In this document: one piece after another, positions 1-46,273 of the stretch
How the letters are laid out: each line of letters begins with the position of its first letter
How positions within the stretch are numbered: the stretch's first letter is position 1
From: Ramlibacter sp.
GTDB lineage: Bacteria; Pseudomonadota; Gammaproteobacteria; Burkholderiales; Burkholderiaceae_C
Reading direction: 5' to 3'
Assembly (NCBI GenBank): GCA_028291885.1
Contig: JAQGNJ010000323.1
Coordinates: 1-46,273 of the forward strand
Length of the DNA: 46,273 nt
Position numbers and translations under genes: made by a program
The notes under the pieces: generated by a model
The model's input: the letters and a program-made list of their open reading frames with translations, nothing else
Database searches by the model: none
What the model was told of the DNA's origin: nothing

Positions 1-374
1 ACAACGCGGGCCGTGACGCCCGCGTGCACGAACACGACGCCGCCATCGGCGAGTGGACCAGGACCCGCACCGTGACCAACGTGCTGGCGGCGCTGGACGA
101 AGCCAAGGTGCCGGCCGGGCGCATCTACACCGTCGCCGACATCGCCGCCGACCCGCACTACGCAGCCCGCGGCATGCTGGAGCAGGTGACGCTGGACGAC
201 GGCAGCACGATGGCCGTGCCCGGCATCGTGCCCAAGCTGTCGCTCACGCCCGGCGGCCACCGCCGCAACGCGCCCGCGCTCGGCCAGGATACCGATGCCG
301 TGCTGCGCGAGGTCGGTCTCACCGATGCGCAGATCGCAGCGCTGAAACAACGCGGCGTGATCGCCGGGAGCTAG
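1..374 (+). CDS. CaiB/BaiF family CoA-transferase, C-terminal fragment
   Basis: The 5' end lies outside the window; the reading frame runs from base 3 to a TAG at 372-374. The visible ~120 residues contain the C-terminal pattern of class III (CaiB/BaiF) CoA-transferases: an LDEAKVPAGRIYTVADI segment, a DPHYAARGMLE segment and a GQDTDAVLREVGL tail. These enzymes move CoA between an acyl-CoA donor and a free acid. The next gene, an HMG-CoA-lyase-like enzyme, starts 2 bases after the stop, so the two are almost certainly co-transcribed and probably act in one acyl-CoA degradation route. The substrate cannot be told from the fragment. Confidence 0.85.
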   Translation, partial: NAGRDARVHEHDAAIGEWTRTRTVTNVLAALDEAKVPAGRIYTVADIAADPHYAARGMLEQVTLDDGSTMAVPGIVPKLSLTPGGHRRNAPALGQDTDAVLREVGLTDAQIAALKQRGVIAGS

Positions 375-376
375 CC

Positions 377-1294
377 ATGAGCAGGATCTTCTTCAACGAG
401 GTCGCCACCCGCGACGGTTTCCAGATCGAGCCCGGCTTCGTGCCCACCGACGACAAGGTGGCGCTGGTCGATGCCCTGTCGGACTGCGGCTTCGCCAAGA
501 TCGAGGTGACGTCTTTCACCTCGCCCAAGGCCATCCCGATGCTGCGCGACGCCGAGGAGGTGATGGGCCGCATCCGGCGCGTGGCGGGCGTGGAGTACAC
601 GGTGCTGGTGCCCAACGTGCGCGGCGCCGAGCGCGCGCTCGAGTCGAAGGCCGACGAGCTGAACATCGTGATGTCCACGTCGGAGACGCACAACCTGGCC
701 AACCTGCGCATGCCGCGCGAGCGCAGCTTCGCGGGCCTGCGCGACGTCATCGCGCTGGCTGCAGGCAAGGCGCCGGTCAACGTGTCGCTGTCGACCTGCT
801 TCGGCTGCCCGATGGAAGGCGAGGTGCCGCAGGACGAGGTGCTGCGCTGGGCCGGCCGCTTCGCCGACCTGGGCGTGCGGGGCCTCACCATCTGCGACAC
901 CACCGGCATGGCGCATCCGGCGCAAGTGCAGCAGATGGTCCGTGCGATGCGCGAGCGCTTCGCGGGCCTGCAACTCACGCTGCACTTCCACAACACGCGC
1001 GGCATGGGCCTGGCCAATGTGCTGGCCGCGGTGCAGGGCGGCATCGACCGCTTCGACGGCTCGCTCGGCGGGCTGGGCGGCTGTCCTTACGCGCCGGGCG
1101 CCAGCGGCAACATCAGCAGCGAGGATGCGATCCACATGCTCGACGCGATGGGTTATGACACGGGGATGGACCTGGACAAGCTGCTCGCACTGGCCCGGCA
1201 GATGCCGGCGATCGTCGGCCACGAGGTGCCGGGCCAGGTCGCCAAGGCCGGCCGCATCACCGACCTGCACCCGCCGCCGGCCCCGCTCAGCTGA
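377..1294 (+). CDS. hydroxymethylglutaryl-CoA lyase family protein
   Basis: A 305-residue TIM-barrel lyase of the HMGL-like family, close to the usual ~300. It opens with the family motif NEVATRDGFQIE (the RDG arginine/aspartate that binds substrate and metal), carries an STCFGCPMEGEV segment, the metal-binding HFHNTRGMGLAN motif near residue 205, and a Cys-containing GGLGGCPYAPGASGN active-site loop near residue 230. HMG-CoA lyase splits HMG-CoA into acetyl-CoA and acetoacetate in leucine breakdown; relatives cleave other 3-hydroxyacyl-CoAs. The ATG is 2 bases after the CoA-transferase stop. Its stop overlaps the stop of the convergent ACBP gene within a palindromic TCAGCTGA. Family call firm, exact substrate open. 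Confidence 0.88.
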   Translation: MSRIFFNEVATRDGFQIEPGFVPTDDKVALVDALSDCGFAKIEVTSFTSPKAIPMLRDAEEVMGRIRRVAGVEYTVLVPNVRGAERALESKADELNIVMSTSETHNLANLRMPRERSFAGLRDVIALAAGKAPVNVSLSTCFGCPMEGEVPQDEVLRWAGRFADLGVRGLTICDTTGMAHPAQVQQMVRAMRERFAGLQLTLHFHNTRGMGLANVLAAVQGGIDRFDGSLGGLGGCPYAPGASGNISSEDAIHMLDAMGYDTGMDLDKLLALARQMPAIVGHEVPGQVAKAGRITDLHPPPAPLS

Positions 1295-1541
1295 GGGACT
1301 CGATCAGGTCGGCGTACTGCTGCTTCGCGTCGTCGCTGGACGTGCCCTTCAGCGCGTTCCACGCGTCCCACTTGGCGCGGCCCACCATGTCGCCGAAGCC
1401 CGGCTTCTTGTCGGCGACGTCGCCGGCCGTGGCCTGCTTGTACAGGCCGTAGAGCTTCAGCAGCGTCGTGTTGTCGGGCCGCTCGGACAGGCTCTTCGAG
1501 CTGGCGACGGCGGCGTCGAAACGGGCTTGCAGGTCAGCCAT
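1287..1541 (-). CDS. acyl-CoA-binding protein (ACBP)
   Basis: An 84-residue protein, the standard ACBP length. It shows the family's four-helix pattern: LQARFDAAVASSKSL, then LYGLYKQATAGD (the YxxxKQA acyl-CoA-binding helix, near residues 30-41), GRAKWDAWNALKG (the KWDAW motif) and a final helix with YADLIESL. ACBPs hold long-chain acyl-CoA esters in the cytoplasm. The gene is convergent with the HMG-CoA-lyase-like gene, overlapping its last 8 bases. Its position beside two acyl-CoA enzymes and a phasin gene fits a lipid/PHA metabolism neighbourhood. Confidence 0.93.
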   Translation of the reverse strand: MADLQARFDAAVASSKSLSERPDNTTLLKLYGLYKQATAGDVADKKPGFGDMVGRAKWDAWNALKGTSSDDAKQQYADLIESLS

Positions 1542-1613
1542 GGAATGCTCCGGAAGATGTTGCTGGATGCGCGGGCGCGCCGCGGCAAAAGCTGGCGATC
1601 TTAAGCGCTGTGC

Positions 1614-2060
1614 TCATTCGTCCTTGATGCGCAGCGTCAGGAATTGCGCTTCGTAGTCCTTGGCCAGCGAGATCTTCTGCTCCTCGGTGAGGACCTTGCC
1701 CGCCTCCTGGAAGAACTTGCGCTCTTCTTCGGTCAGGTGGTGCTCGATCTTGTCGGCGAGCTTCTTGGCGGCTTCCATCCATGCCTGGGACTCGGGCTCC
1801 ATCCCCTCCATGTCCTCCACCATCTCGTCCATCTGGTGGTGTTCGGCGATGGCGTGGCGGGAGGCATCGACCGTGGCGTCGTGGGCGAACAGCGGGACGT
1901 AGAAGCAGCGCTCCTCCGCCGTCTCGTGCGCGAGCAGTTCCCGCTTCAGTTCGGTGAACACGTGCTGCCGCATCGGCTTGTCCCCCTCGGTGGCGAGCAG
2001 ACGGGTGTACAGGGCCCGCTGGGTTTCATGGCTGACGCGCAGTGCTTCGAAAATGTTCAT
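1614..2060 (-). CDS. hemerythrin HHE domain protein
   Basis: A 148-residue all-helical protein with the histidine/glutamate pattern of hemerythrin-like HHE domains: an early SHETQ, HETAEERCFY near residue 49, EHHQMDEM near residue 74 and EHHLTEEERKFF near residue 107. These residues hold a di-iron centre that binds O2 or responds to oxidative or nitrosative stress; some family members are regulatory. It stands alone, with 72 bases to the downstream ACBP gene and 81 to the upstream TPR gene, so an operon is possible but not shown. The specific ligand cannot be inferred. Confidence 0.88.
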   Translation of the reverse strand: MNIFEALRVSHETQRALYTRLLATEGDKPMRQHVFTELKRELLAHETAEERCFYVPLFAHDATVDASRHAIAEHHQMDEMVEDMEGMEPESQAWMEAAKKLADKIEHHLTEEERKFFQEAGKVLTEEQKISLAKDYEAQFLTLRIKDE

Positions 2061-2141
2061 GGGGCCGGAGTGTGCCGTCCCGCGAGGCTCTTCCGTGTAG
2101 GCGTGTTGCCCGACGCTGTGCCCGAATCGTTCGGAGAAGGC

Positions 2142-2915
2142 TCAGTCCTCCAGTTCGGCCCTGGCCATGTCGACCTCCAGCCTTTCCTTGGCGTCCATCG
2201 GCTTGCTCTGTGCCGCCTGTTCATAGAGCTTGGTCGCTTCCTTCATGCGCTTGTCGCCTTCCAGCATGACCAGGCCGTTGGCGCACTCGATCATCCCGAT
2301 GGCCGAACCCGGATGCAGCTTGAGCCCGTCGTGGAACAGCCGCAGTCCGGTCTCCATCTTGGCGCCGTAGGTCATGCCGCCGATCAGCGTGCCGACCTTG
2401 TCGATCACCTCCGCGTGGAAGGCCCCGAGCGCGATGTACGCGTCCGCGTGCTTGGGTTGCAGCTTGATCGTTCTTTCCAGCGATTCCTTGACCTTGCTGC
2501 CAAGGCCCTGGGCGAGCGCCCGCGCCACGCTGATACCCTGGCTGTAGCGCCCAAGCGCATATGCCTGCCAGTACCAGGCATTGGGGTTCTTGGCGTCCGT
2601 CGCCGTCTGTTCCTCGGCCCGCTGCGCCACTTGCAGCAGCAGGTCCAGTTTGGTCTTTTCCCTTTTCTCCAGGTAGTTCGCGTAGATGCAGGTCGCCTTG
2701 TTGGCGACGGTGATGCCGTCGCCGCCGGCCTTGAGCCCCGCGAGCGCCGCCTGCTGGAACTCGCCGCTGTGAAACAGCACCCACGCCGCCAGCACCGCCT
2801 CGTCGCGCGGCAGCGGTTCCGCATCGCCCGCGTGCAATCGCGCCCAGTCCCTGCGAACCGAGGCCGCATCGAACGGATAGTCGCCCAGGTGGGGGAAAGC
2901 GGTCCACTTGGTCAT
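2142..2915 (-). CDS. TPR-like protein, function unknown
   Basis: A 257-residue soluble helical protein with no signal peptide. Tetratricopeptide-like helices are visible, for example AQRAEEQTATDAKNPNAWYW, ERTIKLQPKHADAYIALGAF and GLKLHPGSAIGMIECANGL, each with the Pro-x-(Asn/Lys/Gly)-x-x-(Ala/Trp) spacing of TPR units. An AGGAGAGG ribosome site sits just before the ATG. It begins 15 bases after the TetR gene stop, so regulator and TPR protein form one minus-strand transcript. TPRs mediate protein contacts; no partner is suggested by the sequence. Confidence 0.75.
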   Translation of the reverse strand: MTKWTAFPHLGDYPFDAASVRRDWARLHAGDAEPLPRDEAVLAAWVLFHSGEFQQAALAGLKAGGDGITVANKATCIYANYLEKREKTKLDLLLQVAQRAEEQTATDAKNPNAWYWQAYALGRYSQGISVARALAQGLGSKVKESLERTIKLQPKHADAYIALGAFHAEVIDKVGTLIGGMTYGAKMETGLRLFHDGLKLHPGSAIGMIECANGLVMLEGDKRMKEATKLYEQAAQSKPMDAKERLEVDMARAELED

Positions 2916-2930
2916 GAAGCCTCTCCTGGT

Positions 2931-3596
2931 TCAGCCGTCGCCGTCGCCGCTGTAGGCCCCCACAAGCCCGAGCAGGTGCGCGCGCTGGCCCTGTTCGAGA
3001 TAGGGTAGCAGCAGATTGAGGACGTGGTGTGCTCCGCGCAGCAAGGACAGTTGCGCCGCCTGCGTTTCCAGCGCCCGGCGGGGCTCGCGCACGTACTCGT
3101 AACTCAGCCAGTACGTCAGCACCACGACCATGCAGGTGGCGGTGGCTTCGACCGCACGCGAATCGATCGTGATCGCGCCGCTGCGGCTCATGCCGTCGAG
3201 CATGGCCTTGATCGCGCGGGTCTTGCGCCTGAGGACGGCCTGGAAATGCGTTTCCAGCCGCCGGTTCTTCGACAGCAGGTCGTTCAGGTCGCGGTAAAGG
3301 AAGCGGTGCTGCCAGATCAGCTCGAACAGCGAGTGCATGAAGAACCAGGCGTCTTCCACGTCGGCCACGTCGCCGCCGGCGTCGAGCAGTTCGTTCAGTC
3401 CCGCTTCGTAGCGGTCGAACAGCGCGTTGATCAGTTCATCCTTGGCAGGATAGTGGTAGTAGAGATTGCCGGGGCTGATCTTGAGCTCGGCCGAGATCAG
3501 GGTCGTCGAAACGTTCGGCTCGCCGAAACGGTTGAACAGGTCGAGGCTCACCTCCAGGATCCGTTGCGCGGTTCGCCGGGGCGCTTTTTTCGCCAT
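2931..3596 (-). CDS. TetR/AcrR family transcriptional regulator
   Basis: A 221-residue regulator. Residues 1-60 form the TetR helix-turn-helix: AQRILEVSLDLFNRFG, then STTLISAELKISPGNLYYHY, ending in the typical YYHYPAKDELINALF. The C-terminal ~150 residues are a helical ligand and dimer domain with no recognisable ligand signature. It is the first gene of a two-gene unit with the TPR protein and probably regulates itself. The phasin gene lies 136 bases upstream on the same strand, so a role in acyl-CoA or PHA metabolism is possible but unproven. Confidence 0.87.
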   Translation of the reverse strand: MAKKAPRRTAQRILEVSLDLFNRFGEPNVSTTLISAELKISPGNLYYHYPAKDELINALFDRYEAGLNELLDAGGDVADVEDAWFFMHSLFELIWQHRFLYRDLNDLLSKNRRLETHFQAVLRRKTRAIKAMLDGMSRSGAITIDSRAVEATATCMVVVLTYWLSYEYVREPRRALETQAAQLSLLRGAHHVLNLLLPYLEQGQRAHLLGLVGAYSGDGDG

Positions 3597-3732
3597 GCCT
3601 CAGGCCGGGCTGGTCAAGGAACGAGGCGGGATCGCGGGGCTTGCCATCAGCCCAGTTTAGGCGCGGCGTCATGACAGCCGTGCTGCAACGCAGCAAGCTC
3701 GGCGCCGCCGCGGCGGCCTGCGCCGACCGGCC

Positions 3733-4236
3733 TCAGGCCGACTTGCGCGCCGGCTTGCGCTTTGCAGCTGCCTGGCGAGCGGTCTTTTCCGGCGCGCGCT
3801 TGGGCGCTGCGGGCTTGGCGCCCAGCTTGGAGATGTTGCGATTGAGTTCGTCGATGCGAGCGCTCAGCGCCTCGATGTCCCTGGCCGTCGGCACGCCCAG
3901 CCTGCCGAGCGCCTTGGAGACCCGGTCTTCGAAGATCGTCTCGAGCTTGTCCCACTGGCCGCTGGCCCGGGAAGAAATGTCGGTGGCCATCGACGCCATG
4001 CGGCTGGTGGCTTCGCTGAATTTGTCGCCCGCCGCGGCCTGGGTCTTGCGCTGCATCGTGGCGCCTTCCTTGACCAGGGAGTCGAAGACCTTGCTGCCTT
4101 CTTCCTGGGCCTTGGCGAAAGCGCCGAGCCCGGCCAGCCAGATCTGCTGCGCCGATTCCTTGACCGTGCTGGAGAAGTCGGGTGCGGGGCCGGCGCCCGT
4201 GTTTTCCGTTTCTGTGTTCCTGGTTCTGGTGGACAT
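3733..4236 (-). CDS. phasin-type PHA granule-associated protein (PhaF/PhaI family)
   Basis: A 167-residue amphipathic helical protein. The N-terminal part (residues ~20-125) has the PhaI/PhaF phasin pattern: QQIWLAGLGAFAKAQEEGSKVFDSLVKEG followed by VSKALGRLGVPTARDIEALSARIDELN, a hydrophobic then coiled-coil segment that coats polyhydroxyalkanoate granules. The C-terminus (from ~140) is an Ala/Lys/Pro-rich basic tail, like the shortened histone-like DNA-binding tail of PhaF. An AAGGAG site precedes the ATG. It is divergent from the acyltransferase gene at 4386. Confidence 0.85.
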   Translation of the reverse strand: MSTRTRNTETENTGAGPAPDFSSTVKESAQQIWLAGLGAFAKAQEEGSKVFDSLVKEGATMQRKTQAAAGDKFSEATSRMASMATDISSRASGQWDKLETIFEDRVSKALGRLGVPTARDIEALSARIDELNRNISKLGAKPAAPKRAPEKTARQAAAKRKPARKSA

Positions 4237-4385
4237 GCTGGCTCCTTCTGGTTCGCGGTCGCAAGGCGGACATCCGCCGTGTCCGGTCGACTCTAGGTCG
4301 GTCCGCGGCCGCTGTGTAGACGCGTCCTTCTAAATGCGCTCGTTCGGGCAACCCGACCTCGACAGGCCGCACCCATAATCGGTCG

Positions 4386-5519
4386 ATGATGCACAACGGC
4401 GGATGGGCAATCCCCGGGCACCGGGATGCGACTTGGGGTGGGAACATCCAGGCCCTGCGCTTTCTCGCCGCGCTCTGGGTCGCCGCGTTCCACCTGAACC
4501 TGATGTTCGGGACCGGCCTGAACGTTCCGTGGCTGACCGGCATCGCGCAGGCCGGCTATGCGGGCGTGGACCTGTTCTTCGTCATCAGCGGCTACATCAT
4601 GGCCAAGACGACCGAGCACCTGCCGCCGACGCCGCGCGCGGCGACCGTGTTCCTGGCGCGCCGCTTCCTGCGGATCTATTCGGGCTGGTGGCCGTTCTTC
4701 CTGATGTACCTGCTGTACGGGATCCGCGTCGGGGAGGTCGGTCCCGAAAAGCAGTTGCTCTCCTCGTTCCTGCTCTTGCCCACCCTGCTGCCGTATCACC
4801 TCCTGCCGATCGCCTGGACGCTGTCCTTCGAATTGCTGTTCTACATCTGTACGGCGTTTCTGCTGGTCTGGAACCGCCGCCGCGCGCGCCCGCTCCTGTT
4901 CGCCTGGGCAACCGTGGTCGTGGCGCTCAACGCGGTCTGGCTTGCCACCGGTTTCTACGACCCGGACAACGTCTCCGAGGTGGGGGTCACGCAATGGTTC
5001 TTCTTCTATCCGCTGGCGCTCGAATTCGTCGGCGGCTTCTTGCTGCATTCCTATCTGTCACGGCGCGCCTCGGCCCCGTGCTGGCCCTGGCTGGCGGCCG
5101 CTGCGTTGTTCTGCGTTGCCATCGCGGCCTACCAGCGCGTGGGCCACTTCCACATGGCCGGCCTCGCCGGTTTTTTCCACGTCAGCGAGCGGACCTTCCT
5201 CTGGGGCGGCTTTGCCATCTGCCTGGTTGCCGCCGCCGTTCGGCTCGAGGACGCCGGTGTGAGGCCGCTTGCCTGGGCCGAACGCCTGGGCGATGCTTCG
5301 TACAGCATCTATCTGGGCCACATGCTGCTGATCCAGCTGTTCCTGCGCGCGGTGCCGGCCGCCGCGGCTGCAACCGCGCCCAAGACGTCGATGTACGTTC
5401 TGATCCTGGCCGGCGTCGTGTTGTTGCTGTGGATGTACCACCTGTGGGTCGAGCGGCCGATCTACATGTTTGCCGTGAAAATGCTGCCTCCCCCCGCGAG
5501 CCGCCTCCCGCCTGAATGA
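4386..5519 (+). CDS. acyltransferase 3 (OafA-like) membrane protein
   Basis: A 377-residue polytopic inner-membrane protein of the acyltransferase-3 family, which moves acyl groups (often acetyl) to sugars of surface glycans. Residues ~18-45 hold the family opening IQALRFLAALWVAAFHLNLM with its key histidine, followed by GYAGVDLFFVISGYIM and RRFLRIYSGWWP. About ten hydrophobic segments follow, with ASYSIYLGHMLLIQLF near residue 305 and a short cytoplasmic tail. It is monocistronic by appearance, 149 bases from the T2SS operon and divergent from the phasin gene. It could act on the polysaccharide encoded at 19.6-31 kb, which is inference only. Confidence 0.87.
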   Translation: MMHNGGWAIPGHRDATWGGNIQALRFLAALWVAAFHLNLMFGTGLNVPWLTGIAQAGYAGVDLFFVISGYIMAKTTEHLPPTPRAATVFLARRFLRIYSGWWPFFLMYLLYGIRVGEVGPEKQLLSSFLLLPTLLPYHLLPIAWTLSFELLFYICTAFLLVWNRRRARPLLFAWATVVVALNAVWLATGFYDPDNVSEVGVTQWFFFYPLALEFVGGFLLHSYLSRRASAPCWPWLAAAALFCVAIAAYQRVGHFHMAGLAGFFHVSERTFLWGGFAICLVAAAVRLEDAGVRPLAWAERLGDASYSIYLGHMLLIQLFLRAVPAAAAATAPKTSMYVLILAGVVLLLWMYHLWVERPIYMFAVKMLPPPASRLPPE

Positions 5520-5668
5520 ATCGTCGTCCGGCAGCCATTTGGGACTGGCCTTCGGCAGCGCCATCGCCTGGTACGACAGCTCCTTCACGCCGTCGGCGCA
5601 CGGCTTTTCGAGATTCCTGATCCCCGGCCGAAGCGGCGGGGCTTGTGCCGTATGAGACAATTTTGCCC

Positions 5669-7387
5669 ATGTTGACAAGCGTTTCCCCGGCTGAAGGCTT
5701 CGCCGTCGATGAGTCGGAGCTGGGCATCGGCAACCTGCTTGTCCAGACCGGCAAACTGAGCTCGCGCGACCTCGAGCGCGCGATCGCGGCGGGTGACGAA
5801 CTGAGGGGGCGCCTCTCGGAGGTGCTCGTGCAACTCGGGCTGGTGTCCGAGATCGACGTCGCCCAGGCGAGGTCCACCCTGCTCGGGATCCCGTTCGTCA
5901 GCGCCGACGATTTCCCCGAGGTCTGGCCCGACGTGCAGGGCTTGCAGCCGGCTTTCCTGCGGTCGCACCGCGTGCTGCCGGTGGCGCAGCAGGACAGTCA
6001 GCTCGACGTGGTGATGGCGGATCCGCAGGACCGCTTCGTCCTCAAGGCCCTGCGCCTGGCGACGGGCCTGTCGATCCGGCCCTTCCTGGCGATGGGAAGC
6101 GACATCGACAAGGCGCTCGCGCGGCGCGATGTCGAAGGCGGCATCGAGGACGGCGAGGTCGAAGAAGACGTCGATTCGGGCGATTTCGTCGAACACCTGA
6201 AGGATCTCGCCAGCGAAGCGCCGGTGATCCGGCTGGTCAACACGATCATCGGCCGCGTGATCGAGCTGCGCGCTTCCGACATCCACCTGGAGCCGTTCGA
6301 GAACGGCCTGCAGGTGCGCTACCGGGTGGACGGCGTGCTGCAGGAAGCGGACCTGCTTGCGGTCAAGCAGGGAGCCGCGGTCGTCTCGCGCATCAAGTTG
6401 CTCGCGCACATCGATATCGCCGAGCGCCGCTTGCCGCAGGACGGGCGGATCCGCACCCGGGTCAAGGGCCGCGAACTGGATCTGCGGATTTCCACGGTCC
6501 CCACGGTCCACGGCGAAAGCGTCGTCATGCGGGTGCTCGATCGCGCCAGCGTGCGCCTGAGCCTGGAAGAAATGGCGATGGACGAGGCCACGCTGCGAGC
6601 CTTCCGCGCGCTGCTGGCCAGGCCCCACGGGATTTTCCTGGTCACCGGGCCGACCGGAGCGGGCAAGACGACGACGCTGTATGCCGGGCTGTCCGAGCTG
6701 GATGCCTCGGCGCAAAAGATCATCACCGTCGAAGATCCGGTCGAATACCAGTTCGCCGGCATCGCGCAGATGCAGGTGCATTCGCAGATCGGCCTGACCT
6801 TCGCCTCGGCGCTGCGGTCGATCCTGCGGCAGGACCCGGACATCATCATGATCGGTGAAATGCGCGACGGCGAAACCGCGCAGATCGCGGTCCAGGCGGC
6901 GCTCACCGGCCACCTGGTCCTGTCGACGCTGCACACCAACACGGCGGCCAGCGCGGTGATCCGCATGCGCGACATGGGGGTGGAGCGTTATCTCATCACG
7001 TCGACAGTCATCGGCGTCGTGGCCCAGCGCCTGGTCCGCACCTTGTGCGGCGACTGCAAGCAAGCCTACACGCCCGATCCGGCGATGCTGCAGTCCACGG
7101 GCCTGGAGCGGTTCGTCGCGCCCGGTTCTGCGCTGTACCGGGCCCGCGGTTGCCCCAGCTGCCGCAACACCGGCTACAAGGGCCGGGCCGGCCTGTTCGA
7201 GCTGCTGATGGTGGACGACGCCATGCGCAAGGGCATCCTGGACGGCGCCGACGGGTCGGTGCTGCAGGAACTGGCCGTCGGCGCCGGCATGGTCACGCTG
7301 TACGAAGACGGCCTGCGCAAGGTCGGCAAGGGGCTGACAACCTACGAGGAAGTCTTGCGCGCGACCGCGAGCGAGGACAATGGCTGA
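5669..7387 (+). CDS. gspE: type II secretion ATPase GspE
   Basis: A 572-residue cytoplasmic hexameric ATPase that drives pseudopilus assembly. An N1E domain (~1-150) is followed by the N2E/C-terminal ATPase: Walker A GPTGAGKTTTLYA near residue 327, the Asp box ITVEDPVEYQ, Walker B DPDIIMIGEMRD, the His box LVLSTLHTNTA, and a zinc site made of LCGDC near 460 and CPSCRNTGY near 495. I chose the ATG at 5669; a GTG eight codons upstream is in frame but lies in AT-richer sequence (TATGAGACAATTTTG) that looks like promoter or leader. It is the first gene of the T2SS operon and overlaps gspF by 8 bases. Confidence 0.95.
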   Translation: MLTSVSPAEGFAVDESELGIGNLLVQTGKLSSRDLERAIAAGDELRGRLSEVLVQLGLVSEIDVAQARSTLLGIPFVSADDFPEVWPDVQGLQPAFLRSHRVLPVAQQDSQLDVVMADPQDRFVLKALRLATGLSIRPFLAMGSDIDKALARRDVEGGIEDGEVEEDVDSGDFVEHLKDLASEAPVIRLVNTIIGRVIELRASDIHLEPFENGLQVRYRVDGVLQEADLLAVKQGAAVVSRIKLLAHIDIAERRLPQDGRIRTRVKGRELDLRISTVPTVHGESVVMRVLDRASVRLSLEEMAMDEATLRAFRALLARPHGIFLVTGPTGAGKTTTLYAGLSELDASAQKIITVEDPVEYQFAGIAQMQVHSQIGLTFASALRSILRQDPDIIMIGEMRDGETAQIAVQAALTGHLVLSTLHTNTAASAVIRMRDMGVERYLITSTVIGVVAQRLVRTLCGDCKQAYTPDPAMLQSTGLERFVAPGSALYRARGCPSCRNTGYKGRAGLFELLMVDDAMRKGILDGADGSVLQELAVGAGMVTLYEDGLRKVGKGLTTYEEVLRATASEDNG

Positions 7388-8624
7388 ATTCATCTGGCGC
7401 GCAACCGAGCGCTCCGGTCGCACGCAGCATGGGCGGCTCGACGCCGCCAGCGCGCCGCAAGCCGCGCTCCAGCTGCGCTCGCGCGGACTGGTCCCGCTGT
7501 CCATCGAAGCCGCGTCCGGCGCCCTGCCGCAGGGCGCAGCGGATCTGCCGCGGCCGCGCCCATGGTCGCTGTCGCTGCGCAGGAATCCGTCCATCAGCGG
7601 CAAGGACATCCTGAGCGTCACCACCGAATTGAGCATCATGCTGCGGGCCGGACTGCCTTTGGCCTATGCCCTCAAGCTGCTGCTCGAGATGGGGCACAAC
7701 CCGGCCCTGCGCACGTTGCTGCAGGAGGTGCTGGACGACGTGAAGGGCGGCGCGCCCCTGAGCCGGGCGCTGGCGCGCCACCCCGCGCAGTTCGGCGAGT
7801 TCTACGTCAGCATGGTCCGCGCCGGCGAGGCGGGCGGGCAGCTGGCCGTGGTGCTGGAGCGACTGGTCGGCCACATGGAGCGCATTGCGGCGATGCGCGA
7901 GAACGTGGTGTCGGCCGCCACCTATCCCGCGATCCTGCTCGGCGTGTCCGTGCTGTCGGTGATCGGCATGATCGGTTTCGTCGTGCCGCAGTTCGAGAAG
8001 CTGTTCGCCGACCTCGGAGACGCCATTCCCTTCGCCACCCGGGTGGTGCTGATGTTGAGCCATGTGTTCCGCGACTGGGGCCTGCTGATCGGCATCGTCC
8101 TCGTGATCGCGGTATGGGCGGGGCGGCGCTGGGCCCACACGCCCGCGGGGCACGCGAAGCTCCAGGCGCGGCTCTTGCGCCTGCCGCTGGTCGGCAAGCT
8201 GTTGCTCGATTTCCAGCTCACGGTGTTTGCCCGCACCATGGGCACGCTGGTTGCCGGCGGTGTGTCGCTGCTCGGGGCCATCGAGATCGCGATCTCCACC
8301 GTTACCAGCCCGCCGGTGCGGCAAGCGATGTCCGGGATGGCGTCCTCCATCAAGGGCGGCGGCAGGTTGACCCAGGCACTGGCCGAGACCCGGCAGTTCG
8401 AGCCGCTCGCGGTGAATCTGGTCCGCGTCGGCGAGGAGACCGGAAGGCTCGGACCCATGCTGCTCGAGGTTGCGCAGCTGCTTGACCGCAGGGTGGAAAC
8501 CGGAGTGCGCCGCCTTCTCACGCTGCTCGAGCCTGCGCTGATCCTGCTGCTCGGCGGGCTCATCGCCACCATCATTGTTTCCATCCTGCTTGGCATCCTG
8601 GCGATCAATGATCTCGCTGTATGA
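7380..8624 (+). CDS. gspF: type II secretion inner-membrane platform protein GspF
   Basis: A 414-residue protein with two repeated T2SSF domains (residues ~75-200 and ~280-400), each ending in membrane segments such as YPAILLGVSVLSVIGMIGF and ALILLLGGLIATIIVSILLG. The N-terminal FIWRATERSGRTQHGRLDA is typical of GspF. It forms the membrane base that couples GspE to the pseudopilus. Its ATG overlaps the end of gspE, showing translational coupling; gspG starts 8 bases after its stop. Confidence 0.95.
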   Translation: MAEFIWRATERSGRTQHGRLDAASAPQAALQLRSRGLVPLSIEAASGALPQGAADLPRPRPWSLSLRRNPSISGKDILSVTTELSIMLRAGLPLAYALKLLLEMGHNPALRTLLQEVLDDVKGGAPLSRALARHPAQFGEFYVSMVRAGEAGGQLAVVLERLVGHMERIAAMRENVVSAATYPAILLGVSVLSVIGMIGFVVPQFEKLFADLGDAIPFATRVVLMLSHVFRDWGLLIGIVLVIAVWAGRRWAHTPAGHAKLQARLLRLPLVGKLLLDFQLTVFARTMGTLVAGGVSLLGAIEIAISTVTSPPVRQAMSGMASSIKGGGRLTQALAETRQFEPLAVNLVRVGEETGRLGPMLLEVAQLLDRRVETGVRRLLTLLEPALILLLGGLIATIIVSILLGILAINDLAV

Positions 8625-8631
8625 TTTTGGA

Positions 8632-9084
8632 ATGACCAACGCTTCCCGTTTTCGCCCGAGCCGTGCACGCCGCAGCGGCATTCGCACACATGGTTTTACG
8701 CTGGTCGAACTGCTGGTCGTGCTCGCGATCCTTGCGCTGCTGGCCGGCATCGTCGGCCCCAAGGTCCTGGGCCAGCTCGGAGGCGCCAAGGCGAAGACCG
8801 CCGCCGTCCAGATCGCCGACCTGGAAAAGACATTGGAGCTCTTCAAGCTGGACGTCGGCCGTTATCCCACGGCGGAAGAAGGTCTCGATGCGCTGGTCAA
8901 GAAGCCCGCCAATGCAACTGCCTGGTCCGGCCCTTACCTCAAGGGAGGCGTGCCCATGGACCCATGGTCCCATCCCTATGTCTACAAGCCCGGCGCCGGC
9001 GGTACTTTCGAAATCCTGTCTCTCGGGGCGGATGGCACGCCAGGCGGTGAGGGTGAAAACGGCGACATCCGCAACAAGCAATAG
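8632..9084 (+). CDS. gspG: major pseudopilin GspG
   Basis: A 150-residue major pseudopilin. After a 20-residue basic leader comes the prepilin peptidase site G/FTLVELLVVLAILALL with the essential Glu at +5, then a hydrophobic helix. The globular part has the GRYPTAEEGLDALV signature and the C-terminal calcium-loop region GPYLKGGVPMDPW ... LGADGTPGGEGENGDI. I took the ATG at 8632 rather than in-frame upstream starts because those lie inside gspF and lengthen the leader abnormally. GspG polymerises into the piston-like pseudopilus. Confidence 0.94.
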   Translation: MTNASRFRPSRARRSGIRTHGFTLVELLVVLAILALLAGIVGPKVLGQLGGAKAKTAAVQIADLEKTLELFKLDVGRYPTAEEGLDALVKKPANATAWSGPYLKGGVPMDPWSHPYVYKPGAGGTFEILSLGADGTPGGEGENGDIRNKQ

Positions 9085-9553
9085 CCCCGCCGGCCTTTCC
9101 CGTGCGCGGCGAGCGCGCGGGTTCACGCTGATCGAACTCCTGGTCGTCCTGGCGCTGCTGGCGCTGGTCACGGCGCTGGTTCCTCCCTCGTTCGAGCGCC
9201 TGCGCGAGTCCATGCAGTACCGCGACACCGTGCGCCGGGTGCTCGGCGACCTGCGTGCCGCGCGGCAACTGGCACTCGCCGAGGGCAGGGAAGTGCGTTT
9301 CAGCATCGACTTGCCGGCCCGCAATTTCGGCGTGGAGGGCCGCGCCCCGACCTCGTTGCCCGAGACGCTGCAGATCCACTTCACCGCGGCGCAGATCGAG
9401 GCGACGGCGCAGCAGAAGGTCTCGATCCGGTTCCATCCGCAGGGTGGCGCCACGGGCGGGACGGTCGAGCTCGTGCGCCCCAGCGGCGCCGGGACCCGGA
9501 TCACGGTGGACTGGCTGTCGGGCGGCGTTTCCCAGTCGCCGATCGGCTCATGA
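9053..9553 (+). CDS. gspH: minor pseudopilin GspH
   Basis: A ~166-residue minor pseudopilin with leader RARRARG/FTLIELLVVLALLALV, the conserved peptidase site and Glu at +5. The C-terminal part includes LGDLRAARQLALAEGREV, matching the GspH pattern. No ATG is placed suitably; the GTG at 9053, overlapping the end of gspG by 32 bases and preceded by GGTGAGG, gives a leader of normal length. A GTG at 9047 is the alternative. The stop overlaps the gspI ATG. Confidence 0.88.
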   Translation: MKTATSATSNSPAGLSRARRARGFTLIELLVVLALLALVTALVPPSFERLRESMQYRDTVRRVLGDLRAARQLALAEGREVRFSIDLPARNFGVEGRAPTSLPETLQIHFTAAQIEATAQQKVSIRFHPQGGATGGTVELVRPSGAGTRITVDWLSGGVSQSPIGS

Positions 9554-9963
9554 GCGCCGGCGCCTGTCGCGCCTCGCGCGGCTTCTCCCTGCTGGAACTG
9601 CTGGTGGCCCTGTCCATCATGAGCATGGCGCTGGGCCTGCTGTACCAGGCAAGCTCCGGCGCGCTGCGCGGCGTCGGCGATCTGGACATGGACCAGCGCG
9701 CCGGCGTGCTCGCGCAGTCGATCCTGGAGGCGCGCGATTCCGTGCCTGCCGCCGGCTGGAACGAGAGCGGCCGGTCCGCGGAGATGAACTGGCAGGTGAG
9801 GACCGCGCCCTATGAAACGCCGGTCGCCCGGGACGTGCCGGCGGCGCCCCGGCTGCACGAAGTCCGCGTGCTCGTCGAATGGGAGAGCCGGCGCGGTCCG
9901 CGCCAGCTCGAACTGCACACGTTGCTGCCGCAGCAACGTCCCTTGCCGGGGGAGCGGCGATGA
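9550..9963 (+). CDS. gspI: minor pseudopilin GspI
   Basis: A 137-residue minor pseudopilin. The short leader MSAGACRASRG is cut before FSLLELLVALSIMSMALGLL; the mature part has the AGVLAQSILEAR segment common in GspI. Together with GspJ, GspK and GspH it makes the tip complex that starts pseudopilus assembly. Its ATG overlaps the gspH stop and its TGA overlaps the gspJ ATG by 4 bases (ATGA), so the three are tightly coupled. Confidence 0.9.
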   Translation: MSAGACRASRGFSLLELLVALSIMSMALGLLYQASSGALRGVGDLDMDQRAGVLAQSILEARDSVPAAGWNESGRSAEMNWQVRTAPYETPVARDVPAAPRLHEVRVLVEWESRRGPRQLELHTLLPQQRPLPGERR

Positions 9964-10616
9964 AGGCGGCAAGCGCGCGGTCGCGCGGGTTCACGCTGGT
10001 CGAAGTGCTGGTCGCGATGAGCCTGCTTTCCCTGGTGCTGCTGGTGCTGGGATCCTCGATCCGCAGCATGGGCGCATCGGCCGAACGCATCGATGCGCGA
10101 TCGGCGCGCATCGACGAGATGCGGGTCGCGACGACCTTCCTGCGCGAGATCGCCGGGCGGGCGGCGGCGCAGCGGCTGGAGGCTCCGGCCGTCGGCCTGC
10201 TGTTCGCGGGCTCTGCGGACAGCGTGAGCTGGGTCGGCGTGATGCCGCCCCGGTTCGGCGCGGCCGGACGGCATTTCTTCCGGCTCGCCGTCGAGAGGGT
10301 CGATGACGGCAGCTCGGGGCTGGTGCTGCGCTTCGTTCCCTGGCGCTGGGACCAGAAGGTCATGCCCGACTGGTCGCGGGCGGAGTCGCGCGTGCTGGTG
10401 CGCAACCTCAGTTCCGCCGCCCTGTCATACGCCGGCAACGGGATGGGCGAGGCCTGGTTGGCCGCGTGGCCGCCCGAGGAGAAGAAGCTTCCGCCGCGCT
10501 TGCGGTTGCTGCTGTCCGCCGCCGGCTCGGAGTGGCCGCCGATCGTCCTGGCCATGCACCCGCTACCCGCCAGCGCCGGCGGCGGCGGTGGCGGCTTCGT
10601 CCGCGGTCCGGAATGA
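9960..10616 (+). CDS. gspJ: minor pseudopilin GspJ
   Basis: A 218-residue minor pseudopilin. The leader MKAASARSRG precedes FTLVEVLVAMSLLSLVLLVL, with the +5 Glu and hydrophobic helix. The globular part contains FLREIAGRAAAQRLE and RFVPWRWDQK, followed by a Gly-rich C-terminus (GGGGGGF). The start ATG overlaps the gspI stop; more upstream in-frame codons would add an unneeded N-terminus. GspJ joins GspI and GspK in the pseudopilus tip. Confidence 0.88.
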   Translation: MKAASARSRGFTLVEVLVAMSLLSLVLLVLGSSIRSMGASAERIDARSARIDEMRVATTFLREIAGRAAAQRLEAPAVGLLFAGSADSVSWVGVMPPRFGAAGRHFFRLAVERVDDGSSGLVLRFVPWRWDQKVMPDWSRAESRVLVRNLSSAALSYAGNGMGEAWLAAWPPEEKKLPPRLRLLLSAAGSEWPPIVLAMHPLPASAGGGGGGFVRGPE

Positions 10617-11464
10617 TGGCGATGGCGCATTCCGGTGGGCTTGCAAGAGGCCAGCGCGGCGTCGCGCTGGTTGCGGTGCTGTGGGTGGTCGCGGCGCTGA
10701 GCATCCTGGTCACCGGCCTGGTCCAGACCCAGCGCGACGAGATCCGGACCTCGTCCTCGGCACGCGTGCGCCTGCAGGCGGACGCGGTCGGCCAGGGGGC
10801 GATTCACCTGGTCGTCCAGGAACTGATCGGACGCAACCAGCGGCCCGAGCGGCTGTCGCGGACCAACATTGCCTACGACGGGGTCCAGGTGCAGGTCCAG
10901 ATCGAGCCCTTGTCGGGCCTGGTGGATCTGAACACCGCGCCGGCGCCCCTGCTCGCGGCGCTTTTTGCCGTCAACGGCGGCGTCGAGCCGGCGGTGGCAC
11001 AGCGCCTCGCGGCCACCGTCGTGGCCATGCGCGAAGCGCGTCCGGCGGGCCCTCCGCCTCGGTTCCAGGCTGTCGAGGAACTGCTGTCGGTCGAGGGAAT
11101 CGACTACGACCTGTATGCTAGACTCGCCCACCTTGTGACGACCGACTCGAGGGGAAGCGGGCGGATCAATCCGCTCGCGGCGCCGCAAGATGTGTTGCTG
11201 CTTCTTGCAGACGGCGACCAGGCCCTGGCGAACAGGATTGCCGCGGATCGCGATGCGGACGCCGCCGGCATGGATACCACGAGACTGCAGACAGCTTTCA
11301 CCGACAAGTCGGTATCGGGCCGTTTGAGGTTCAGGGCCTCCGTGCCGCTTCCCGGCGGCGGGCACGTGATCGTCGTCCGCGATATTGAAGTTTCGCCTGC
11401 CCCCGACGGGACGGCGCCCTGGCAGACGATGCGAACGCACGCGCCTGTGATGAGCCTCAGGTAG
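10613..11464 (+). CDS. gspK: minor pseudopilin GspK
   Basis: A 283-residue minor pseudopilin, large as usual for GspK. The leader ends in RGQRG before VALVAVLWVVAALSILVTGL, and GspK characteristically lacks the +5 Glu, as here. The LVDLNTAPAPLLAALFAVNG segment near residue 105 is the helix-hairpin-like motif typical of GspK. Two adjacent ATGs (10613 and 10616) overlap the gspJ stop; I list the first. GspK caps the pseudopilus and may sense substrate. Confidence 0.9.
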   Translation: MMAMAHSGGLARGQRGVALVAVLWVVAALSILVTGLVQTQRDEIRTSSSARVRLQADAVGQGAIHLVVQELIGRNQRPERLSRTNIAYDGVQVQVQIEPLSGLVDLNTAPAPLLAALFAVNGGVEPAVAQRLAATVVAMREARPAGPPPRFQAVEELLSVEGIDYDLYARLAHLVTTDSRGSGRINPLAAPQDVLLLLADGDQALANRIAADRDADAAGMDTTRLQTAFTDKSVSGRLRFRASVPLPGGGHVIVVRDIEVSPAPDGTAPWQTMRTHAPVMSLR

Positions 11465-11476
11465 GCCCCGATCCAC

Positions 11477-12664
11477 ATGAACAACGCAAGCTCCGCGATC
11501 CGATCATCCACCGAGTTCCAGCTCGGCGAATTCATCCGGCAGGTGACTGCGTCGCTGCGGCAGCTGCATACCCACCCGGCGCTGGCCTGGATCACGCCGC
11601 AACTGCCGGTCAGGCTGATCGAGGCCGGGACAGGCGAATCCCTCTGGCTTGGCGGCACGAAGCTGGACGCGGACGAGGCCACGATACGGTCGGCCCGCTT
11701 CACGGCGATCGAAGTTCCGGCCGATCTGGTCCTGAGCCGCAGCATGGTCCTGCCGCCCCTGGCGGAAAGCGACATCCGGGACGCAGTCGCGCTCGACGTG
11801 CGCGATTCGAACCCCTTCGATCCTTCCGACCTGGTGTGGGGTTACCGCAGCGGGCCTGGCGAAGCAGGGCAGGTCGACGTGACGGCGGTGCTCGCCTCGC
11901 GCCGGCTGGTCAACCAGCACATCGAGCAGGTCGCGCCCGAGCTCGCCGGCTCGCCATCGCTCGAGGCCTGGGCGATGGCTCCCGATGGCGCTCCCGTCGT
12001 ACTCAAGGGCTTTGGCGAGGCTGCCCGCGCACGCAGCGCCGGCAGGGGTCGCGTGCTGGCATACGGCCTCATGACACTCGGGCTGATGCTCGCCATCGCC
12101 GCCGCGGTCACGCCGACCGTGCAGCTTCACATGCGCACGCTCCAGGCCGCCGCGGCCTACAAGGCCTTGCAGCAGCGCGCCGGTCCCGCGATGGCGCAGC
12201 GCGAGGCCCTGGTGCGAGGCCGCGAGGACCTCGCCAACCTGCGCGAAGTCATGGCCGATCACATCGACCCGCTGGTTGCAATCGACATGCTCACCCAGCT
12301 CATTCCCGACGACACGTGGCTGCAGCGCGTGCAGGTGCAGGGCAACCGGTTCACCCTGAGCGGCCAGACGCCCAATGCGGCGGCGCTGATGAACACACTG
12401 AGCAGCAAGAGCGGGCTGAGTGAGGTGCGGGCGCCCTCGCCGGCGACCCGGGTGTCCGGCAGCCGCGAGAGCTTCGTGGTGGAGTTCACCGTCGCGCCCA
12501 CCCTGCTGCAGCGCAATGCGCAGCCGCCGGGCCTGCCGGCAGTTGCGGTTGCGGCTGCGGCTGCGGCTCCGGCTCCGGCTCCCGCTGCGCAAGCGGCCGC
12601 TTCCCAGCCGGCGTCCCCGGCGTCGGCGCCGGCGACAGCTGGCCCGGTGAGGTCGCAGCCATGA
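11477..12664 (+). CDS. gspL: type II secretion protein GspL-like (PilN-type C-terminus)
   Basis: A 395-residue bitopic inner-membrane protein. Residues 1-~200 form a cytoplasmic actin-like domain that would bind GspE (SMVLPPLAESDIRDAVALDV is the typical segment), a single membrane helix near residues 195-218 (YGLMTLGLMLAIAAAVT) follows, then a periplasmic PilN/GspL-type ferredoxin-like domain with DMLTQLIPDDTWLQRVQVQG. The C-terminus is a low-complexity Ala/Pro tail encoded by a hexanucleotide repeat. Its stop overlaps the gspM ATG by 4 bases. Confidence 0.85.
   Translation: MNNASSAIRSSTEFQLGEFIRQVTASLRQLHTHPALAWITPQLPVRLIEAGTGESLWLGGTKLDADEATIRSARFTAIEVPADLVLSRSMVLPPLAESDIRDAVALDVRDSNPFDPSDLVWGYRSGPGEAGQVDVTAVLASRRLVNQHIEQVAPELAGSPSLEAWAMAPDGAPVVLKGFGEAARARSAGRGRVLAYGLMTLGLMLAIAAAVTPTVQLHMRTLQAAAAYKALQQRAGPAMAQREALVRGREDLANLREVMADHIDPLVAIDMLTQLIPDDTWLQRVQVQGNRFTLSGQTPNAAALMNTLSSKSGLSEVRAPSPATRVSGSRESFVVEFTVAPTLLQRNAQPPGLPAVAVAAAAAAPAPAPAAQAAASQPASPASAPATAGPVRSQP
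12543..12590 (+). repeat. hexanucleotide tandem repeat in gspL
   Basis: Eight imperfect 6-base units (TTGCGG x2, CTGCGG x2, CTCCGG x2, CTCCCG, CTGCGC) in the 3' part of gspL. They code for the Val/Ala then Ala/Pro-rich tail. Unit number changes would keep the frame and only alter tail length. Confidence 0.85.
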
Positions 12665-13209
12665 AGGCGCGCGCGGCGGATACGGCCGTTCTGCTTTCGC
12701 TCGTGTTGCTGGTTGCGGCGCTTGCGGGCCTGTTCGCGTTCTACGTGCACGGCATCCACCGGGCCGACGAGGAAACGCTGGCGACGATCGAGCCGCGGTT
12801 CGCGCGGCTTGCCGGCCTGGCGATGGACACGGGCCAGCTCGCGACGGCGCTCGCGTCGACCAAAGCCGCGGCCTCGCGCCACATCTATCCGGCAAGCCGC
12901 GACGTCAGCCAGTCCGGCAACGACGCCCAGCAGCGGGCGCGCGACATCTTTTCCAGAGCCGGACTGGAGGTGCTGAGCAGCCAGGTCCTGCCGGCCAAGG
13001 CTGTCAAGCAATTCGACCGCATCCCGATCACGGTGCGGGTGGAAGGGGAATATCTCGCCTTCCAGACGGCGCTTGCTGCGATGCCCACCCTGGCGCCGAC
13101 CTTGTTCGTCGACGGCTTCAACATCCAGAGCATCGGGGCAGCCAAACCCGATGCGCCGCTGCGGCTCGTCGTCCAGCTGGAGCTGTTCGTGTTGCGGGCA
13201 CGCTCATGA
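12661..13209 (+). CDS. gspM: type II secretion protein GspM-like
   Basis: A 182-residue protein with one N-terminal membrane helix (VLLSLVLLVAALAGLFAFYV, residues ~10-30) and a periplasmic domain. RARDIFSRAGLEVLSSQ and YLAFQTALAAMPTLAPTLFVD match the GspM type b fold rather than the classical enterobacterial GspM. With GspL it anchors GspE to the membrane. ATGA overlaps on both sides (12661-12664 and 13206-13209) place it in the operon between gspL and the GspC/N-like gene. Confidence 0.82.
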   Translation: MKARAADTAVLLSLVLLVAALAGLFAFYVHGIHRADEETLATIEPRFARLAGLAMDTGQLATALASTKAAASRHIYPASRDVSQSGNDAQQRARDIFSRAGLEVLSSQVLPAKAVKQFDRIPITVRVEGEYLAFQTALAAMPTLAPTLFVDGFNIQSIGAAKPDAPLRLVVQLELFVLRARS

Positions 13210-13841
13210 GACGCTACCTGATCCCGTTGTTCGTCGCGGCGAACATCGCACTTGCCGGCGTGCTTGCCTGGTTGTGGGTGACGCCTCAGGGCCAGGTGCG
13301 CAACGTGCGCTGGACCCCTCCGGCCCCGCTCAGGCCGGTGTTGAACGACTCCGAACTTCCTTCCTGGAGCGTGGACCTGGGCAGCTTCGTTGCTGCGCTC
13401 GACCGGCCGCTGTTCGCGGCAACCCGCAGGCCGCCACCCAAGCCGGAGGAAGCTCCTGCCGTGGTGGCCGACACCCTGGGCGATGTCCGGATACTGGGCC
13501 TGTATTCGACCGGCGGCACCTCGGGCGGCGGGATCGTCCGCGCCGAAGGAAAAATACGCAGGGTGCGGCAGGGCGACGTCCTCGGTGGCTGGACCATCAA
13601 GGAAGTCAGGCCGCACGAGCTGCTGCTTGCGCGCGGAAACGAAGAGCGGACGCTGGACGTCAAGCGCGGCCCGGATCTGGCAGCGGACGTGCCCGGGGCG
13701 CCGGGCGCGGGTGCGGCGGGACCCGCCGGGTCGACGCCTCCAGGCGGCGACCCGGGCGTCAGAAGGCAGCAGGAAGCCGATGCCAGCAAGGCGGCTGTCA
13801 ACGCGATGCGCGCCCGCGCCGGGATGGCGCCCTTACCTTGA
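13206..13841 (+). CDS. GspC/GspN-like T2SS inner-membrane clamp protein
   Basis: A 211-residue protein with an N-terminal membrane helix (LIPLFVAANIALAGVLAWLW) and a periplasmic part. Residues ~85-160 (LGDVRILGLYSTGG, GKIRRVRQGDVLGGWTIKEV, PHELLLARGNEERTLDVKR) have the beta-strand pattern of the GspC homology region or PilP domain, which contacts the secretin. No PDZ domain or coiled coil follows; the rest is Gly/Pro-rich and disordered. I infer it replaces GspC as the link between platform and GspD. It starts in a 4-base overlap with gspM and ends 22 bases before gspD. Confidence 0.72.
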   Translation: MRRYLIPLFVAANIALAGVLAWLWVTPQGQVRNVRWTPPAPLRPVLNDSELPSWSVDLGSFVAALDRPLFAATRRPPPKPEEAPAVVADTLGDVRILGLYSTGGTSGGGIVRAEGKIRRVRQGDVLGGWTIKEVRPHELLLARGNEERTLDVKRGPDLAADVPGAPGAGAAGPAGSTPPGGDPGVRRQQEADASKAAVNAMRARAGMAPLP

Positions 13842-13863
13842 CTGAATCAACTCGGACATCTAC

Positions 13864-16113
13864 ATGCCCTCTCATCGGTTTCTGATCAGTGTGCTGGCCC
13901 TTGCCGCGGCCCAGGCGGGTGCGCAGGTGCTCGCGCCGACGCCGGCCGCGCCGACCGCGCCGGCTGCTGCGCCCCAGCCCGCCGCCAATCCAGGCGCCGG
14001 ACGGATCATCCGCGGCAACGACACGGTCGTCGCGCCACAGTCGGTCTTTGCCGCTCCCGAGGGTGCGAGTACCAACTTCCGGTTCGAGGATGCCCCGATC
14101 CGGGAGGTGGCGCAGGCGATCCTGGGCGACCTCCTCAAGCTGGACTACGTGATCCACCCGCCGGTCGACGGCCGCATCACGCTGGTCACGCAGGCGGGGA
14201 TCACGCCGGATGGCGCCATCTACCTGCTGGAAAGCGCCCTGCAAGCCAGCGGAGCCGTGCTGGCCCGGGATGCGCGAGGCACCTATCACATCGGCAAACC
14301 GGACGTGATCAAGGCGATCGTTCCGGCCGCGCGCGTGGCCGGCAACGGGCCGATCGCGCCGGGGCAGGGCGTGATCGTGATCCCGCTGCGGTACATCGGC
14401 GCGTCCGAGATGGCCACCATCCTGCGTCCGATGGTGAGCCAGGACGCGATCATCCGGGTCGACACGATCCGCAACCTGCTGGTGATGAGCGGCTCCCGCA
14501 CGCAGGCAGAAGGCTGGCTGAGCCTGGTCTCGACCTTCGACGTCGACCTGCTCAAGGGCATGTCCGTCGGTGTATTCCCTTTGAAGTACGCGACCGTCCG
14601 GGAAGTCGAAGCGGGCCTGCAGCTGTTGACCCCGACAGGAGCGCGTCCGCCCGCCGCTCCGGGCGGTGCGGCCGCGGCCCCGGGGGCAGCCGCGGCCGCC
14701 TTTGCGGAGGGCAATCCGCTCGCCGGCGCTTTTCGCGTGCTGCCGATCGAGCGCCTGAACAGCATCCTGGTGGTGACGCCTCGCGCCGCCTATCTTGAAG
14801 AGGCCAGGCGCTGGATCGAGCAGCTTGACCGCCCGGGCAACAGCGCGCTGGAGCCGCGCCTGAATGTCTACGCGGTGCGCAACGGATCCGCTGCGCATCT
14901 GGCTGCCGTGCTCAACGGGATCTTCGGGGACGGCAAATCGCAGGCGCCGGCGGCCAGCGGTGTGGCGCCTGGCCTGGCTTCAACCCAAGGCGCGACTGTC
15001 GGTGGGGCGCAAGGGGGGGGCGGTGTGGGCGCGGCAGTCACTTCCGGCATGCAGACCAGCGGGCGCAGCGCGATCGGGCAAGGCGGCGCCGCGGCCGTCA
15101 GCCGGGTCGAGCTGGGCGGCAACCTGAGGGTCGTGGCCGACGAGCTGAACAATGCCATTCTCGTTTACGGCACGCCCGCCGAGTTCGAGCGGGTCGAACA
15201 GGCGCTGCGGCGCCTCGACGTCCCCGTGACCCAGGTGCTGATCGAGGCATCGATCGTCGAGGTCACCCTGACGGACGACACGAAGTTCGGCCTCCAGTGG
15301 ATCTTTTCCGATGCGCTGAGCAACGGCAAGACCGGCACCAGTGTCCTGAGTACCCAGGGCGGAGGCGTGCTGGGCGGGCCGATGGCGGGCTTTTCCTACA
15401 CATTGAGCAACGCCCTGGGGGTCAGGGCCGTCCTGAACGCGCTGGCTGAAAAATCCCTGGTCAAGGTCATTTCGAGTCCGTCCCTGATGGTGCTGGACAA
15501 CCACACCGCGTCCATCAGTGTCGGCAACCAGCAGCCGATCCGCTCTTCCGAGACGATCACGTCAGGCGGCAACATCTCGACCAGCATCCAGTACAAGGAC
15601 ACCGGCGTGGCGCTTTCCGTGCTGCCGACGGTCAATGCGGGCGACATGGTCACCATGCAGATCAGCCAGGCCGTCACCGATGTCGGACCTGTCGACGACC
15701 AGGCCACCGGCCAGCGCAGCTTTCTCCAGCGTCAGATCTCGAGCAAGGTGGCGGTGCGCTCGGGCGAGACGATCGTCCTGGGCGGCCTGATCCGCGACAA
15801 CGGCTCCGACGGCTCGAGCGGGATCCCCGTCGTCCACGAGATCCCGATCTTCGGCGCCTTGTTCGGCCAGAAGATCAAGACCCAGAACCGCACCGAACTG
15901 CTGGTCATCATCACGCCGCGCGTCGTGCGCTCCGACCAGGACGCCCGCGACATCAGCCGCGATTTGCGCCTGCGCATGAAGGATTTCGGCGCGGGGCTGT
16001 CCACCCTCGGAAGGGGTCCGAGGGCCGGCCTTCCGATCGAGCCGGAGTTTGTTCCGCCACCGGCGCCTCCGGCTCCAGTCCCCTACGAACCCTCCGGCCC
16101 CAACACACCTTGA
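13864..16113 (+). CDS. gspD: type II secretion outer-membrane secretin GspD
   Basis: A 749-residue secretin. A signal peptide (~1-20, ALAAAQAGA) is followed by an Ala/Pro-rich linker (~22-45), an N0 domain (FRFEDAPIREVAQAILGD), N1-N3 domains (IPLRYIGASEMATILRPM, VFPLKYATVREVEAGLQL, LNVYAVRNGSAAHLAAVLNG) and the secretin barrel from ~450 (QVLIEASIVEVTLTDD ... VRSGETIVLGGLIRDN ... IPIFGALFGQK ... TELLVIITPRVV). The C-terminus is Pro-rich. A Gly-rich insertion within the N3 region contains a run of eight G at 15013-15020. It is unusual for gspD to close the operon. It forms the outer-membrane gate for folded substrates. Confidence 0.95.
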   Translation: MPSHRFLISVLALAAAQAGAQVLAPTPAAPTAPAAAPQPAANPGAGRIIRGNDTVVAPQSVFAAPEGASTNFRFEDAPIREVAQAILGDLLKLDYVIHPPVDGRITLVTQAGITPDGAIYLLESALQASGAVLARDARGTYHIGKPDVIKAIVPAARVAGNGPIAPGQGVIVIPLRYIGASEMATILRPMVSQDAIIRVDTIRNLLVMSGSRTQAEGWLSLVSTFDVDLLKGMSVGVFPLKYATVREVEAGLQLLTPTGARPPAAPGGAAAAPGAAAAAFAEGNPLAGAFRVLPIERLNSILVVTPRAAYLEEARRWIEQLDRPGNSALEPRLNVYAVRNGSAAHLAAVLNGIFGDGKSQAPAASGVAPGLASTQGATVGGAQGGGGVGAAVTSGMQTSGRSAIGQGGAAAVSRVELGGNLRVVADELNNAILVYGTPAEFERVEQALRRLDVPVTQVLIEASIVEVTLTDDTKFGLQWIFSDALSNGKTGTSVLSTQGGGVLGGPMAGFSYTLSNALGVRAVLNALAEKSLVKVISSPSLMVLDNHTASISVGNQQPIRSSETITSGGNISTSIQYKDTGVALSVLPTVNAGDMVTMQISQAVTDVGPVDDQATGQRSFLQRQISSKVAVRSGETIVLGGLIRDNGSDGSSGIPVVHEIPIFGALFGQKIKTQNRTELLVIITPRVVRSDQDARDISRDLRLRMKDFGAGLSTLGRGPRAGLPIEPEFVPPPAPPAPVPYEPSGPNTP
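15013..15020 (+). repeat. eight-G homopolymer inside gspD
   Basis: An uninterrupted run of eight G residues in the part of gspD coding for the Gly-rich linker (GGAQGGGGVG). Such runs are prone to slipped-strand changes; a one-base change here would truncate the secretin before its barrel domain. Confidence 0.9.
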
Positions 16114-16129
16114 AGAGAGAGAAGAAAGC

Positions 16130-16555
16130 ATGAGAGTCGATGCACTTAAGTTTGTGACACGAAGCAGGTTCATGTCCGTTTGCCTCGTGGTTTTGCTCGC
16201 GGGATGCGCTGCCTTCGCCCCCAAGACTGCGCAGGAGCAGGTGAAGGCCCGTGCCCAGGAGCGACGCGACGCGATCGTCAAGGGCGACCTGGATCGCGCC
16301 TACCAGTACCTCACGCCGAGCTACCGCGCAACTGTCACTCTGGACAGGTACCGCAACTCGATCGGCAATGCAGCACAGACGGTCGGGGCGACCGTGGAGA
16401 CAGTCCAATGTGAGACGTTGGAAAAATGCATCGCCAAGGTGAAGGTAGAGATAAAGCCCCTTGTCCTTCCGCGCTTTGCCGGTACTATCACAACGTACTC
16501 GGATGAGACGTGGCTCTTGGAAGCTGGGCAGTGGTGGTTGTTCCAGAAGCTTTGA
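16130..16555 (+). CDS. small NTF2-like lipoprotein after gspD
   Basis: A 141-residue predicted lipoprotein: a hydrophobic segment SVCLVVLLAGC with lipobox LAGC puts the acylated Cys at residue 26. The mature part (RRDAIVKGDLDRAYQYLTPS ... TWLLEAGQWWLFQKL) has the NTF2-like alpha/beta pattern, with a Cys pair (CETLEKC) in the middle. The ATG at 16130 has a purine-rich site (AGAGAGAAGAAAG) upstream; an internal ATG at 16172 would give a shorter signal peptide. It begins 16 bases after gspD and is probably co-transcribed. Small lipoproteins next to secretin genes often act as pilotins; that role is inferred from position only. Confidence 0.78.
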   Translation: MRVDALKFVTRSRFMSVCLVVLLAGCAAFAPKTAQEQVKARAQERRDAIVKGDLDRAYQYLTPSYRATVTLDRYRNSIGNAAQTVGATVETVQCETLEKCIAKVKVEIKPLVLPRFAGTITTYSDETWLLEAGQWWLFQKL

Positions 16556-16630
16556 ACCAATTGACGTCGGACAGAAAGTCATACGGCGACCGCGAGTCGT
16601 TCAGCCAATGGAGGGATGAGATCGAATGGA

Positions 16631-16680
16631 CTAACACCTGTTGCAAATTCTCAACACCCCGGATGAAACCTTCAACACCC
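16631..16680 (+). repeat. three phased direct repeats upstream of the surface-protein promoter
   Basis: CTAACACCT at 16631-16639, TCAACACCC at 16651-16659 and TCAACACCC at 16672-16680 repeat one motif at 20- and 21-base steps, about two helical turns, so all face one side of the DNA. The last ends 3 bases before the -35 element. This is the arrangement expected for an activator acting on the promoter; the protein is unknown. Confidence 0.6.
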
Positions 16681-16683
16681 ATA

Positions 16684-16711
16684 TAGACAGCGCGGGGCGC
16701 TGTGCTAGCAT
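16684..16711 (+). promoter_or_regulatory. sigma70-type promoter of the surface-protein gene
   Basis: A -35 element TAGACA (16684-16689, 5 of 6 consensus bases) is separated by 16 bases from an extended -10 element TGCTAGCAT (hexamer TAGCAT, 16706-16711). Transcription would start near 16718, leaving a ~50-base leader before the ATG at 16768. The surrounding 16556-16767 stretch is AT-richer than its neighbours and contains no gene. Confidence 0.55.
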
Positions 16712-16767
16712 CGAAAAAGCGTGAAACTTTGTCAACGCTAACCTACTTCAACCTGGAGTCTTCCCTC

Positions 16768-18558
16768 ATGAGAAAAAATCTTCTCGCAAAGAGCATTGCC
16801 ACCATGATCAGCGGTTTCGCGATGGTCGGCGGTGCGCAAGCGGTCATCGTTTACACCCCCACGGCTCCTGCGACGGTCACTGCGGCAACCGTCCTGGAAG
16901 TGAATACCGACAACATCGGTCACTCGCTGTTCTACCCGTACTACACGGTGCAAGGCGAAAACTTCACGCTGTTCAGCGTCGTCAACACCGACGTCCAGAA
17001 CGGCAAGGCCATCAAGGTCCGTTTCCGCGGCGCAGAAAACTCTGACGACGTGTATGACATCACCGTTCTGCTCTCTCCCGGTGACGTCTGGACGGCCAAC
17101 ATCGCCCGCAACGCTGCCGGCATCGCGACGCTGATCACCGCCGACAAGAGCTGCACGCTGCCGAACAACGTGAACTCCACGTTCGTGACGGCGCGTCTGG
17201 CTCCCTACGCGACGGACGCGCAGAAGGCCCAGAGCACGGCTGAAGGCTACATCGAAGTCTTCAACATGGCCGACATCCCGCCGACCCGTACCGCAGCAGG
17301 CGGCGGCGGCGTGAACCCCCTGTTCACCGCCATCAAGCACACCAACGGCGTGCCCCCGGGCTGCGCCTCGGCTGCAACCAACGCCCTGTTCAACGATCCC
17401 GCTGATGGCACGGCTGCAGAGACTGCTGGCCTGAGCGCTCCGACCACCGGCCTGATGGGTAGCTGGACGATCGTCAACGGTCCGGCCGCGTCTTCGTGGT
17501 CCGGCCCGGCAACGGCTGTTGAGGCTCGCATCGCAGCCAGCGACGTTCCCGGCTTCGGCAACATCGTGTTCTTCCCGCAGAACAACACCCCGGTGACGCT
17601 GACGGTCGCTCGTACGGCAACGGCCGACCCGATCCTGCGCGGCGGTGTGACTGACAACACTGGCGTCATCGGCAATCCGGGCGCAACGGCTCCGGTCCAG
17701 GCTCTGTCCTTCGACTTCCCGGACATGTCCACGCCGTACCTGAACGGTGACAGCGCTGCCGCTGCGAACGGCGCCGCCGCACGCCGCCAGGCTTATCGCC
17801 TGTCGCGCGCCCTGGCCGTTTCGTCGATCAGCAACGAGTTCGTGACCGGCTCCGGCATCCTGGCAACGACCGACTGGACGCTGTCTTCGCCGACCCGCCG
17901 CTACAACGTGGCCCGCAGCTACGGCGCCAGCCCGGCCGCGGCAGCGAACCTGTTCACGAACCTCGGCTGGGATGACGCCAACGCCGCAGTGGGCACGGTC
18001 ACCGTTCCGCCGAACGCCACCGTCAACGTGACGAACTACTACACGGGCGCCAACACGACGGTGAGCACCACGTCGACCCAGCCGTACGGCGTGATCTGCG
18101 TGACGGGTAACACCTTCGCCGCAGGCACCACCGTGCCTACCGCGGGTAACCCGGACAACCTGATCTCGGGCCAGACGACGGACCGGGAAGAGGGCTTTGC
18201 GGTCGCGAACAACCAGTTCGTGATCTCTCCGGGCACCCCGACCATCCAGCGCAGCCTGTGCGGCGAAGTGAGCGTGTTGAGCTTCAACGCTGCCGCGCCT
18301 GCTACGTCGACGCTGAATGCGCAGCTGACCCGCTTCGACCTGACCTCGGTGAACGCCGTCGGCTGGGCTCGGATCGCGACCCCCGGCCTGGCAGTTGCTG
18401 CCGGTCAAGGTCTCGGCGCGAGCACCCGCAACGGTCTGCCGATCGTTGGCAGCTCGTTCGTGCAGTTCACGAACAACAATGCAGCTGCTGGCGGCGCCAA
18501 CGCCCGTACGGTCGGTAACTACGACCAGACGATCACGCACCGCGCAACCCGCTATTAA
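16768..18558 (+). CDS. abundant exported surface (S-layer-like) protein
   Basis: A 596-residue protein with a clear signal peptide (MRKNLLAKSIATM ... GGAQA, cleavage near residue 25). The mature part is rich in Ala, Thr, Asn, Gly and Val, poor in Lys, with only four Cys. The N-terminal ~100 residues (SLFYPYYTVQGENFTLFSVV ... VRFRGAENSDDVYDITVLLS ... PGDVWTANI) resemble a recurring class of uncharacterised proteobacterial secreted proteins. Codon choice (many AAC, CGT, GCT, ACG) differs from neighbours and suggests high expression. I chose the ATG at 16768, which begins the signal peptide; upstream in-frame ATGs overlap the promoter. It is flanked by its own promoter and a perfect terminator. 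S-layer or surface-sheet function and T2SS export are inference. Confidence 0.7.
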   Translation: MRKNLLAKSIATMISGFAMVGGAQAVIVYTPTAPATVTAATVLEVNTDNIGHSLFYPYYTVQGENFTLFSVVNTDVQNGKAIKVRFRGAENSDDVYDITVLLSPGDVWTANIARNAAGIATLITADKSCTLPNNVNSTFVTARLAPYATDAQKAQSTAEGYIEVFNMADIPPTRTAAGGGGVNPLFTAIKHTNGVPPGCASAATNALFNDPADGTAAETAGLSAPTTGLMGSWTIVNGPAASSWSGPATAVEARIAASDVPGFGNIVFFPQNNTPVTLTVARTATADPILRGGVTDNTGVIGNPGATAPVQALSFDFPDMSTPYLNGDSAAAANGAAARRQAYRLSRALAVSSISNEFVTGSGILATTDWTLSSPTRRYNVARSYGASPAAAANLFTNLGWDDANAAVGTVTVPPNATVNVTNYYTGANTTVSTTSTQPYGVICVTGNTFAAGTTVPTAGNPDNLISGQTTDREEGFAVANNQFVISPGTPTIQRSLCGEVSVLSFNAAAPATSTLNAQLTRFDLTSVNAVGWARIATPGLAVAAGQGLGASTRNGLPIVGSSFVQFTNNNAAAGGANARTVGNYDQTITHRATRY

Positions 18559-18575
18559 TTTCTGCTAGGTTGATG

Positions 18576-18606
18576 GAGAGGCGGGTTTACCCGCCTCTCT
18601 TTTTTT
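18576..18606 (+). terminator. rho-independent terminator after the surface-protein gene
   Basis: An 11-base perfect inverted repeat (GAGAGGCGGGT at 18576-18586 and ACCCGCCTCTC at 18589-18599) is followed directly by a run of seven T, then G and more T. It lies 17 bases after the stop codon and is among the strongest terminators in the window, fitting a highly expressed single gene. Confidence 0.93.
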
Positions 18607-18637
18607 GTTTTTTCCAGGTTTGATTCAGGTTGTAGCT

Positions 18638-19558
18638 ATGCAAATAGCATTTGAGTTTCCAAAAAACCGCCCGGCAGCATGGATGCGCAGGGCGGTTCTT
18701 TCATTTCTGGGTGTCGCAATCGCGGCAGCCGTTGCGGCTCCTGCCTCCGCACAAGCGGTGCTGGGTTCAGGCGCCGACATCAACATCACCGACATCGACA
18801 TGAAGGCGGCTGCGGAACTGGTTCCCCTGTCCGCCAGGGCCGGTGTGCTGGCACGCCCCCAGAACGTCGAGCAGCAGGCTCAAGGCCTGTTCCTGCGCCG
18901 TTCGCTGGCCGCCGAAGCCGTCAAGAGCGGCGTCGACAAGGATCCCGTGGTCGCGGCCCTGATCCAGCTGTCCCGCGAGCGGATCCTGACGGACGCGCTG
19001 ATGGCCGCCCAGGACGTAGCTGCTTCCCCGAGCGACGCAGCACTGGAGTCCTATGCGCAGGCCGCATACAAGGCCGAGCCGAAGCGCTTCGAGCAGCAAG
19101 CCCAGACGCGCGTGCGGCATATCCTGATCCGCAATGACGGACCGCAGGCCAAGGCGCGCGCAGAGGAGCTCCTTGCGCGCATCAAGGGCGGTGCTTCGTT
19201 CGAGGTCGTGGCCAGGGAACAGTCGGACGACATCGAGACCTCCGCGAACGGCGGTGACCTCGGTTTCTTTCCCGCCGGCAAGATGGTCAAGCCGTTCGAA
19301 GACGCGGTCGACGCCATCAAGAACCCGGGCGAGGTGGCGGGTCCGGTGCTGACCGACTTCGGCTATCACCTGATCAAGCTCGAAGCCCGCCGTCCGGCCG
19401 GCATCCTGCCGTACGCGGAGGTGCGTGAAGCGCTGCGCGCCGAAGCCCGCGGCCGGGCCCAACGTGAAGCACGGACCGAGAAGATCAACAAACTGCTTGC
19501 CCAGTTCAAGGCCGATCCCGCGGCGATCGAGGCTTTTGCGCAGCAATACGCCAAGTAG
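18638..19558 (+). CDS. periplasmic parvulin-type peptidyl-prolyl isomerase
   Basis: A 306-residue SurA/PpiC-like protein. An N-terminal hydrophobic signal (VLSFLGVAIAAAVAAPASAQA) directs it to the periplasm. A helical chaperone-like region (~60-150) precedes the parvulin domain (~165-265): VRHILIRNDGPQAKARAEEL, FEVVAREQSDD, GGDLGFFPAGKMVKPFEDAV, PVLTDFGYHLIKLEARR. A C-terminal helix follows. The ATG at 18638 lies 32 bases beyond the terminator T-run. It would fold or protect exported proteins; its place right after the surface-protein gene suggests that protein as client. Confidence 0.88.
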   Translation: MQIAFEFPKNRPAAWMRRAVLSFLGVAIAAAVAAPASAQAVLGSGADINITDIDMKAAAELVPLSARAGVLARPQNVEQQAQGLFLRRSLAAEAVKSGVDKDPVVAALIQLSRERILTDALMAAQDVAASPSDAALESYAQAAYKAEPKRFEQQAQTRVRHILIRNDGPQAKARAEELLARIKGGASFEVVAREQSDDIETSANGGDLGFFPAGKMVKPFEDAVDAIKNPGEVAGPVLTDFGYHLIKLEARRPAGILPYAEVREALRAEARGRAQREARTEKINKLLAQFKADPAAIEAFAQQYAK

Positions 19559-19601
19559 CCAAGCGGAATGCGCGCGTCCGGACCTGGACCCGCTCTAAGC
19601 C

Positions 19602-20378
19602 ATGCATTTCCGTTCCCGTTGGTTGTTCCTGCAGTTCACGTCCCGCGAGGTGTCGAACCGGTTTGCCGGTTCGATCCTCGGCGGGTTGTGGGCTTTCGTC
19701 CATCCGCTCGCCTTGTTGCTGGTGTACGGCATCGTGTTCAGCGCCGTATTCAGTGTGCGCCTGCCGGCAGCGGCAGGCAGCTCCTATCTTGTGTTCGTCG
19801 CGGTGGCCCTCTGGCCATGGCTGGCGTTCCAGGAGGCCGTACTCCGAGGGACAGCCGCGGTGACCGCCAACGCTGCGCTGGTCAAGAAGGTGCCGTTCGC
19901 GCATACCTTGCTGGTGTATTCGGCGGTCAGCGCGAGCTTCGCCATCCACCTGTTCGGCTACCTGATCGTGCTCGTCGCGCTGACCCTGCGGGGTGACACG
20001 CTGCACTGGGAAGCAATCCCGGTGGTGCTGCTCTGCCTGTTGATCCTGTATGTGCTGGCCACGGGACTGGCATTGCTGCTCAGTGCGGTCCATGTGTTCG
20101 TCCGCGACGTCGAGCAGGGGCTCGCCCATTTCATGGCCTTGTTGTTCTACCTGACCCCCGTCCTCTACGGAGGCGCCATGGTGCCGGAGTGGCTGCGCTC
20201 CTTCATGAGCGTCAATCCCCTGGCGCATGTGTTCGAGTCCTTGCGAAGCGCGCTGATCGGCGGCAATCTGCATATGAGCGGCTACGTCCTGCTGGCCGCC
20301 TTGTTCTCGATTGCCGTGTTCCTGCTCGGGCGATCCGTGTTCGGCCGGGCTTCGCCGCGGTTCGAAGAAGCGCTATGA
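19602..20378 (+). CDS. wzm: polysaccharide ABC exporter permease (Wzm/KpsM type)
   Basis: A 258-residue ABC-2 type permease with six hydrophobic segments. The N-terminal amphipathic LFLQFTSREVSNRFAGSILG and the following WAFVHPLALLLVYGIVFSAV match O-antigen and capsule exporters, as does the FYLTPVLYGGAMVPEWLRSF ... NPLAHVFESLRSALI block near residues 185-220. It carries undecaprenyl-linked polysaccharide across the inner membrane. Its TGA overlaps the ATG of the ATPase gene by 4 bases. The parvulin gene ends 43 bases upstream. Confidence 0.9.
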   Translation: MHFRSRWLFLQFTSREVSNRFAGSILGGLWAFVHPLALLLVYGIVFSAVFSVRLPAAAGSSYLVFVAVALWPWLAFQEAVLRGTAAVTANAALVKKVPFAHTLLVYSAVSASFAIHLFGYLIVLVALTLRGDTLHWEAIPVVLLCLLILYVLATGLALLLSAVHVFVRDVEQGLAHFMALLFYLTPVLYGGAMVPEWLRSFMSVNPLAHVFESLRSALIGGNLHMSGYVLLAALFSIAVFLLGRSVFGRASPRFEEAL

Positions 20379-21661
20379 GCGATCTTTCCCGGGTGGGAGA
20401 CGGCGTCGCCCCATGGCAGGCGGCAGACGGGGGATCCGGCCCGCTGATTTCCTTGCGCGACGCCGGCAAGGAATACGCACTGCGCACCACCGGCACCCGG
20501 AAACTCGCCGCCGTGATGTCGGTCCTGCGCGGACAGCCGTTGCCGCCGGCATCCACCTTCAAGGCCTTGCAAGGTGTCAGCTTCGACCTCAGGCGCGGTG
20601 AATCCACCGGCCTGGTCGGGGTGAACGGGGCCGGCAAATCGACCCTGCTGAAGTTGATCGCCGGCGTCGTGCGGCCAAGCAGCGGCTCCGTCGTCGTGAA
20701 CGGCCGCGTCGGCGCCTTGCTCGAACTGGGCGCGGGCTTCCACCCGGAGTACACCGGCCGCGAGAACATCGACCTCGCCTGCGCGCTGCTCGGACTCTCG
20801 CCGCGCGAGACCAAGCAGCTTGTCGGCGCGATCGTGGAGTTCGCCGACATCGGCACGCACATCGACCAGCCGGTCAAGCAATATTCGTCGGGCATGATCG
20901 TCCGGCTGGGGTTCGCGGTCGCCACGTGCGTGGTGCCCGATGTCCTGATCACGGACGAGGTCCTGGCCGTCGGCGACGAGTCCTTCCAGCGCAAGTGCAT
21001 CTCCTGGATGGAGAGCTACCTTGCCAACGGCGGCACCCTGCTGCTCTGCTCGCACGGCATGTACCACGTCCAGAAGCTGTGCTCGCGCGCACTCTGGATC
21101 CACGAGGGCCGCCTGCATCGCAACGGCAGCGCCGCCGACGTGACGCGCGAATACCTCGCGTGGCACGAGGAGCGCTCCCACAAGCCCGCGGAAACCGCCA
21201 GGCCGGTCGAAGCAGCGTCCCCGACGCCGTCGACGCAGTACGAGATCCGCTCCATGCTGCTCAACGGCGCCGACCGGTCCGAGCCGCTGGCGCTGGAGCA
21301 GGGCGCCGCACTGGAGCTGAGCGGAACGGTCTATTCGCCGGACGGGCGCGCGCCGGTCGTCGCGATCGCGCTGGTGCGCGCCGACGGCACGGCGATCTTC
21401 GGAACCTTCTCCGAGGTGTACGGATACAAGCCGCACGCGCTCGGCCCCAACCTGTTCGGATACACGGTCCGCTTCCCGAAACTGCCGCTCCTGCCCGGCC
21501 GCTACGTGGCCCGCAGCCATGCGATGGATCCCGAAGGCATGCGCCTGTTCGACCAGGTGGAGCGCAAGTTCGACATCGTGGGGAACTCCCGCGAGATGGG
21601 GCTGTGCCACGTCGAACACCAGTGGCTGGCCCCCGAGGCGGGTTCGTCCACGCAGCGATGA
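20375..21661 (+). CDS. wzt: polysaccharide ABC exporter ATPase with carbohydrate-binding C-terminus (Wzt type)
   Basis: A 428-residue ATPase. The nucleotide-binding domain (~25-270) has Walker A GVNGAGKST near residue 85, the NGRVGALLELGAGFHPEYTG segment typical of Wzt, signature SSGMIVRLGFAVA near 170 and Walker B DVLITDEVLAVGD near 190. Residues ~287-415 form an extra beta-rich domain (LELSGTVYSPDGRAPVVAIA, RFPKLPLLPGRYVARSHAMD) like the Wzt C-terminal domain, which in known systems recognises the modified non-reducing end of the O-chain. It overlaps the permease and the next gene by 4 bases each. Confidence 0.9.
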   Translation: MSDLSRVGDGVAPWQAADGGSGPLISLRDAGKEYALRTTGTRKLAAVMSVLRGQPLPPASTFKALQGVSFDLRRGESTGLVGVNGAGKSTLLKLIAGVVRPSSGSVVVNGRVGALLELGAGFHPEYTGRENIDLACALLGLSPRETKQLVGAIVEFADIGTHIDQPVKQYSSGMIVRLGFAVATCVVPDVLITDEVLAVGDESFQRKCISWMESYLANGGTLLLCSHGMYHVQKLCSRALWIHEGRLHRNGSAADVTREYLAWHEERSHKPAETARPVEAASPTPSTQYEIRSMLLNGADRSEPLALEQGAALELSGTVYSPDGRAPVVAIALVRADGTAIFGTFSEVYGYKPHALGPNLFGYTVRFPKLPLLPGRYVARSHAMDPEGMRLFDQVERKFDIVGNSREMGLCHVEHQWLAPEAGSSTQR

Positions 21662-22530
21662 AGCCGTCGCTGCAGCTTTTCGCGGAGCTTTTCCTGCTGC
21701 CGGGAATGGCCGCGCTGCTGCCCTGGCGCTGGTGTCTGCGCTTGTTCCGGCGGGTCGCGCGGGGGCGCCGTCTCTATCCCGAAGTGGAGTGGATGCTGCG
21801 CGGCGCCCGCGCCGCGGGCGTTGTCGACAACGAGGAAGAATGGCGTTCCTCACTGCGCCTGACCCGCATCTTTTCGTATGCGGATCTCTATCTGTCGATG
21901 TTCCGCAGCGACCGCTGGCTCAGGAAACACGTGGACGTGACAGGCAGCTGGCCCGAGGGGGCGTTTCTCGCCGTCACTTACCACTGGGGCGCGGGCATGT
22001 GGGCTCTGCGCCACCTGAAGGCCCATGGCAAGCGCACCGCTTTTCTTTCCATCCGCTTCGACCGCGCGACCTTCCAGAACTCGCGGCTGCGCTACTGGTA
22101 CGGGCTGCTCAGGACTCGCGAGACTTCGCGCGCCGGCGGCGACGCCGGGGTGATCTTCACCGGCGGCAGCAGCGCGAGGATCGCGTCGGCCCACAGGGAC
22201 GGCGCCTGCGTGATGGCGCTGCTCGACGTCCCGCCGAGGCCGGACCAGGCGAGTGCACCCGTCACCCTGCTGGGGCGGCCTGCGCGCCTGCGGCGCGGCC
22301 TGGCGAGGCTGGCGATGGAAGAAAACATCCCGGTGGTCACCTTCCGCATGCACCTGGACCGGGACAGTGGCCGGCTGAAGCTGCTGATCGACAATCCCCT
22401 GCATGCGGAGACGGAAGAGGCATTGATGGAGCAACTGGCGGCGAGCTTCGGCTGCGCGCTGGACGCGGACCCGTGCGCATGGCATAGCTGGTCCGAGGTG
22501 GAGCTGTACCTGGAGCCGGCCGTCGCATGA
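21658..22530 (+). CDS. LpxL/HtrB-like acyltransferase, divergent
   Basis: A 290-residue protein with the layout of lipid A late acyltransferases: an N-terminal hydrophobic stretch (LFLLPGMAALLPWRW), a central THWG-like TYHWGAGMWALRHL, the VMALLDVPPRPDQ block, MEENIPVVTFRMHLD, and a C-terminal WHSWSEVELYLEP. In LpxL-type enzymes the catalytic motif is HX4D/E; here the histidine is followed by WGAGMW with no acid at that place, so the activity may differ. Start and stop overlap neighbours by 4 bases, binding it to the polysaccharide operon. It may acylate a lipid carrier or a sugar of the glycan. Confidence 0.75.
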   Translation: MKPSLQLFAELFLLPGMAALLPWRWCLRLFRRVARGRRLYPEVEWMLRGARAAGVVDNEEEWRSSLRLTRIFSYADLYLSMFRSDRWLRKHVDVTGSWPEGAFLAVTYHWGAGMWALRHLKAHGKRTAFLSIRFDRATFQNSRLRYWYGLLRTRETSRAGGDAGVIFTGGSSARIASAHRDGACVMALLDVPPRPDQASAPVTLLGRPARLRRGLARLAMEENIPVVTFRMHLDRDSGRLKLLIDNPLHAETEEALMEQLAASFGCALDADPCAWHSWSEVELYLEPAVA

Positions 22531-24128
22531 ACCAGGTCGCGTTCTCCGAGCCTGTCCCGGCCGGCACAGCTGCGGGCCGTGTCGTGCACCTGGTTCCGCC
22601 CAACGGCGGCGGCGTCGACCGGTTCGTGCGCGACCTGTGCTCCCGCAGGCCGTTGGACTGGCTGCTGCATGTCAGCGAAGACCAGTGCGTGGTCGAATGC
22701 GCCGCCGAGGGCCTGCTTGTCCCCGTCGCCCGCGCGGAACTCGCCGGGCTCGTCGAACGGGGAGTGTTGGGACGCGCGGCCGCATTGCACGCGCACAGCA
22801 CGGTTGCCGCCGTGCGGCAGGCGACAAGCTTGCTGGCAGCCGGCATGGGACTGCGTTACGCCGTCACTTTGCACGACGTCGAATTCGCCGCCGCCGACAC
22901 GGGCGACTCGGGCGACGCCGGCGAAGGCGCCGCGCGGCTCGCCTTCGTCCGGGAGGCGGCGCGCTGCACGGCGCCGAGCGGCTTCATCCGCGACCTCGCG
23001 ACGCGGGTGCTTGGCGGTTCCGTCCATTGCGAGGTGGTGGAAAACGGCGTCGACTGGCATGCCCGCGCGAAGGGCGATTGTCTCGATGAGCCTTTCCCGG
23101 TTGCGGTGATCGGCGCCCTGGGCCAGCACAAGGGGCTGGCGGAACTGGTCCAGGTCGCGGACGCATTGCCGGCGGACGTGCGCATCGTCCTGATCGGCTA
23201 TGCGGACGGCAATCTCGTCCCCGGCTGGCTGGTCCCCGGCAAGATCCGCGTCCACGGCGTTTTCGAGCCGGAAGAACTGCCCAAACTCGTTTGCGACTAC
23301 GGCGCGCGGATCGCTTTTTTCCCGCGCGGCCAGCCGGAGAGCTACTGTTATGCGTTGTCCGACGCCTGGCTCGCGGGTCTGGCGGTGGTCGGGCCGGACA
23401 GCGGCGCGATCGGCGAAAGAGTCCGCGCCAATGGAGGAGGAAGCTTGTATGAACCCGAGGCACCGAGCCATGACGTGGCACTCGCCATCACCCGGCAACT
23501 GGCCCTGGCCGACCGCGAAGACGGCGCCGTGGCGGGCGCAGTCGCAAGCCTGCGGTCCGTCGCCGCGATGGCCGACGCCATGAACGGTATTTACGCCTCC
23601 ATCGCGGCGCCCGTGACCGCGCCGGATCTCGAGGCGCTCAAACGCGCCGCCGCGAGTCACCTGGACAGCCGGTTCTTCCGCAAGGAGCTGCTGCGTCTGC
23701 AAGGCGACCTGACTGCCGCGGAGCAGCAGCGCGACAACGCCTTGGCTGAACTCCGGGAACTGGCCGCCAATTTCGACAAGCGTGGCGAGTGGGTCGACCA
23801 GCTGGAGCAAGGGCACCGCAGCCTGGAACAGGCGGTGGAAGGCTTGCGGCGCGACTGCGGCGAGCTCAGGGAAGGCGTTCAGGTGCTGCGCCGTGAGAAA
23901 GAGCAGCTGAACGACCGGGTCAGCCAGCTACTCAGGCAGCAGGCGAGCGTGGAAGAACTCCGGGCGCAGCACGCAGCATTGCAGCACGACTACCTGACGC
24001 TCAAGACGGTGCACGAAACGATGGTCCGGCGGCTGACGTGGCCCCTGCGGCTGCTGCCCGCCGCCTGGCAGGCATTCCTGAAAAAGACAATGAAGCAGAT
24101 CTTGCTGCGCAAGGGCAAAAATGGTTGA
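22527..24128 (+). CDS. glycosyltransferase (GT4-like) with C-terminal coiled coil
   Basis: A 533-residue protein. Residues ~15-355 form a GT-B fold: N-terminal HLVPPNGGGVDRFVRDLCSR, CTAPSGFIRDLATR, CEVVENGVDW, AVIGALGQHKGLAELVQVAD and the nucleotide-sugar end IAFFPRGQPESYCYALSDAW. Residues ~385-500 are a long charged coiled coil (LRLQGDLTAAEQQRDNALAE ... LRREKEQLNDRVSQLLRQQA), then a basic amphipathic end (LLPAAWQAFLKKTMKQILLR) that could touch the membrane. It overlaps the next gene by 8 bases. It likely adds one sugar of the repeat; the coiled coil may scaffold partner transferases. Confidence 0.8.
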   Translation: MNQVAFSEPVPAGTAAGRVVHLVPPNGGGVDRFVRDLCSRRPLDWLLHVSEDQCVVECAAEGLLVPVARAELAGLVERGVLGRAAALHAHSTVAAVRQATSLLAAGMGLRYAVTLHDVEFAAADTGDSGDAGEGAARLAFVREAARCTAPSGFIRDLATRVLGGSVHCEVVENGVDWHARAKGDCLDEPFPVAVIGALGQHKGLAELVQVADALPADVRIVLIGYADGNLVPGWLVPGKIRVHGVFEPEELPKLVCDYGARIAFFPRGQPESYCYALSDAWLAGLAVVGPDSGAIGERVRANGGGSLYEPEAPSHDVALAITRQLALADREDGAVAGAVASLRSVAAMADAMNGIYASIAAPVTAPDLEALKRAAASHLDSRFFRKELLRLQGDLTAAEQQRDNALAELRELAANFDKRGEWVDQLEQGHRSLEQAVEGLRRDCGELREGVQVLRREKEQLNDRVSQLLRQQASVEELRAQHAALQHDYLTLKTVHETMVRRLTWPLRLLPAAWQAFLKKTMKQILLRKGKNG

Positions 24129-25923
24129 CGTATTGATGGTGATCTACCGGCCGCGGCTGCAGGAGCTGGCCGACTGCCTGGCTGCCTTGCGGCGCGAAGC
24201 CGACAAGGTGCCCGGCCTTCATGTGCGCCTGCGCCACAACGACGGCGGCCCGGCGATCACGCCGGGGCTGCAGGCGCTTTACGACAGCGCCGTCGCCGGC
24301 GGCCTGTCGCTGGAACTTGCCGACACCGAGGGCGGCAACATCGGTTTCGGCCGCGGCATGAATGCCCTGATGGCCACCAGCCAGGCGCCGTTCGTGCTGG
24401 TGCTGAACCAGGATGCGATCCCCGAGCCGGGCTCGCTGGAATTCCTGTGCGAGACGGCGCGAACCGACGCGGCGCAGGTCGCGGCCTGGGAGATGCGGCA
24501 GATCCCGTTCGAGCATCCCAAGGACTACGACCCGGTGACCCTGGACACGGAATGGGTCAGCGGCGCCGCCGTGCTGCTGCGCACCAGCGCTGCGCGCCAG
24601 GTCGGAGGCTTCGAACCCCGCATCTTCATGTACGGGGAAGACGTGGAGCTGTCGTGGCGCCTGCGCTGCGCCGGTTACCGCCTGCGCTACATTCCGCGCT
24701 GCGCGGTCGTGCACCACACCTACGCCGAGGCCAATGAGGTCAAGCCGCTGCAGGTGCTCGAAGGCATCTACGCCAACCTGAGCATCCGCGCCCGTTATGC
24801 GGGCCACCGCCAGATCCTGCAGGGCGTGTCGATGGCCTGCGCCGAAATGATGATCCCGCAGCCGTTTCCCGGCCGGCGCAAGGGGATCGCCAGGGCGCTG
24901 ACCAAGTTCGCGCGCAACTACCGCTATTTCTGGAACAGCCACCAGTCGGCCAAGGGATTCGAGCCGCGTTTTACCGGCTGGAGTTTCGAGCTGCGCCGCG
25001 AAGGTGCCTTCCACTCCTTCCTGCCGGCGGCTGAACAGCCTGCGCACAAGCCGCTGGTGTCGATCCTGATCCGCACCCACAAGCGCGCCGGCTTCCTGCG
25101 CCAGGCCCTCACCTCCGTGCTGCACCAGACCTACCGCAACATCGAGGTGATCGTCGTCGAAGACGGCTCGAGCGAGGGCCAGGCGGTCTGCGACGAGTTC
25201 CGCGACCGGCTGGACGTGAGCTACTTCCGGCTGAACCCCGGCCGTGGCCGCTCGGTGGCCGGCAACCTGGCGCTGGCCAAGGCGCGCGGCGAGTGGATGT
25301 GCTTCCTGGACGACGACGACCTGCTGTTCGCCGACCACGTCGAAGTGCTGCTGCAGACAGCCGGCAAGCATCGCGTGCTCGGCGCATACAGCCTGGCGTG
25401 GCGAACCCATACCCACGTGGTCGACGAGCAGGCCGCGGTCGTCCAGGAACTGCGGCACGAGGTCTTCCCCGACGAGCCCTTCTCGCGCATGGTGCTGTGG
25501 CACCACAACTTCATGCCGATCCAGAGCGTGCTGTTCCATCGCAGCCTCTACGAGCGGCACGGTGGCTTCGCCGAGGACATGGACCAGCTCGAGGACTGGA
25601 ACCTGTGGACGCGCTACGCCATCGACGAGGACTTCGTCCAGCTGCGCAAGGTGACCTCGAAGTACCGCGTCCCGGCGGCCGTGCACATCTCTTCGCAGCG
25701 CCAGGCGCGGCTCGACGAGGCTTACCGCGATGCGGTCGCCCGCCAGGCGAAGATCGAGTTCAAGGCCAACCCGGGCCTGGTGCGCCAGATGGCGGAGGAC
25801 TACGCCAAGCAGAACGCGCTGATCCACGTCGGCCGCGACCAGGTGCGCCGCAGCTTTGCGCGCTGGCCCCTGCTGCGCCAGGTGTTCGCGCTGCGCGGGC
25901 TGTTGCGCCTGCGTCGCCGCTAG
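24121..25923 (+). CDS. two-domain glycosyltransferase (GT2-GT2)
   Basis: A 600-residue protein with two GT-A domains. The first (~1-280), rhamnosyltransferase-like, has MVIYRPRLQELADCLAAL, NIGFGRGMNALM, LVLNQDAIPEPG (DXD-type) and YGEDVELSWRLRCAGYRL. The second (~315-560) has VSILIRTHKRAGFLRQALTS, IEVIVVEDGSSEGQ, WMCFLDDDDLLFADHVEVLL and MDQLEDWNLWTRYA. Such fusions add two linkages of a repeat or alternate linkages in a polymer. It is the last plus-strand gene of the exporter operon, and its TAG shares the palindrome CTAG with the stop of the convergent gene. Confidence 0.87.
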   Translation: MVDVLMVIYRPRLQELADCLAALRREADKVPGLHVRLRHNDGGPAITPGLQALYDSAVAGGLSLELADTEGGNIGFGRGMNALMATSQAPFVLVLNQDAIPEPGSLEFLCETARTDAAQVAAWEMRQIPFEHPKDYDPVTLDTEWVSGAAVLLRTSAARQVGGFEPRIFMYGEDVELSWRLRCAGYRLRYIPRCAVVHHTYAEANEVKPLQVLEGIYANLSIRARYAGHRQILQGVSMACAEMMIPQPFPGRRKGIARALTKFARNYRYFWNSHQSAKGFEPRFTGWSFELRREGAFHSFLPAAEQPAHKPLVSILIRTHKRAGFLRQALTSVLHQTYRNIEVIVVEDGSSEGQAVCDEFRDRLDVSYFRLNPGRGRSVAGNLALAKARGEWMCFLDDDDLLFADHVEVLLQTAGKHRVLGAYSLAWRTHTHVVDEQAAVVQELRHEVFPDEPFSRMVLWHHNFMPIQSVLFHRSLYERHGGFAEDMDQLEDWNLWTRYAIDEDFVQLRKVTSKYRVPAAVHISSQRQARLDEAYRDAVARQAKIEFKANPGLVRQMAEDYAKQNALIHVGRDQVRRSFARWPLLRQVFALRGLLRLRRR

Positions 25924-28205
25924 ACCGGCGTGCCCGTTGCGCGGGCGCGGTCCAGGGCTTCGCGGAAGGGCCGGGCCGGGTCGCGCTGCACGAACTCCCG
26001 GATCATGTCTTCGTAGCCGGGGTGCAGCCGCCGGATCGCCTGCAGCGCGTTGGCCTGCAGCGCGACGCGGCTTTCCTTGAAGCTGGCGCCGCCCTCGTGG
26101 TAGACGAAGACGTCCAGCGCGTGCAGATGCCGCCAGCCCAGGGCCGTGGCGCGCAGGCAGAAGTCGTTCTCCTCGCCGTAGCCCTTGCCGAAATTGGCAG
26201 CGTCGAATTCGCCGACCCGGTCCAGGCACGCCCTGCGGATGTACATGCAAAAGCCCACCGCGGTCGGGATGTCGACGGCCCGGCCGCGATTGACGGCTGC
26301 GCACAGGCGGTCGGTGCTGGCGGTGTCGTGCCCCGGCAGCAAAGGGTTGTCGACGCAGAACTGCGGATAGCTGCAGATGGTGGCGTTGTTGGAGAAGGGC
26401 GTGACCGTGCCCACCGATTCCTGCGACAAGGCCGCGGCGCGCAGCCTGTCGAGCCAGTCGTTCGCCACTTCGGTGTCGCTGTTGAGGAGCACGACGTCGC
26501 GCCGTCCGGCCAGCCGCATGCCCAGGTTCACCGTTTCGACGAAGCCCAGGTTGCGCGCGTTCTCGATCACCGTCACACCCGGATGGCTCACGGCATATTG
26601 ATGCAGCCATTCGCGCACCGCCGGCTCGGGGCTGGCGTCGTTGACGAGGGTCAGGTGGTACGCGCAGTGGCCGCTCGCCGCCTCGACCGACCGAAGGCAG
26701 CGCTGCACCAGGGGCAGGTTGCCATAGATCGGGACCACGACTTCCACGACCGGGTCGAATTGCGCTTCCGCGCTCCGGCGCTGCGGCTCGGGCCGGGCGC
26801 GGCTTCGTCCCGACAAGGCGCCGGCGAGACGTGCCCAGAACCCGGCGCCGGCCGCCGGTCCCTCGGCCACCGCAGCCGCAAGCACGGGGGCGGCAACTGC
26901 CGCCTCGGACTGCCGTGACCGCCGGGCGAGCGCCTCTTCCAGCTCGCGGATCCGCCCGGCCTGGTTTTGCAGGCCGGCCTGCATCCCGGAGAAGCGCTCG
27001 GCCGCCGCAAGATAGTCGGCCGACATCGGCCAGCCGCATTCGACTTCCAGCCTGCAATCCTGCGCCGAGCTTTCGCGCGCGACCGCCTCCGGCAAGGGCA
27101 GCGAAAAATGCGGATCGTCCCCCAGCATCAGCAGCTTCAGCGAGCCGGTCGCGGCGTCGAAGCCGGACACCTCGAGCTGATGGCGGCTGCAGCTCGCGAT
27201 GTCTGCCGCGCTCTCGGCGCAGGCGGACCACTCCCACAGCGGTTGCCCGGTGGCGCCGCGCAGCGTCATGCGCCGCAGCCAGAAAAAGCCCGGCCGGTCC
27301 GCCGGGTCCAGCCGCAAGGCGGGCCAGGGGCCGAGCGAGGCGGGGAGATCGAACACCAGCTGTTGCCGCTCGACGCCGATCTTCCCGTGCCGGGTCATCT
27401 TCCGGTCGGCGGAAAAGCCCTGGTCCGATGCGAAGAAAAGCTGCGCCACGAAGGTGGCGGCGGAAACGTCCTGCGGCGGCGGCATTTCGCGCCGCAGCAC
27501 CGGGCTGGCCGACGCCTCGCGGCTGGCCGCGAACACCAGCTGGTAGGTGTTCGCATCGGGCCGGGTCAGCAGGTACTTGCCGACCGCGGGCGGCAGCGCG
27601 TCGAAGGCCATCCTGAACTCGGTCTCGTGCAGCGGCTGCGCAACCGGCTCGACCTGGCGGACGGCCCAACCGTGTTCGCCCAGCAGCCGCTCGAACGAGC
27701 GCCGCGTGAAAAAGCGCAGGTGCGTCCGGTCCAGGAGCCCTTCGTTGCCGTAGTCGAAATTGCCCTCCAGCAGGTGGGCGACCATGCCGGCATAAGCCAC
27801 GTTCGGGACCGAGACCAGCAGCACGCCATCGGGTCGCAGCAGGCGATGGCAGGCCTGGAGCACGAGCTCGGGGTGTGCGAGGTGCTCCAGCACGTCGGCG
27901 CAGACGATCGCGTCGTAGCCATGCTCGTCGAAGGCCGATCCCCAGCCCGGCTTGTCGAGGTCGAGCACCTCGATGCGCTCATACCAGCTGCGGGCAATCG
28001 CCTGTTCGTCGGGATTGATGGTGACGCCGTCGAGCCGGCATCCCAGCTGTTGCCGCAGGTGCTGGCCGAGGGTGCCCGAGCCGATCCCCAGGTCGAGCAC
28101 CCGCGAGCGCTCCTGGACGAAGCTGCCGAGGACGGACAGGGAGCTGCGTTCGCCGCCGGCGATCGGTCGCCAGTAGATGTGGGTGGGGTTCTCGGTCGTT
28201 GTCAT
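25920..28205 (-). CDS. methyltransferase-glycosyltransferase (GT2) fusion
   Basis: A 761-residue protein. Residues ~30-200 are a class I SAM-dependent methyltransferase: VLDLGIGSGTLGQHL (motif I), YDAIVCADVLEHLAHPELVL, LLRPDGVLLVSVPNVAY, HLRFFTRRSFERLL. A beta-rich middle (~240-400) and a short coiled coil (RIRELEEALARRSRQSEAAV) lead to a GT2 domain (~490-755): VVEVVVPIYGNLPLVQRCLR, NARNLGFVETVNLGMRLA, VVLLNSDTEVANDWL, GKGYGEENDFCLRATALGWR. A protein that both transfers a sugar and methylates could finish the chain. It runs opposite to the exporter operon, with its ATG at 28205. Confidence 0.87.
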   Translation of the reverse strand: MTTTENPTHIYWRPIAGGERSSLSVLGSFVQERSRVLDLGIGSGTLGQHLRQQLGCRLDGVTINPDEQAIARSWYERIEVLDLDKPGWGSAFDEHGYDAIVCADVLEHLAHPELVLQACHRLLRPDGVLLVSVPNVAYAGMVAHLLEGNFDYGNEGLLDRTHLRFFTRRSFERLLGEHGWAVRQVEPVAQPLHETEFRMAFDALPPAVGKYLLTRPDANTYQLVFAASREASASPVLRREMPPPQDVSAATFVAQLFFASDQGFSADRKMTRHGKIGVERQQLVFDLPASLGPWPALRLDPADRPGFFWLRRMTLRGATGQPLWEWSACAESAADIASCSRHQLEVSGFDAATGSLKLLMLGDDPHFSLPLPEAVARESSAQDCRLEVECGWPMSADYLAAAERFSGMQAGLQNQAGRIRELEEALARRSRQSEAAVAAPVLAAAVAEGPAAGAGFWARLAGALSGRSRARPEPQRRSAEAQFDPVVEVVVPIYGNLPLVQRCLRSVEAASGHCAYHLTLVNDASPEPAVREWLHQYAVSHPGVTVIENARNLGFVETVNLGMRLAGRRDVVLLNSDTEVANDWLDRLRAAALSQESVGTVTPFSNNATICSYPQFCVDNPLLPGHDTASTDRLCAAVNRGRAVDIPTAVGFCMYIRRACLDRVGEFDAANFGKGYGEENDFCLRATALGWRHLHALDVFVYHEGGASFKESRVALQANALQAIRRLHPGYEDMIREFVQRDPARPFREALDRARATGTPV

Positions 28206-28258
28206 GGCGGAGCAAGGGAGGCAACCGCGATCTCATCGATCGCGGCGTGTAAATCGCT

Positions 28259-29326
28259 TCAGCGGATTGCCGCGGCGGCCGGGAGCATCTGGGTCCGCGC
28301 CCATCGGCGCAGCACCAGGGCGCGTTTTTCCACCAGATGCCAGGACAGGGCGGCAAACGCAAGCGCGATCACCGTGGACAGGATCACGTAGGGAACCAGG
28401 CCGGCCTTGTGCATGCCGTAGTGGGCCAGGACCTGCTGCACCGGAAAGGCGTAAAGGAACAGGCCGTAGGACCAGTCGCCCATGCGTTCCGGGATCCGGG
28501 GCAGCCACATGGCGTGCAGGCCAAGCCATAGCACCAGGGTCGCGGCCCCGAGCAGGAAGCACGCGGTCGAGACGGGGGTGCCAGCGGCGAGTGCGGCGGC
28601 CAGTCCGATCAGGTAGGCAGCGGGCCAGAACAGGGGACGGATCCGGTCGCCCCAGCTGGCGTAGACAGCGCCCAGGGCGAACACCAGCCCCAGCTTGGTG
28701 TGCTGGTAGTCGAGCCCGAAGAACGCCTCGTGTTGCGGAACGGCCGGCGGGCGCAGCAGCAGCATCGCAAGCAGTCCGGCAGCCACGACCAGCGCCTTGT
28801 ACCGCATGGCCGCCGGCATCAGGCTGACGACAGCCAGGGCGAGATAGCACCTGACTTCCACCGGCAGCGACCACAGCGATCCGTTGACGACCCTGGCCAG
28901 CGGGACCTGGTTGAAGATCTCCGGCAACTGGAACACGACAACGAAGCCCGATGCGGACCAGAGGTACCGCCACGTGTCCGGACGCTGGAAGTATTCCCCT
29001 GCCGGAAGCGCCGTGAACAGCGGGCCGAGCACCAGCATGGAAAAGACGCAAACCACGATCAGCGCCGGATAGATCCGCACGATCCGGTGCCAGAGGAAGA
29101 CCAGCAGGTTGGCATTGCGCTGCAGAGACAGGGTGACCAGATATCCGCTGAGGGCGAAAAAGGTGATCACCCCGACACCGCCGAGCGTGTCGAGCGTGGC
29201 GATCTGGGTCAGAGGATCGCCGACGGAGGCGCCGGAGATGGGGTAGGAGTGGCTGAAGAGCACCAGCCAGGCGGCGATCAGGCGAAGGACGTCGAACCGG
29301 TTCTCGCCGTGCTTTGCGTTCACCAT
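28259..29326 (-). CDS. acyltransferase 3 (O-acetyltransferase) membrane protein
   Basis: A 355-residue polytopic membrane protein of the acyltransferase-3 family. It opens with FDVLRLIAAWLVLFSHSYPI (family histidine), GGVGVITFFALSGYLVTLSL and WHRIVRIYPALIVVC, and ends with MGDWSYGLFLYAFPVQQVL and LSWHLVEKRALV. About ten hydrophobic helices are visible. It is the upstream gene of the minus-strand pair with the methyltransferase-GT2 gene, 53 bases away, so it probably acetylates the same polysaccharide. It is divergent from the GT2 gene at ~29.5 kb. Confidence 0.88.
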   Translation of the reverse strand: MVNAKHGENRFDVLRLIAAWLVLFSHSYPISGASVGDPLTQIATLDTLGGVGVITFFALSGYLVTLSLQRNANLLVFLWHRIVRIYPALIVVCVFSMLVLGPLFTALPAGEYFQRPDTWRYLWSASGFVVVFQLPEIFNQVPLARVVNGSLWSLPVEVRCYLALAVVSLMPAAMRYKALVVAAGLLAMLLLRPPAVPQHEAFFGLDYQHTKLGLVFALGAVYASWGDRIRPLFWPAAYLIGLAAALAAGTPVSTACFLLGAATLVLWLGLHAMWLPRIPERMGDWSYGLFLYAFPVQQVLAHYGMHKAGLVPYVILSTVIALAFAALSWHLVEKRALVLRRWARTQMLPAAAAIR

Positions 29327-29404
29327 GTCTCAGCGGCCCGTGCGACGGAACCGGGCCATTGCCCGGCCGGACCGGCGGTCCATCATGGCCTCGCGACCGC
29401 TGCG

Positions 29405-29434
29405 TTGAGGTTGCATCGGGCAAGTCATTAGAAT
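29405..29434 (+). promoter_or_regulatory. possible sigma70-type promoter for the GT2-wecA pair
   Basis: TTGAGG (29405-29410) is followed after 18 bases by TAGAAT (29429-29434), five of six matches to the -10 consensus. It lies in a short AT-richer stretch between divergent genes. Not supported by anything else. Confidence 0.35.
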
Positions 29435-29497
29435 CCCTCTTTTATTTGCCGTCGGTTATCGACATTGAACGAACCGATTCTAACTACCGCCGGTTCC

Positions 29498-30253
29498 ATG
29501 CCCGCCGGGCAGCGCCAAGCCTCCGTGACGGTGTCCATCGTCAGCCATGAGCACGACCAGTTGATCGTCAAGCTCATGGCGCAGCTGTGCGAGGTTCACG
29601 CGGGGCTGATCGCGCATGTGGTGCTCACGCACAACTTGCGGGCGGAGCCCGTGCCCACTCCGGCGAACGGCTGGCCGTTCAAGCTGACGCAGGTTTTCAA
29701 CGAAAAGCCGGCGGGCTTCGGCGCGAACCACAACCGCGCGTTCGAGCTGTGCCGCACCAACTACTTCTGCGTCCTGAACCCCGACATCGAGCTGTGCGAC
29801 CCGTCGGTCTGGCCGCGGCTGCTGCAATCCATGGCGCAGCCGGATGTGGGCTGCGCCTATCCCTCGCTGCTCAACGCCGACGGCTCGGAGCAGGAAAACG
29901 CGCGCGAGGTGGTGACGCCGTTCGCGCTGGTGCGCCGGCACGTGCTGAAAAGCCCGCAGCGCCGCACCGATTGGGCAAGCGGCGCGTTCTGGGTGGTCTC
30001 GGCCCGGGCCTGGCGCAGCATCGGCGGCTTCGACGAGGGCTACTTCATGTACTGCGAGGACGTCGATTTCTGCCTGCGCCTGCAGCTTGCCGGATGGAAG
30101 CTGGCCCGCGCGGAAACCACCGCCATCCACGACGCCGGCTGGAGCAGCCGCCAGATCAGCACTTATCTCGCGTGGCATTTGAGCAGCCTGATTCGGCTCT
30201 GGCTGCAACCCACCTTGCGCCGCTACCTGTCGTGGCGGGTCCACAGGGCTTGA
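29498..30253 (+). CDS. glycosyltransferase family 2 protein
   Basis: A ~251-residue GT-A glycosyltransferase of the rhamnosyltransferase-like type: VTVSIVSHEHDQLIVKLMAQ, GFGANHNRAFELC, YFCVLNPDIELCD (DXD-type), TDWASGAFWVVSARAWRSIG and GYFMYCEDVDFCLRLQLAGW. The frame is open from a TTG at 29465; I prefer the ATG at 29498 although neither has a clear ribosome site. It precedes the WecA-like gene by 46 bases and likely adds an early sugar of the surface glycan. Confidence 0.85.
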   Translation: MPAGQRQASVTVSIVSHEHDQLIVKLMAQLCEVHAGLIAHVVLTHNLRAEPVPTPANGWPFKLTQVFNEKPAGFGANHNRAFELCRTNYFCVLNPDIELCDPSVWPRLLQSMAQPDVGCAYPSLLNADGSEQENAREVVTPFALVRRHVLKSPQRRTDWASGAFWVVSARAWRSIGGFDEGYFMYCEDVDFCLRLQLAGWKLARAETTAIHDAGWSSRQISTYLAWHLSSLIRLWLQPTLRRYLSWRVHRA

Positions 30254-30299
30254 AGGTGCGGCTACCGAGGCTTGCGCAAAGCCGCCACAATAGCGGTCG

Positions 30300-31403
30300 A
30301 TGTTGCTTTTAGTTATCTTATGTTTCGGTTGCGCCTGTTTGCTGACGGCACTGCTGGTCCGGTTCGGCGCCGCCCACGCCCGTCGATACGGGCTCGGCGT
30401 ACCGCAACGTTTCCACTTCGGTCATGTGCCCCGCCTGGGCGGCGCCGCCATGCTCGCAGGCTGCACGCTGGGCTGGTTCTGGATCGCGATTTCGGGTCCC
30501 CTGGGCTCGTCCAACCAGCTGCGCATGGGCGGCGGCACCGCACTGGCGCTGTGGGTCGTCATGGTGATTCCGACAGCGGCCGGCATCATCGAGGACCTGA
30601 CGCAACGCCTGGGCCCGCGCTTTCGCCTGCTCCTGACGGTGCTGGCCGGCGTCATCGCGGTGAGCGTGCTCGGGCTGGGCGTGCCGCGGCTCGGAGTGCC
30701 TGGCGTGGACGAGCTCTGGCTGGCCTATCCCTGGCTCGGGATGGCGCTGGCCATCTTCGCCATCAGCGGCCTGCCGCATGCCTTCAACCTGATCGACGGC
30801 TACAACGGCCTGGCGGGCCTGGTGGCGCTGATCTGCTGCGTGGCGCTGGCCTATGTCTCGATCCAGGTCGGCGACCGGCAGCTGGCCGCGATCGTGCTGT
30901 CCCTTGCCGGCGCGACCGCCGGCTTCCTGATCTGGAACTACCCGCGCGGCCTGATCTTCGCCGGCGACGGCGGCGCCTATCTCTGGGGCGTGGTGATCGC
31001 AGTCGCCTGCATCCTGCTGGTGCAGCGCCACCCCCAGGTTTCGCCGTGGTTCCCGGCGCTGTTGCTGATCTACCCGGTCTGGGAAACCATCTTCTCGATC
31101 TGGCGCAAGGCGATCCGCGGCGTGTCCCCGGGCGTCGCGGACGCGCTGCACTTCCACCAGCTGATCTACCGGCGGATCGTGCGGGGCGTCTTCCACGACG
31201 ACGAATCGCGCCGCATGCTGATGCGCAACAACCGCACCTCGCCTTATCTCTGGGGCTTCACGCTGCTGACCGTGTGCCCGGCCGTGCTGTTCTGGAACAA
31301 CACGATGGTGTTGATGGGATTCACGCTGCTGTTCGTGGTGTCGTACGTCTACGCCTACCGCAGCATCGTCCGGTTCCGCGTTCCTCGCTGGCTCAGACGA
31401 TAG
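30300..31403 (+). CDS. undecaprenyl-phosphate sugar-1-phosphate transferase (WecA/WbpL family)
   Basis: A 367-residue integral membrane protein of the MraY/WecA superfamily with about ten helices. It carries the family signatures: [10 protein letters not shown] (acidic motif), [12 protein letters not shown] near residue 161, [13 protein letters not shown], and the cytoplasmic His motif [11 protein letters not shown] near residue 283. Such enzymes move a sugar-1-phosphate, usually N-acetylglucosamine or N-acetylfucosamine/quinovosamine, to undecaprenyl phosphate and so start O-antigen or capsule synthesis. This fits an ABC-exporter-dependent glycan. The sugar specificity cannot be read from sequence. 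Confidence 0.9.
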
Positions 31404-31467
31404 GCCGCGCCGGGGGCGGTCTCGCCGCATGCGGCACAATTTGGTCCTTCACGCATCCCGAGGACTC

Positions 31468-32358
31468 ATGACCGAGCTTCCCCAAATCGCGCCGCGCGAC
31501 AAGGCCGAGATCCTGGCCCAGGCGCTGCCCTATATCCGCAAGTTCCATGGCAAGACCATGGTGATCAAGTACGGCGGCAACGCCATGACCGACCCCGAGC
31601 TGCAGGCCGACTTCGCCGAAGACGTGGTCCTGCTCAAGCTGGTCGGGATGAATCCCGTCGTGGTCCACGGCGGCGGGCCGCAGATCGAGCAGGCCCTGAA
31701 CCGCCTGGGCAAGAAGGGCGAGTTCATCCAGGGCATGCGGGTCACCGACGCCGAGACCATGGAAGTGGTGGAGTGGGTGCTGGCCGGCGAGGTGCAGCAG
31801 GACATCGTCGGACTGATCAACCAGGCCGGCGGCAAGGCCGTGGGCCTGACCGGCCGCGACGGCGGGCTGATCCGGGCGCAGAAGCTCAAGATGATCGACA
31901 GCAACGACCCGACCAAGGAACACGACGTCGGCCAGGTCGGCGACATCGTGGAGATCGACCCGGCCGTGGTCAAGGCGCTGCAGGACGACCAGTTCATCCC
32001 CGTGATCAGCCCGATCGGCTTCGGCGCGGACAACGAGAGCTACAACATCAACGCCGACGTCGTCGCCGGCAAGCTCGCGACCGTGCTGCGGGCCGAAAAG
32101 CTGCTGCTCCTGACCAACACGCCCGGCGTCCTGGACAAGAGCGGCAAGCTGCTCACCGACCTCACGGCGCGCGAGATCGACGGCCTGTTCGCGGACGGCA
32201 CGATCTCCGGCGGCATGCTGCCCAAGATCAGCGGCGCGCTCGACGCCGCCCGCAGCGGCGTCAACTCGGTCCACATCATCGACGGCCGGGTCCCGCACTC
32301 GCTGCTGCTGGAGATCCTGACCGAGCAGGCTTACGGCACGATGATCCGCTCGCAGTAG
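31468..32358 (+). CDS. argB: acetylglutamate kinase ArgB
   Basis: A 296-residue amino-acid kinase, the normal ArgB length. It has [12 protein letters not shown] (phosphate loop, ~27-38), [18 protein letters not shown] near 65-82, a [13 protein letters not shown] segment, [12 protein letters not shown] and [13 protein letters not shown]. It phosphorylates N-acetylglutamate, the second step of arginine synthesis, in the cytoplasm, and is usually feedback-inhibited by arginine. The ATG at 31468 is preferred over one 13 codons upstream because GCACAATTTGG just before looks like promoter. A two-component pair follows 7 bases later. Confidence 0.96.
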
Positions 32359-32365
32359 GACCGGG

Positions 32366-33067
32366 ATGCGCCTTTTGCTCGTCGAGGACGACGTGATGGT
32401 CGCCAGCGGGATCAAGCTGGGCCTGAGCGACGCGGGGTACGCGGTCGATTGGGTCGGCACGGGAGAGCGGGCCGAGGACGTCCTGCGCAGCGAACTGTTC
32501 GACGCGGCGATCATCGACATCGGCCTGCCGCACATGGACGGCCTGGAGCTGACGCGTCGCCTGCGCCGCCCCGACATGGCCAGCCCCGCGCTGCCGGTGC
32601 TGATCCTCACGGCCCGCGATGCGCTGCAGGACCGGGTCCAGGGCCTGGACCTGGGCGCCGACGACTACATGGTCAAGCCCTGCGAACTGCCGGAACTGCT
32701 GGCGCGGCTGCGGGCGCTGCTGCGCCGATCGCAGGCGGCGACTTCGGCCGTGCTCAGTTTCGGTCCGATCGAGCTGGACACCGCCAACCGCCGCGCGACC
32801 GCGCAGCGCAACGGCCTGAGCCAGGTGATCGAGCTGGGGCCGCGCGAGTGGACGGTCCTCGAGTACCTGTTGATCAACGCGCCCAAGCCGGCCAGCAAGG
32901 ACAAGCTGCTGCAGGCGCTGACCGGCTGGGACAAGGAGATCACGCCGAACGCGGTGGAGGTCTACATCTCGCGGCTGCGCGGCAAGCTGGAGCCGCACGG
33001 GGTCGCCCTGCGCTCGATCCGCGGCTTCGGTTACCGCCTCGAGCTGCTGGATTCCGGCGCGATGTGA
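32366..33067 (+). CDS. OmpR/PhoB-family response regulator (TctD/QseB-like)
   Basis: A 233-residue regulator. The receiver domain (1-~118) has acidic pocket EDD at 7-9, phosphoacceptor Asp51 in AIIDIGLPHMDG, the LTARDA threonine region and lysine in DDYMVKPCE. The winged helix (~130-230) includes LGPREWTVLEYLLINAPKPA and AVEVYISRLRGKLE, ending in RSIRGFGYRLE. It overlaps the kinase gene by 4 bases (GTGA), so the pair is coupled. The regulated genes are not evident nearby. Confidence 0.92.
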   Translation: MRLLLVEDDVMVASGIKLGLSDAGYAVDWVGTGERAEDVLRSELFDAAIIDIGLPHMDGLELTRRLRRPDMASPALPVLILTARDALQDRVQGLDLGADDYMVKPCELPELLARLRALLRRSQAATSAVLSFGPIELDTANRRATAQRNGLSQVIELGPREWTVLEYLLINAPKPASKDKLLQALTGWDKEITPNAVEVYISRLRGKLEPHGVALRSIRGFGYRLELLDSGAM

Positions 33068-34512
33068 AAGCCGGCTTCCAGCCTTCCCGGCCCGGTGGCC
33101 CCGGTCGCGCTCTTGCCCCGGTGCTCGGGATCACCTCCGGCCTGCGGCGCCGGCTGCTGTTCATGCTCATCGTGCCGCTGCTGCTGCTGGCCCTGCTGAA
33201 CGCCTGGTTCGACTACCGCTCGGCCGGCAGCCAGGCCGCCAAGCAGGACCAGCAACTGCTGGCGCTGGTTCCCCTGCTCGCGGATTCCGTCATCGCCCAG
33301 GGCCCCAGGGCGGGCGATCCGCCGGTGCTGCTGCTGGCGCCGACACTGGAGGAGTTCCTCAACGAGGGCCGCGACGACGCGGCCTATGCGATCGTCGATC
33401 CTGACGGCAAGGTGGTCCACGGCGCGGCCTGGCTCGCGGCGCTGCCGCCGACGACGGCGGAGCCGCAGTTCAACAGCGAGGAGCACTCCGGGGCGACCTG
33501 GCGGATCGTGCGCCAGCGCCAGCAGACCGTCGCGGGCGAGGTCGTCGTGACGCTGGCCGACGGCTCGGACCCGCGCCAGCAGTGGGCGCGCTCGGTGCTG
33601 CTCAAGGTGCTGCTGCCGAACCTGGTGCTGATCGCCGCGGCGGCCTTCGCGGTGAGCTGGGCGGTCAAGCGCGCGCTCAAGCCCTTGCTGCAGCTGCGCG
33701 AGGCGGTGGAGCGGCGTTCGCCGCGCGACCTCGACGCGATCGACGCCGACGCCTCGCCCGAGGAAGTGCGCCCGCTCGTGCAGTCGCTCAACCGGCTCTT
33801 CAGCCTGGTGAATGCGCAGGCTGAAAGCCAGCGCCGCTTCATCGCGGACGCCGCGCACCAGCTGCGCACGCCGCTCGCGGGCTTGCAGGCCCAGGTCGAG
33901 GCCTGGGCGCAGGCGGCCGACACCGCGGCGAGCGCGTCGCAGGATGGGGCCGCGAGCCTGCGCGCGGCCCAGGTCAACCAGCTGCGCCGCGCCACCCGCC
34001 GCACCTCGCAGCTGGCCAACCAGCTGCTGGCGCTGTCGCGTGCCGACGCCACGATGCGCGCCCAGCCGATGCAACCGGTGCAGCTCAAGGCGATCTGCGA
34101 AAACCTGCTCGAGACGCACCTGGACGCCGCGACCGCGAAGCGCATCGACCTCGGCCTCGATGCCCGGCCGGCCGACGTGATGGGCCACGAATGGCTGCTG
34201 CGCGAGCTGCTCGGGAACCTCGTCGACAACGCGGTGAGGTACACGCCCGAAGGCGGGACGGTGACGATCCGCTGCGGCTGGCGCGCCGGCCGGCCTTTCC
34301 TGGAGGTCGAGGACGACGGGCCGGGCGTCGCGCCCGAGGAACTGCCGCGGATCCTGCAGCGTTTCTACCGGGTGCAGGGCACGCCGGGCGAGGGCAGCGG
34401 ACTGGGGCTGGCGATCGCGCAGGAGATCGCCCACGTGCACCAGAGCCGGCTGGAACTGCGGCCGGCGGCCGGCGGCCGCGGCCTGCGGGTGACGCTGAGG
34501 CTGCCGGCGTAA
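33064..34512 (+). CDS. sensor histidine kinase (TctE-like)
   Basis: A 482-residue kinase starting at a GTG that overlaps the regulator stop. It has a first membrane helix (~33-52, LLFMLIVPLLLLALLNAWF), a periplasmic 2CSK_N-type sensor domain (~53-180), a second helix (~182-200), a HAMP-like linker and a kinase core: H-box FIADAAHQLRTPLAGLQ with His265, N-box LLGNLVDNAVRYTPEGG, G1 DDGPGV and G2 GEGSGLGLAIAQE. Relatives (TctE, QseC) sense carboxylates or small signals. Ligand unknown here. Confidence 0.92.
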   Translation: MKAGFQPSRPGGPGRALAPVLGITSGLRRRLLFMLIVPLLLLALLNAWFDYRSAGSQAAKQDQQLLALVPLLADSVIAQGPRAGDPPVLLLAPTLEEFLNEGRDDAAYAIVDPDGKVVHGAAWLAALPPTTAEPQFNSEEHSGATWRIVRQRQQTVAGEVVVTLADGSDPRQQWARSVLLKVLLPNLVLIAAAAFAVSWAVKRALKPLLQLREAVERRSPRDLDAIDADASPEEVRPLVQSLNRLFSLVNAQAESQRRFIADAAHQLRTPLAGLQAQVEAWAQAADTAASASQDGAASLRAAQVNQLRRATRRTSQLANQLLALSRADATMRAQPMQPVQLKAICENLLETHLDAATAKRIDLGLDARPADVMGHEWLLRELLGNLVDNAVRYTPEGGTVTIRCGWRAGRPFLEVEDDGPGVAPEELPRILQRFYRVQGTPGEGSGLGLAIAQEIAHVHQSRLELRPAAGGRGLRVTLRLPA

Positions 34513-34604
34513 GGCGTCCGTGTGACTGTGGCGCGCCAGCCGCGCCCCGGGGAAACCCCAAAACCGGCTGTGCGAGAATGCCCAGCACATCCTTTGCCCC
34601 CCCA

Positions 34605-35249
34605 ATGTCCGACTCGCAGCTGAGCACCCCAGAGCCGATCCCCGAAGCCGAAAGCGCCGCCACTCCGGTGCGCAAGCGCCCCAAGCCCGGCGAGCGCCGC
34701 GTGCAGATCCTGCAGGCGCTGGCGACCATGCTGGAGCAGCCCGGCGCCGAACGCATCACCACCGCCGCGCTCGCCGCCCGGCTGGAAGTGAGCGAAGCCG
34801 CGCTCTATCGCCACTTCGCCAGCAAGGCGCAGATGTTCGAGGGCCTGATCGAGTTCATCGAGCAGAGCGTCTTCAGCCTCGTCAACCAGATCACCGAGCG
34901 CGAAAGCACCGGCTCGGCCCAGGCCGCGAAGATCGTCGCCATGCTGCTGCAGTTCGCCGAGAAGAACCCGGGCATGACCCGCGTCATGGTGGGGGATGCG
35001 CTGGTGTTCGAGAATGAGCGGCTCCAGCAGCGCATGAACCAGTTCTTCGACAAGATCGAGGCGACGCTCAAGCAAAGCCTTCGGGCCGTCGGCGAAGGCG
35101 ATCCGTCGGCGACGCCGAGCACCGACGCGCAGGTCAAGGCGTCGATGCTCACCAGCTTCGCCGTCGGCCGGCTGCAGCGGTTCGCCCGCTCGGGCTTCCG
35201 GCGGATGCCGTCGGAGCACCTCGAGGCCAGCCTGGCCCAGATGCTCTAG
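34605..35249 (+). CDS. slmA: nucleoid occlusion factor SlmA (TetR fold)
   Basis: A ~214-residue TetR-fold protein. After a disordered N-terminus, ERRVQILQALATMLEQPGAERITTAALA and SEAALYRHFASKAQMFEGLI form the DNA-binding domain; FIEQSVFSLVNQI, FAEKNPGMTRVMVGDAL and LQQRMNQFFDKIE are diagnostic of SlmA. It binds DNA sites over the nucleoid and blocks FtsZ ring formation there. An ATG at 34578 is also in frame; I prefer 34605 because TGCGAGAAT just upstream resembles a -10 element. The argB neighbourhood is typical in Burkholderiales. Confidence 0.93.
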   Translation: MSDSQLSTPEPIPEAESAATPVRKRPKPGERRVQILQALATMLEQPGAERITTAALAARLEVSEAALYRHFASKAQMFEGLIEFIEQSVFSLVNQITERESTGSAQAAKIVAMLLQFAEKNPGMTRVMVGDALVFENERLQQRMNQFFDKIEATLKQSLRAVGEGDPSATPSTDAQVKASMLTSFAVGRLQRFARSGFRRMPSEHLEASLAQML

Positions 35250-35250
35250 C

Positions 35251-35267
35251 GCGGCGCCGGGCGCCGC
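35251..35267 (+). terminator. weak hairpin after slmA
   Basis: GCGGCG and CGCCGC pair across a 5-base loop right after the slmA stop, followed by a pyrimidine-rich CTCCATCCCTCTTTTA without a clean T run. It may end slmA transcription weakly. Confidence 0.3.
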
Positions 35268-35315
35268 TCCATCCCTCTTTTAGCGGTCCGCCTCCGCGGA
35301 CTGGAGACCGATCCG

Positions 35316-36002
35316 ATGCTCGAAACCCGGCTGGCAGGCCAAGCCGTCGTCCTGCATGCCAGCGGCGCCGCCTTCCTGCCGGCGCAGCGCACCGTCCTGG
35401 TCGCCGACGCCCACTTCGGCAAGGCGGTGAGCTTTCGCCGCCTGGGCGTGCCGGTGCCGCGCGGCACCACGACCGAGACGCTGGACCAGCTCAGCGCGCT
35501 GGTCGCGGACACAGGCGCGCAACGCATCGTCTTCCTCGGCGACTTCCTGCATTCGGTGCGCTCGCACGCCGCCGGCACGCTGGCCGCCATCGCGCGCTGG
35601 CGCGGCGAGCATGCGGGACTGGCCCTGACGCTGGTGCGCGGCAACCACGACGATCGCGCCGGCGACCCGCCGGCCAGCCTCGGCATCGAGGTGGTCGACG
35701 AGCCGCTGACGCTCGGGCCGTTCGCCCTGTGCCATCACCCCAAGCCGGTCGCCGCCAGCTATGTGCTGGCCGGGCACTGGCATCCCTGCATCAGCGTCAA
35801 GGGCCGGGCCTTCGAGCGGCTGCGCCTGCCCTGCTTCTGGTTCGGCGACGACAGCGGCGCGCTGCCGGACAACGCCGTCGGCGTGCTGCCGGCCTTCGGC
35901 GCCTTCACCGGCATGCACCGCATCGAGCCGCGCGCCGGCGACCGCATCTTCCCGGTCGCGGGAAACGTGGTCCGCGCGATCCCGGCCTTGCCGGTGGGTT
36001 GA
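35316..36002 (+). CDS. pdeM: ligase-associated DNA damage response endonuclease PdeM-like phosphoesterase
   Basis: A 228-residue calcineurin-like metallophosphoesterase. Metal motifs are in order: LVADAHFGKAVSFRRLGVPV (D-x-H), FLGDFLHS (GD), LVRGNHDDRAG (GNHD), LCHHPKP and LAGHWHPCISVKG (GHxH). RRLGVPVPRGTT is characteristic of PdeM, a bacterial nuclease usually linked to a DNA ligase, a helicase and an exonuclease. None of these partners lies in the window. The gene appears single, 66 bases after slmA. Confidence 0.88.
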   Translation: MLETRLAGQAVVLHASGAAFLPAQRTVLVADAHFGKAVSFRRLGVPVPRGTTTETLDQLSALVADTGAQRIVFLGDFLHSVRSHAAGTLAAIARWRGEHAGLALTLVRGNHDDRAGDPPASLGIEVVDEPLTLGPFALCHHPKPVAASYVLAGHWHPCISVKGRAFERLRLPCFWFGDDSGALPDNAVGVLPAFGAFTGMHRIEPRAGDRIFPVAGNVVRAIPALPVG

Positions 36003-36101
36003 TTCCATGGCCCGCCCTGCGCGCTGGTGAAAGAGATGCCGTCTATCAGTGAGAGGAAGCAGCCCGCTTCTTCTTCTTGATAGCCGGTATCCCTGTCTCT
36101 C

Positions 36102-37181
36102 TCAGCCGCCGACCTCGACGCCGACCTTCCTGCCCGCGGCGACGATCTCGCCCCAGGTGTGGCCATCGACAGCGATGCCGTCGCGCTCGCGCGCCTTGCG
36201 GGCTTCGCGCTCCGGCTCGCCGGCGATGCGCACGGCATCGAAGCCTGGGGCCGGCGGGCTTTGCCGCAGCCAGTCGACGAAGGCCAGCGTTTCCTTCTCG
36301 AACGCGTCCTGCGTCCCCAGCCGCTTCGGATCGATCACGATGGCCAGCATGCCGTTGATGACGGCCTTGTGGTTGTCGGCCGGCCTGTGCCAGGTGCCGC
36401 TGCCGGTCAGCGCGCCGCCGAGCAGCTCGCAGGCGATCGCCATGCCATAGCCCTTGTGCTCGCCGAAGGGCATCAGCGCGCCGAACAGGCCGGCGCCGCC
36501 CTTGGCATTCGATTGCGGCACGACGACCACGCCGGGGTCGTTGGTCGGCTTGCCGTCCTGGTCGATCAGGTAGCCGTCGTCGACCTTGCGGCCCTCGTTG
36601 TGGGCGACGCGCATCTTGCCTTGCGCGACACGGCTGGTCGCGAAGTCCAGCACGAAGGGCTCGCGACCGGCCATCGGCACGCCGATGCAGCAGGGATTGG
36701 TGCCGAAGCGGCCGTCGCCGCCGCCCCATGGCGCGACCACCGGACGCGACAGCACGTTGACGAAATGGATCGCCACCAGTCCTTGCGCCACCGCCATCTC
36801 GGCGAAGTGGCCGATGCGGCCCAGGTGATGCGAATTGCCCAGGGCGAGGATGCAGCTGCCCACTTCTTTCGCGCGCCGGATCGCCATCTCCATCGCCTGG
36901 ACGCCGACGATCTGGCCGTAGCCGCGCTGGCCGTCCAGCGTCAGCAGGCTGCCGGCATCGAGTTGCACCTTCACGCTCGAATTGGGCACCAGGCCGCCTT
37001 CGAGCACCGCGTCGACGTAGCGCGGGATCATGCCCACGCCGTGCGAGTCATGGCCGCTCAGATTGGCCAGCACCAGGTTGGCGGCGACCTGCTCCGCTTC
37101 GGCCGGCAGGCTGCCGGCGCCGACAAGAACGGCTGCGCACCGCTCGCGCAGCTGCTGCGCGGAGATCGTTTTCTTTTGCAT
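36102..37181 (-). CDS. Ldh family (malate/L-lactate type) NAD(P)-dependent dehydrogenase
   Basis: A 359-residue member of the YlbC/AllD/ComC family, normal length. It has the opening QLRERCAAVLVGAGSLPAEA, the catalytic-site NLSGHDSHGVGMIPRYV (conserved SHGV), FVNVLSRPVVAPWGG, the NPCCIGVP pocket, DFATSRVAQGKM and GEHKGYGMAIACELLGGALT. Members oxidise or reduce 2-hydroxy acids (lactate, malate, sulfolactate, ureidoglycolate, 2,3-diketogulonate). The ATG at 37181 has GGAAGG upstream. It is the last gene of the TRAP-uxaA operon, 19 bases after the dehydratase. It may oxidise the hydroxy acid released by the pathway. Confidence 0.9.
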   Translation of the reverse strand: MQKKTISAQQLRERCAAVLVGAGSLPAEAEQVAANLVLANLSGHDSHGVGMIPRYVDAVLEGGLVPNSSVKVQLDAGSLLTLDGQRGYGQIVGVQAMEMAIRRAKEVGSCILALGNSHHLGRIGHFAEMAVAQGLVAIHFVNVLSRPVVAPWGGGDGRFGTNPCCIGVPMAGREPFVLDFATSRVAQGKMRVAHNEGRKVDDGYLIDQDGKPTNDPGVVVVPQSNAKGGAGLFGALMPFGEHKGYGMAIACELLGGALTGSGTWHRPADNHKAVINGMLAIVIDPKRLGTQDAFEKETLAFVDWLRQSPPAPGFDAVRIAGEPEREARKARERDGIAVDGHTWGEIVAAGRKVGVEVGG

Positions 37182-37200
37182 CACGTCGCCTTCCGAAAAA

Positions 37201-38727
37201 CTACATGACCGCGCCGACTTGCCAGGGCACGAATTCGTTCTGGCCGTAGCCATGCTTCTCGCTCTTGGATGCCTCGCCCGACGCGGTCGCCAGCACCAGC
37301 TCGAAGATGCGCTGGCCCATCTCCTGGATCGAGGCCTTGCCGTCGATGATCTCGCCGCAGTTGATGTCCATGTCCTCTTCCTGCCGCTGCCAGAGCGCCG
37401 AATTGGTCGCGAGCTTGAGCGAAGGCGAGGGCGCGCAGCCGTAGGCGGAGCCGCGGCCGGTGGTGAAGCAGATCATGTTCGCGCCGCCCGCCACCTGGCC
37501 TGTGGCGCTCACCGGGTCATAGCCGGGCGTATCCATGTAGACGAAACCGTGCTCCTTCACGGGCTCGGCGTATTCGTACACCGCCTGCAGGTTGCTCGTG
37601 CCGCCCTTGGCGACGGCGCCCAGCGACTTCTCCAGGATGGTCGTGAGCCCGCCGGCCTTGTTGCCGGGCGAGGGGTTGTTGTTCATCTCGCCCTCGTTGA
37701 CCCTGGTGTAGTGCTCCCACCAGTGGATCCGCTCGATCAGCTTCTCGCCGACCTCGCGTTTCGCAGCGCGGCGCGTCAGCAGGTGCTCGGCGCCGTAGAT
37801 CTCCGGCGTCTCCGACAGGATGGCCGTGCCGCCGTGCGCCACCAGCAGGTCCACGGCCGCGCCGAGCGCGGGGTTCGCGCTGATGCCGGAGTAGCCGTCG
37901 GAGCCGCCGCATTGCAGCCCGATGGTGATGTGGGCCGCGCTGCACGGCTCGCGCTTCACGTCGTTGGCCTTGGGCAGCATCTCCTGGATCAGGGCGATGC
38001 CCTTCTCGACCGTCTTGCGCGTGCCGCCCGTGTCCTGGATGTTGAAGACCTTGAGCGTGTCGCCTTCGCGCAGGCTGCTGTGCGCCAGCCAGGCGTTGAT
38101 CTGGTTGGCCTCGCAACCCAGGCCGACGACGAGCACGCCCCAGAAGTTCGCGTGGGTTGCGTAGCCGGCGAGCGTGCGCTCGAGGATCTGCATGCCCATG
38201 CCCTCGGTGTCCATGCCGCAGCCCGTGCCGTGGGTGAGGGCGACGACGCCGTCCACCATCGGATAGGCCGCGAGCGCCGACGGATTGGTCTGGCGCGAGA
38301 AGTGGTCCGCGATGGCGCGCGCCGCGGTGGCCGAGCAGTTCACGCTGGACAGGATGCCGATGTAGTTGCGGGTCGCGACGCGGCCATCCTCGCGCTTGAT
38401 GCCCAGGAAGCTCGCTTCGCGTCGCGCCGCCTGCGGCTTGACGTCGGCGCCGAAGGCGTAGTCGCGCGCGAAGTCGCCGCCGTTCGGACCGACGCCGAGG
38501 TTGTGCGTGTGAACGTGCTCGCCGGCGGCGATCGGCCTGCTGGCGAAACCGATGATCTGGTTGTAGCGGCGCACCGGTTCGCCGGCGGCAATGGCGCGGG
38601 TCGCGACCTTGTGGCCCGGCGGGATCAGGCCCTTGACGGTGACGTTCTCGGCTTGCGTGCCACCAACGAGCTGGGCCCGGGCGATGAGGACGTCATCTGC
38701 GGGATGAAGGCGGATAAAGGGAGTCAT
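37201..38727 (-). CDS. UxaA/GarD family sugar-acid dehydratase
   Basis: A 508-residue full-length dehydratase of the altronate/galactarate family. The N-terminal SAF domain (~10-90) has KVATRAIAAGEPVRRYNQII and HVHTHNLGVG; the C-terminal domain shows GIKREDGRVATRNYIGIL, VVALTHGTGCGMD, LVVGLGCEANQI, LQCGGSDGYSGISANPALG and NNNPSPGNKAGGLTTILEKS. These iron-dependent enzymes remove water from sugar acids to give 2-keto-3-deoxy acids. Spaced 7 bases after dctM and 19 before ldh. The substrate (galactonate, altronate, fuconate or another) is open. Confidence 0.9.
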   Translation of the reverse strand: MTPFIRLHPADDVLIARAQLVGGTQAENVTVKGLIPPGHKVATRAIAAGEPVRRYNQIIGFASRPIAAGEHVHTHNLGVGPNGGDFARDYAFGADVKPQAARREASFLGIKREDGRVATRNYIGILSSVNCSATAARAIADHFSRQTNPSALAAYPMVDGVVALTHGTGCGMDTEGMGMQILERTLAGYATHANFWGVLVVGLGCEANQINAWLAHSSLREGDTLKVFNIQDTGGTRKTVEKGIALIQEMLPKANDVKREPCSAAHITIGLQCGGSDGYSGISANPALGAAVDLLVAHGGTAILSETPEIYGAEHLLTRRAAKREVGEKLIERIHWWEHYTRVNEGEMNNNPSPGNKAGGLTTILEKSLGAVAKGGTSNLQAVYEYAEPVKEHGFVYMDTPGYDPVSATGQVAGGANMICFTTGRGSAYGCAPSPSLKLATNSALWQRQEEDMDINCGEIIDGKASIQEMGQRIFELVLATASGEASKSEKHGYGQNEFVPWQVGAVM

Positions 38728-38734
38728 GGGGTGT

Positions 38735-40129
38735 CTAGAAGAACTGCCTGGGCAGCCAAAGCACCAGCTTCGGGTAGTACGTGATGATGATCAGCGAACC
38801 GAGCAGCGGCACCAGCCACGGCAGGATCGCGACGGTGGTCCGCTCGACGGACAATTTTGCCACCCGGGCCAGCACGAACAGCACCATGCCCATGGGCGGA
38901 TGCAGCAGGCCGATCATCAGATTCAGCACCATCACCAGGCCGAAATGGACCAGGTCGATGCCAAGCTTCTGGCAGATCGGAACCAGGATCGGGACCAGGA
39001 TGGTGATCGCCGCCGTCGGCTCGAGGAAGCAGCCGACGAACAGCATCAGCAGGTTCGCGAGCAGCAGGAACATCCAGGGTTCCTTGGTGAACGCGAGGAC
39101 CCATTCGGAGATCGCCGCGGTGACGCCGGTGGCCGTCAGCATCCAGCCGAAGATGCTGGCCGCCGCGACGATGAACAGCACCGTCGCCGTCGTCTCGACG
39201 GTGTCGAGGCAGACCTTGACGAACATCTTCCAGCTCAGCGTCTTGTACCAGGCCAGGCCCAGCACCATGGACCAGACGCAGGCCGCGATCGCGCCCTCGG
39301 TGGGCGTGAACAGGCCCGTCGTCATGCCGCCGACCAGCAGCACCGGCGTCATGATCGGCAGCACGGCCTGGAAGTTGAACCACTTGTCGGCGGCGAACAG
39401 CAGGATCAGGCCGGCGAACACGGTGACCTGCGGCGGAAAGCCGGCCTTCTCGACCAGCAGCCAGAGCGCGAGGGGCCAGCCGATCACCACGGCCAGTTCG
39501 CCCAGCGCCTTCATCAGGCGGGCCCAGTCGAACTTGACGTCCGCGCCCCAGCCGTTCTTGTGGGCGTAATAGGCGACCGTCAGCATCATCAGGATCGCCA
39601 TCAGCGCGCCCGGCAGGATGCCGGCGAGGAACAGCGCGCCGACGCTCACGTTGGCCATCATTCCGTAGATCACGAAAGGCAGGCTGGGCGGGATGATCGG
39701 GCCCAGCGTCGCCGAGGCCGCCGTGACGCCGACGGCGAATTCCGTGCTGTAGCCGTGGTCCTTCATCGCCTTGATCTCGATCGTGCCGAGTCCGGCCGCG
39801 TCGGCGATCGCCGTGCCGCTCATGCCGGCGAAGATCACCGAGCCCAGCACGTTGACGTGGCCGAGCCCGCCCTTGAGCCAGCCCACCAGCGCCAGCGCGA
39901 AGTTGTAGATGCGGTTGGTGATGCCCGCGTTGTTCATCAGGTTGCCGGCCAGGATGAAGAACGGCACGGCCAGCAGCGGGAAGCTGTCGATGCCGCTGAC
40001 CATGCGGTGGATCACCACGAAAGGCGGCGAGCTCTGGGTCCAGAACAGGTAGATGAGCGAGGCGCCCGCCATGGCGATCGCCACCGGCAGGCCGCCGGCC
40101 ATCAGGAACAGGAAAACGATCTTGAGCAT
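38735..40129 (-). CDS. dctM: TRAP transporter large permease (DctM)
   Basis: A 464-residue membrane protein with 12 or more helices. Family motifs are present: SFPLLAVPFFILAGNLMNNA near residue 48, GSVIFAGMSGTAIADAAGLG near 95, GPIIPPSLPFVIYGMMANVS, FTPTEGAIAACVW, and the C-terminal NLMIGLLHPPMGMVLFVLAR. DctM provides the sodium-driven transport path. It lies 39 bases after dctQ and 7 before the dehydratase, so uptake and breakdown are made together. Confidence 0.95.
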   Translation of the reverse strand: MLKIVFLFLMAGGLPVAIAMAGASLIYLFWTQSSPPFVVIHRMVSGIDSFPLLAVPFFILAGNLMNNAGITNRIYNFALALVGWLKGGLGHVNVLGSVIFAGMSGTAIADAAGLGTIEIKAMKDHGYSTEFAVGVTAASATLGPIIPPSLPFVIYGMMANVSVGALFLAGILPGALMAILMMLTVAYYAHKNGWGADVKFDWARLMKALGELAVVIGWPLALWLLVEKAGFPPQVTVFAGLILLFAADKWFNFQAVLPIMTPVLLVGGMTTGLFTPTEGAIAACVWSMVLGLAWYKTLSWKMFVKVCLDTVETTATVLFIVAAASIFGWMLTATGVTAAISEWVLAFTKEPWMFLLLANLLMLFVGCFLEPTAAITILVPILVPICQKLGIDLVHFGLVMVLNLMIGLLHPPMGMVLFVLARVAKLSVERTTVAILPWLVPLLGSLIIITYYPKLVLWLPRQFF

Positions 40130-40168
40130 GTCAGGCCTTGTGCATCTTGGTGTCCGGAAGGTCCGGCG

Positions 40169-40738
40169 TCAGGCGCGGTCGTCCATGCTCGACTCGACCC
40201 GCTCGAGCACGGTGTAGCCGCGCCGCAGGTGGATGCGCATCACCCAGATCGAGCGCAGGAACATGGCGGCGAAACCGAGCGCGCAGACGCCGTAGACCAG
40301 GTTCATCGGCAGGTCGACGATCGTCATGCGCGCGTTGCCCAGCTTGAGCATCATCTGGATCGTCAGGCCGACGGCCGCGGCGAAGAACAGGATCCGCAGC
40401 AGGTCCACCAGCCGCGCCATCCAGCGCCCCAGCGTGGCCGGCATGTGGCGGTAGAAGAAGTCGACCTGGATGTGGTTGTTCTTCGCCACGCCGATCGAGG
40501 CGCCGATGAACACGGTGGCGATCAGCAGGTAGCGTGCGATCTCCTCGGTCCACGAGGCCGAGTCGTTCAGCACGTAGCGGGTGACGAACTGGTAGAAGAC
40601 GGTCAACCCCAGCGCCCAGAAGAAGCCCAGGGCGACCCAGGCCTCCACCGTCGTGCCGGAGAGGTCCACCGCTTCGTCCTGCGCGTGGAACTCGCCGTCT
40701 TCCCCCATCACCCGGGGGAGGTCTTCGATCGCTTGCAC
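40169..40738 (-). CDS. dctQ: TRAP transporter small permease (DctQ)
   Basis: A 189-residue protein with four membrane helices: VALGFFWALGLTVFYQFVTR, RYLLIATVFIGASIGVA, LLRILFFAAAVGLTI and MNLVYGVCALGFAAMFL. The family sequence SASWTEEIARYLLIATVFIG followed by KNNHIQVDFFYRHMP is diagnostic. The start is a GTG just after the dctP stop; an ATG ten codons later is the alternative. The hydrophilic N-terminus is longer than usual. Confidence 0.92.
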   Translation of the reverse strand: MQAIEDLPRVMGEDGEFHAQDEAVDLSGTTVEAWVALGFFWALGLTVFYQFVTRYVLNDSASWTEEIARYLLIATVFIGASIGVAKNNHIQVDFFYRHMPATLGRWMARLVDLLRILFFAAAVGLTIQMMLKLGNARMTIVDLPMNLVYGVCALGFAAMFLRSIWVMRIHLRRGYTVLERVESSMDDRA

Positions 40739-40741
40739 GGC

Positions 40742-41728
40742 TTACTTGATGTTGATGATGCGGTCGTAGTCGGACTGGCGATAGCCGTGGTCCGTCGGCT
40801 TGGTGTTCTTGAGCACCGCCGCGCGGAAGGCGTTCTTGTCGACGTTGATCACGTTCAGGCCTTTCTTCTTGAACTCCTCGACCAGCCGGGCCTCCGAAGC
40901 GATGATCTCGCGGCCCGTCTTTTCCGCAGCTTCCTGCATCACGTCGCTGAAGATCTTCTTCTCGCCGTCGGTCAGCTTGCCCCAGAGCTGGCCGGAGACG
41001 ACGGTCAGCAGCGAGTCGACGATGTGGCCGGTGAGCGAGATGTTCTTCTGCACTTCGAAGAACTTCTTCGCCTCGATGGTGGGCAGCGGGTTCTCCTGGG
41101 CTTCGACGGTGCCGTTCTGCAGCGCCAGGTAGACCTCGGCGAACGCGATCGGCGTCGGGTTGGCGCCCAGCGACTTGGGAAAGGCCAGGTAGGCCGGCGC
41201 GTCGGGCACGCGGATCTTCAGGCCCTTCATGTCCTCGGGCTTGCTGATCGGCCGGTTGGACGTGACGTGGCGCGCGCCGTAGTAGTTCAGGGCGGTGATG
41301 TGGTTGCCGGTCTTCTCGTCGTAGCCCTTGGCCAGTTCGCGGAAGACGTCGCTCCTGGCGTACTTCAGCTGGTGCTCGGCGTCGCGGAAGATGAAGGGGA
41401 AGTAGGTGATCGCCAGCGGCTTGTAGCTGTTGCCGGCGAAGCTGGCGCCGGTCAGGATGATGTCCACCGTGCCCAGCGTCAGGCCCTGGTTGATGTCCGA
41501 TTCCTTGCCCAGGGTCGAGGCCGGGAACACCTGCACCTCGTATTTGCCATTGGTGCGCTTCTTGATTTCATCGCCGGCCCACACCGACCATTTGTGGAAG
41601 GGTTCCGAGGTTTCGTAGGCGTGCGCCCATTTGAGCTTGGTCTGCGCCTGGGCCAGGCCGAAGCCGCCCATGGCGCCGGTCAGCAGGGAGCAGGCAGCGA
41701 GAAGCCGGATCGCGAAGCGTTTTTGCAT
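40742..41728 (-). CDS. dctP: TRAP transporter solute-binding protein (DctP)
   Basis: A 328-residue periplasmic binding protein with signal peptide (LLAACSLLTGAMGGFGLAQA). The mature part holds LKWAHAYETSEPFHKWSVWA, YEVQVFPASTLGKESDINQG, FPFIFRDAEHQL, the carboxylate-binding LKIRVPDAPAYLAFPKSLGA (conserved Arg) and ALQNGTVEAQENPLPTIEAK. This Arg indicates an organic acid ligand. It is the first transport gene, 28 bases after gntR. A sugar acid ligand is likely from the neighbouring dehydratase. Confidence 0.93.
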   Translation of the reverse strand: MQKRFAIRLLAACSLLTGAMGGFGLAQAQTKLKWAHAYETSEPFHKWSVWAGDEIKKRTNGKYEVQVFPASTLGKESDINQGLTLGTVDIILTGASFAGNSYKPLAITYFPFIFRDAEHQLKYARSDVFRELAKGYDEKTGNHITALNYYGARHVTSNRPISKPEDMKGLKIRVPDAPAYLAFPKSLGANPTPIAFAEVYLALQNGTVEAQENPLPTIEAKKFFEVQKNISLTGHIVDSLLTVVSGQLWGKLTDGEKKIFSDVMQEAAEKTGREIIASEARLVEEFKKKGLNVINVDKNAFRAAVLKNTKPTDHGYRQSDYDRIINIK

Positions 41729-41756
41729 GGAGTCTCCTAGGTGGTTTGGTGCTGGC

Positions 41757-42473
41757 TCAGGAACTGTTGGCGCGGCGCCAGCTCGCGCTGTATCGGGTGT
41801 AGGCCTTCTTGAGATGGGACTGCATCGCCGCGCGCGCGGCCAGCGGATCGTGGGCGCGGATCGCCTCGAGCACGGCCGCGTGTTCGACCAGCGCGGCCCG
41901 CCACGAGGCCGGGTTCTCGAAGTACTCGCCCAGGCGCTCGAACAGGGGACCGCTGCGCGCCTTCCAGTAGCCGTGGACGGTGTCGCGCAGCACCTCGTTG
42001 CCGCAGGCTTGCGCCACCGCCGTGTGAAAGGCCTCGTCGCCCACGCGCGGCACGATGCCGGCGCCGGCCTGTTCGTGCATCTGCGCCAGCGCGCTGCTCA
42101 TCGTGGCGATCTGCGCCTTCTTGGCGTTGCGGGCCGCCAGCGCCGCGACTTCGCCTTCGACCAGTTCGCGGGCCCGCATCAGTTCCAGCGGACCCCACTC
42201 GGCGGGGTCGTGCCCGGCGCCGTTCGCGCCGGAGCGCGTCCCGGGCTGGACCACGTAGATGCCCGAGCCGGTGCGCACGTCGATCACGCCTTCGACTTCC
42301 AGCGCGATCAGCGCCTCGCGCACGGTGGGACGGCTCACGCCCAGTTGGCGGGCGAGGTCGCGTTCCGCGGGCAGGCGGCTGCCCGGCGTGAATTCGCCGG
42401 CGGCGATCAGTGAGCGCAGCTGCTCCGCGATCTGCCGGTACAGGCGTTGCGGTTCGACGGATTGCAGAGGCAC
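41757..42473 (-). CDS. GntR/FadR-family (FCD) regulator
   Basis: A ~238-residue regulator. The winged helix (~5-75) has RLYRQIAEQLRSLIAAGEF, GSRLPAERDLARQLGVSRPT and VREALIALEVEGVIDVRTGS; the FCD ligand domain (~95-230) has LMRARELVEGEVAALAARNA, the metal-binding histidines of FHTAVAQACGNEVL and VEHAAVLEAIRAHDPLAARA. I chose the GTG at 42473; the frame is open to a TTG at 42524, but that lies inside the operator palindrome. It is the first gene of the TRAP-uxaA-ldh operon and probably represses both arms until the sugar acid binds. Confidence 0.87.
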   Translation of the reverse strand: MPLQSVEPQRLYRQIAEQLRSLIAAGEFTPGSRLPAERDLARQLGVSRPTVREALIALEVEGVIDVRTGSGIYVVQPGTRSGANGAGHDPAEWGPLELMRARELVEGEVAALAARNAKKAQIATMSSALAQMHEQAGAGIVPRVGDEAFHTAVAQACGNEVLRDTVHGYWKARSGPLFERLGEYFENPASWRAALVEHAAVLEAIRAHDPLAARAAMQSHLKKAYTRYSASWRRANSS

Positions 42474-42501
42474 GATGGAGGTCTGGTTCAGGGTTAGCCT
42501 G

Positions 42502-42526
42502 AATTGGCCAAGTGGTCTGACCAATT
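42502..42526. promoter_or_regulatory. GntR operator between the two catabolic arms
   Basis: TGGTCTGACCA (42513-42523) is a perfect 11-base palindrome matching the FadR-subfamily operator type TGGTnnnACCA. Beside it is TTGGCCAA (42504-42511), and an outer inverted repeat AATTGG/CCAATT (42502-42507 and 42521-42526) spans both. It sits between the divergent gntR and SDR genes, where one dimer or two could control both directions. Confidence 0.75.
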
Positions 42527-42586
42527 AATATGGCGCAGCGCCCCGGCCGGAGCATCCGGCAAAACCCTCAAGGGGCGGTCCTTACT

Positions 42587-42593
42587 GGAGGAG
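42587..42593 (+). promoter_or_regulatory. strong ribosome-binding site fixing the first SDR start
   Basis: GGAGGAG ends 2 bases before the ATG at 42596. It decides that start over an in-frame ATG at 42530, which lies next to the operator. Confidence 0.85.
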
Positions 42594-42595
42594 CG

Positions 42596-43330
42596 ATGAG
42601 ACTCGAAGGAAAAAACGCGCTGGTCACGGCGGCCGGCCAGGGCATCGGGCGCGCCAGCGCGCTGGCCCTCGCCGCCGAGGGAGCCCGCGTCTGGGCGACC
42701 GACCTGAATGCGGAACTGCTGGAGACCTACCAGGGCGTTCCCGGCATCACGGCCATGCGGCTGGACGTGCTGGACAAGGCAGCCATCGAAAAGCTGGTCG
42801 GCTCGCTGCCGTCGCTGGACGTGCTGTTCAACTGCGCCGGCTTCGTCCACAACGGGACCATCCTGGAGGCGACCGACGCGCAATGGGATTTCGCTTTCAA
42901 CCTGAACGTGCGCTCGCAGTTCTGGGTGATCCGCGCCGTGCTGCCGGCGATGCTGGCCCGCGGCGGCGGCAGCATCATCAACATGGCGAGCGTCTGCGGC
43001 AGCGTCAAGGGACTGCCGAACCGCTTCATCTACGGCAGCTCGAAAGCGGCCGTCGTGGGACTGACGAAAAGCGTCGCCGCGGATTACGTCGGCCAGGGCA
43101 TCCGCTGCAATGCGATCGCGCCAGGCACGGTCGACACGCCGTCGCTGCAGGACCGCATCAACGCCTACGAGGATCCGCTGCAGGCGCGCAAGAACTTCAT
43201 CGCCCGCCAGCCGATGGGCCGCCTCGCGCAGGCGCACGAGATCGCGCCGCTGGTGGTGTTCCTGGCCAGCGACGAATCGACCTTCGTGACCGGCCAGGTC
43301 TATGCCAACGACGGCGGAATGACGATATGA
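42596..43330 (+). CDS. SDR dehydrogenase, 2-keto-3-deoxy-L-fuconate dehydrogenase-like
   Basis: A 244-residue short-chain dehydrogenase. NALVTAAGQGIGRASALALA is the cofactor motif, with the ATDLN aspartate favouring NAD. VLFNCAGFVHNGTILEATDA, IINMASVCGSVKGLPNRFIY (Ser) and YGSSK (Tyr-x3-Lys) are catalytic, followed by IRCNAIAPGTVDTPSLQDRI. The whole chain closely follows the DHRS6/BDH2-type sequence, whose bacterial members include 2-keto-3-deoxy-L-fuconate 4-dehydrogenase. Such an enzyme makes a 2,4-diketo-3-deoxy acid, the substrate of the FAH hydrolase two genes downstream. Its stop overlaps the next ATG by 4 bases. Confidence 0.85.
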   Translation: MRLEGKNALVTAAGQGIGRASALALAAEGARVWATDLNAELLETYQGVPGITAMRLDVLDKAAIEKLVGSLPSLDVLFNCAGFVHNGTILEATDAQWDFAFNLNVRSQFWVIRAVLPAMLARGGGSIINMASVCGSVKGLPNRFIYGSSKAAVVGLTKSVAADYVGQGIRCNAIAPGTVDTPSLQDRINAYEDPLQARKNFIARQPMGRLAQAHEIAPLVVFLASDESTFVTGQVYANDGGMTI

Positions 43331-44073
43331 ACCAGCTCGATTTCCAGGGCCGCCACGCGGTCGTCACCGGCGGCGCGACCGGCCTGGGCTACGCGATCGC
43401 GCAGCGCCTGATCGCCTCCGGCGGCACGGTGACGCTGTGGGACCGCGACGAAGTGTCGGCGCAGCGCGCGGCGACGGCCCTGGGCAACGGCACGGCGGCG
43501 GTCGCGGTGAACGTGGCGGACCACGACTCGGTGCAGGCCGCGGTGAAGGCGACCCGCGGCATGGCGCCGACGGTCGACGCGCTGGTCAACAGCGCCGGCA
43601 TCACCGGCCCCAACACCAGGGTCTGGGACTACCCGGTCCAGGCCTGGCGCGACGTGATGGACGTCAACGTGAACGGCCTGTTCCACTGCTGCCGCGAGGT
43701 CGTGCCGCTGATGCGCGCGCAGGGATGGGGCCGCATCGTCAACATCGCGTCGGTCGCCGGCAAGGACGGCAACCCCAACGCGAGCGCCTACAGCGCGAGC
43801 AAGGCGGCGGTGATCGCGCTGACCAAGTCGCTGGGCAAGGAGCTGGCCGACACCGGTGTGCGGGTGAACTGCGTCACCCCCGCCGCGGTGAAGACCGCGA
43901 TCTTCGACCAGATGAGCGCCGAGCACATCCAGTTCATGCTGGCCAAGATCCCGATGGGCCGCTTCGGCACGCCTGAAGAAGTCGCCGCCATGGTCGCCTG
44001 GCTGTGCACGGACGACTGCTCGTTTTCCACCGGCGCCGTGTTCGACCTGTCGGGCGGCCGCTCCACCTACTAG
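43327..44073 (+). CDS. SDR family oxidoreductase, sugar dehydrogenase-like
   Basis: A 248-residue classical SDR: HAVVTGGATGLGYAIAQRLI cofactor motif, LVNSAGITGPNTRVWDYPVQ, IVNIASVAGKDGNPNASAYS (Ser), YSASKAAVIALTKSLGKEL (Tyr-x3-Lys) and VNCVTPAAVKTAIFDQM. The C-terminal FDLSGGRSTY is typical of sugar or polyol dehydrogenases. It is coupled by ATGA overlap to the first SDR gene. It may oxidise the free sugar at C1 or a second hydroxyl; the exact step is unknown. Confidence 0.85.
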   Translation: MNQLDFQGRHAVVTGGATGLGYAIAQRLIASGGTVTLWDRDEVSAQRAATALGNGTAAVAVNVADHDSVQAAVKATRGMAPTVDALVNSAGITGPNTRVWDYPVQAWRDVMDVNVNGLFHCCREVVPLMRAQGWGRIVNIASVAGKDGNPNASAYSASKAAVIALTKSLGKELADTGVRVNCVTPAAVKTAIFDQMSAEHIQFMLAKIPMGRFGTPEEVAAMVAWLCTDDCSFSTGAVFDLSGGRSTY

Positions 44074-44105
44074 CTTCAAACCAACGAAAAGAAAGAGGAA
44101 CAACG

Positions 44106-44954
44106 ATGAAACTCGTCCGCTACGGCAACCCCGGCAAGGAAAAGCCCGGCTTGGTCGATCTCGAGGGCAGGCTGCGCGACCTGAGCGGCGTCGTGCCCGA
44201 CATCGGGCCGGCGCAACTCGGCAGGGTCATGATGGCGCGCATCCGCAAGCAGAACCCGGAGAAGCTGCCGCTGGTCCGCGGCAAGCCGCGCTACGGCTGC
44301 CCGGTGGCCGGCGTCGGCAAGTTCGTCGCGATCGGCCTGAACTTCGCCGACCACGCGGCCGAAGCGGGAGCGCCGATCCCGGCCGAGCCGGTCGTCTTCA
44401 TGAAGGCGACCAGCTGCATCCAGGGACCGAACGACCCGGTCATGCTGCCCAAGGGCTCGACCAAGACCGACTGGGAAGTGGAGCTGGGCATCGTCATCGG
44501 CGAGCGCGCCCGCTACGTCTCGAAGAAGGACGCGCTGGCCTATGTGGCCGGCTACTGCATCGTCAACGACGTCAGCGAGCGCGAATACCAGCTGGAGCGC
44601 GGACCGCAGTGGGACAAGGGCAAGGGCTGCGACACCTTCGGGCCGATCGGCCCCTGGCTGGTCACGCCCGACGAGATCGAGAACGTGCATCGCCTGGGCA
44701 TGTGGCTGGACGTGAACGGCAAGCGGATGCAGACCGGCAACACGCGCACCATGATCTTCGACTGCACCAAGCTGGTGAGCTATGTCAGCCACTTCATGAC
44801 GCTGATGCCGGGCGACGTCATCACCACGGGCACGCCCCCCGGCGTGGGCCTGGGCATGAAGCCGCCGACCTTCCTGAAAAAGGGCGATGTGATGACGCTG
44901 GGCATCGACGGCCTGGGCGAGCAGCGCCAGGACGTGATCGGCTTCAAGGCCTGA
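44106..44954 (+). CDS. fumarylacetoacetate hydrolase family, 2,4-diketo-3-deoxy acid hydrolase-like
   Basis: A 282-residue FAH-fold protein. VGKFVAIGLNFADHAAEAG and PVVFMKATSCIQGPNDPVML lead to the metal site (TDWEVELGIVIGERARYVS with two Glu, and CIVNDVSERE with Asp). TFGPIGPWLVTPDEI, GDVITTGTPPGVGLGMKPP and FLKKGDVMTLGIDGLGEQ complete it. Bacterial members of this subgroup hydrolyse 2,4-diketo-3-deoxy sugar acids to pyruvate and a hydroxy acid. It lies 32 bases after the second SDR gene with an AGAGGAA site upstream, and closes the plus-strand arm. Confidence 0.88.
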   Translation: MKLVRYGNPGKEKPGLVDLEGRLRDLSGVVPDIGPAQLGRVMMARIRKQNPEKLPLVRGKPRYGCPVAGVGKFVAIGLNFADHAAEAGAPIPAEPVVFMKATSCIQGPNDPVMLPKGSTKTDWEVELGIVIGERARYVSKKDALAYVAGYCIVNDVSEREYQLERGPQWDKGKGCDTFGPIGPWLVTPDEIENVHRLGMWLDVNGKRMQTGNTRTMIFDCTKLVSYVSHFMTLMPGDVITTGTPPGVGLGMKPPTFLKKGDVMTLGIDGLGEQRQDVIGFKA

Positions 44955-44983
44955 CACCGCGCCGCGCTGCAGCGCCGCTGCTT

Positions 44984-45010
44984 CATGCCCGCACGCGCGA
45001 TGCGGGCATG
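44984..45010 (+). terminator. perfect inverted repeat after the FAH gene
   Basis: CATGCCCGCA and TGCGGGCATG form a 10-base stem with a 7-base loop, 30 bases after the stop. No T run follows, so it may protect the 3' end of the message or act as a bidirectional attenuator rather than as a classic terminator. It opens the 383-base gene-free stretch 44955-45337. Confidence 0.5.
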
Positions 45011-45182
45011 ACACAAACTGATGCATGCTGAGGGAACTCACGCACCGCGCCACTGCTCCTACCGTGAAGCTCGATGCAAGGCGCGACGTCTTCCGCGGTC
45101 CTTGCCGCGTTGCGACAACGGGTCGCGCCGCCGAGCCCGCAGCCAGCGCTGCGCGCATCCCCGGGACAGCATCTTCGCTGTC

Positions 45183-45209
45183 CCCGCCGATCTCCTCGGC
45201 CGGGTTTTT
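45183..45209 (+). terminator. terminator-like hairpin, first of two
   Basis: CCCGCCGA and TCGGCCGGG pair with one bulged base around a TCTCC loop, and TTTTT follows. Weaker than the next one 28 bases downstream. Confidence 0.45.
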
Positions 45210-45236
45210 GTGACTCCAGGTTGCCCGGCCCCTCGC

Positions 45237-45268
45237 CCCCCAAGGTCCCGCCTTGGGGGTTTTTTTTT
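45237..45268 (+). terminator. strong rho-independent terminator
   Basis: CCCCCAAGG (45237-45245) and CCTTGGGGG (45251-45259) form a perfect 9-base stem with a TCCCG loop, followed by nine T. It separates the catabolic locus or the possible small RNA from the TetR-acyl-CoA dehydrogenase unit. Confidence 0.92.
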
Positions 45269-45303
45269 GGTCCGGCGAGGCGACAGCTCCGTTCGTTTCA
45301 TGC

Positions 45304-45327
45304 AAAATAGCACGATCGTTCGTTTTT
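45304..45327. promoter_or_regulatory. probable TetR operator
   Basis: ACGATCGT at 45312-45319 is the perfect core of a longer imperfect palindrome (AAAATAGCAC / GATC / GTTCGTTTTT, 7 of 10 arm positions match). It ends 10 bases before the TetR ATG, where self-binding would block transcription. Confidence 0.6.
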
Positions 45328-45337
45328 CTCCCCGCCC

Positions 45338-46036
45338 ATGCCCGCCACCGACCTGTCCCTGAAGCCGTCCCGCGCCAGCGACCGCGAAGCCCGTGGCCTG
45401 CAGAAGGGCCAGCAGACCAAGGCGGCGATCGTCGACGCGGCTCTGGCGCTGGCAACGCAGATCGGCCTGGAGGGTCTGTCGATCGGCGTGCTCGCCGAGG
45501 CCACCCAGATGAGCAAGTCGGGCGTGTTCGCCCACTTCGGCTCGCGCGAGGAACTGCAGATCTCCGTGGTCCGCGAATACCACAGCCGCTTCGAGCAGGA
45601 GGTGTTCGTCCCCGCGCTGGGCGAGCCGCGGGGCCTGCCGCGCCTGCGGGCGATGTTCGCCAACTGGATGAAGCGCACCTCGATCGAGATCGACTCGGGC
45701 TGCCTCTATATCAGCGGCGCCGTCGAATTCGACGACCGCGAAGGCCCGGTGCGCGATGCGTTGATCAGCTCGGTGAGGACCTGGCACAGCGCCTTGCGGC
45801 GCGCGATCCAGGGCGCCCGCGAAGCCGGCCACCTGCGTGCGGATCTCGAAGACGAGCAGATGCTGTTCGAGATCCACGGCCTGATCCTCGCCCTGCATTA
45901 CGAGGCGCGTTTCCTGAAACACCCCGGTTCCATCGCCCGCGCCAACGCCGGCTTCGACCGCATCCTGCGGCAGTACGGCGCCGAGCCCGAACGGCCGAAG
46001 AACCGACCCGCCAAGACTTCATCTTCGAAGGAGTGA
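45338..46036 (+). CDS. TetR/AcrR family regulator of an acyl-CoA dehydrogenase unit
   Basis: A 232-residue regulator with a 25-residue N-terminal extension. KAAIVDAALALATQIGLEGL, SIGVLAEATQMSKSGVFAHF and GSREELQISVVREYHSRFEQ form the helix-turn-helix; the C-terminal helical domain includes CLYISGAVEFDDREGPVRDA and LILALHYEARFLKHPGS. The following gene begins 3 bases after its stop, so it controls an operon containing an acyl-CoA dehydrogenase. It probably responds to an acyl-CoA or fatty acid. Confidence 0.9.
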   Translation: MPATDLSLKPSRASDREARGLQKGQQTKAAIVDAALALATQIGLEGLSIGVLAEATQMSKSGVFAHFGSREELQISVVREYHSRFEQEVFVPALGEPRGLPRLRAMFANWMKRTSIEIDSGCLYISGAVEFDDREGPVRDALISSVRTWHSALRRAIQGAREAGHLRADLEDEQMLFEIHGLILALHYEARFLKHPGSIARANAGFDRILRQYGAEPERPKNRPAKTSSSKE

Positions 46037-46039
46037 CCC

Positions 46040-46273
46040 ATGCCCATCTACAACCCGCCCCTGCGCGACATGCAGTTCGTGATGCACGAAGTGCTCAAGG
46101 TCGCCGATGAATACAAGGCAATGCCCCGGCACGCCGAAGTGGACGTGGACACCGTCAATGCCATCCTCGAGGAGGGCGGCAAGTTCGCCAGCGAGGTCAC
46201 TTTCCCGCTGAACATCAGCGGCGACGAAGAGGGCTGCACGCTCGATCGCGACACCCACGAGGTGACAGCGCCC
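46040..46273 (+). CDS. acyl-CoA dehydrogenase (DmdC-like), N-terminal fragment
   Basis: The first 78 codons of a gene that runs off the window. MPIYNPPLRDMQFVMHEVL, VDVDTVNAILEEGGKFASEV and PLNISGDEEGCTLDRDTHEV match the N-terminal helical domain of the large (~600-residue) acyl-CoA dehydrogenases related to 3-methylmercaptopropionyl-CoA dehydrogenase. A GAAGGAG ribosome site overlaps the TetR stop region. It would use FAD to introduce a 2,3-double bond in an acyl-CoA. Confidence 0.88.
   Translation, partial: MPIYNPPLRDMQFVMHEVLKVADEYKAMPRHAEVDVDTVNAILEEGGKFASEVTFPLNISGDEEGCTLDRDTHEVTAP

Follow-up and report, generated by a model that had tools for sequence, protein, structure and literature searches.

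Gene content of the locus

The window, the whole 46,273-nt stretch of DNA analyzed here, carries a type II secretion system (T2SS) cluster, a gene for an exported protein, a parvulin gene and wzm/wzt in a single block (Table 1), all in the order that an earlier, sequence-only reading of this DNA had given. GspD and GspG score above curated cut-offs and are accompanied by E, F and pseudopilins, which identifies the cluster as a T2SS. The NCBIfam matches of the minor pseudopilin genes (XpsH, XpsI, GspJ, GspK) fall below their cut-offs, and the gspC/N-like gene is weakly assigned (GspC_delta, E 0.0027). Altogether, 11 gsp-like genes lie upstream of the exported protein's gene, at 5645-16113; 12 were counted in the npdA neighborhood in the 2023 NpdA paper (PMC10765051). 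Downstream, the NCBIfam model nearest to Wzm is galactan Wzm (2e-20, below that model's cut-off). Permease and ATPase matches are both present, and the Wzt_C match of Wzt, at 22 bits, stays below the Pfam cut-off of 30.4.

Table 1. Features of the locus, with positions on the 46,273-nt window.
Feature	Position	Strand	Basis
gspE and gspF (T2SS ATPase, platform protein)	5645..8624	+	Pfam T2SSE 7.3e-139, T2SSF 5.4e-55
gspG, major pseudopilin, start uncertain	8635..9084	+	NCBIfam TIGR01710, E 1.8e-44, above cut-off
gspH, gspI, gspJ, gspK, minor pseudopilins, starts uncertain	9104..11464	+	Pfam GspH, N_methyl matches
gspL-like (PilN domain), gspM (T2SSM_b), gspC/N-like (last)	11477..13841	+	Domain matches
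gspD, secretin	13864..16113	+	TIGR02517, E 6.9e-127, 424 bits vs cut-off 351
Small lipoprotein, lipobox Cys26	16130..16555	+	Alignments, AF2, Foldseek, linkage to npdA
Promoter-like site, TG before second hexamer	16684..16711	+	Sigma-70-like match
npdA homologue, S-layer protein candidate, 596 aa	16768..18558	+	Homology to characterized NpdA
Intrinsic terminator-like stem 3' of npdA	18575..18600	+	11-pair stem, fold z -2.97
PpiC/parvulin-type prolyl isomerase, probably periplasmic, start uncertain	about 18638..19558	+	Rotamase_3 7.5e-28
wzm, ABC-2 polysaccharide permease	19602..20378	+	ABC2_membrane 3.4e-13
wzt, ATPase with weak Wzt C-terminal domain	20375..21661	+	ABC_tran 6.3e-20, Wzt_C 1.8e-4
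ORF 21658-22530 without assignment, then two glycosyltransferase genes	21658..25923	+	Domain search
Methyltransferase-glycosyltransferase fusion (761 aa) and acyltransferase-3 family protein	25920..29326	-	Domain search
Glycosyltransferase-like gene and WecA-like polyprenyl-phosphate transferase	29465..31403	+	Domain search

The NpdA homologue and the small lipoprotein

The 596-residue exported protein aligns over its full length with NpdA of Paracidovorax citrulli (L058; 42% identity, E 3e-102), and it also matches the homologue of Delftia acidovorans (L093; 37% identity, E 2e-89). By homology it is a member of NpdA, a published S-layer family, which supports the earlier view of an S-layer-type surface protein. 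Two features identified the P. citrulli protein as NpdA: a signal peptide of 25 residues, and a mass of 52398.6 for the mature protein (printed value, 52,394; PMC10765051). Experiments in Delftia and Paracidovorax have established NpdA as an S-layer protein (PMC3110197, PMC10765051); this role is backed by deletion and cryo-EM (PMC10765051), and reconstitution in vitro requires LPS (PMC3110197). The window's protein begins with a signal-peptide-like N terminus, and Ala25 is invariant across 20 aligned rows; alignment A1 left out L010, L019 (weak match of G009) and L022 (internal stop in the match). It has no match in Pfam, NCBIfam or the PDB sequences. The model predicted from alignment A8 (59 of 78 usable NpdA frames plus the window) reached a pLDDT of 84.7 and a pTM of 0.89, and Foldseek returned no PDB match at E <=0.001 (top match, E 8.7e-3). 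As its galectin-like sandwich matches were weak and had low TM-scores, we make no claim of sugar binding.

The small lipoprotein encoded between gspD and npdA was aligned as 48 of 58 usable frames plus the window (alignment A9). The lipobox Cys26, Cys94 and Cys100 are invariant in these 49 members, and Foldseek comparison of the AF2 model (pLDDT 88.4) predicts an NTF2-like fold.

The sequence-only reading had credited npdA with every sign of high expression, which holds in part. The promoter-like site is the sole sigma-70-like site found in 13000-22600, but 0.6 would be expected by chance. The terminator-like stem is strong, although terminator-like matches as a class are not enriched (6 found, 6.7 expected). 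Because of the stem behind it, npdA does not simply form one transcript with its neighbors. Its codon use (Nc 32.1 at GC3 0.82; GGT 0.25, CGT 0.21, rare Arg codons 0.12) was compared with that of 32 other window genes rather than a ribosomal reference set; ribosomal protein L2 was not found in the assembly. Nc is lower in seven of these genes, all of which have higher GC3, and rare Arg codons are fewer in only one short gene, gspG.

Conservation of the gene group

The gene order gspE-D, small lipoprotein, npdA, prolyl isomerase, wzm, wzt recurs widely. We compared 81 sequences, namely the window and the best 80 of 133 confirmed loci, a set that leans to close relatives. Among these, the lipoprotein gene lies within 10 kb of npdA in 72, gspD in 71, the isomerase gene in 73 and wzt in 67, two of which (L043, L098) are stray ATPase matches without wzm; 68 have wzm no farther than 9.5 kb away. 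Homologues of npdA are thus not routinely far from T2SS and wzm/wzt genes, the finding that would have spoken against the earlier reading. In the 66 sequences of this set with enough flank on both sides, window included, all five markers occur together in 56, and isomerase, wzm and wzt in 57. Since several loci stem from one MAG, and some represent the same genomes as those of the genome-wide survey, these counts are not independent events.

In four loci (L052, L070, L081, L089), the gsp and lipoprotein genes lie downstream on the opposite strand, and npdA, isomerase, wzm and wzt still stand together. Among the five nearest relatives, four (L031-L034, not L035) have no wzm/wzt beside npdA, nor does L038; for four of the five loci concerned, wzm was found elsewhere in the genome, and none was found in the genome of L031. 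Four npdA paralogues of one MAG (L043, L049, L051, L098) stand alone, apart from stray ABC-ATPase-like matches near two of them. Of 18 stretches around NpdA matches from other families of the class, six contain wzm/wzt. In three of these six, lipoprotein, npdA, isomerase and wzm/wzt stand together without any gsp gene in the 20-kb stretch. None of the five partners occurs in nine of the 18, which represent additional paralogues, contig ends or weak matches.

Genome-wide, 22 of the 26 genomes examined have a wzm match no more than about 4.4 kb from an npdA match; the exceptions are G012 (contig edge), G086, G503 and G174. These 26 come from 34 npdA-positive genomes, the rest of which had weak or contig-end matches (G009, G154, G181, G264, G325, G351, G366, G431). 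The 26 genomes, each about 4 Mb in size, contain 44 wzm matches with E 5.5e-21 or better; from these figures we calculate by our own arithmetic that chance would place wzm within 10 kb of npdA in well under one of them. In genomes lacking npdA, a gspD match occurs within 15 kb of a wzm match in just 2 of 34, and both are the variant locus described below. GspD of this type is present in 17 of 19 npdA-positive family genomes, as against 8 of 131 npdA-negative ones.

A variant locus with a different exported protein

Six of 150 family genomes have the same locus with a different exported protein of 309-340 residues, here called X, in the npdA slot, and the locus there includes an additional FG-GAP-like protein. 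At least one of these loci occupies the same wecA-argB site as the window's locus. Profile comparison of NpdA with X gave a probability of 3.7% (E 0.011) over 74 columns that cover the signal peptide and one short stretch; a control pair gave 0.12%. Counting either protein, npdA or X is present in 23 of 25 GspD-positive family genomes; the other two include one that breaks off at a contig edge.

In a GspD tree built from 32 loci (34 had been picked, and L144 and L145 dropped out), a single branch (100/100) unites the six X-type loci with L167, a locus whose contig stops behind gspD. Because of this shared branch, the variant looks like a single event, even if the bare X label counts as two changes in the tree, as L167 lies inside. 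It is possible, and we put it forward tentatively, that the locus is a modular S-layer platform in which T2SS, NTF2-like lipoprotein, isomerase and Wzm/Wzt are conserved and the coat slot is exchangeable, with NpdA in most lineages and X in the six-genome clade. If so, X would be a new S-layer protein.

Discussion

Together, our data suggest a model for an NpdA-type S-layer locus, which we consider likely. NpdA, with its signal peptide, would cross the inner membrane by Sec, and the linked prolyl isomerase would probably help it to fold in the periplasm. Export from the cell would proceed through the T2SS encoded just upstream. Outside the cell, NpdA would form an S-layer by binding LPS, whose O-polysaccharide would be exported by the linked Wzm/Wzt. 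The NTF2-like lipoprotein may serve as a dedicated envelope helper, either pilotin-like or as an assembly or docking factor. Of the earlier proposal that this is an O-chain-anchored system by gene content, the wide linkage stands. The anchoring step itself we infer, since its basis is gene linkage and the published LPS-dependent reconstitution, and loci L031-L034 lack adjacent wzm/wzt.

The polysaccharide genes could have another role, since NpdA has been called glycosylated (PMC3958437), and the glycosyltransferases and the WecA-like gene of the locus would fit modification of NpdA itself rather than supply of an LPS anchor. We regard this as unlikely. The statement in PMC3958437 is a single phrase, the main text of the 2011 paper (PMC3110197) lacks any word that starts with glycosyl, glycoprotein or carbohydrate, and an untargeted scan recognized no O-oligosaccharyltransferase among the scanned window genes. 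Moreover, the need for added LPS in the published reconstitution argues against this reading.

It also seems improbable that the O-polysaccharide genes are mere neighbors, i.e. a general LPS locus that lies beside the S-layer locus with no working link to it. The loci without wzm/wzt beside npdA (L031-L034, L038) would fit such an arrangement, as would the divergence of Wzm (14 aligned sequences are only 20-52% identical to that of the window). However, the linkage is found in several families, also where the gsp genes are inverted or outside the stretch, and in far more genomes than chance adjacency would produce. More doubtful still is the idea that the T2SS secretes enzymes in general and NpdA takes another route to the surface. 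In favor of it, a second gsp cluster exists in P. citrulli (PMC10765051), and the three other-family loci with npdA do without gsp genes in the 20-kb stretch. Yet the presence of this GspD type follows that of npdA or X too closely for this explanation to appeal.

A limited literature search found no published test of NpdA export or surface attachment, nor of mutants in this gspD, wzm or lipoprotein gene; T2SS mutants are named as future work in the 2023 paper (PMC10765051). For the NpdA-type S-layer model, the conserved linkage provides a short list of candidate genes (gspD, lipoprotein, isomerase, wzm/wzt), connects the earlier report of LPS-dependent NpdA assembly with one particular O-chain exporter, and leads to the prediction that genomes without NpdA have a second S-layer protein. 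Judging by the same search and by a word search of one main text, the grouping of npdA with wzm/wzt in many relatives and the X sister locus look undescribed. That main text (PMC10765051) mentions neither isomerase, lipoprotein nor Wzt; the abstract of the paper reports NpdA orthologues from 62 Betaproteobacteria and 49 Gammaproteobacteria species.

Comparison with known systems

The closest known system is the NpdA S-layer/nanopod system of Delftia acidovorans Cs1-4 and Paracidovorax citrulli AAC00-1 (PMC3110197, PMC10765051), which shares with the window's locus a full-length homologous S-layer protein, a signal-peptide-like N terminus and an upstream gsp cluster. In other strains of these two species (L058, L093), the lipoprotein, isomerase, wzm and wzt genes follow the window's order. 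The proteins differ, with only 37-42% identity, and the window's locus is known from a draft genome. In Pseudoalteromonas tunicata, the abundant S-layer protein Slr4 (~57 kDa) is encoded directly downstream of a gsp operon (PMC7821379), an arrangement similar to that in the window; Slr4 was published as a separate protein, and we liken the two by description.

The sequence-only reading had likened the locus to the Aeromonas A-layer, a comparison that is right at its core but known: the 2023 paper already reports gsp genes beside npdA and compares them with Aeromonas vapA (PMC10765051), so that the A-layer-like idea is not new for the NpdA family as far as the T2SS is concerned. The A-layer locus of Aeromonas salmonicida (vapA, sps T2SS, wzm/wzt) brings together an S-layer gene, a T2SS and an O-antigen exporter (PMC4483657), and this combination is present in the window. 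The A-layer is tethered by LPS (PMC4483657). In A. salmonicida, wzm and wzt flank an inserted T2SS-vapA block (PMC4483657), whereas in the window they follow the isomerase gene.

Results

Identity of the surface protein

The window, contig C112 of an assembly of 4.3 Mb in 340 contigs, holds every part named in the sequence-only reading: a T2SS operon closing with gspD and a lipoprotein gene, an exported 596-residue protein, a prolyl isomerase and a Wzm/Wzt cluster. The 596-residue protein has no match in Pfam, NCBIfam or the PDB sequences and matches only itself in its own assembly; among 60 of its relatives, Pfam matches are few, each single and weak. A search of 150 genomes of the family gave matches in 19, the protein's own genome counted. 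Named genomes were scanned as well, with 133 confirmed places, the best 80 of which served as loci. These best 80 include Paracidovorax citrulli DSM 17060 (L058; 42% identity to the window protein, E 3e-102), Delftia acidovorans NBRC 14950 (L093; 37%, E 2e-89) and, among the nearest relatives, a Rubrivivax sp. MAG (L033), Rubrivivax being one of the npdA carriers listed in PMC10765051. For the P. citrulli protein, cleavage after residue 25 would leave a mature form of 52398.6 Da by calculation, in agreement with the values given for NpdA of strain AAC00-1 (signal peptide of 25 residues; 52,394 Da) in PMC10765051, which showed this NpdA to be the S-layer protein. This agreement and the identities together mark the window protein as an NpdA homologue. 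Genome G009 carries a 441-residue open frame (L019 and L170), weakly NpdA-like and downstream of glycosyltransferase-like genes, on an 11-kb contig with no recognised T2SS genes except one weak match.

The npdA gene of the window had also been credited with every sign of high expression. Few rare Arg codons, an Nc low for its GC3 and a dedicated terminator-like stem (18575-18600) speak for this; against it, Nc is lower still in 7 of 32 other window genes. The sole promoter-like site found in 13000-22600 belongs to npdA, one such site being near chance expectation. These features fit an abundant product and do not prove it.

Neither a tRNA gene nor an Rfam match reaching the gathering threshold was found in the window. 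Its positions 36102-44954, with a TRAP transporter (DctP, DctQ, DctM) and sugar-acid dehydratase, dehydrogenase, GntR regulator and FAH-family genes, look like an ordinary sugar-acid catabolic cluster. The polysaccharide cluster also includes a methyltransferase-glycosyltransferase fusion of 761 residues, encoded on the minus strand (25920-28205), opposite to the cluster; fusions of this kind can cap O-chains.

The npdA neighbourhood

ORFs were called in the window and the best 80 of the 133 loci, and profiles grown from the window proteins were matched at E 1e-5 or better. A distance of 10 kb from npdA takes in gspD in 71 of these 81 sequences and the lipoprotein gene in 72. The isomerase gene follows npdA by no more than 8 kb in 73, wzm is at most 9.5 kb away in 68, and wzt is nearby in 67, two of the wzt matches (L043, L098) being stray ATPase matches without wzm. 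Sufficient flank on both sides is present in 66. All five markers occur in 52 of these if gspD and lipoprotein must be upstream and in 56 if the gsp block may be anywhere within 10 kb; the trio of isomerase, wzm and wzt occurs in 57. Four loci (L052, L070, L081, L089) carry the gsp and lipoprotein genes downstream of npdA in inverted orientation, with npdA, isomerase, wzm and wzt still together. The gene order is widely kept, and the sequence-only reading is supported. Counting against it, L038 and all but one of the five relatives among these best 80 that are nearest by NpdA (L031-L034) have no wzm/wzt adjoining npdA; the exception is L035, which has them. In the genomes of L032, L033, L034 and L038 a wzm gene was found at another site, in that of L031 none.

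Outside the family, 15 of 368 other genomes of the class have an npdA match. The 18 stretches taken from them contain the lipoprotein, the commonest partner, in 9, the isomerase in 7, wzm and wzt in 6 and gspD in 5; nine, made up of additional paralogues, contig ends and weak matches, have none of the five partners. Those with wzm/wzt represent five families; gsp genes are missing from three of these six stretches (L146-L148), so npdA and the polysaccharide exporter can remain linked without a T2SS close by.

A wzm search covered 26 of the 34 npdA-positive genomes from both searches (G009, G154, G181, G264, G325, G351, G366 and G431, with weak or contig-end npdA matches, were left out), and in 22 of the 26 a wzm match lies within about 4.4 kb of the npdA match. 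No nearby wzm was seen in G012 (npdA at a contig edge, zero wzm matches), G086, G503 and G174; the npdA match of G035 is a fragment at a contig end. Among 34 npdA-negative genomes, 32 have a gspD match at E 1e-30 or better, and in just two (G003, G015) are a gspD match and a wzm match separated by no more than 15 kb.

Solitary or tandem extra npdA paralogues occur away from the T2SS locus in several genomes (L043, L049, L051 and L098, all one Comamonadaceae MAG; G018:C1:3193811-3199935; G514, contigs C19 and C30, L142 and L143), and could permit coat-type switching.

The linked lipoprotein, aligned over 49 members, has an invariant lipobox cysteine and two more invariant cysteines. Its predicted fold (pLDDT 88.4) is matched by Foldseek to PBP3 of Bacillus subtilis and to PBP2a (best E 2.3e-4), with a protein titled NTF2-like lower down; the PBP2a domain matched is presumably itself NTF2-like. 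We regard the lipoprotein as a putative helper.

A variant locus

G003 and G015 pointed to a variant of the locus. The npdA-linked type of GspD, taken as matches at E 1e-100 or better, is found in 25 of the 150 family genomes: 17 of 19 with npdA and 8 of 131 without. Six of these eight have gspD, lipoprotein, X, an FG-GAP-like protein, isomerase, a glycosyltransferase-like gene, wzm and wzt, where X is an exported protein of 309-340 residues in the npdA slot, amid the same T2SS type, lipoprotein, isomerase and wzm/wzt. One of the other two stretches stops at a contig edge and one shows gsp genes only. An X profile found exactly those six among the 150 family genomes, in single copy. X has no match in Pfam (two members scanned) or NCBIfam (three), and comparison of the X and NpdA profiles gave a match probability of 3.7% (E 0.011). 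In a GspD tree, the six X loci and the contig-edge locus share one branch (100/100). A WecA-like gene lies downstream in four of the six stretches, adjoined by argB in one, as in the window.

Positions of the gene for X in the six variant loci
Feature	Locus	Position
X	L157	10888-11820
X	L158	7423-8349
X	L164	7167-8126
X	L165	6555-7538
X	L166	6563-7582
X	L168	11857-12810

In L163 (G069), an npdA-type gspD is present but no lipoprotein, npdA or X follows it in the fetched stretch; this genome may have lost its coat gene.

Discussion

The best reading of these loci is a route in which NpdA would cross the inner membrane by Sec, fold with the aid of the linked isomerase, be secreted through the T2SS and assemble upon LPS whose O-polysaccharide Wzm/Wzt would provide. 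The LPS-assembly step has support in print from the extracted surface protein of Delftia (Comamonas) acidovorans, which formed sheets or cylinders only when LPS was added (recounted in the 2011 nanopod paper, PMC3110197), and from the Aeromonas A-layer, which is tethered by LPS in an organism whose wzt deletion is without O-antigen (PMC4483657). Alternatively, sugars from the polysaccharide genes may decorate NpdA itself, which has been called glycosylated (PMC3958437).

The S-layer and T2SS interpretation of the sequence-only reading is correct and not new, because PMC10765051 already describes a gsp cluster adjoining npdA in both Beta- and Gammaproteobacteria. The words Wzt, prolyl, isomerase, lipoprotein, lipopolysaccharide, LPS, O-antigen, anchor and polysaccharide are absent from the main text of that paper, whose supplementary figures may show such genes, and no paper treating npdA together with wzm was found in the literature searched. 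Within that literature, both the lipoprotein-isomerase-exporter set conserved with npdA and the X variant locus look undescribed, and the sequence-only reading, by including the O-polysaccharide exporter, goes one step past the printed description of the npdA neighbourhood. The window locus itself belongs to the known NpdA type, whose npdA-gsp arrangement has been likened to that of vapA in Aeromonas and slr4 in Pseudoalteromonas (PMC10765051).
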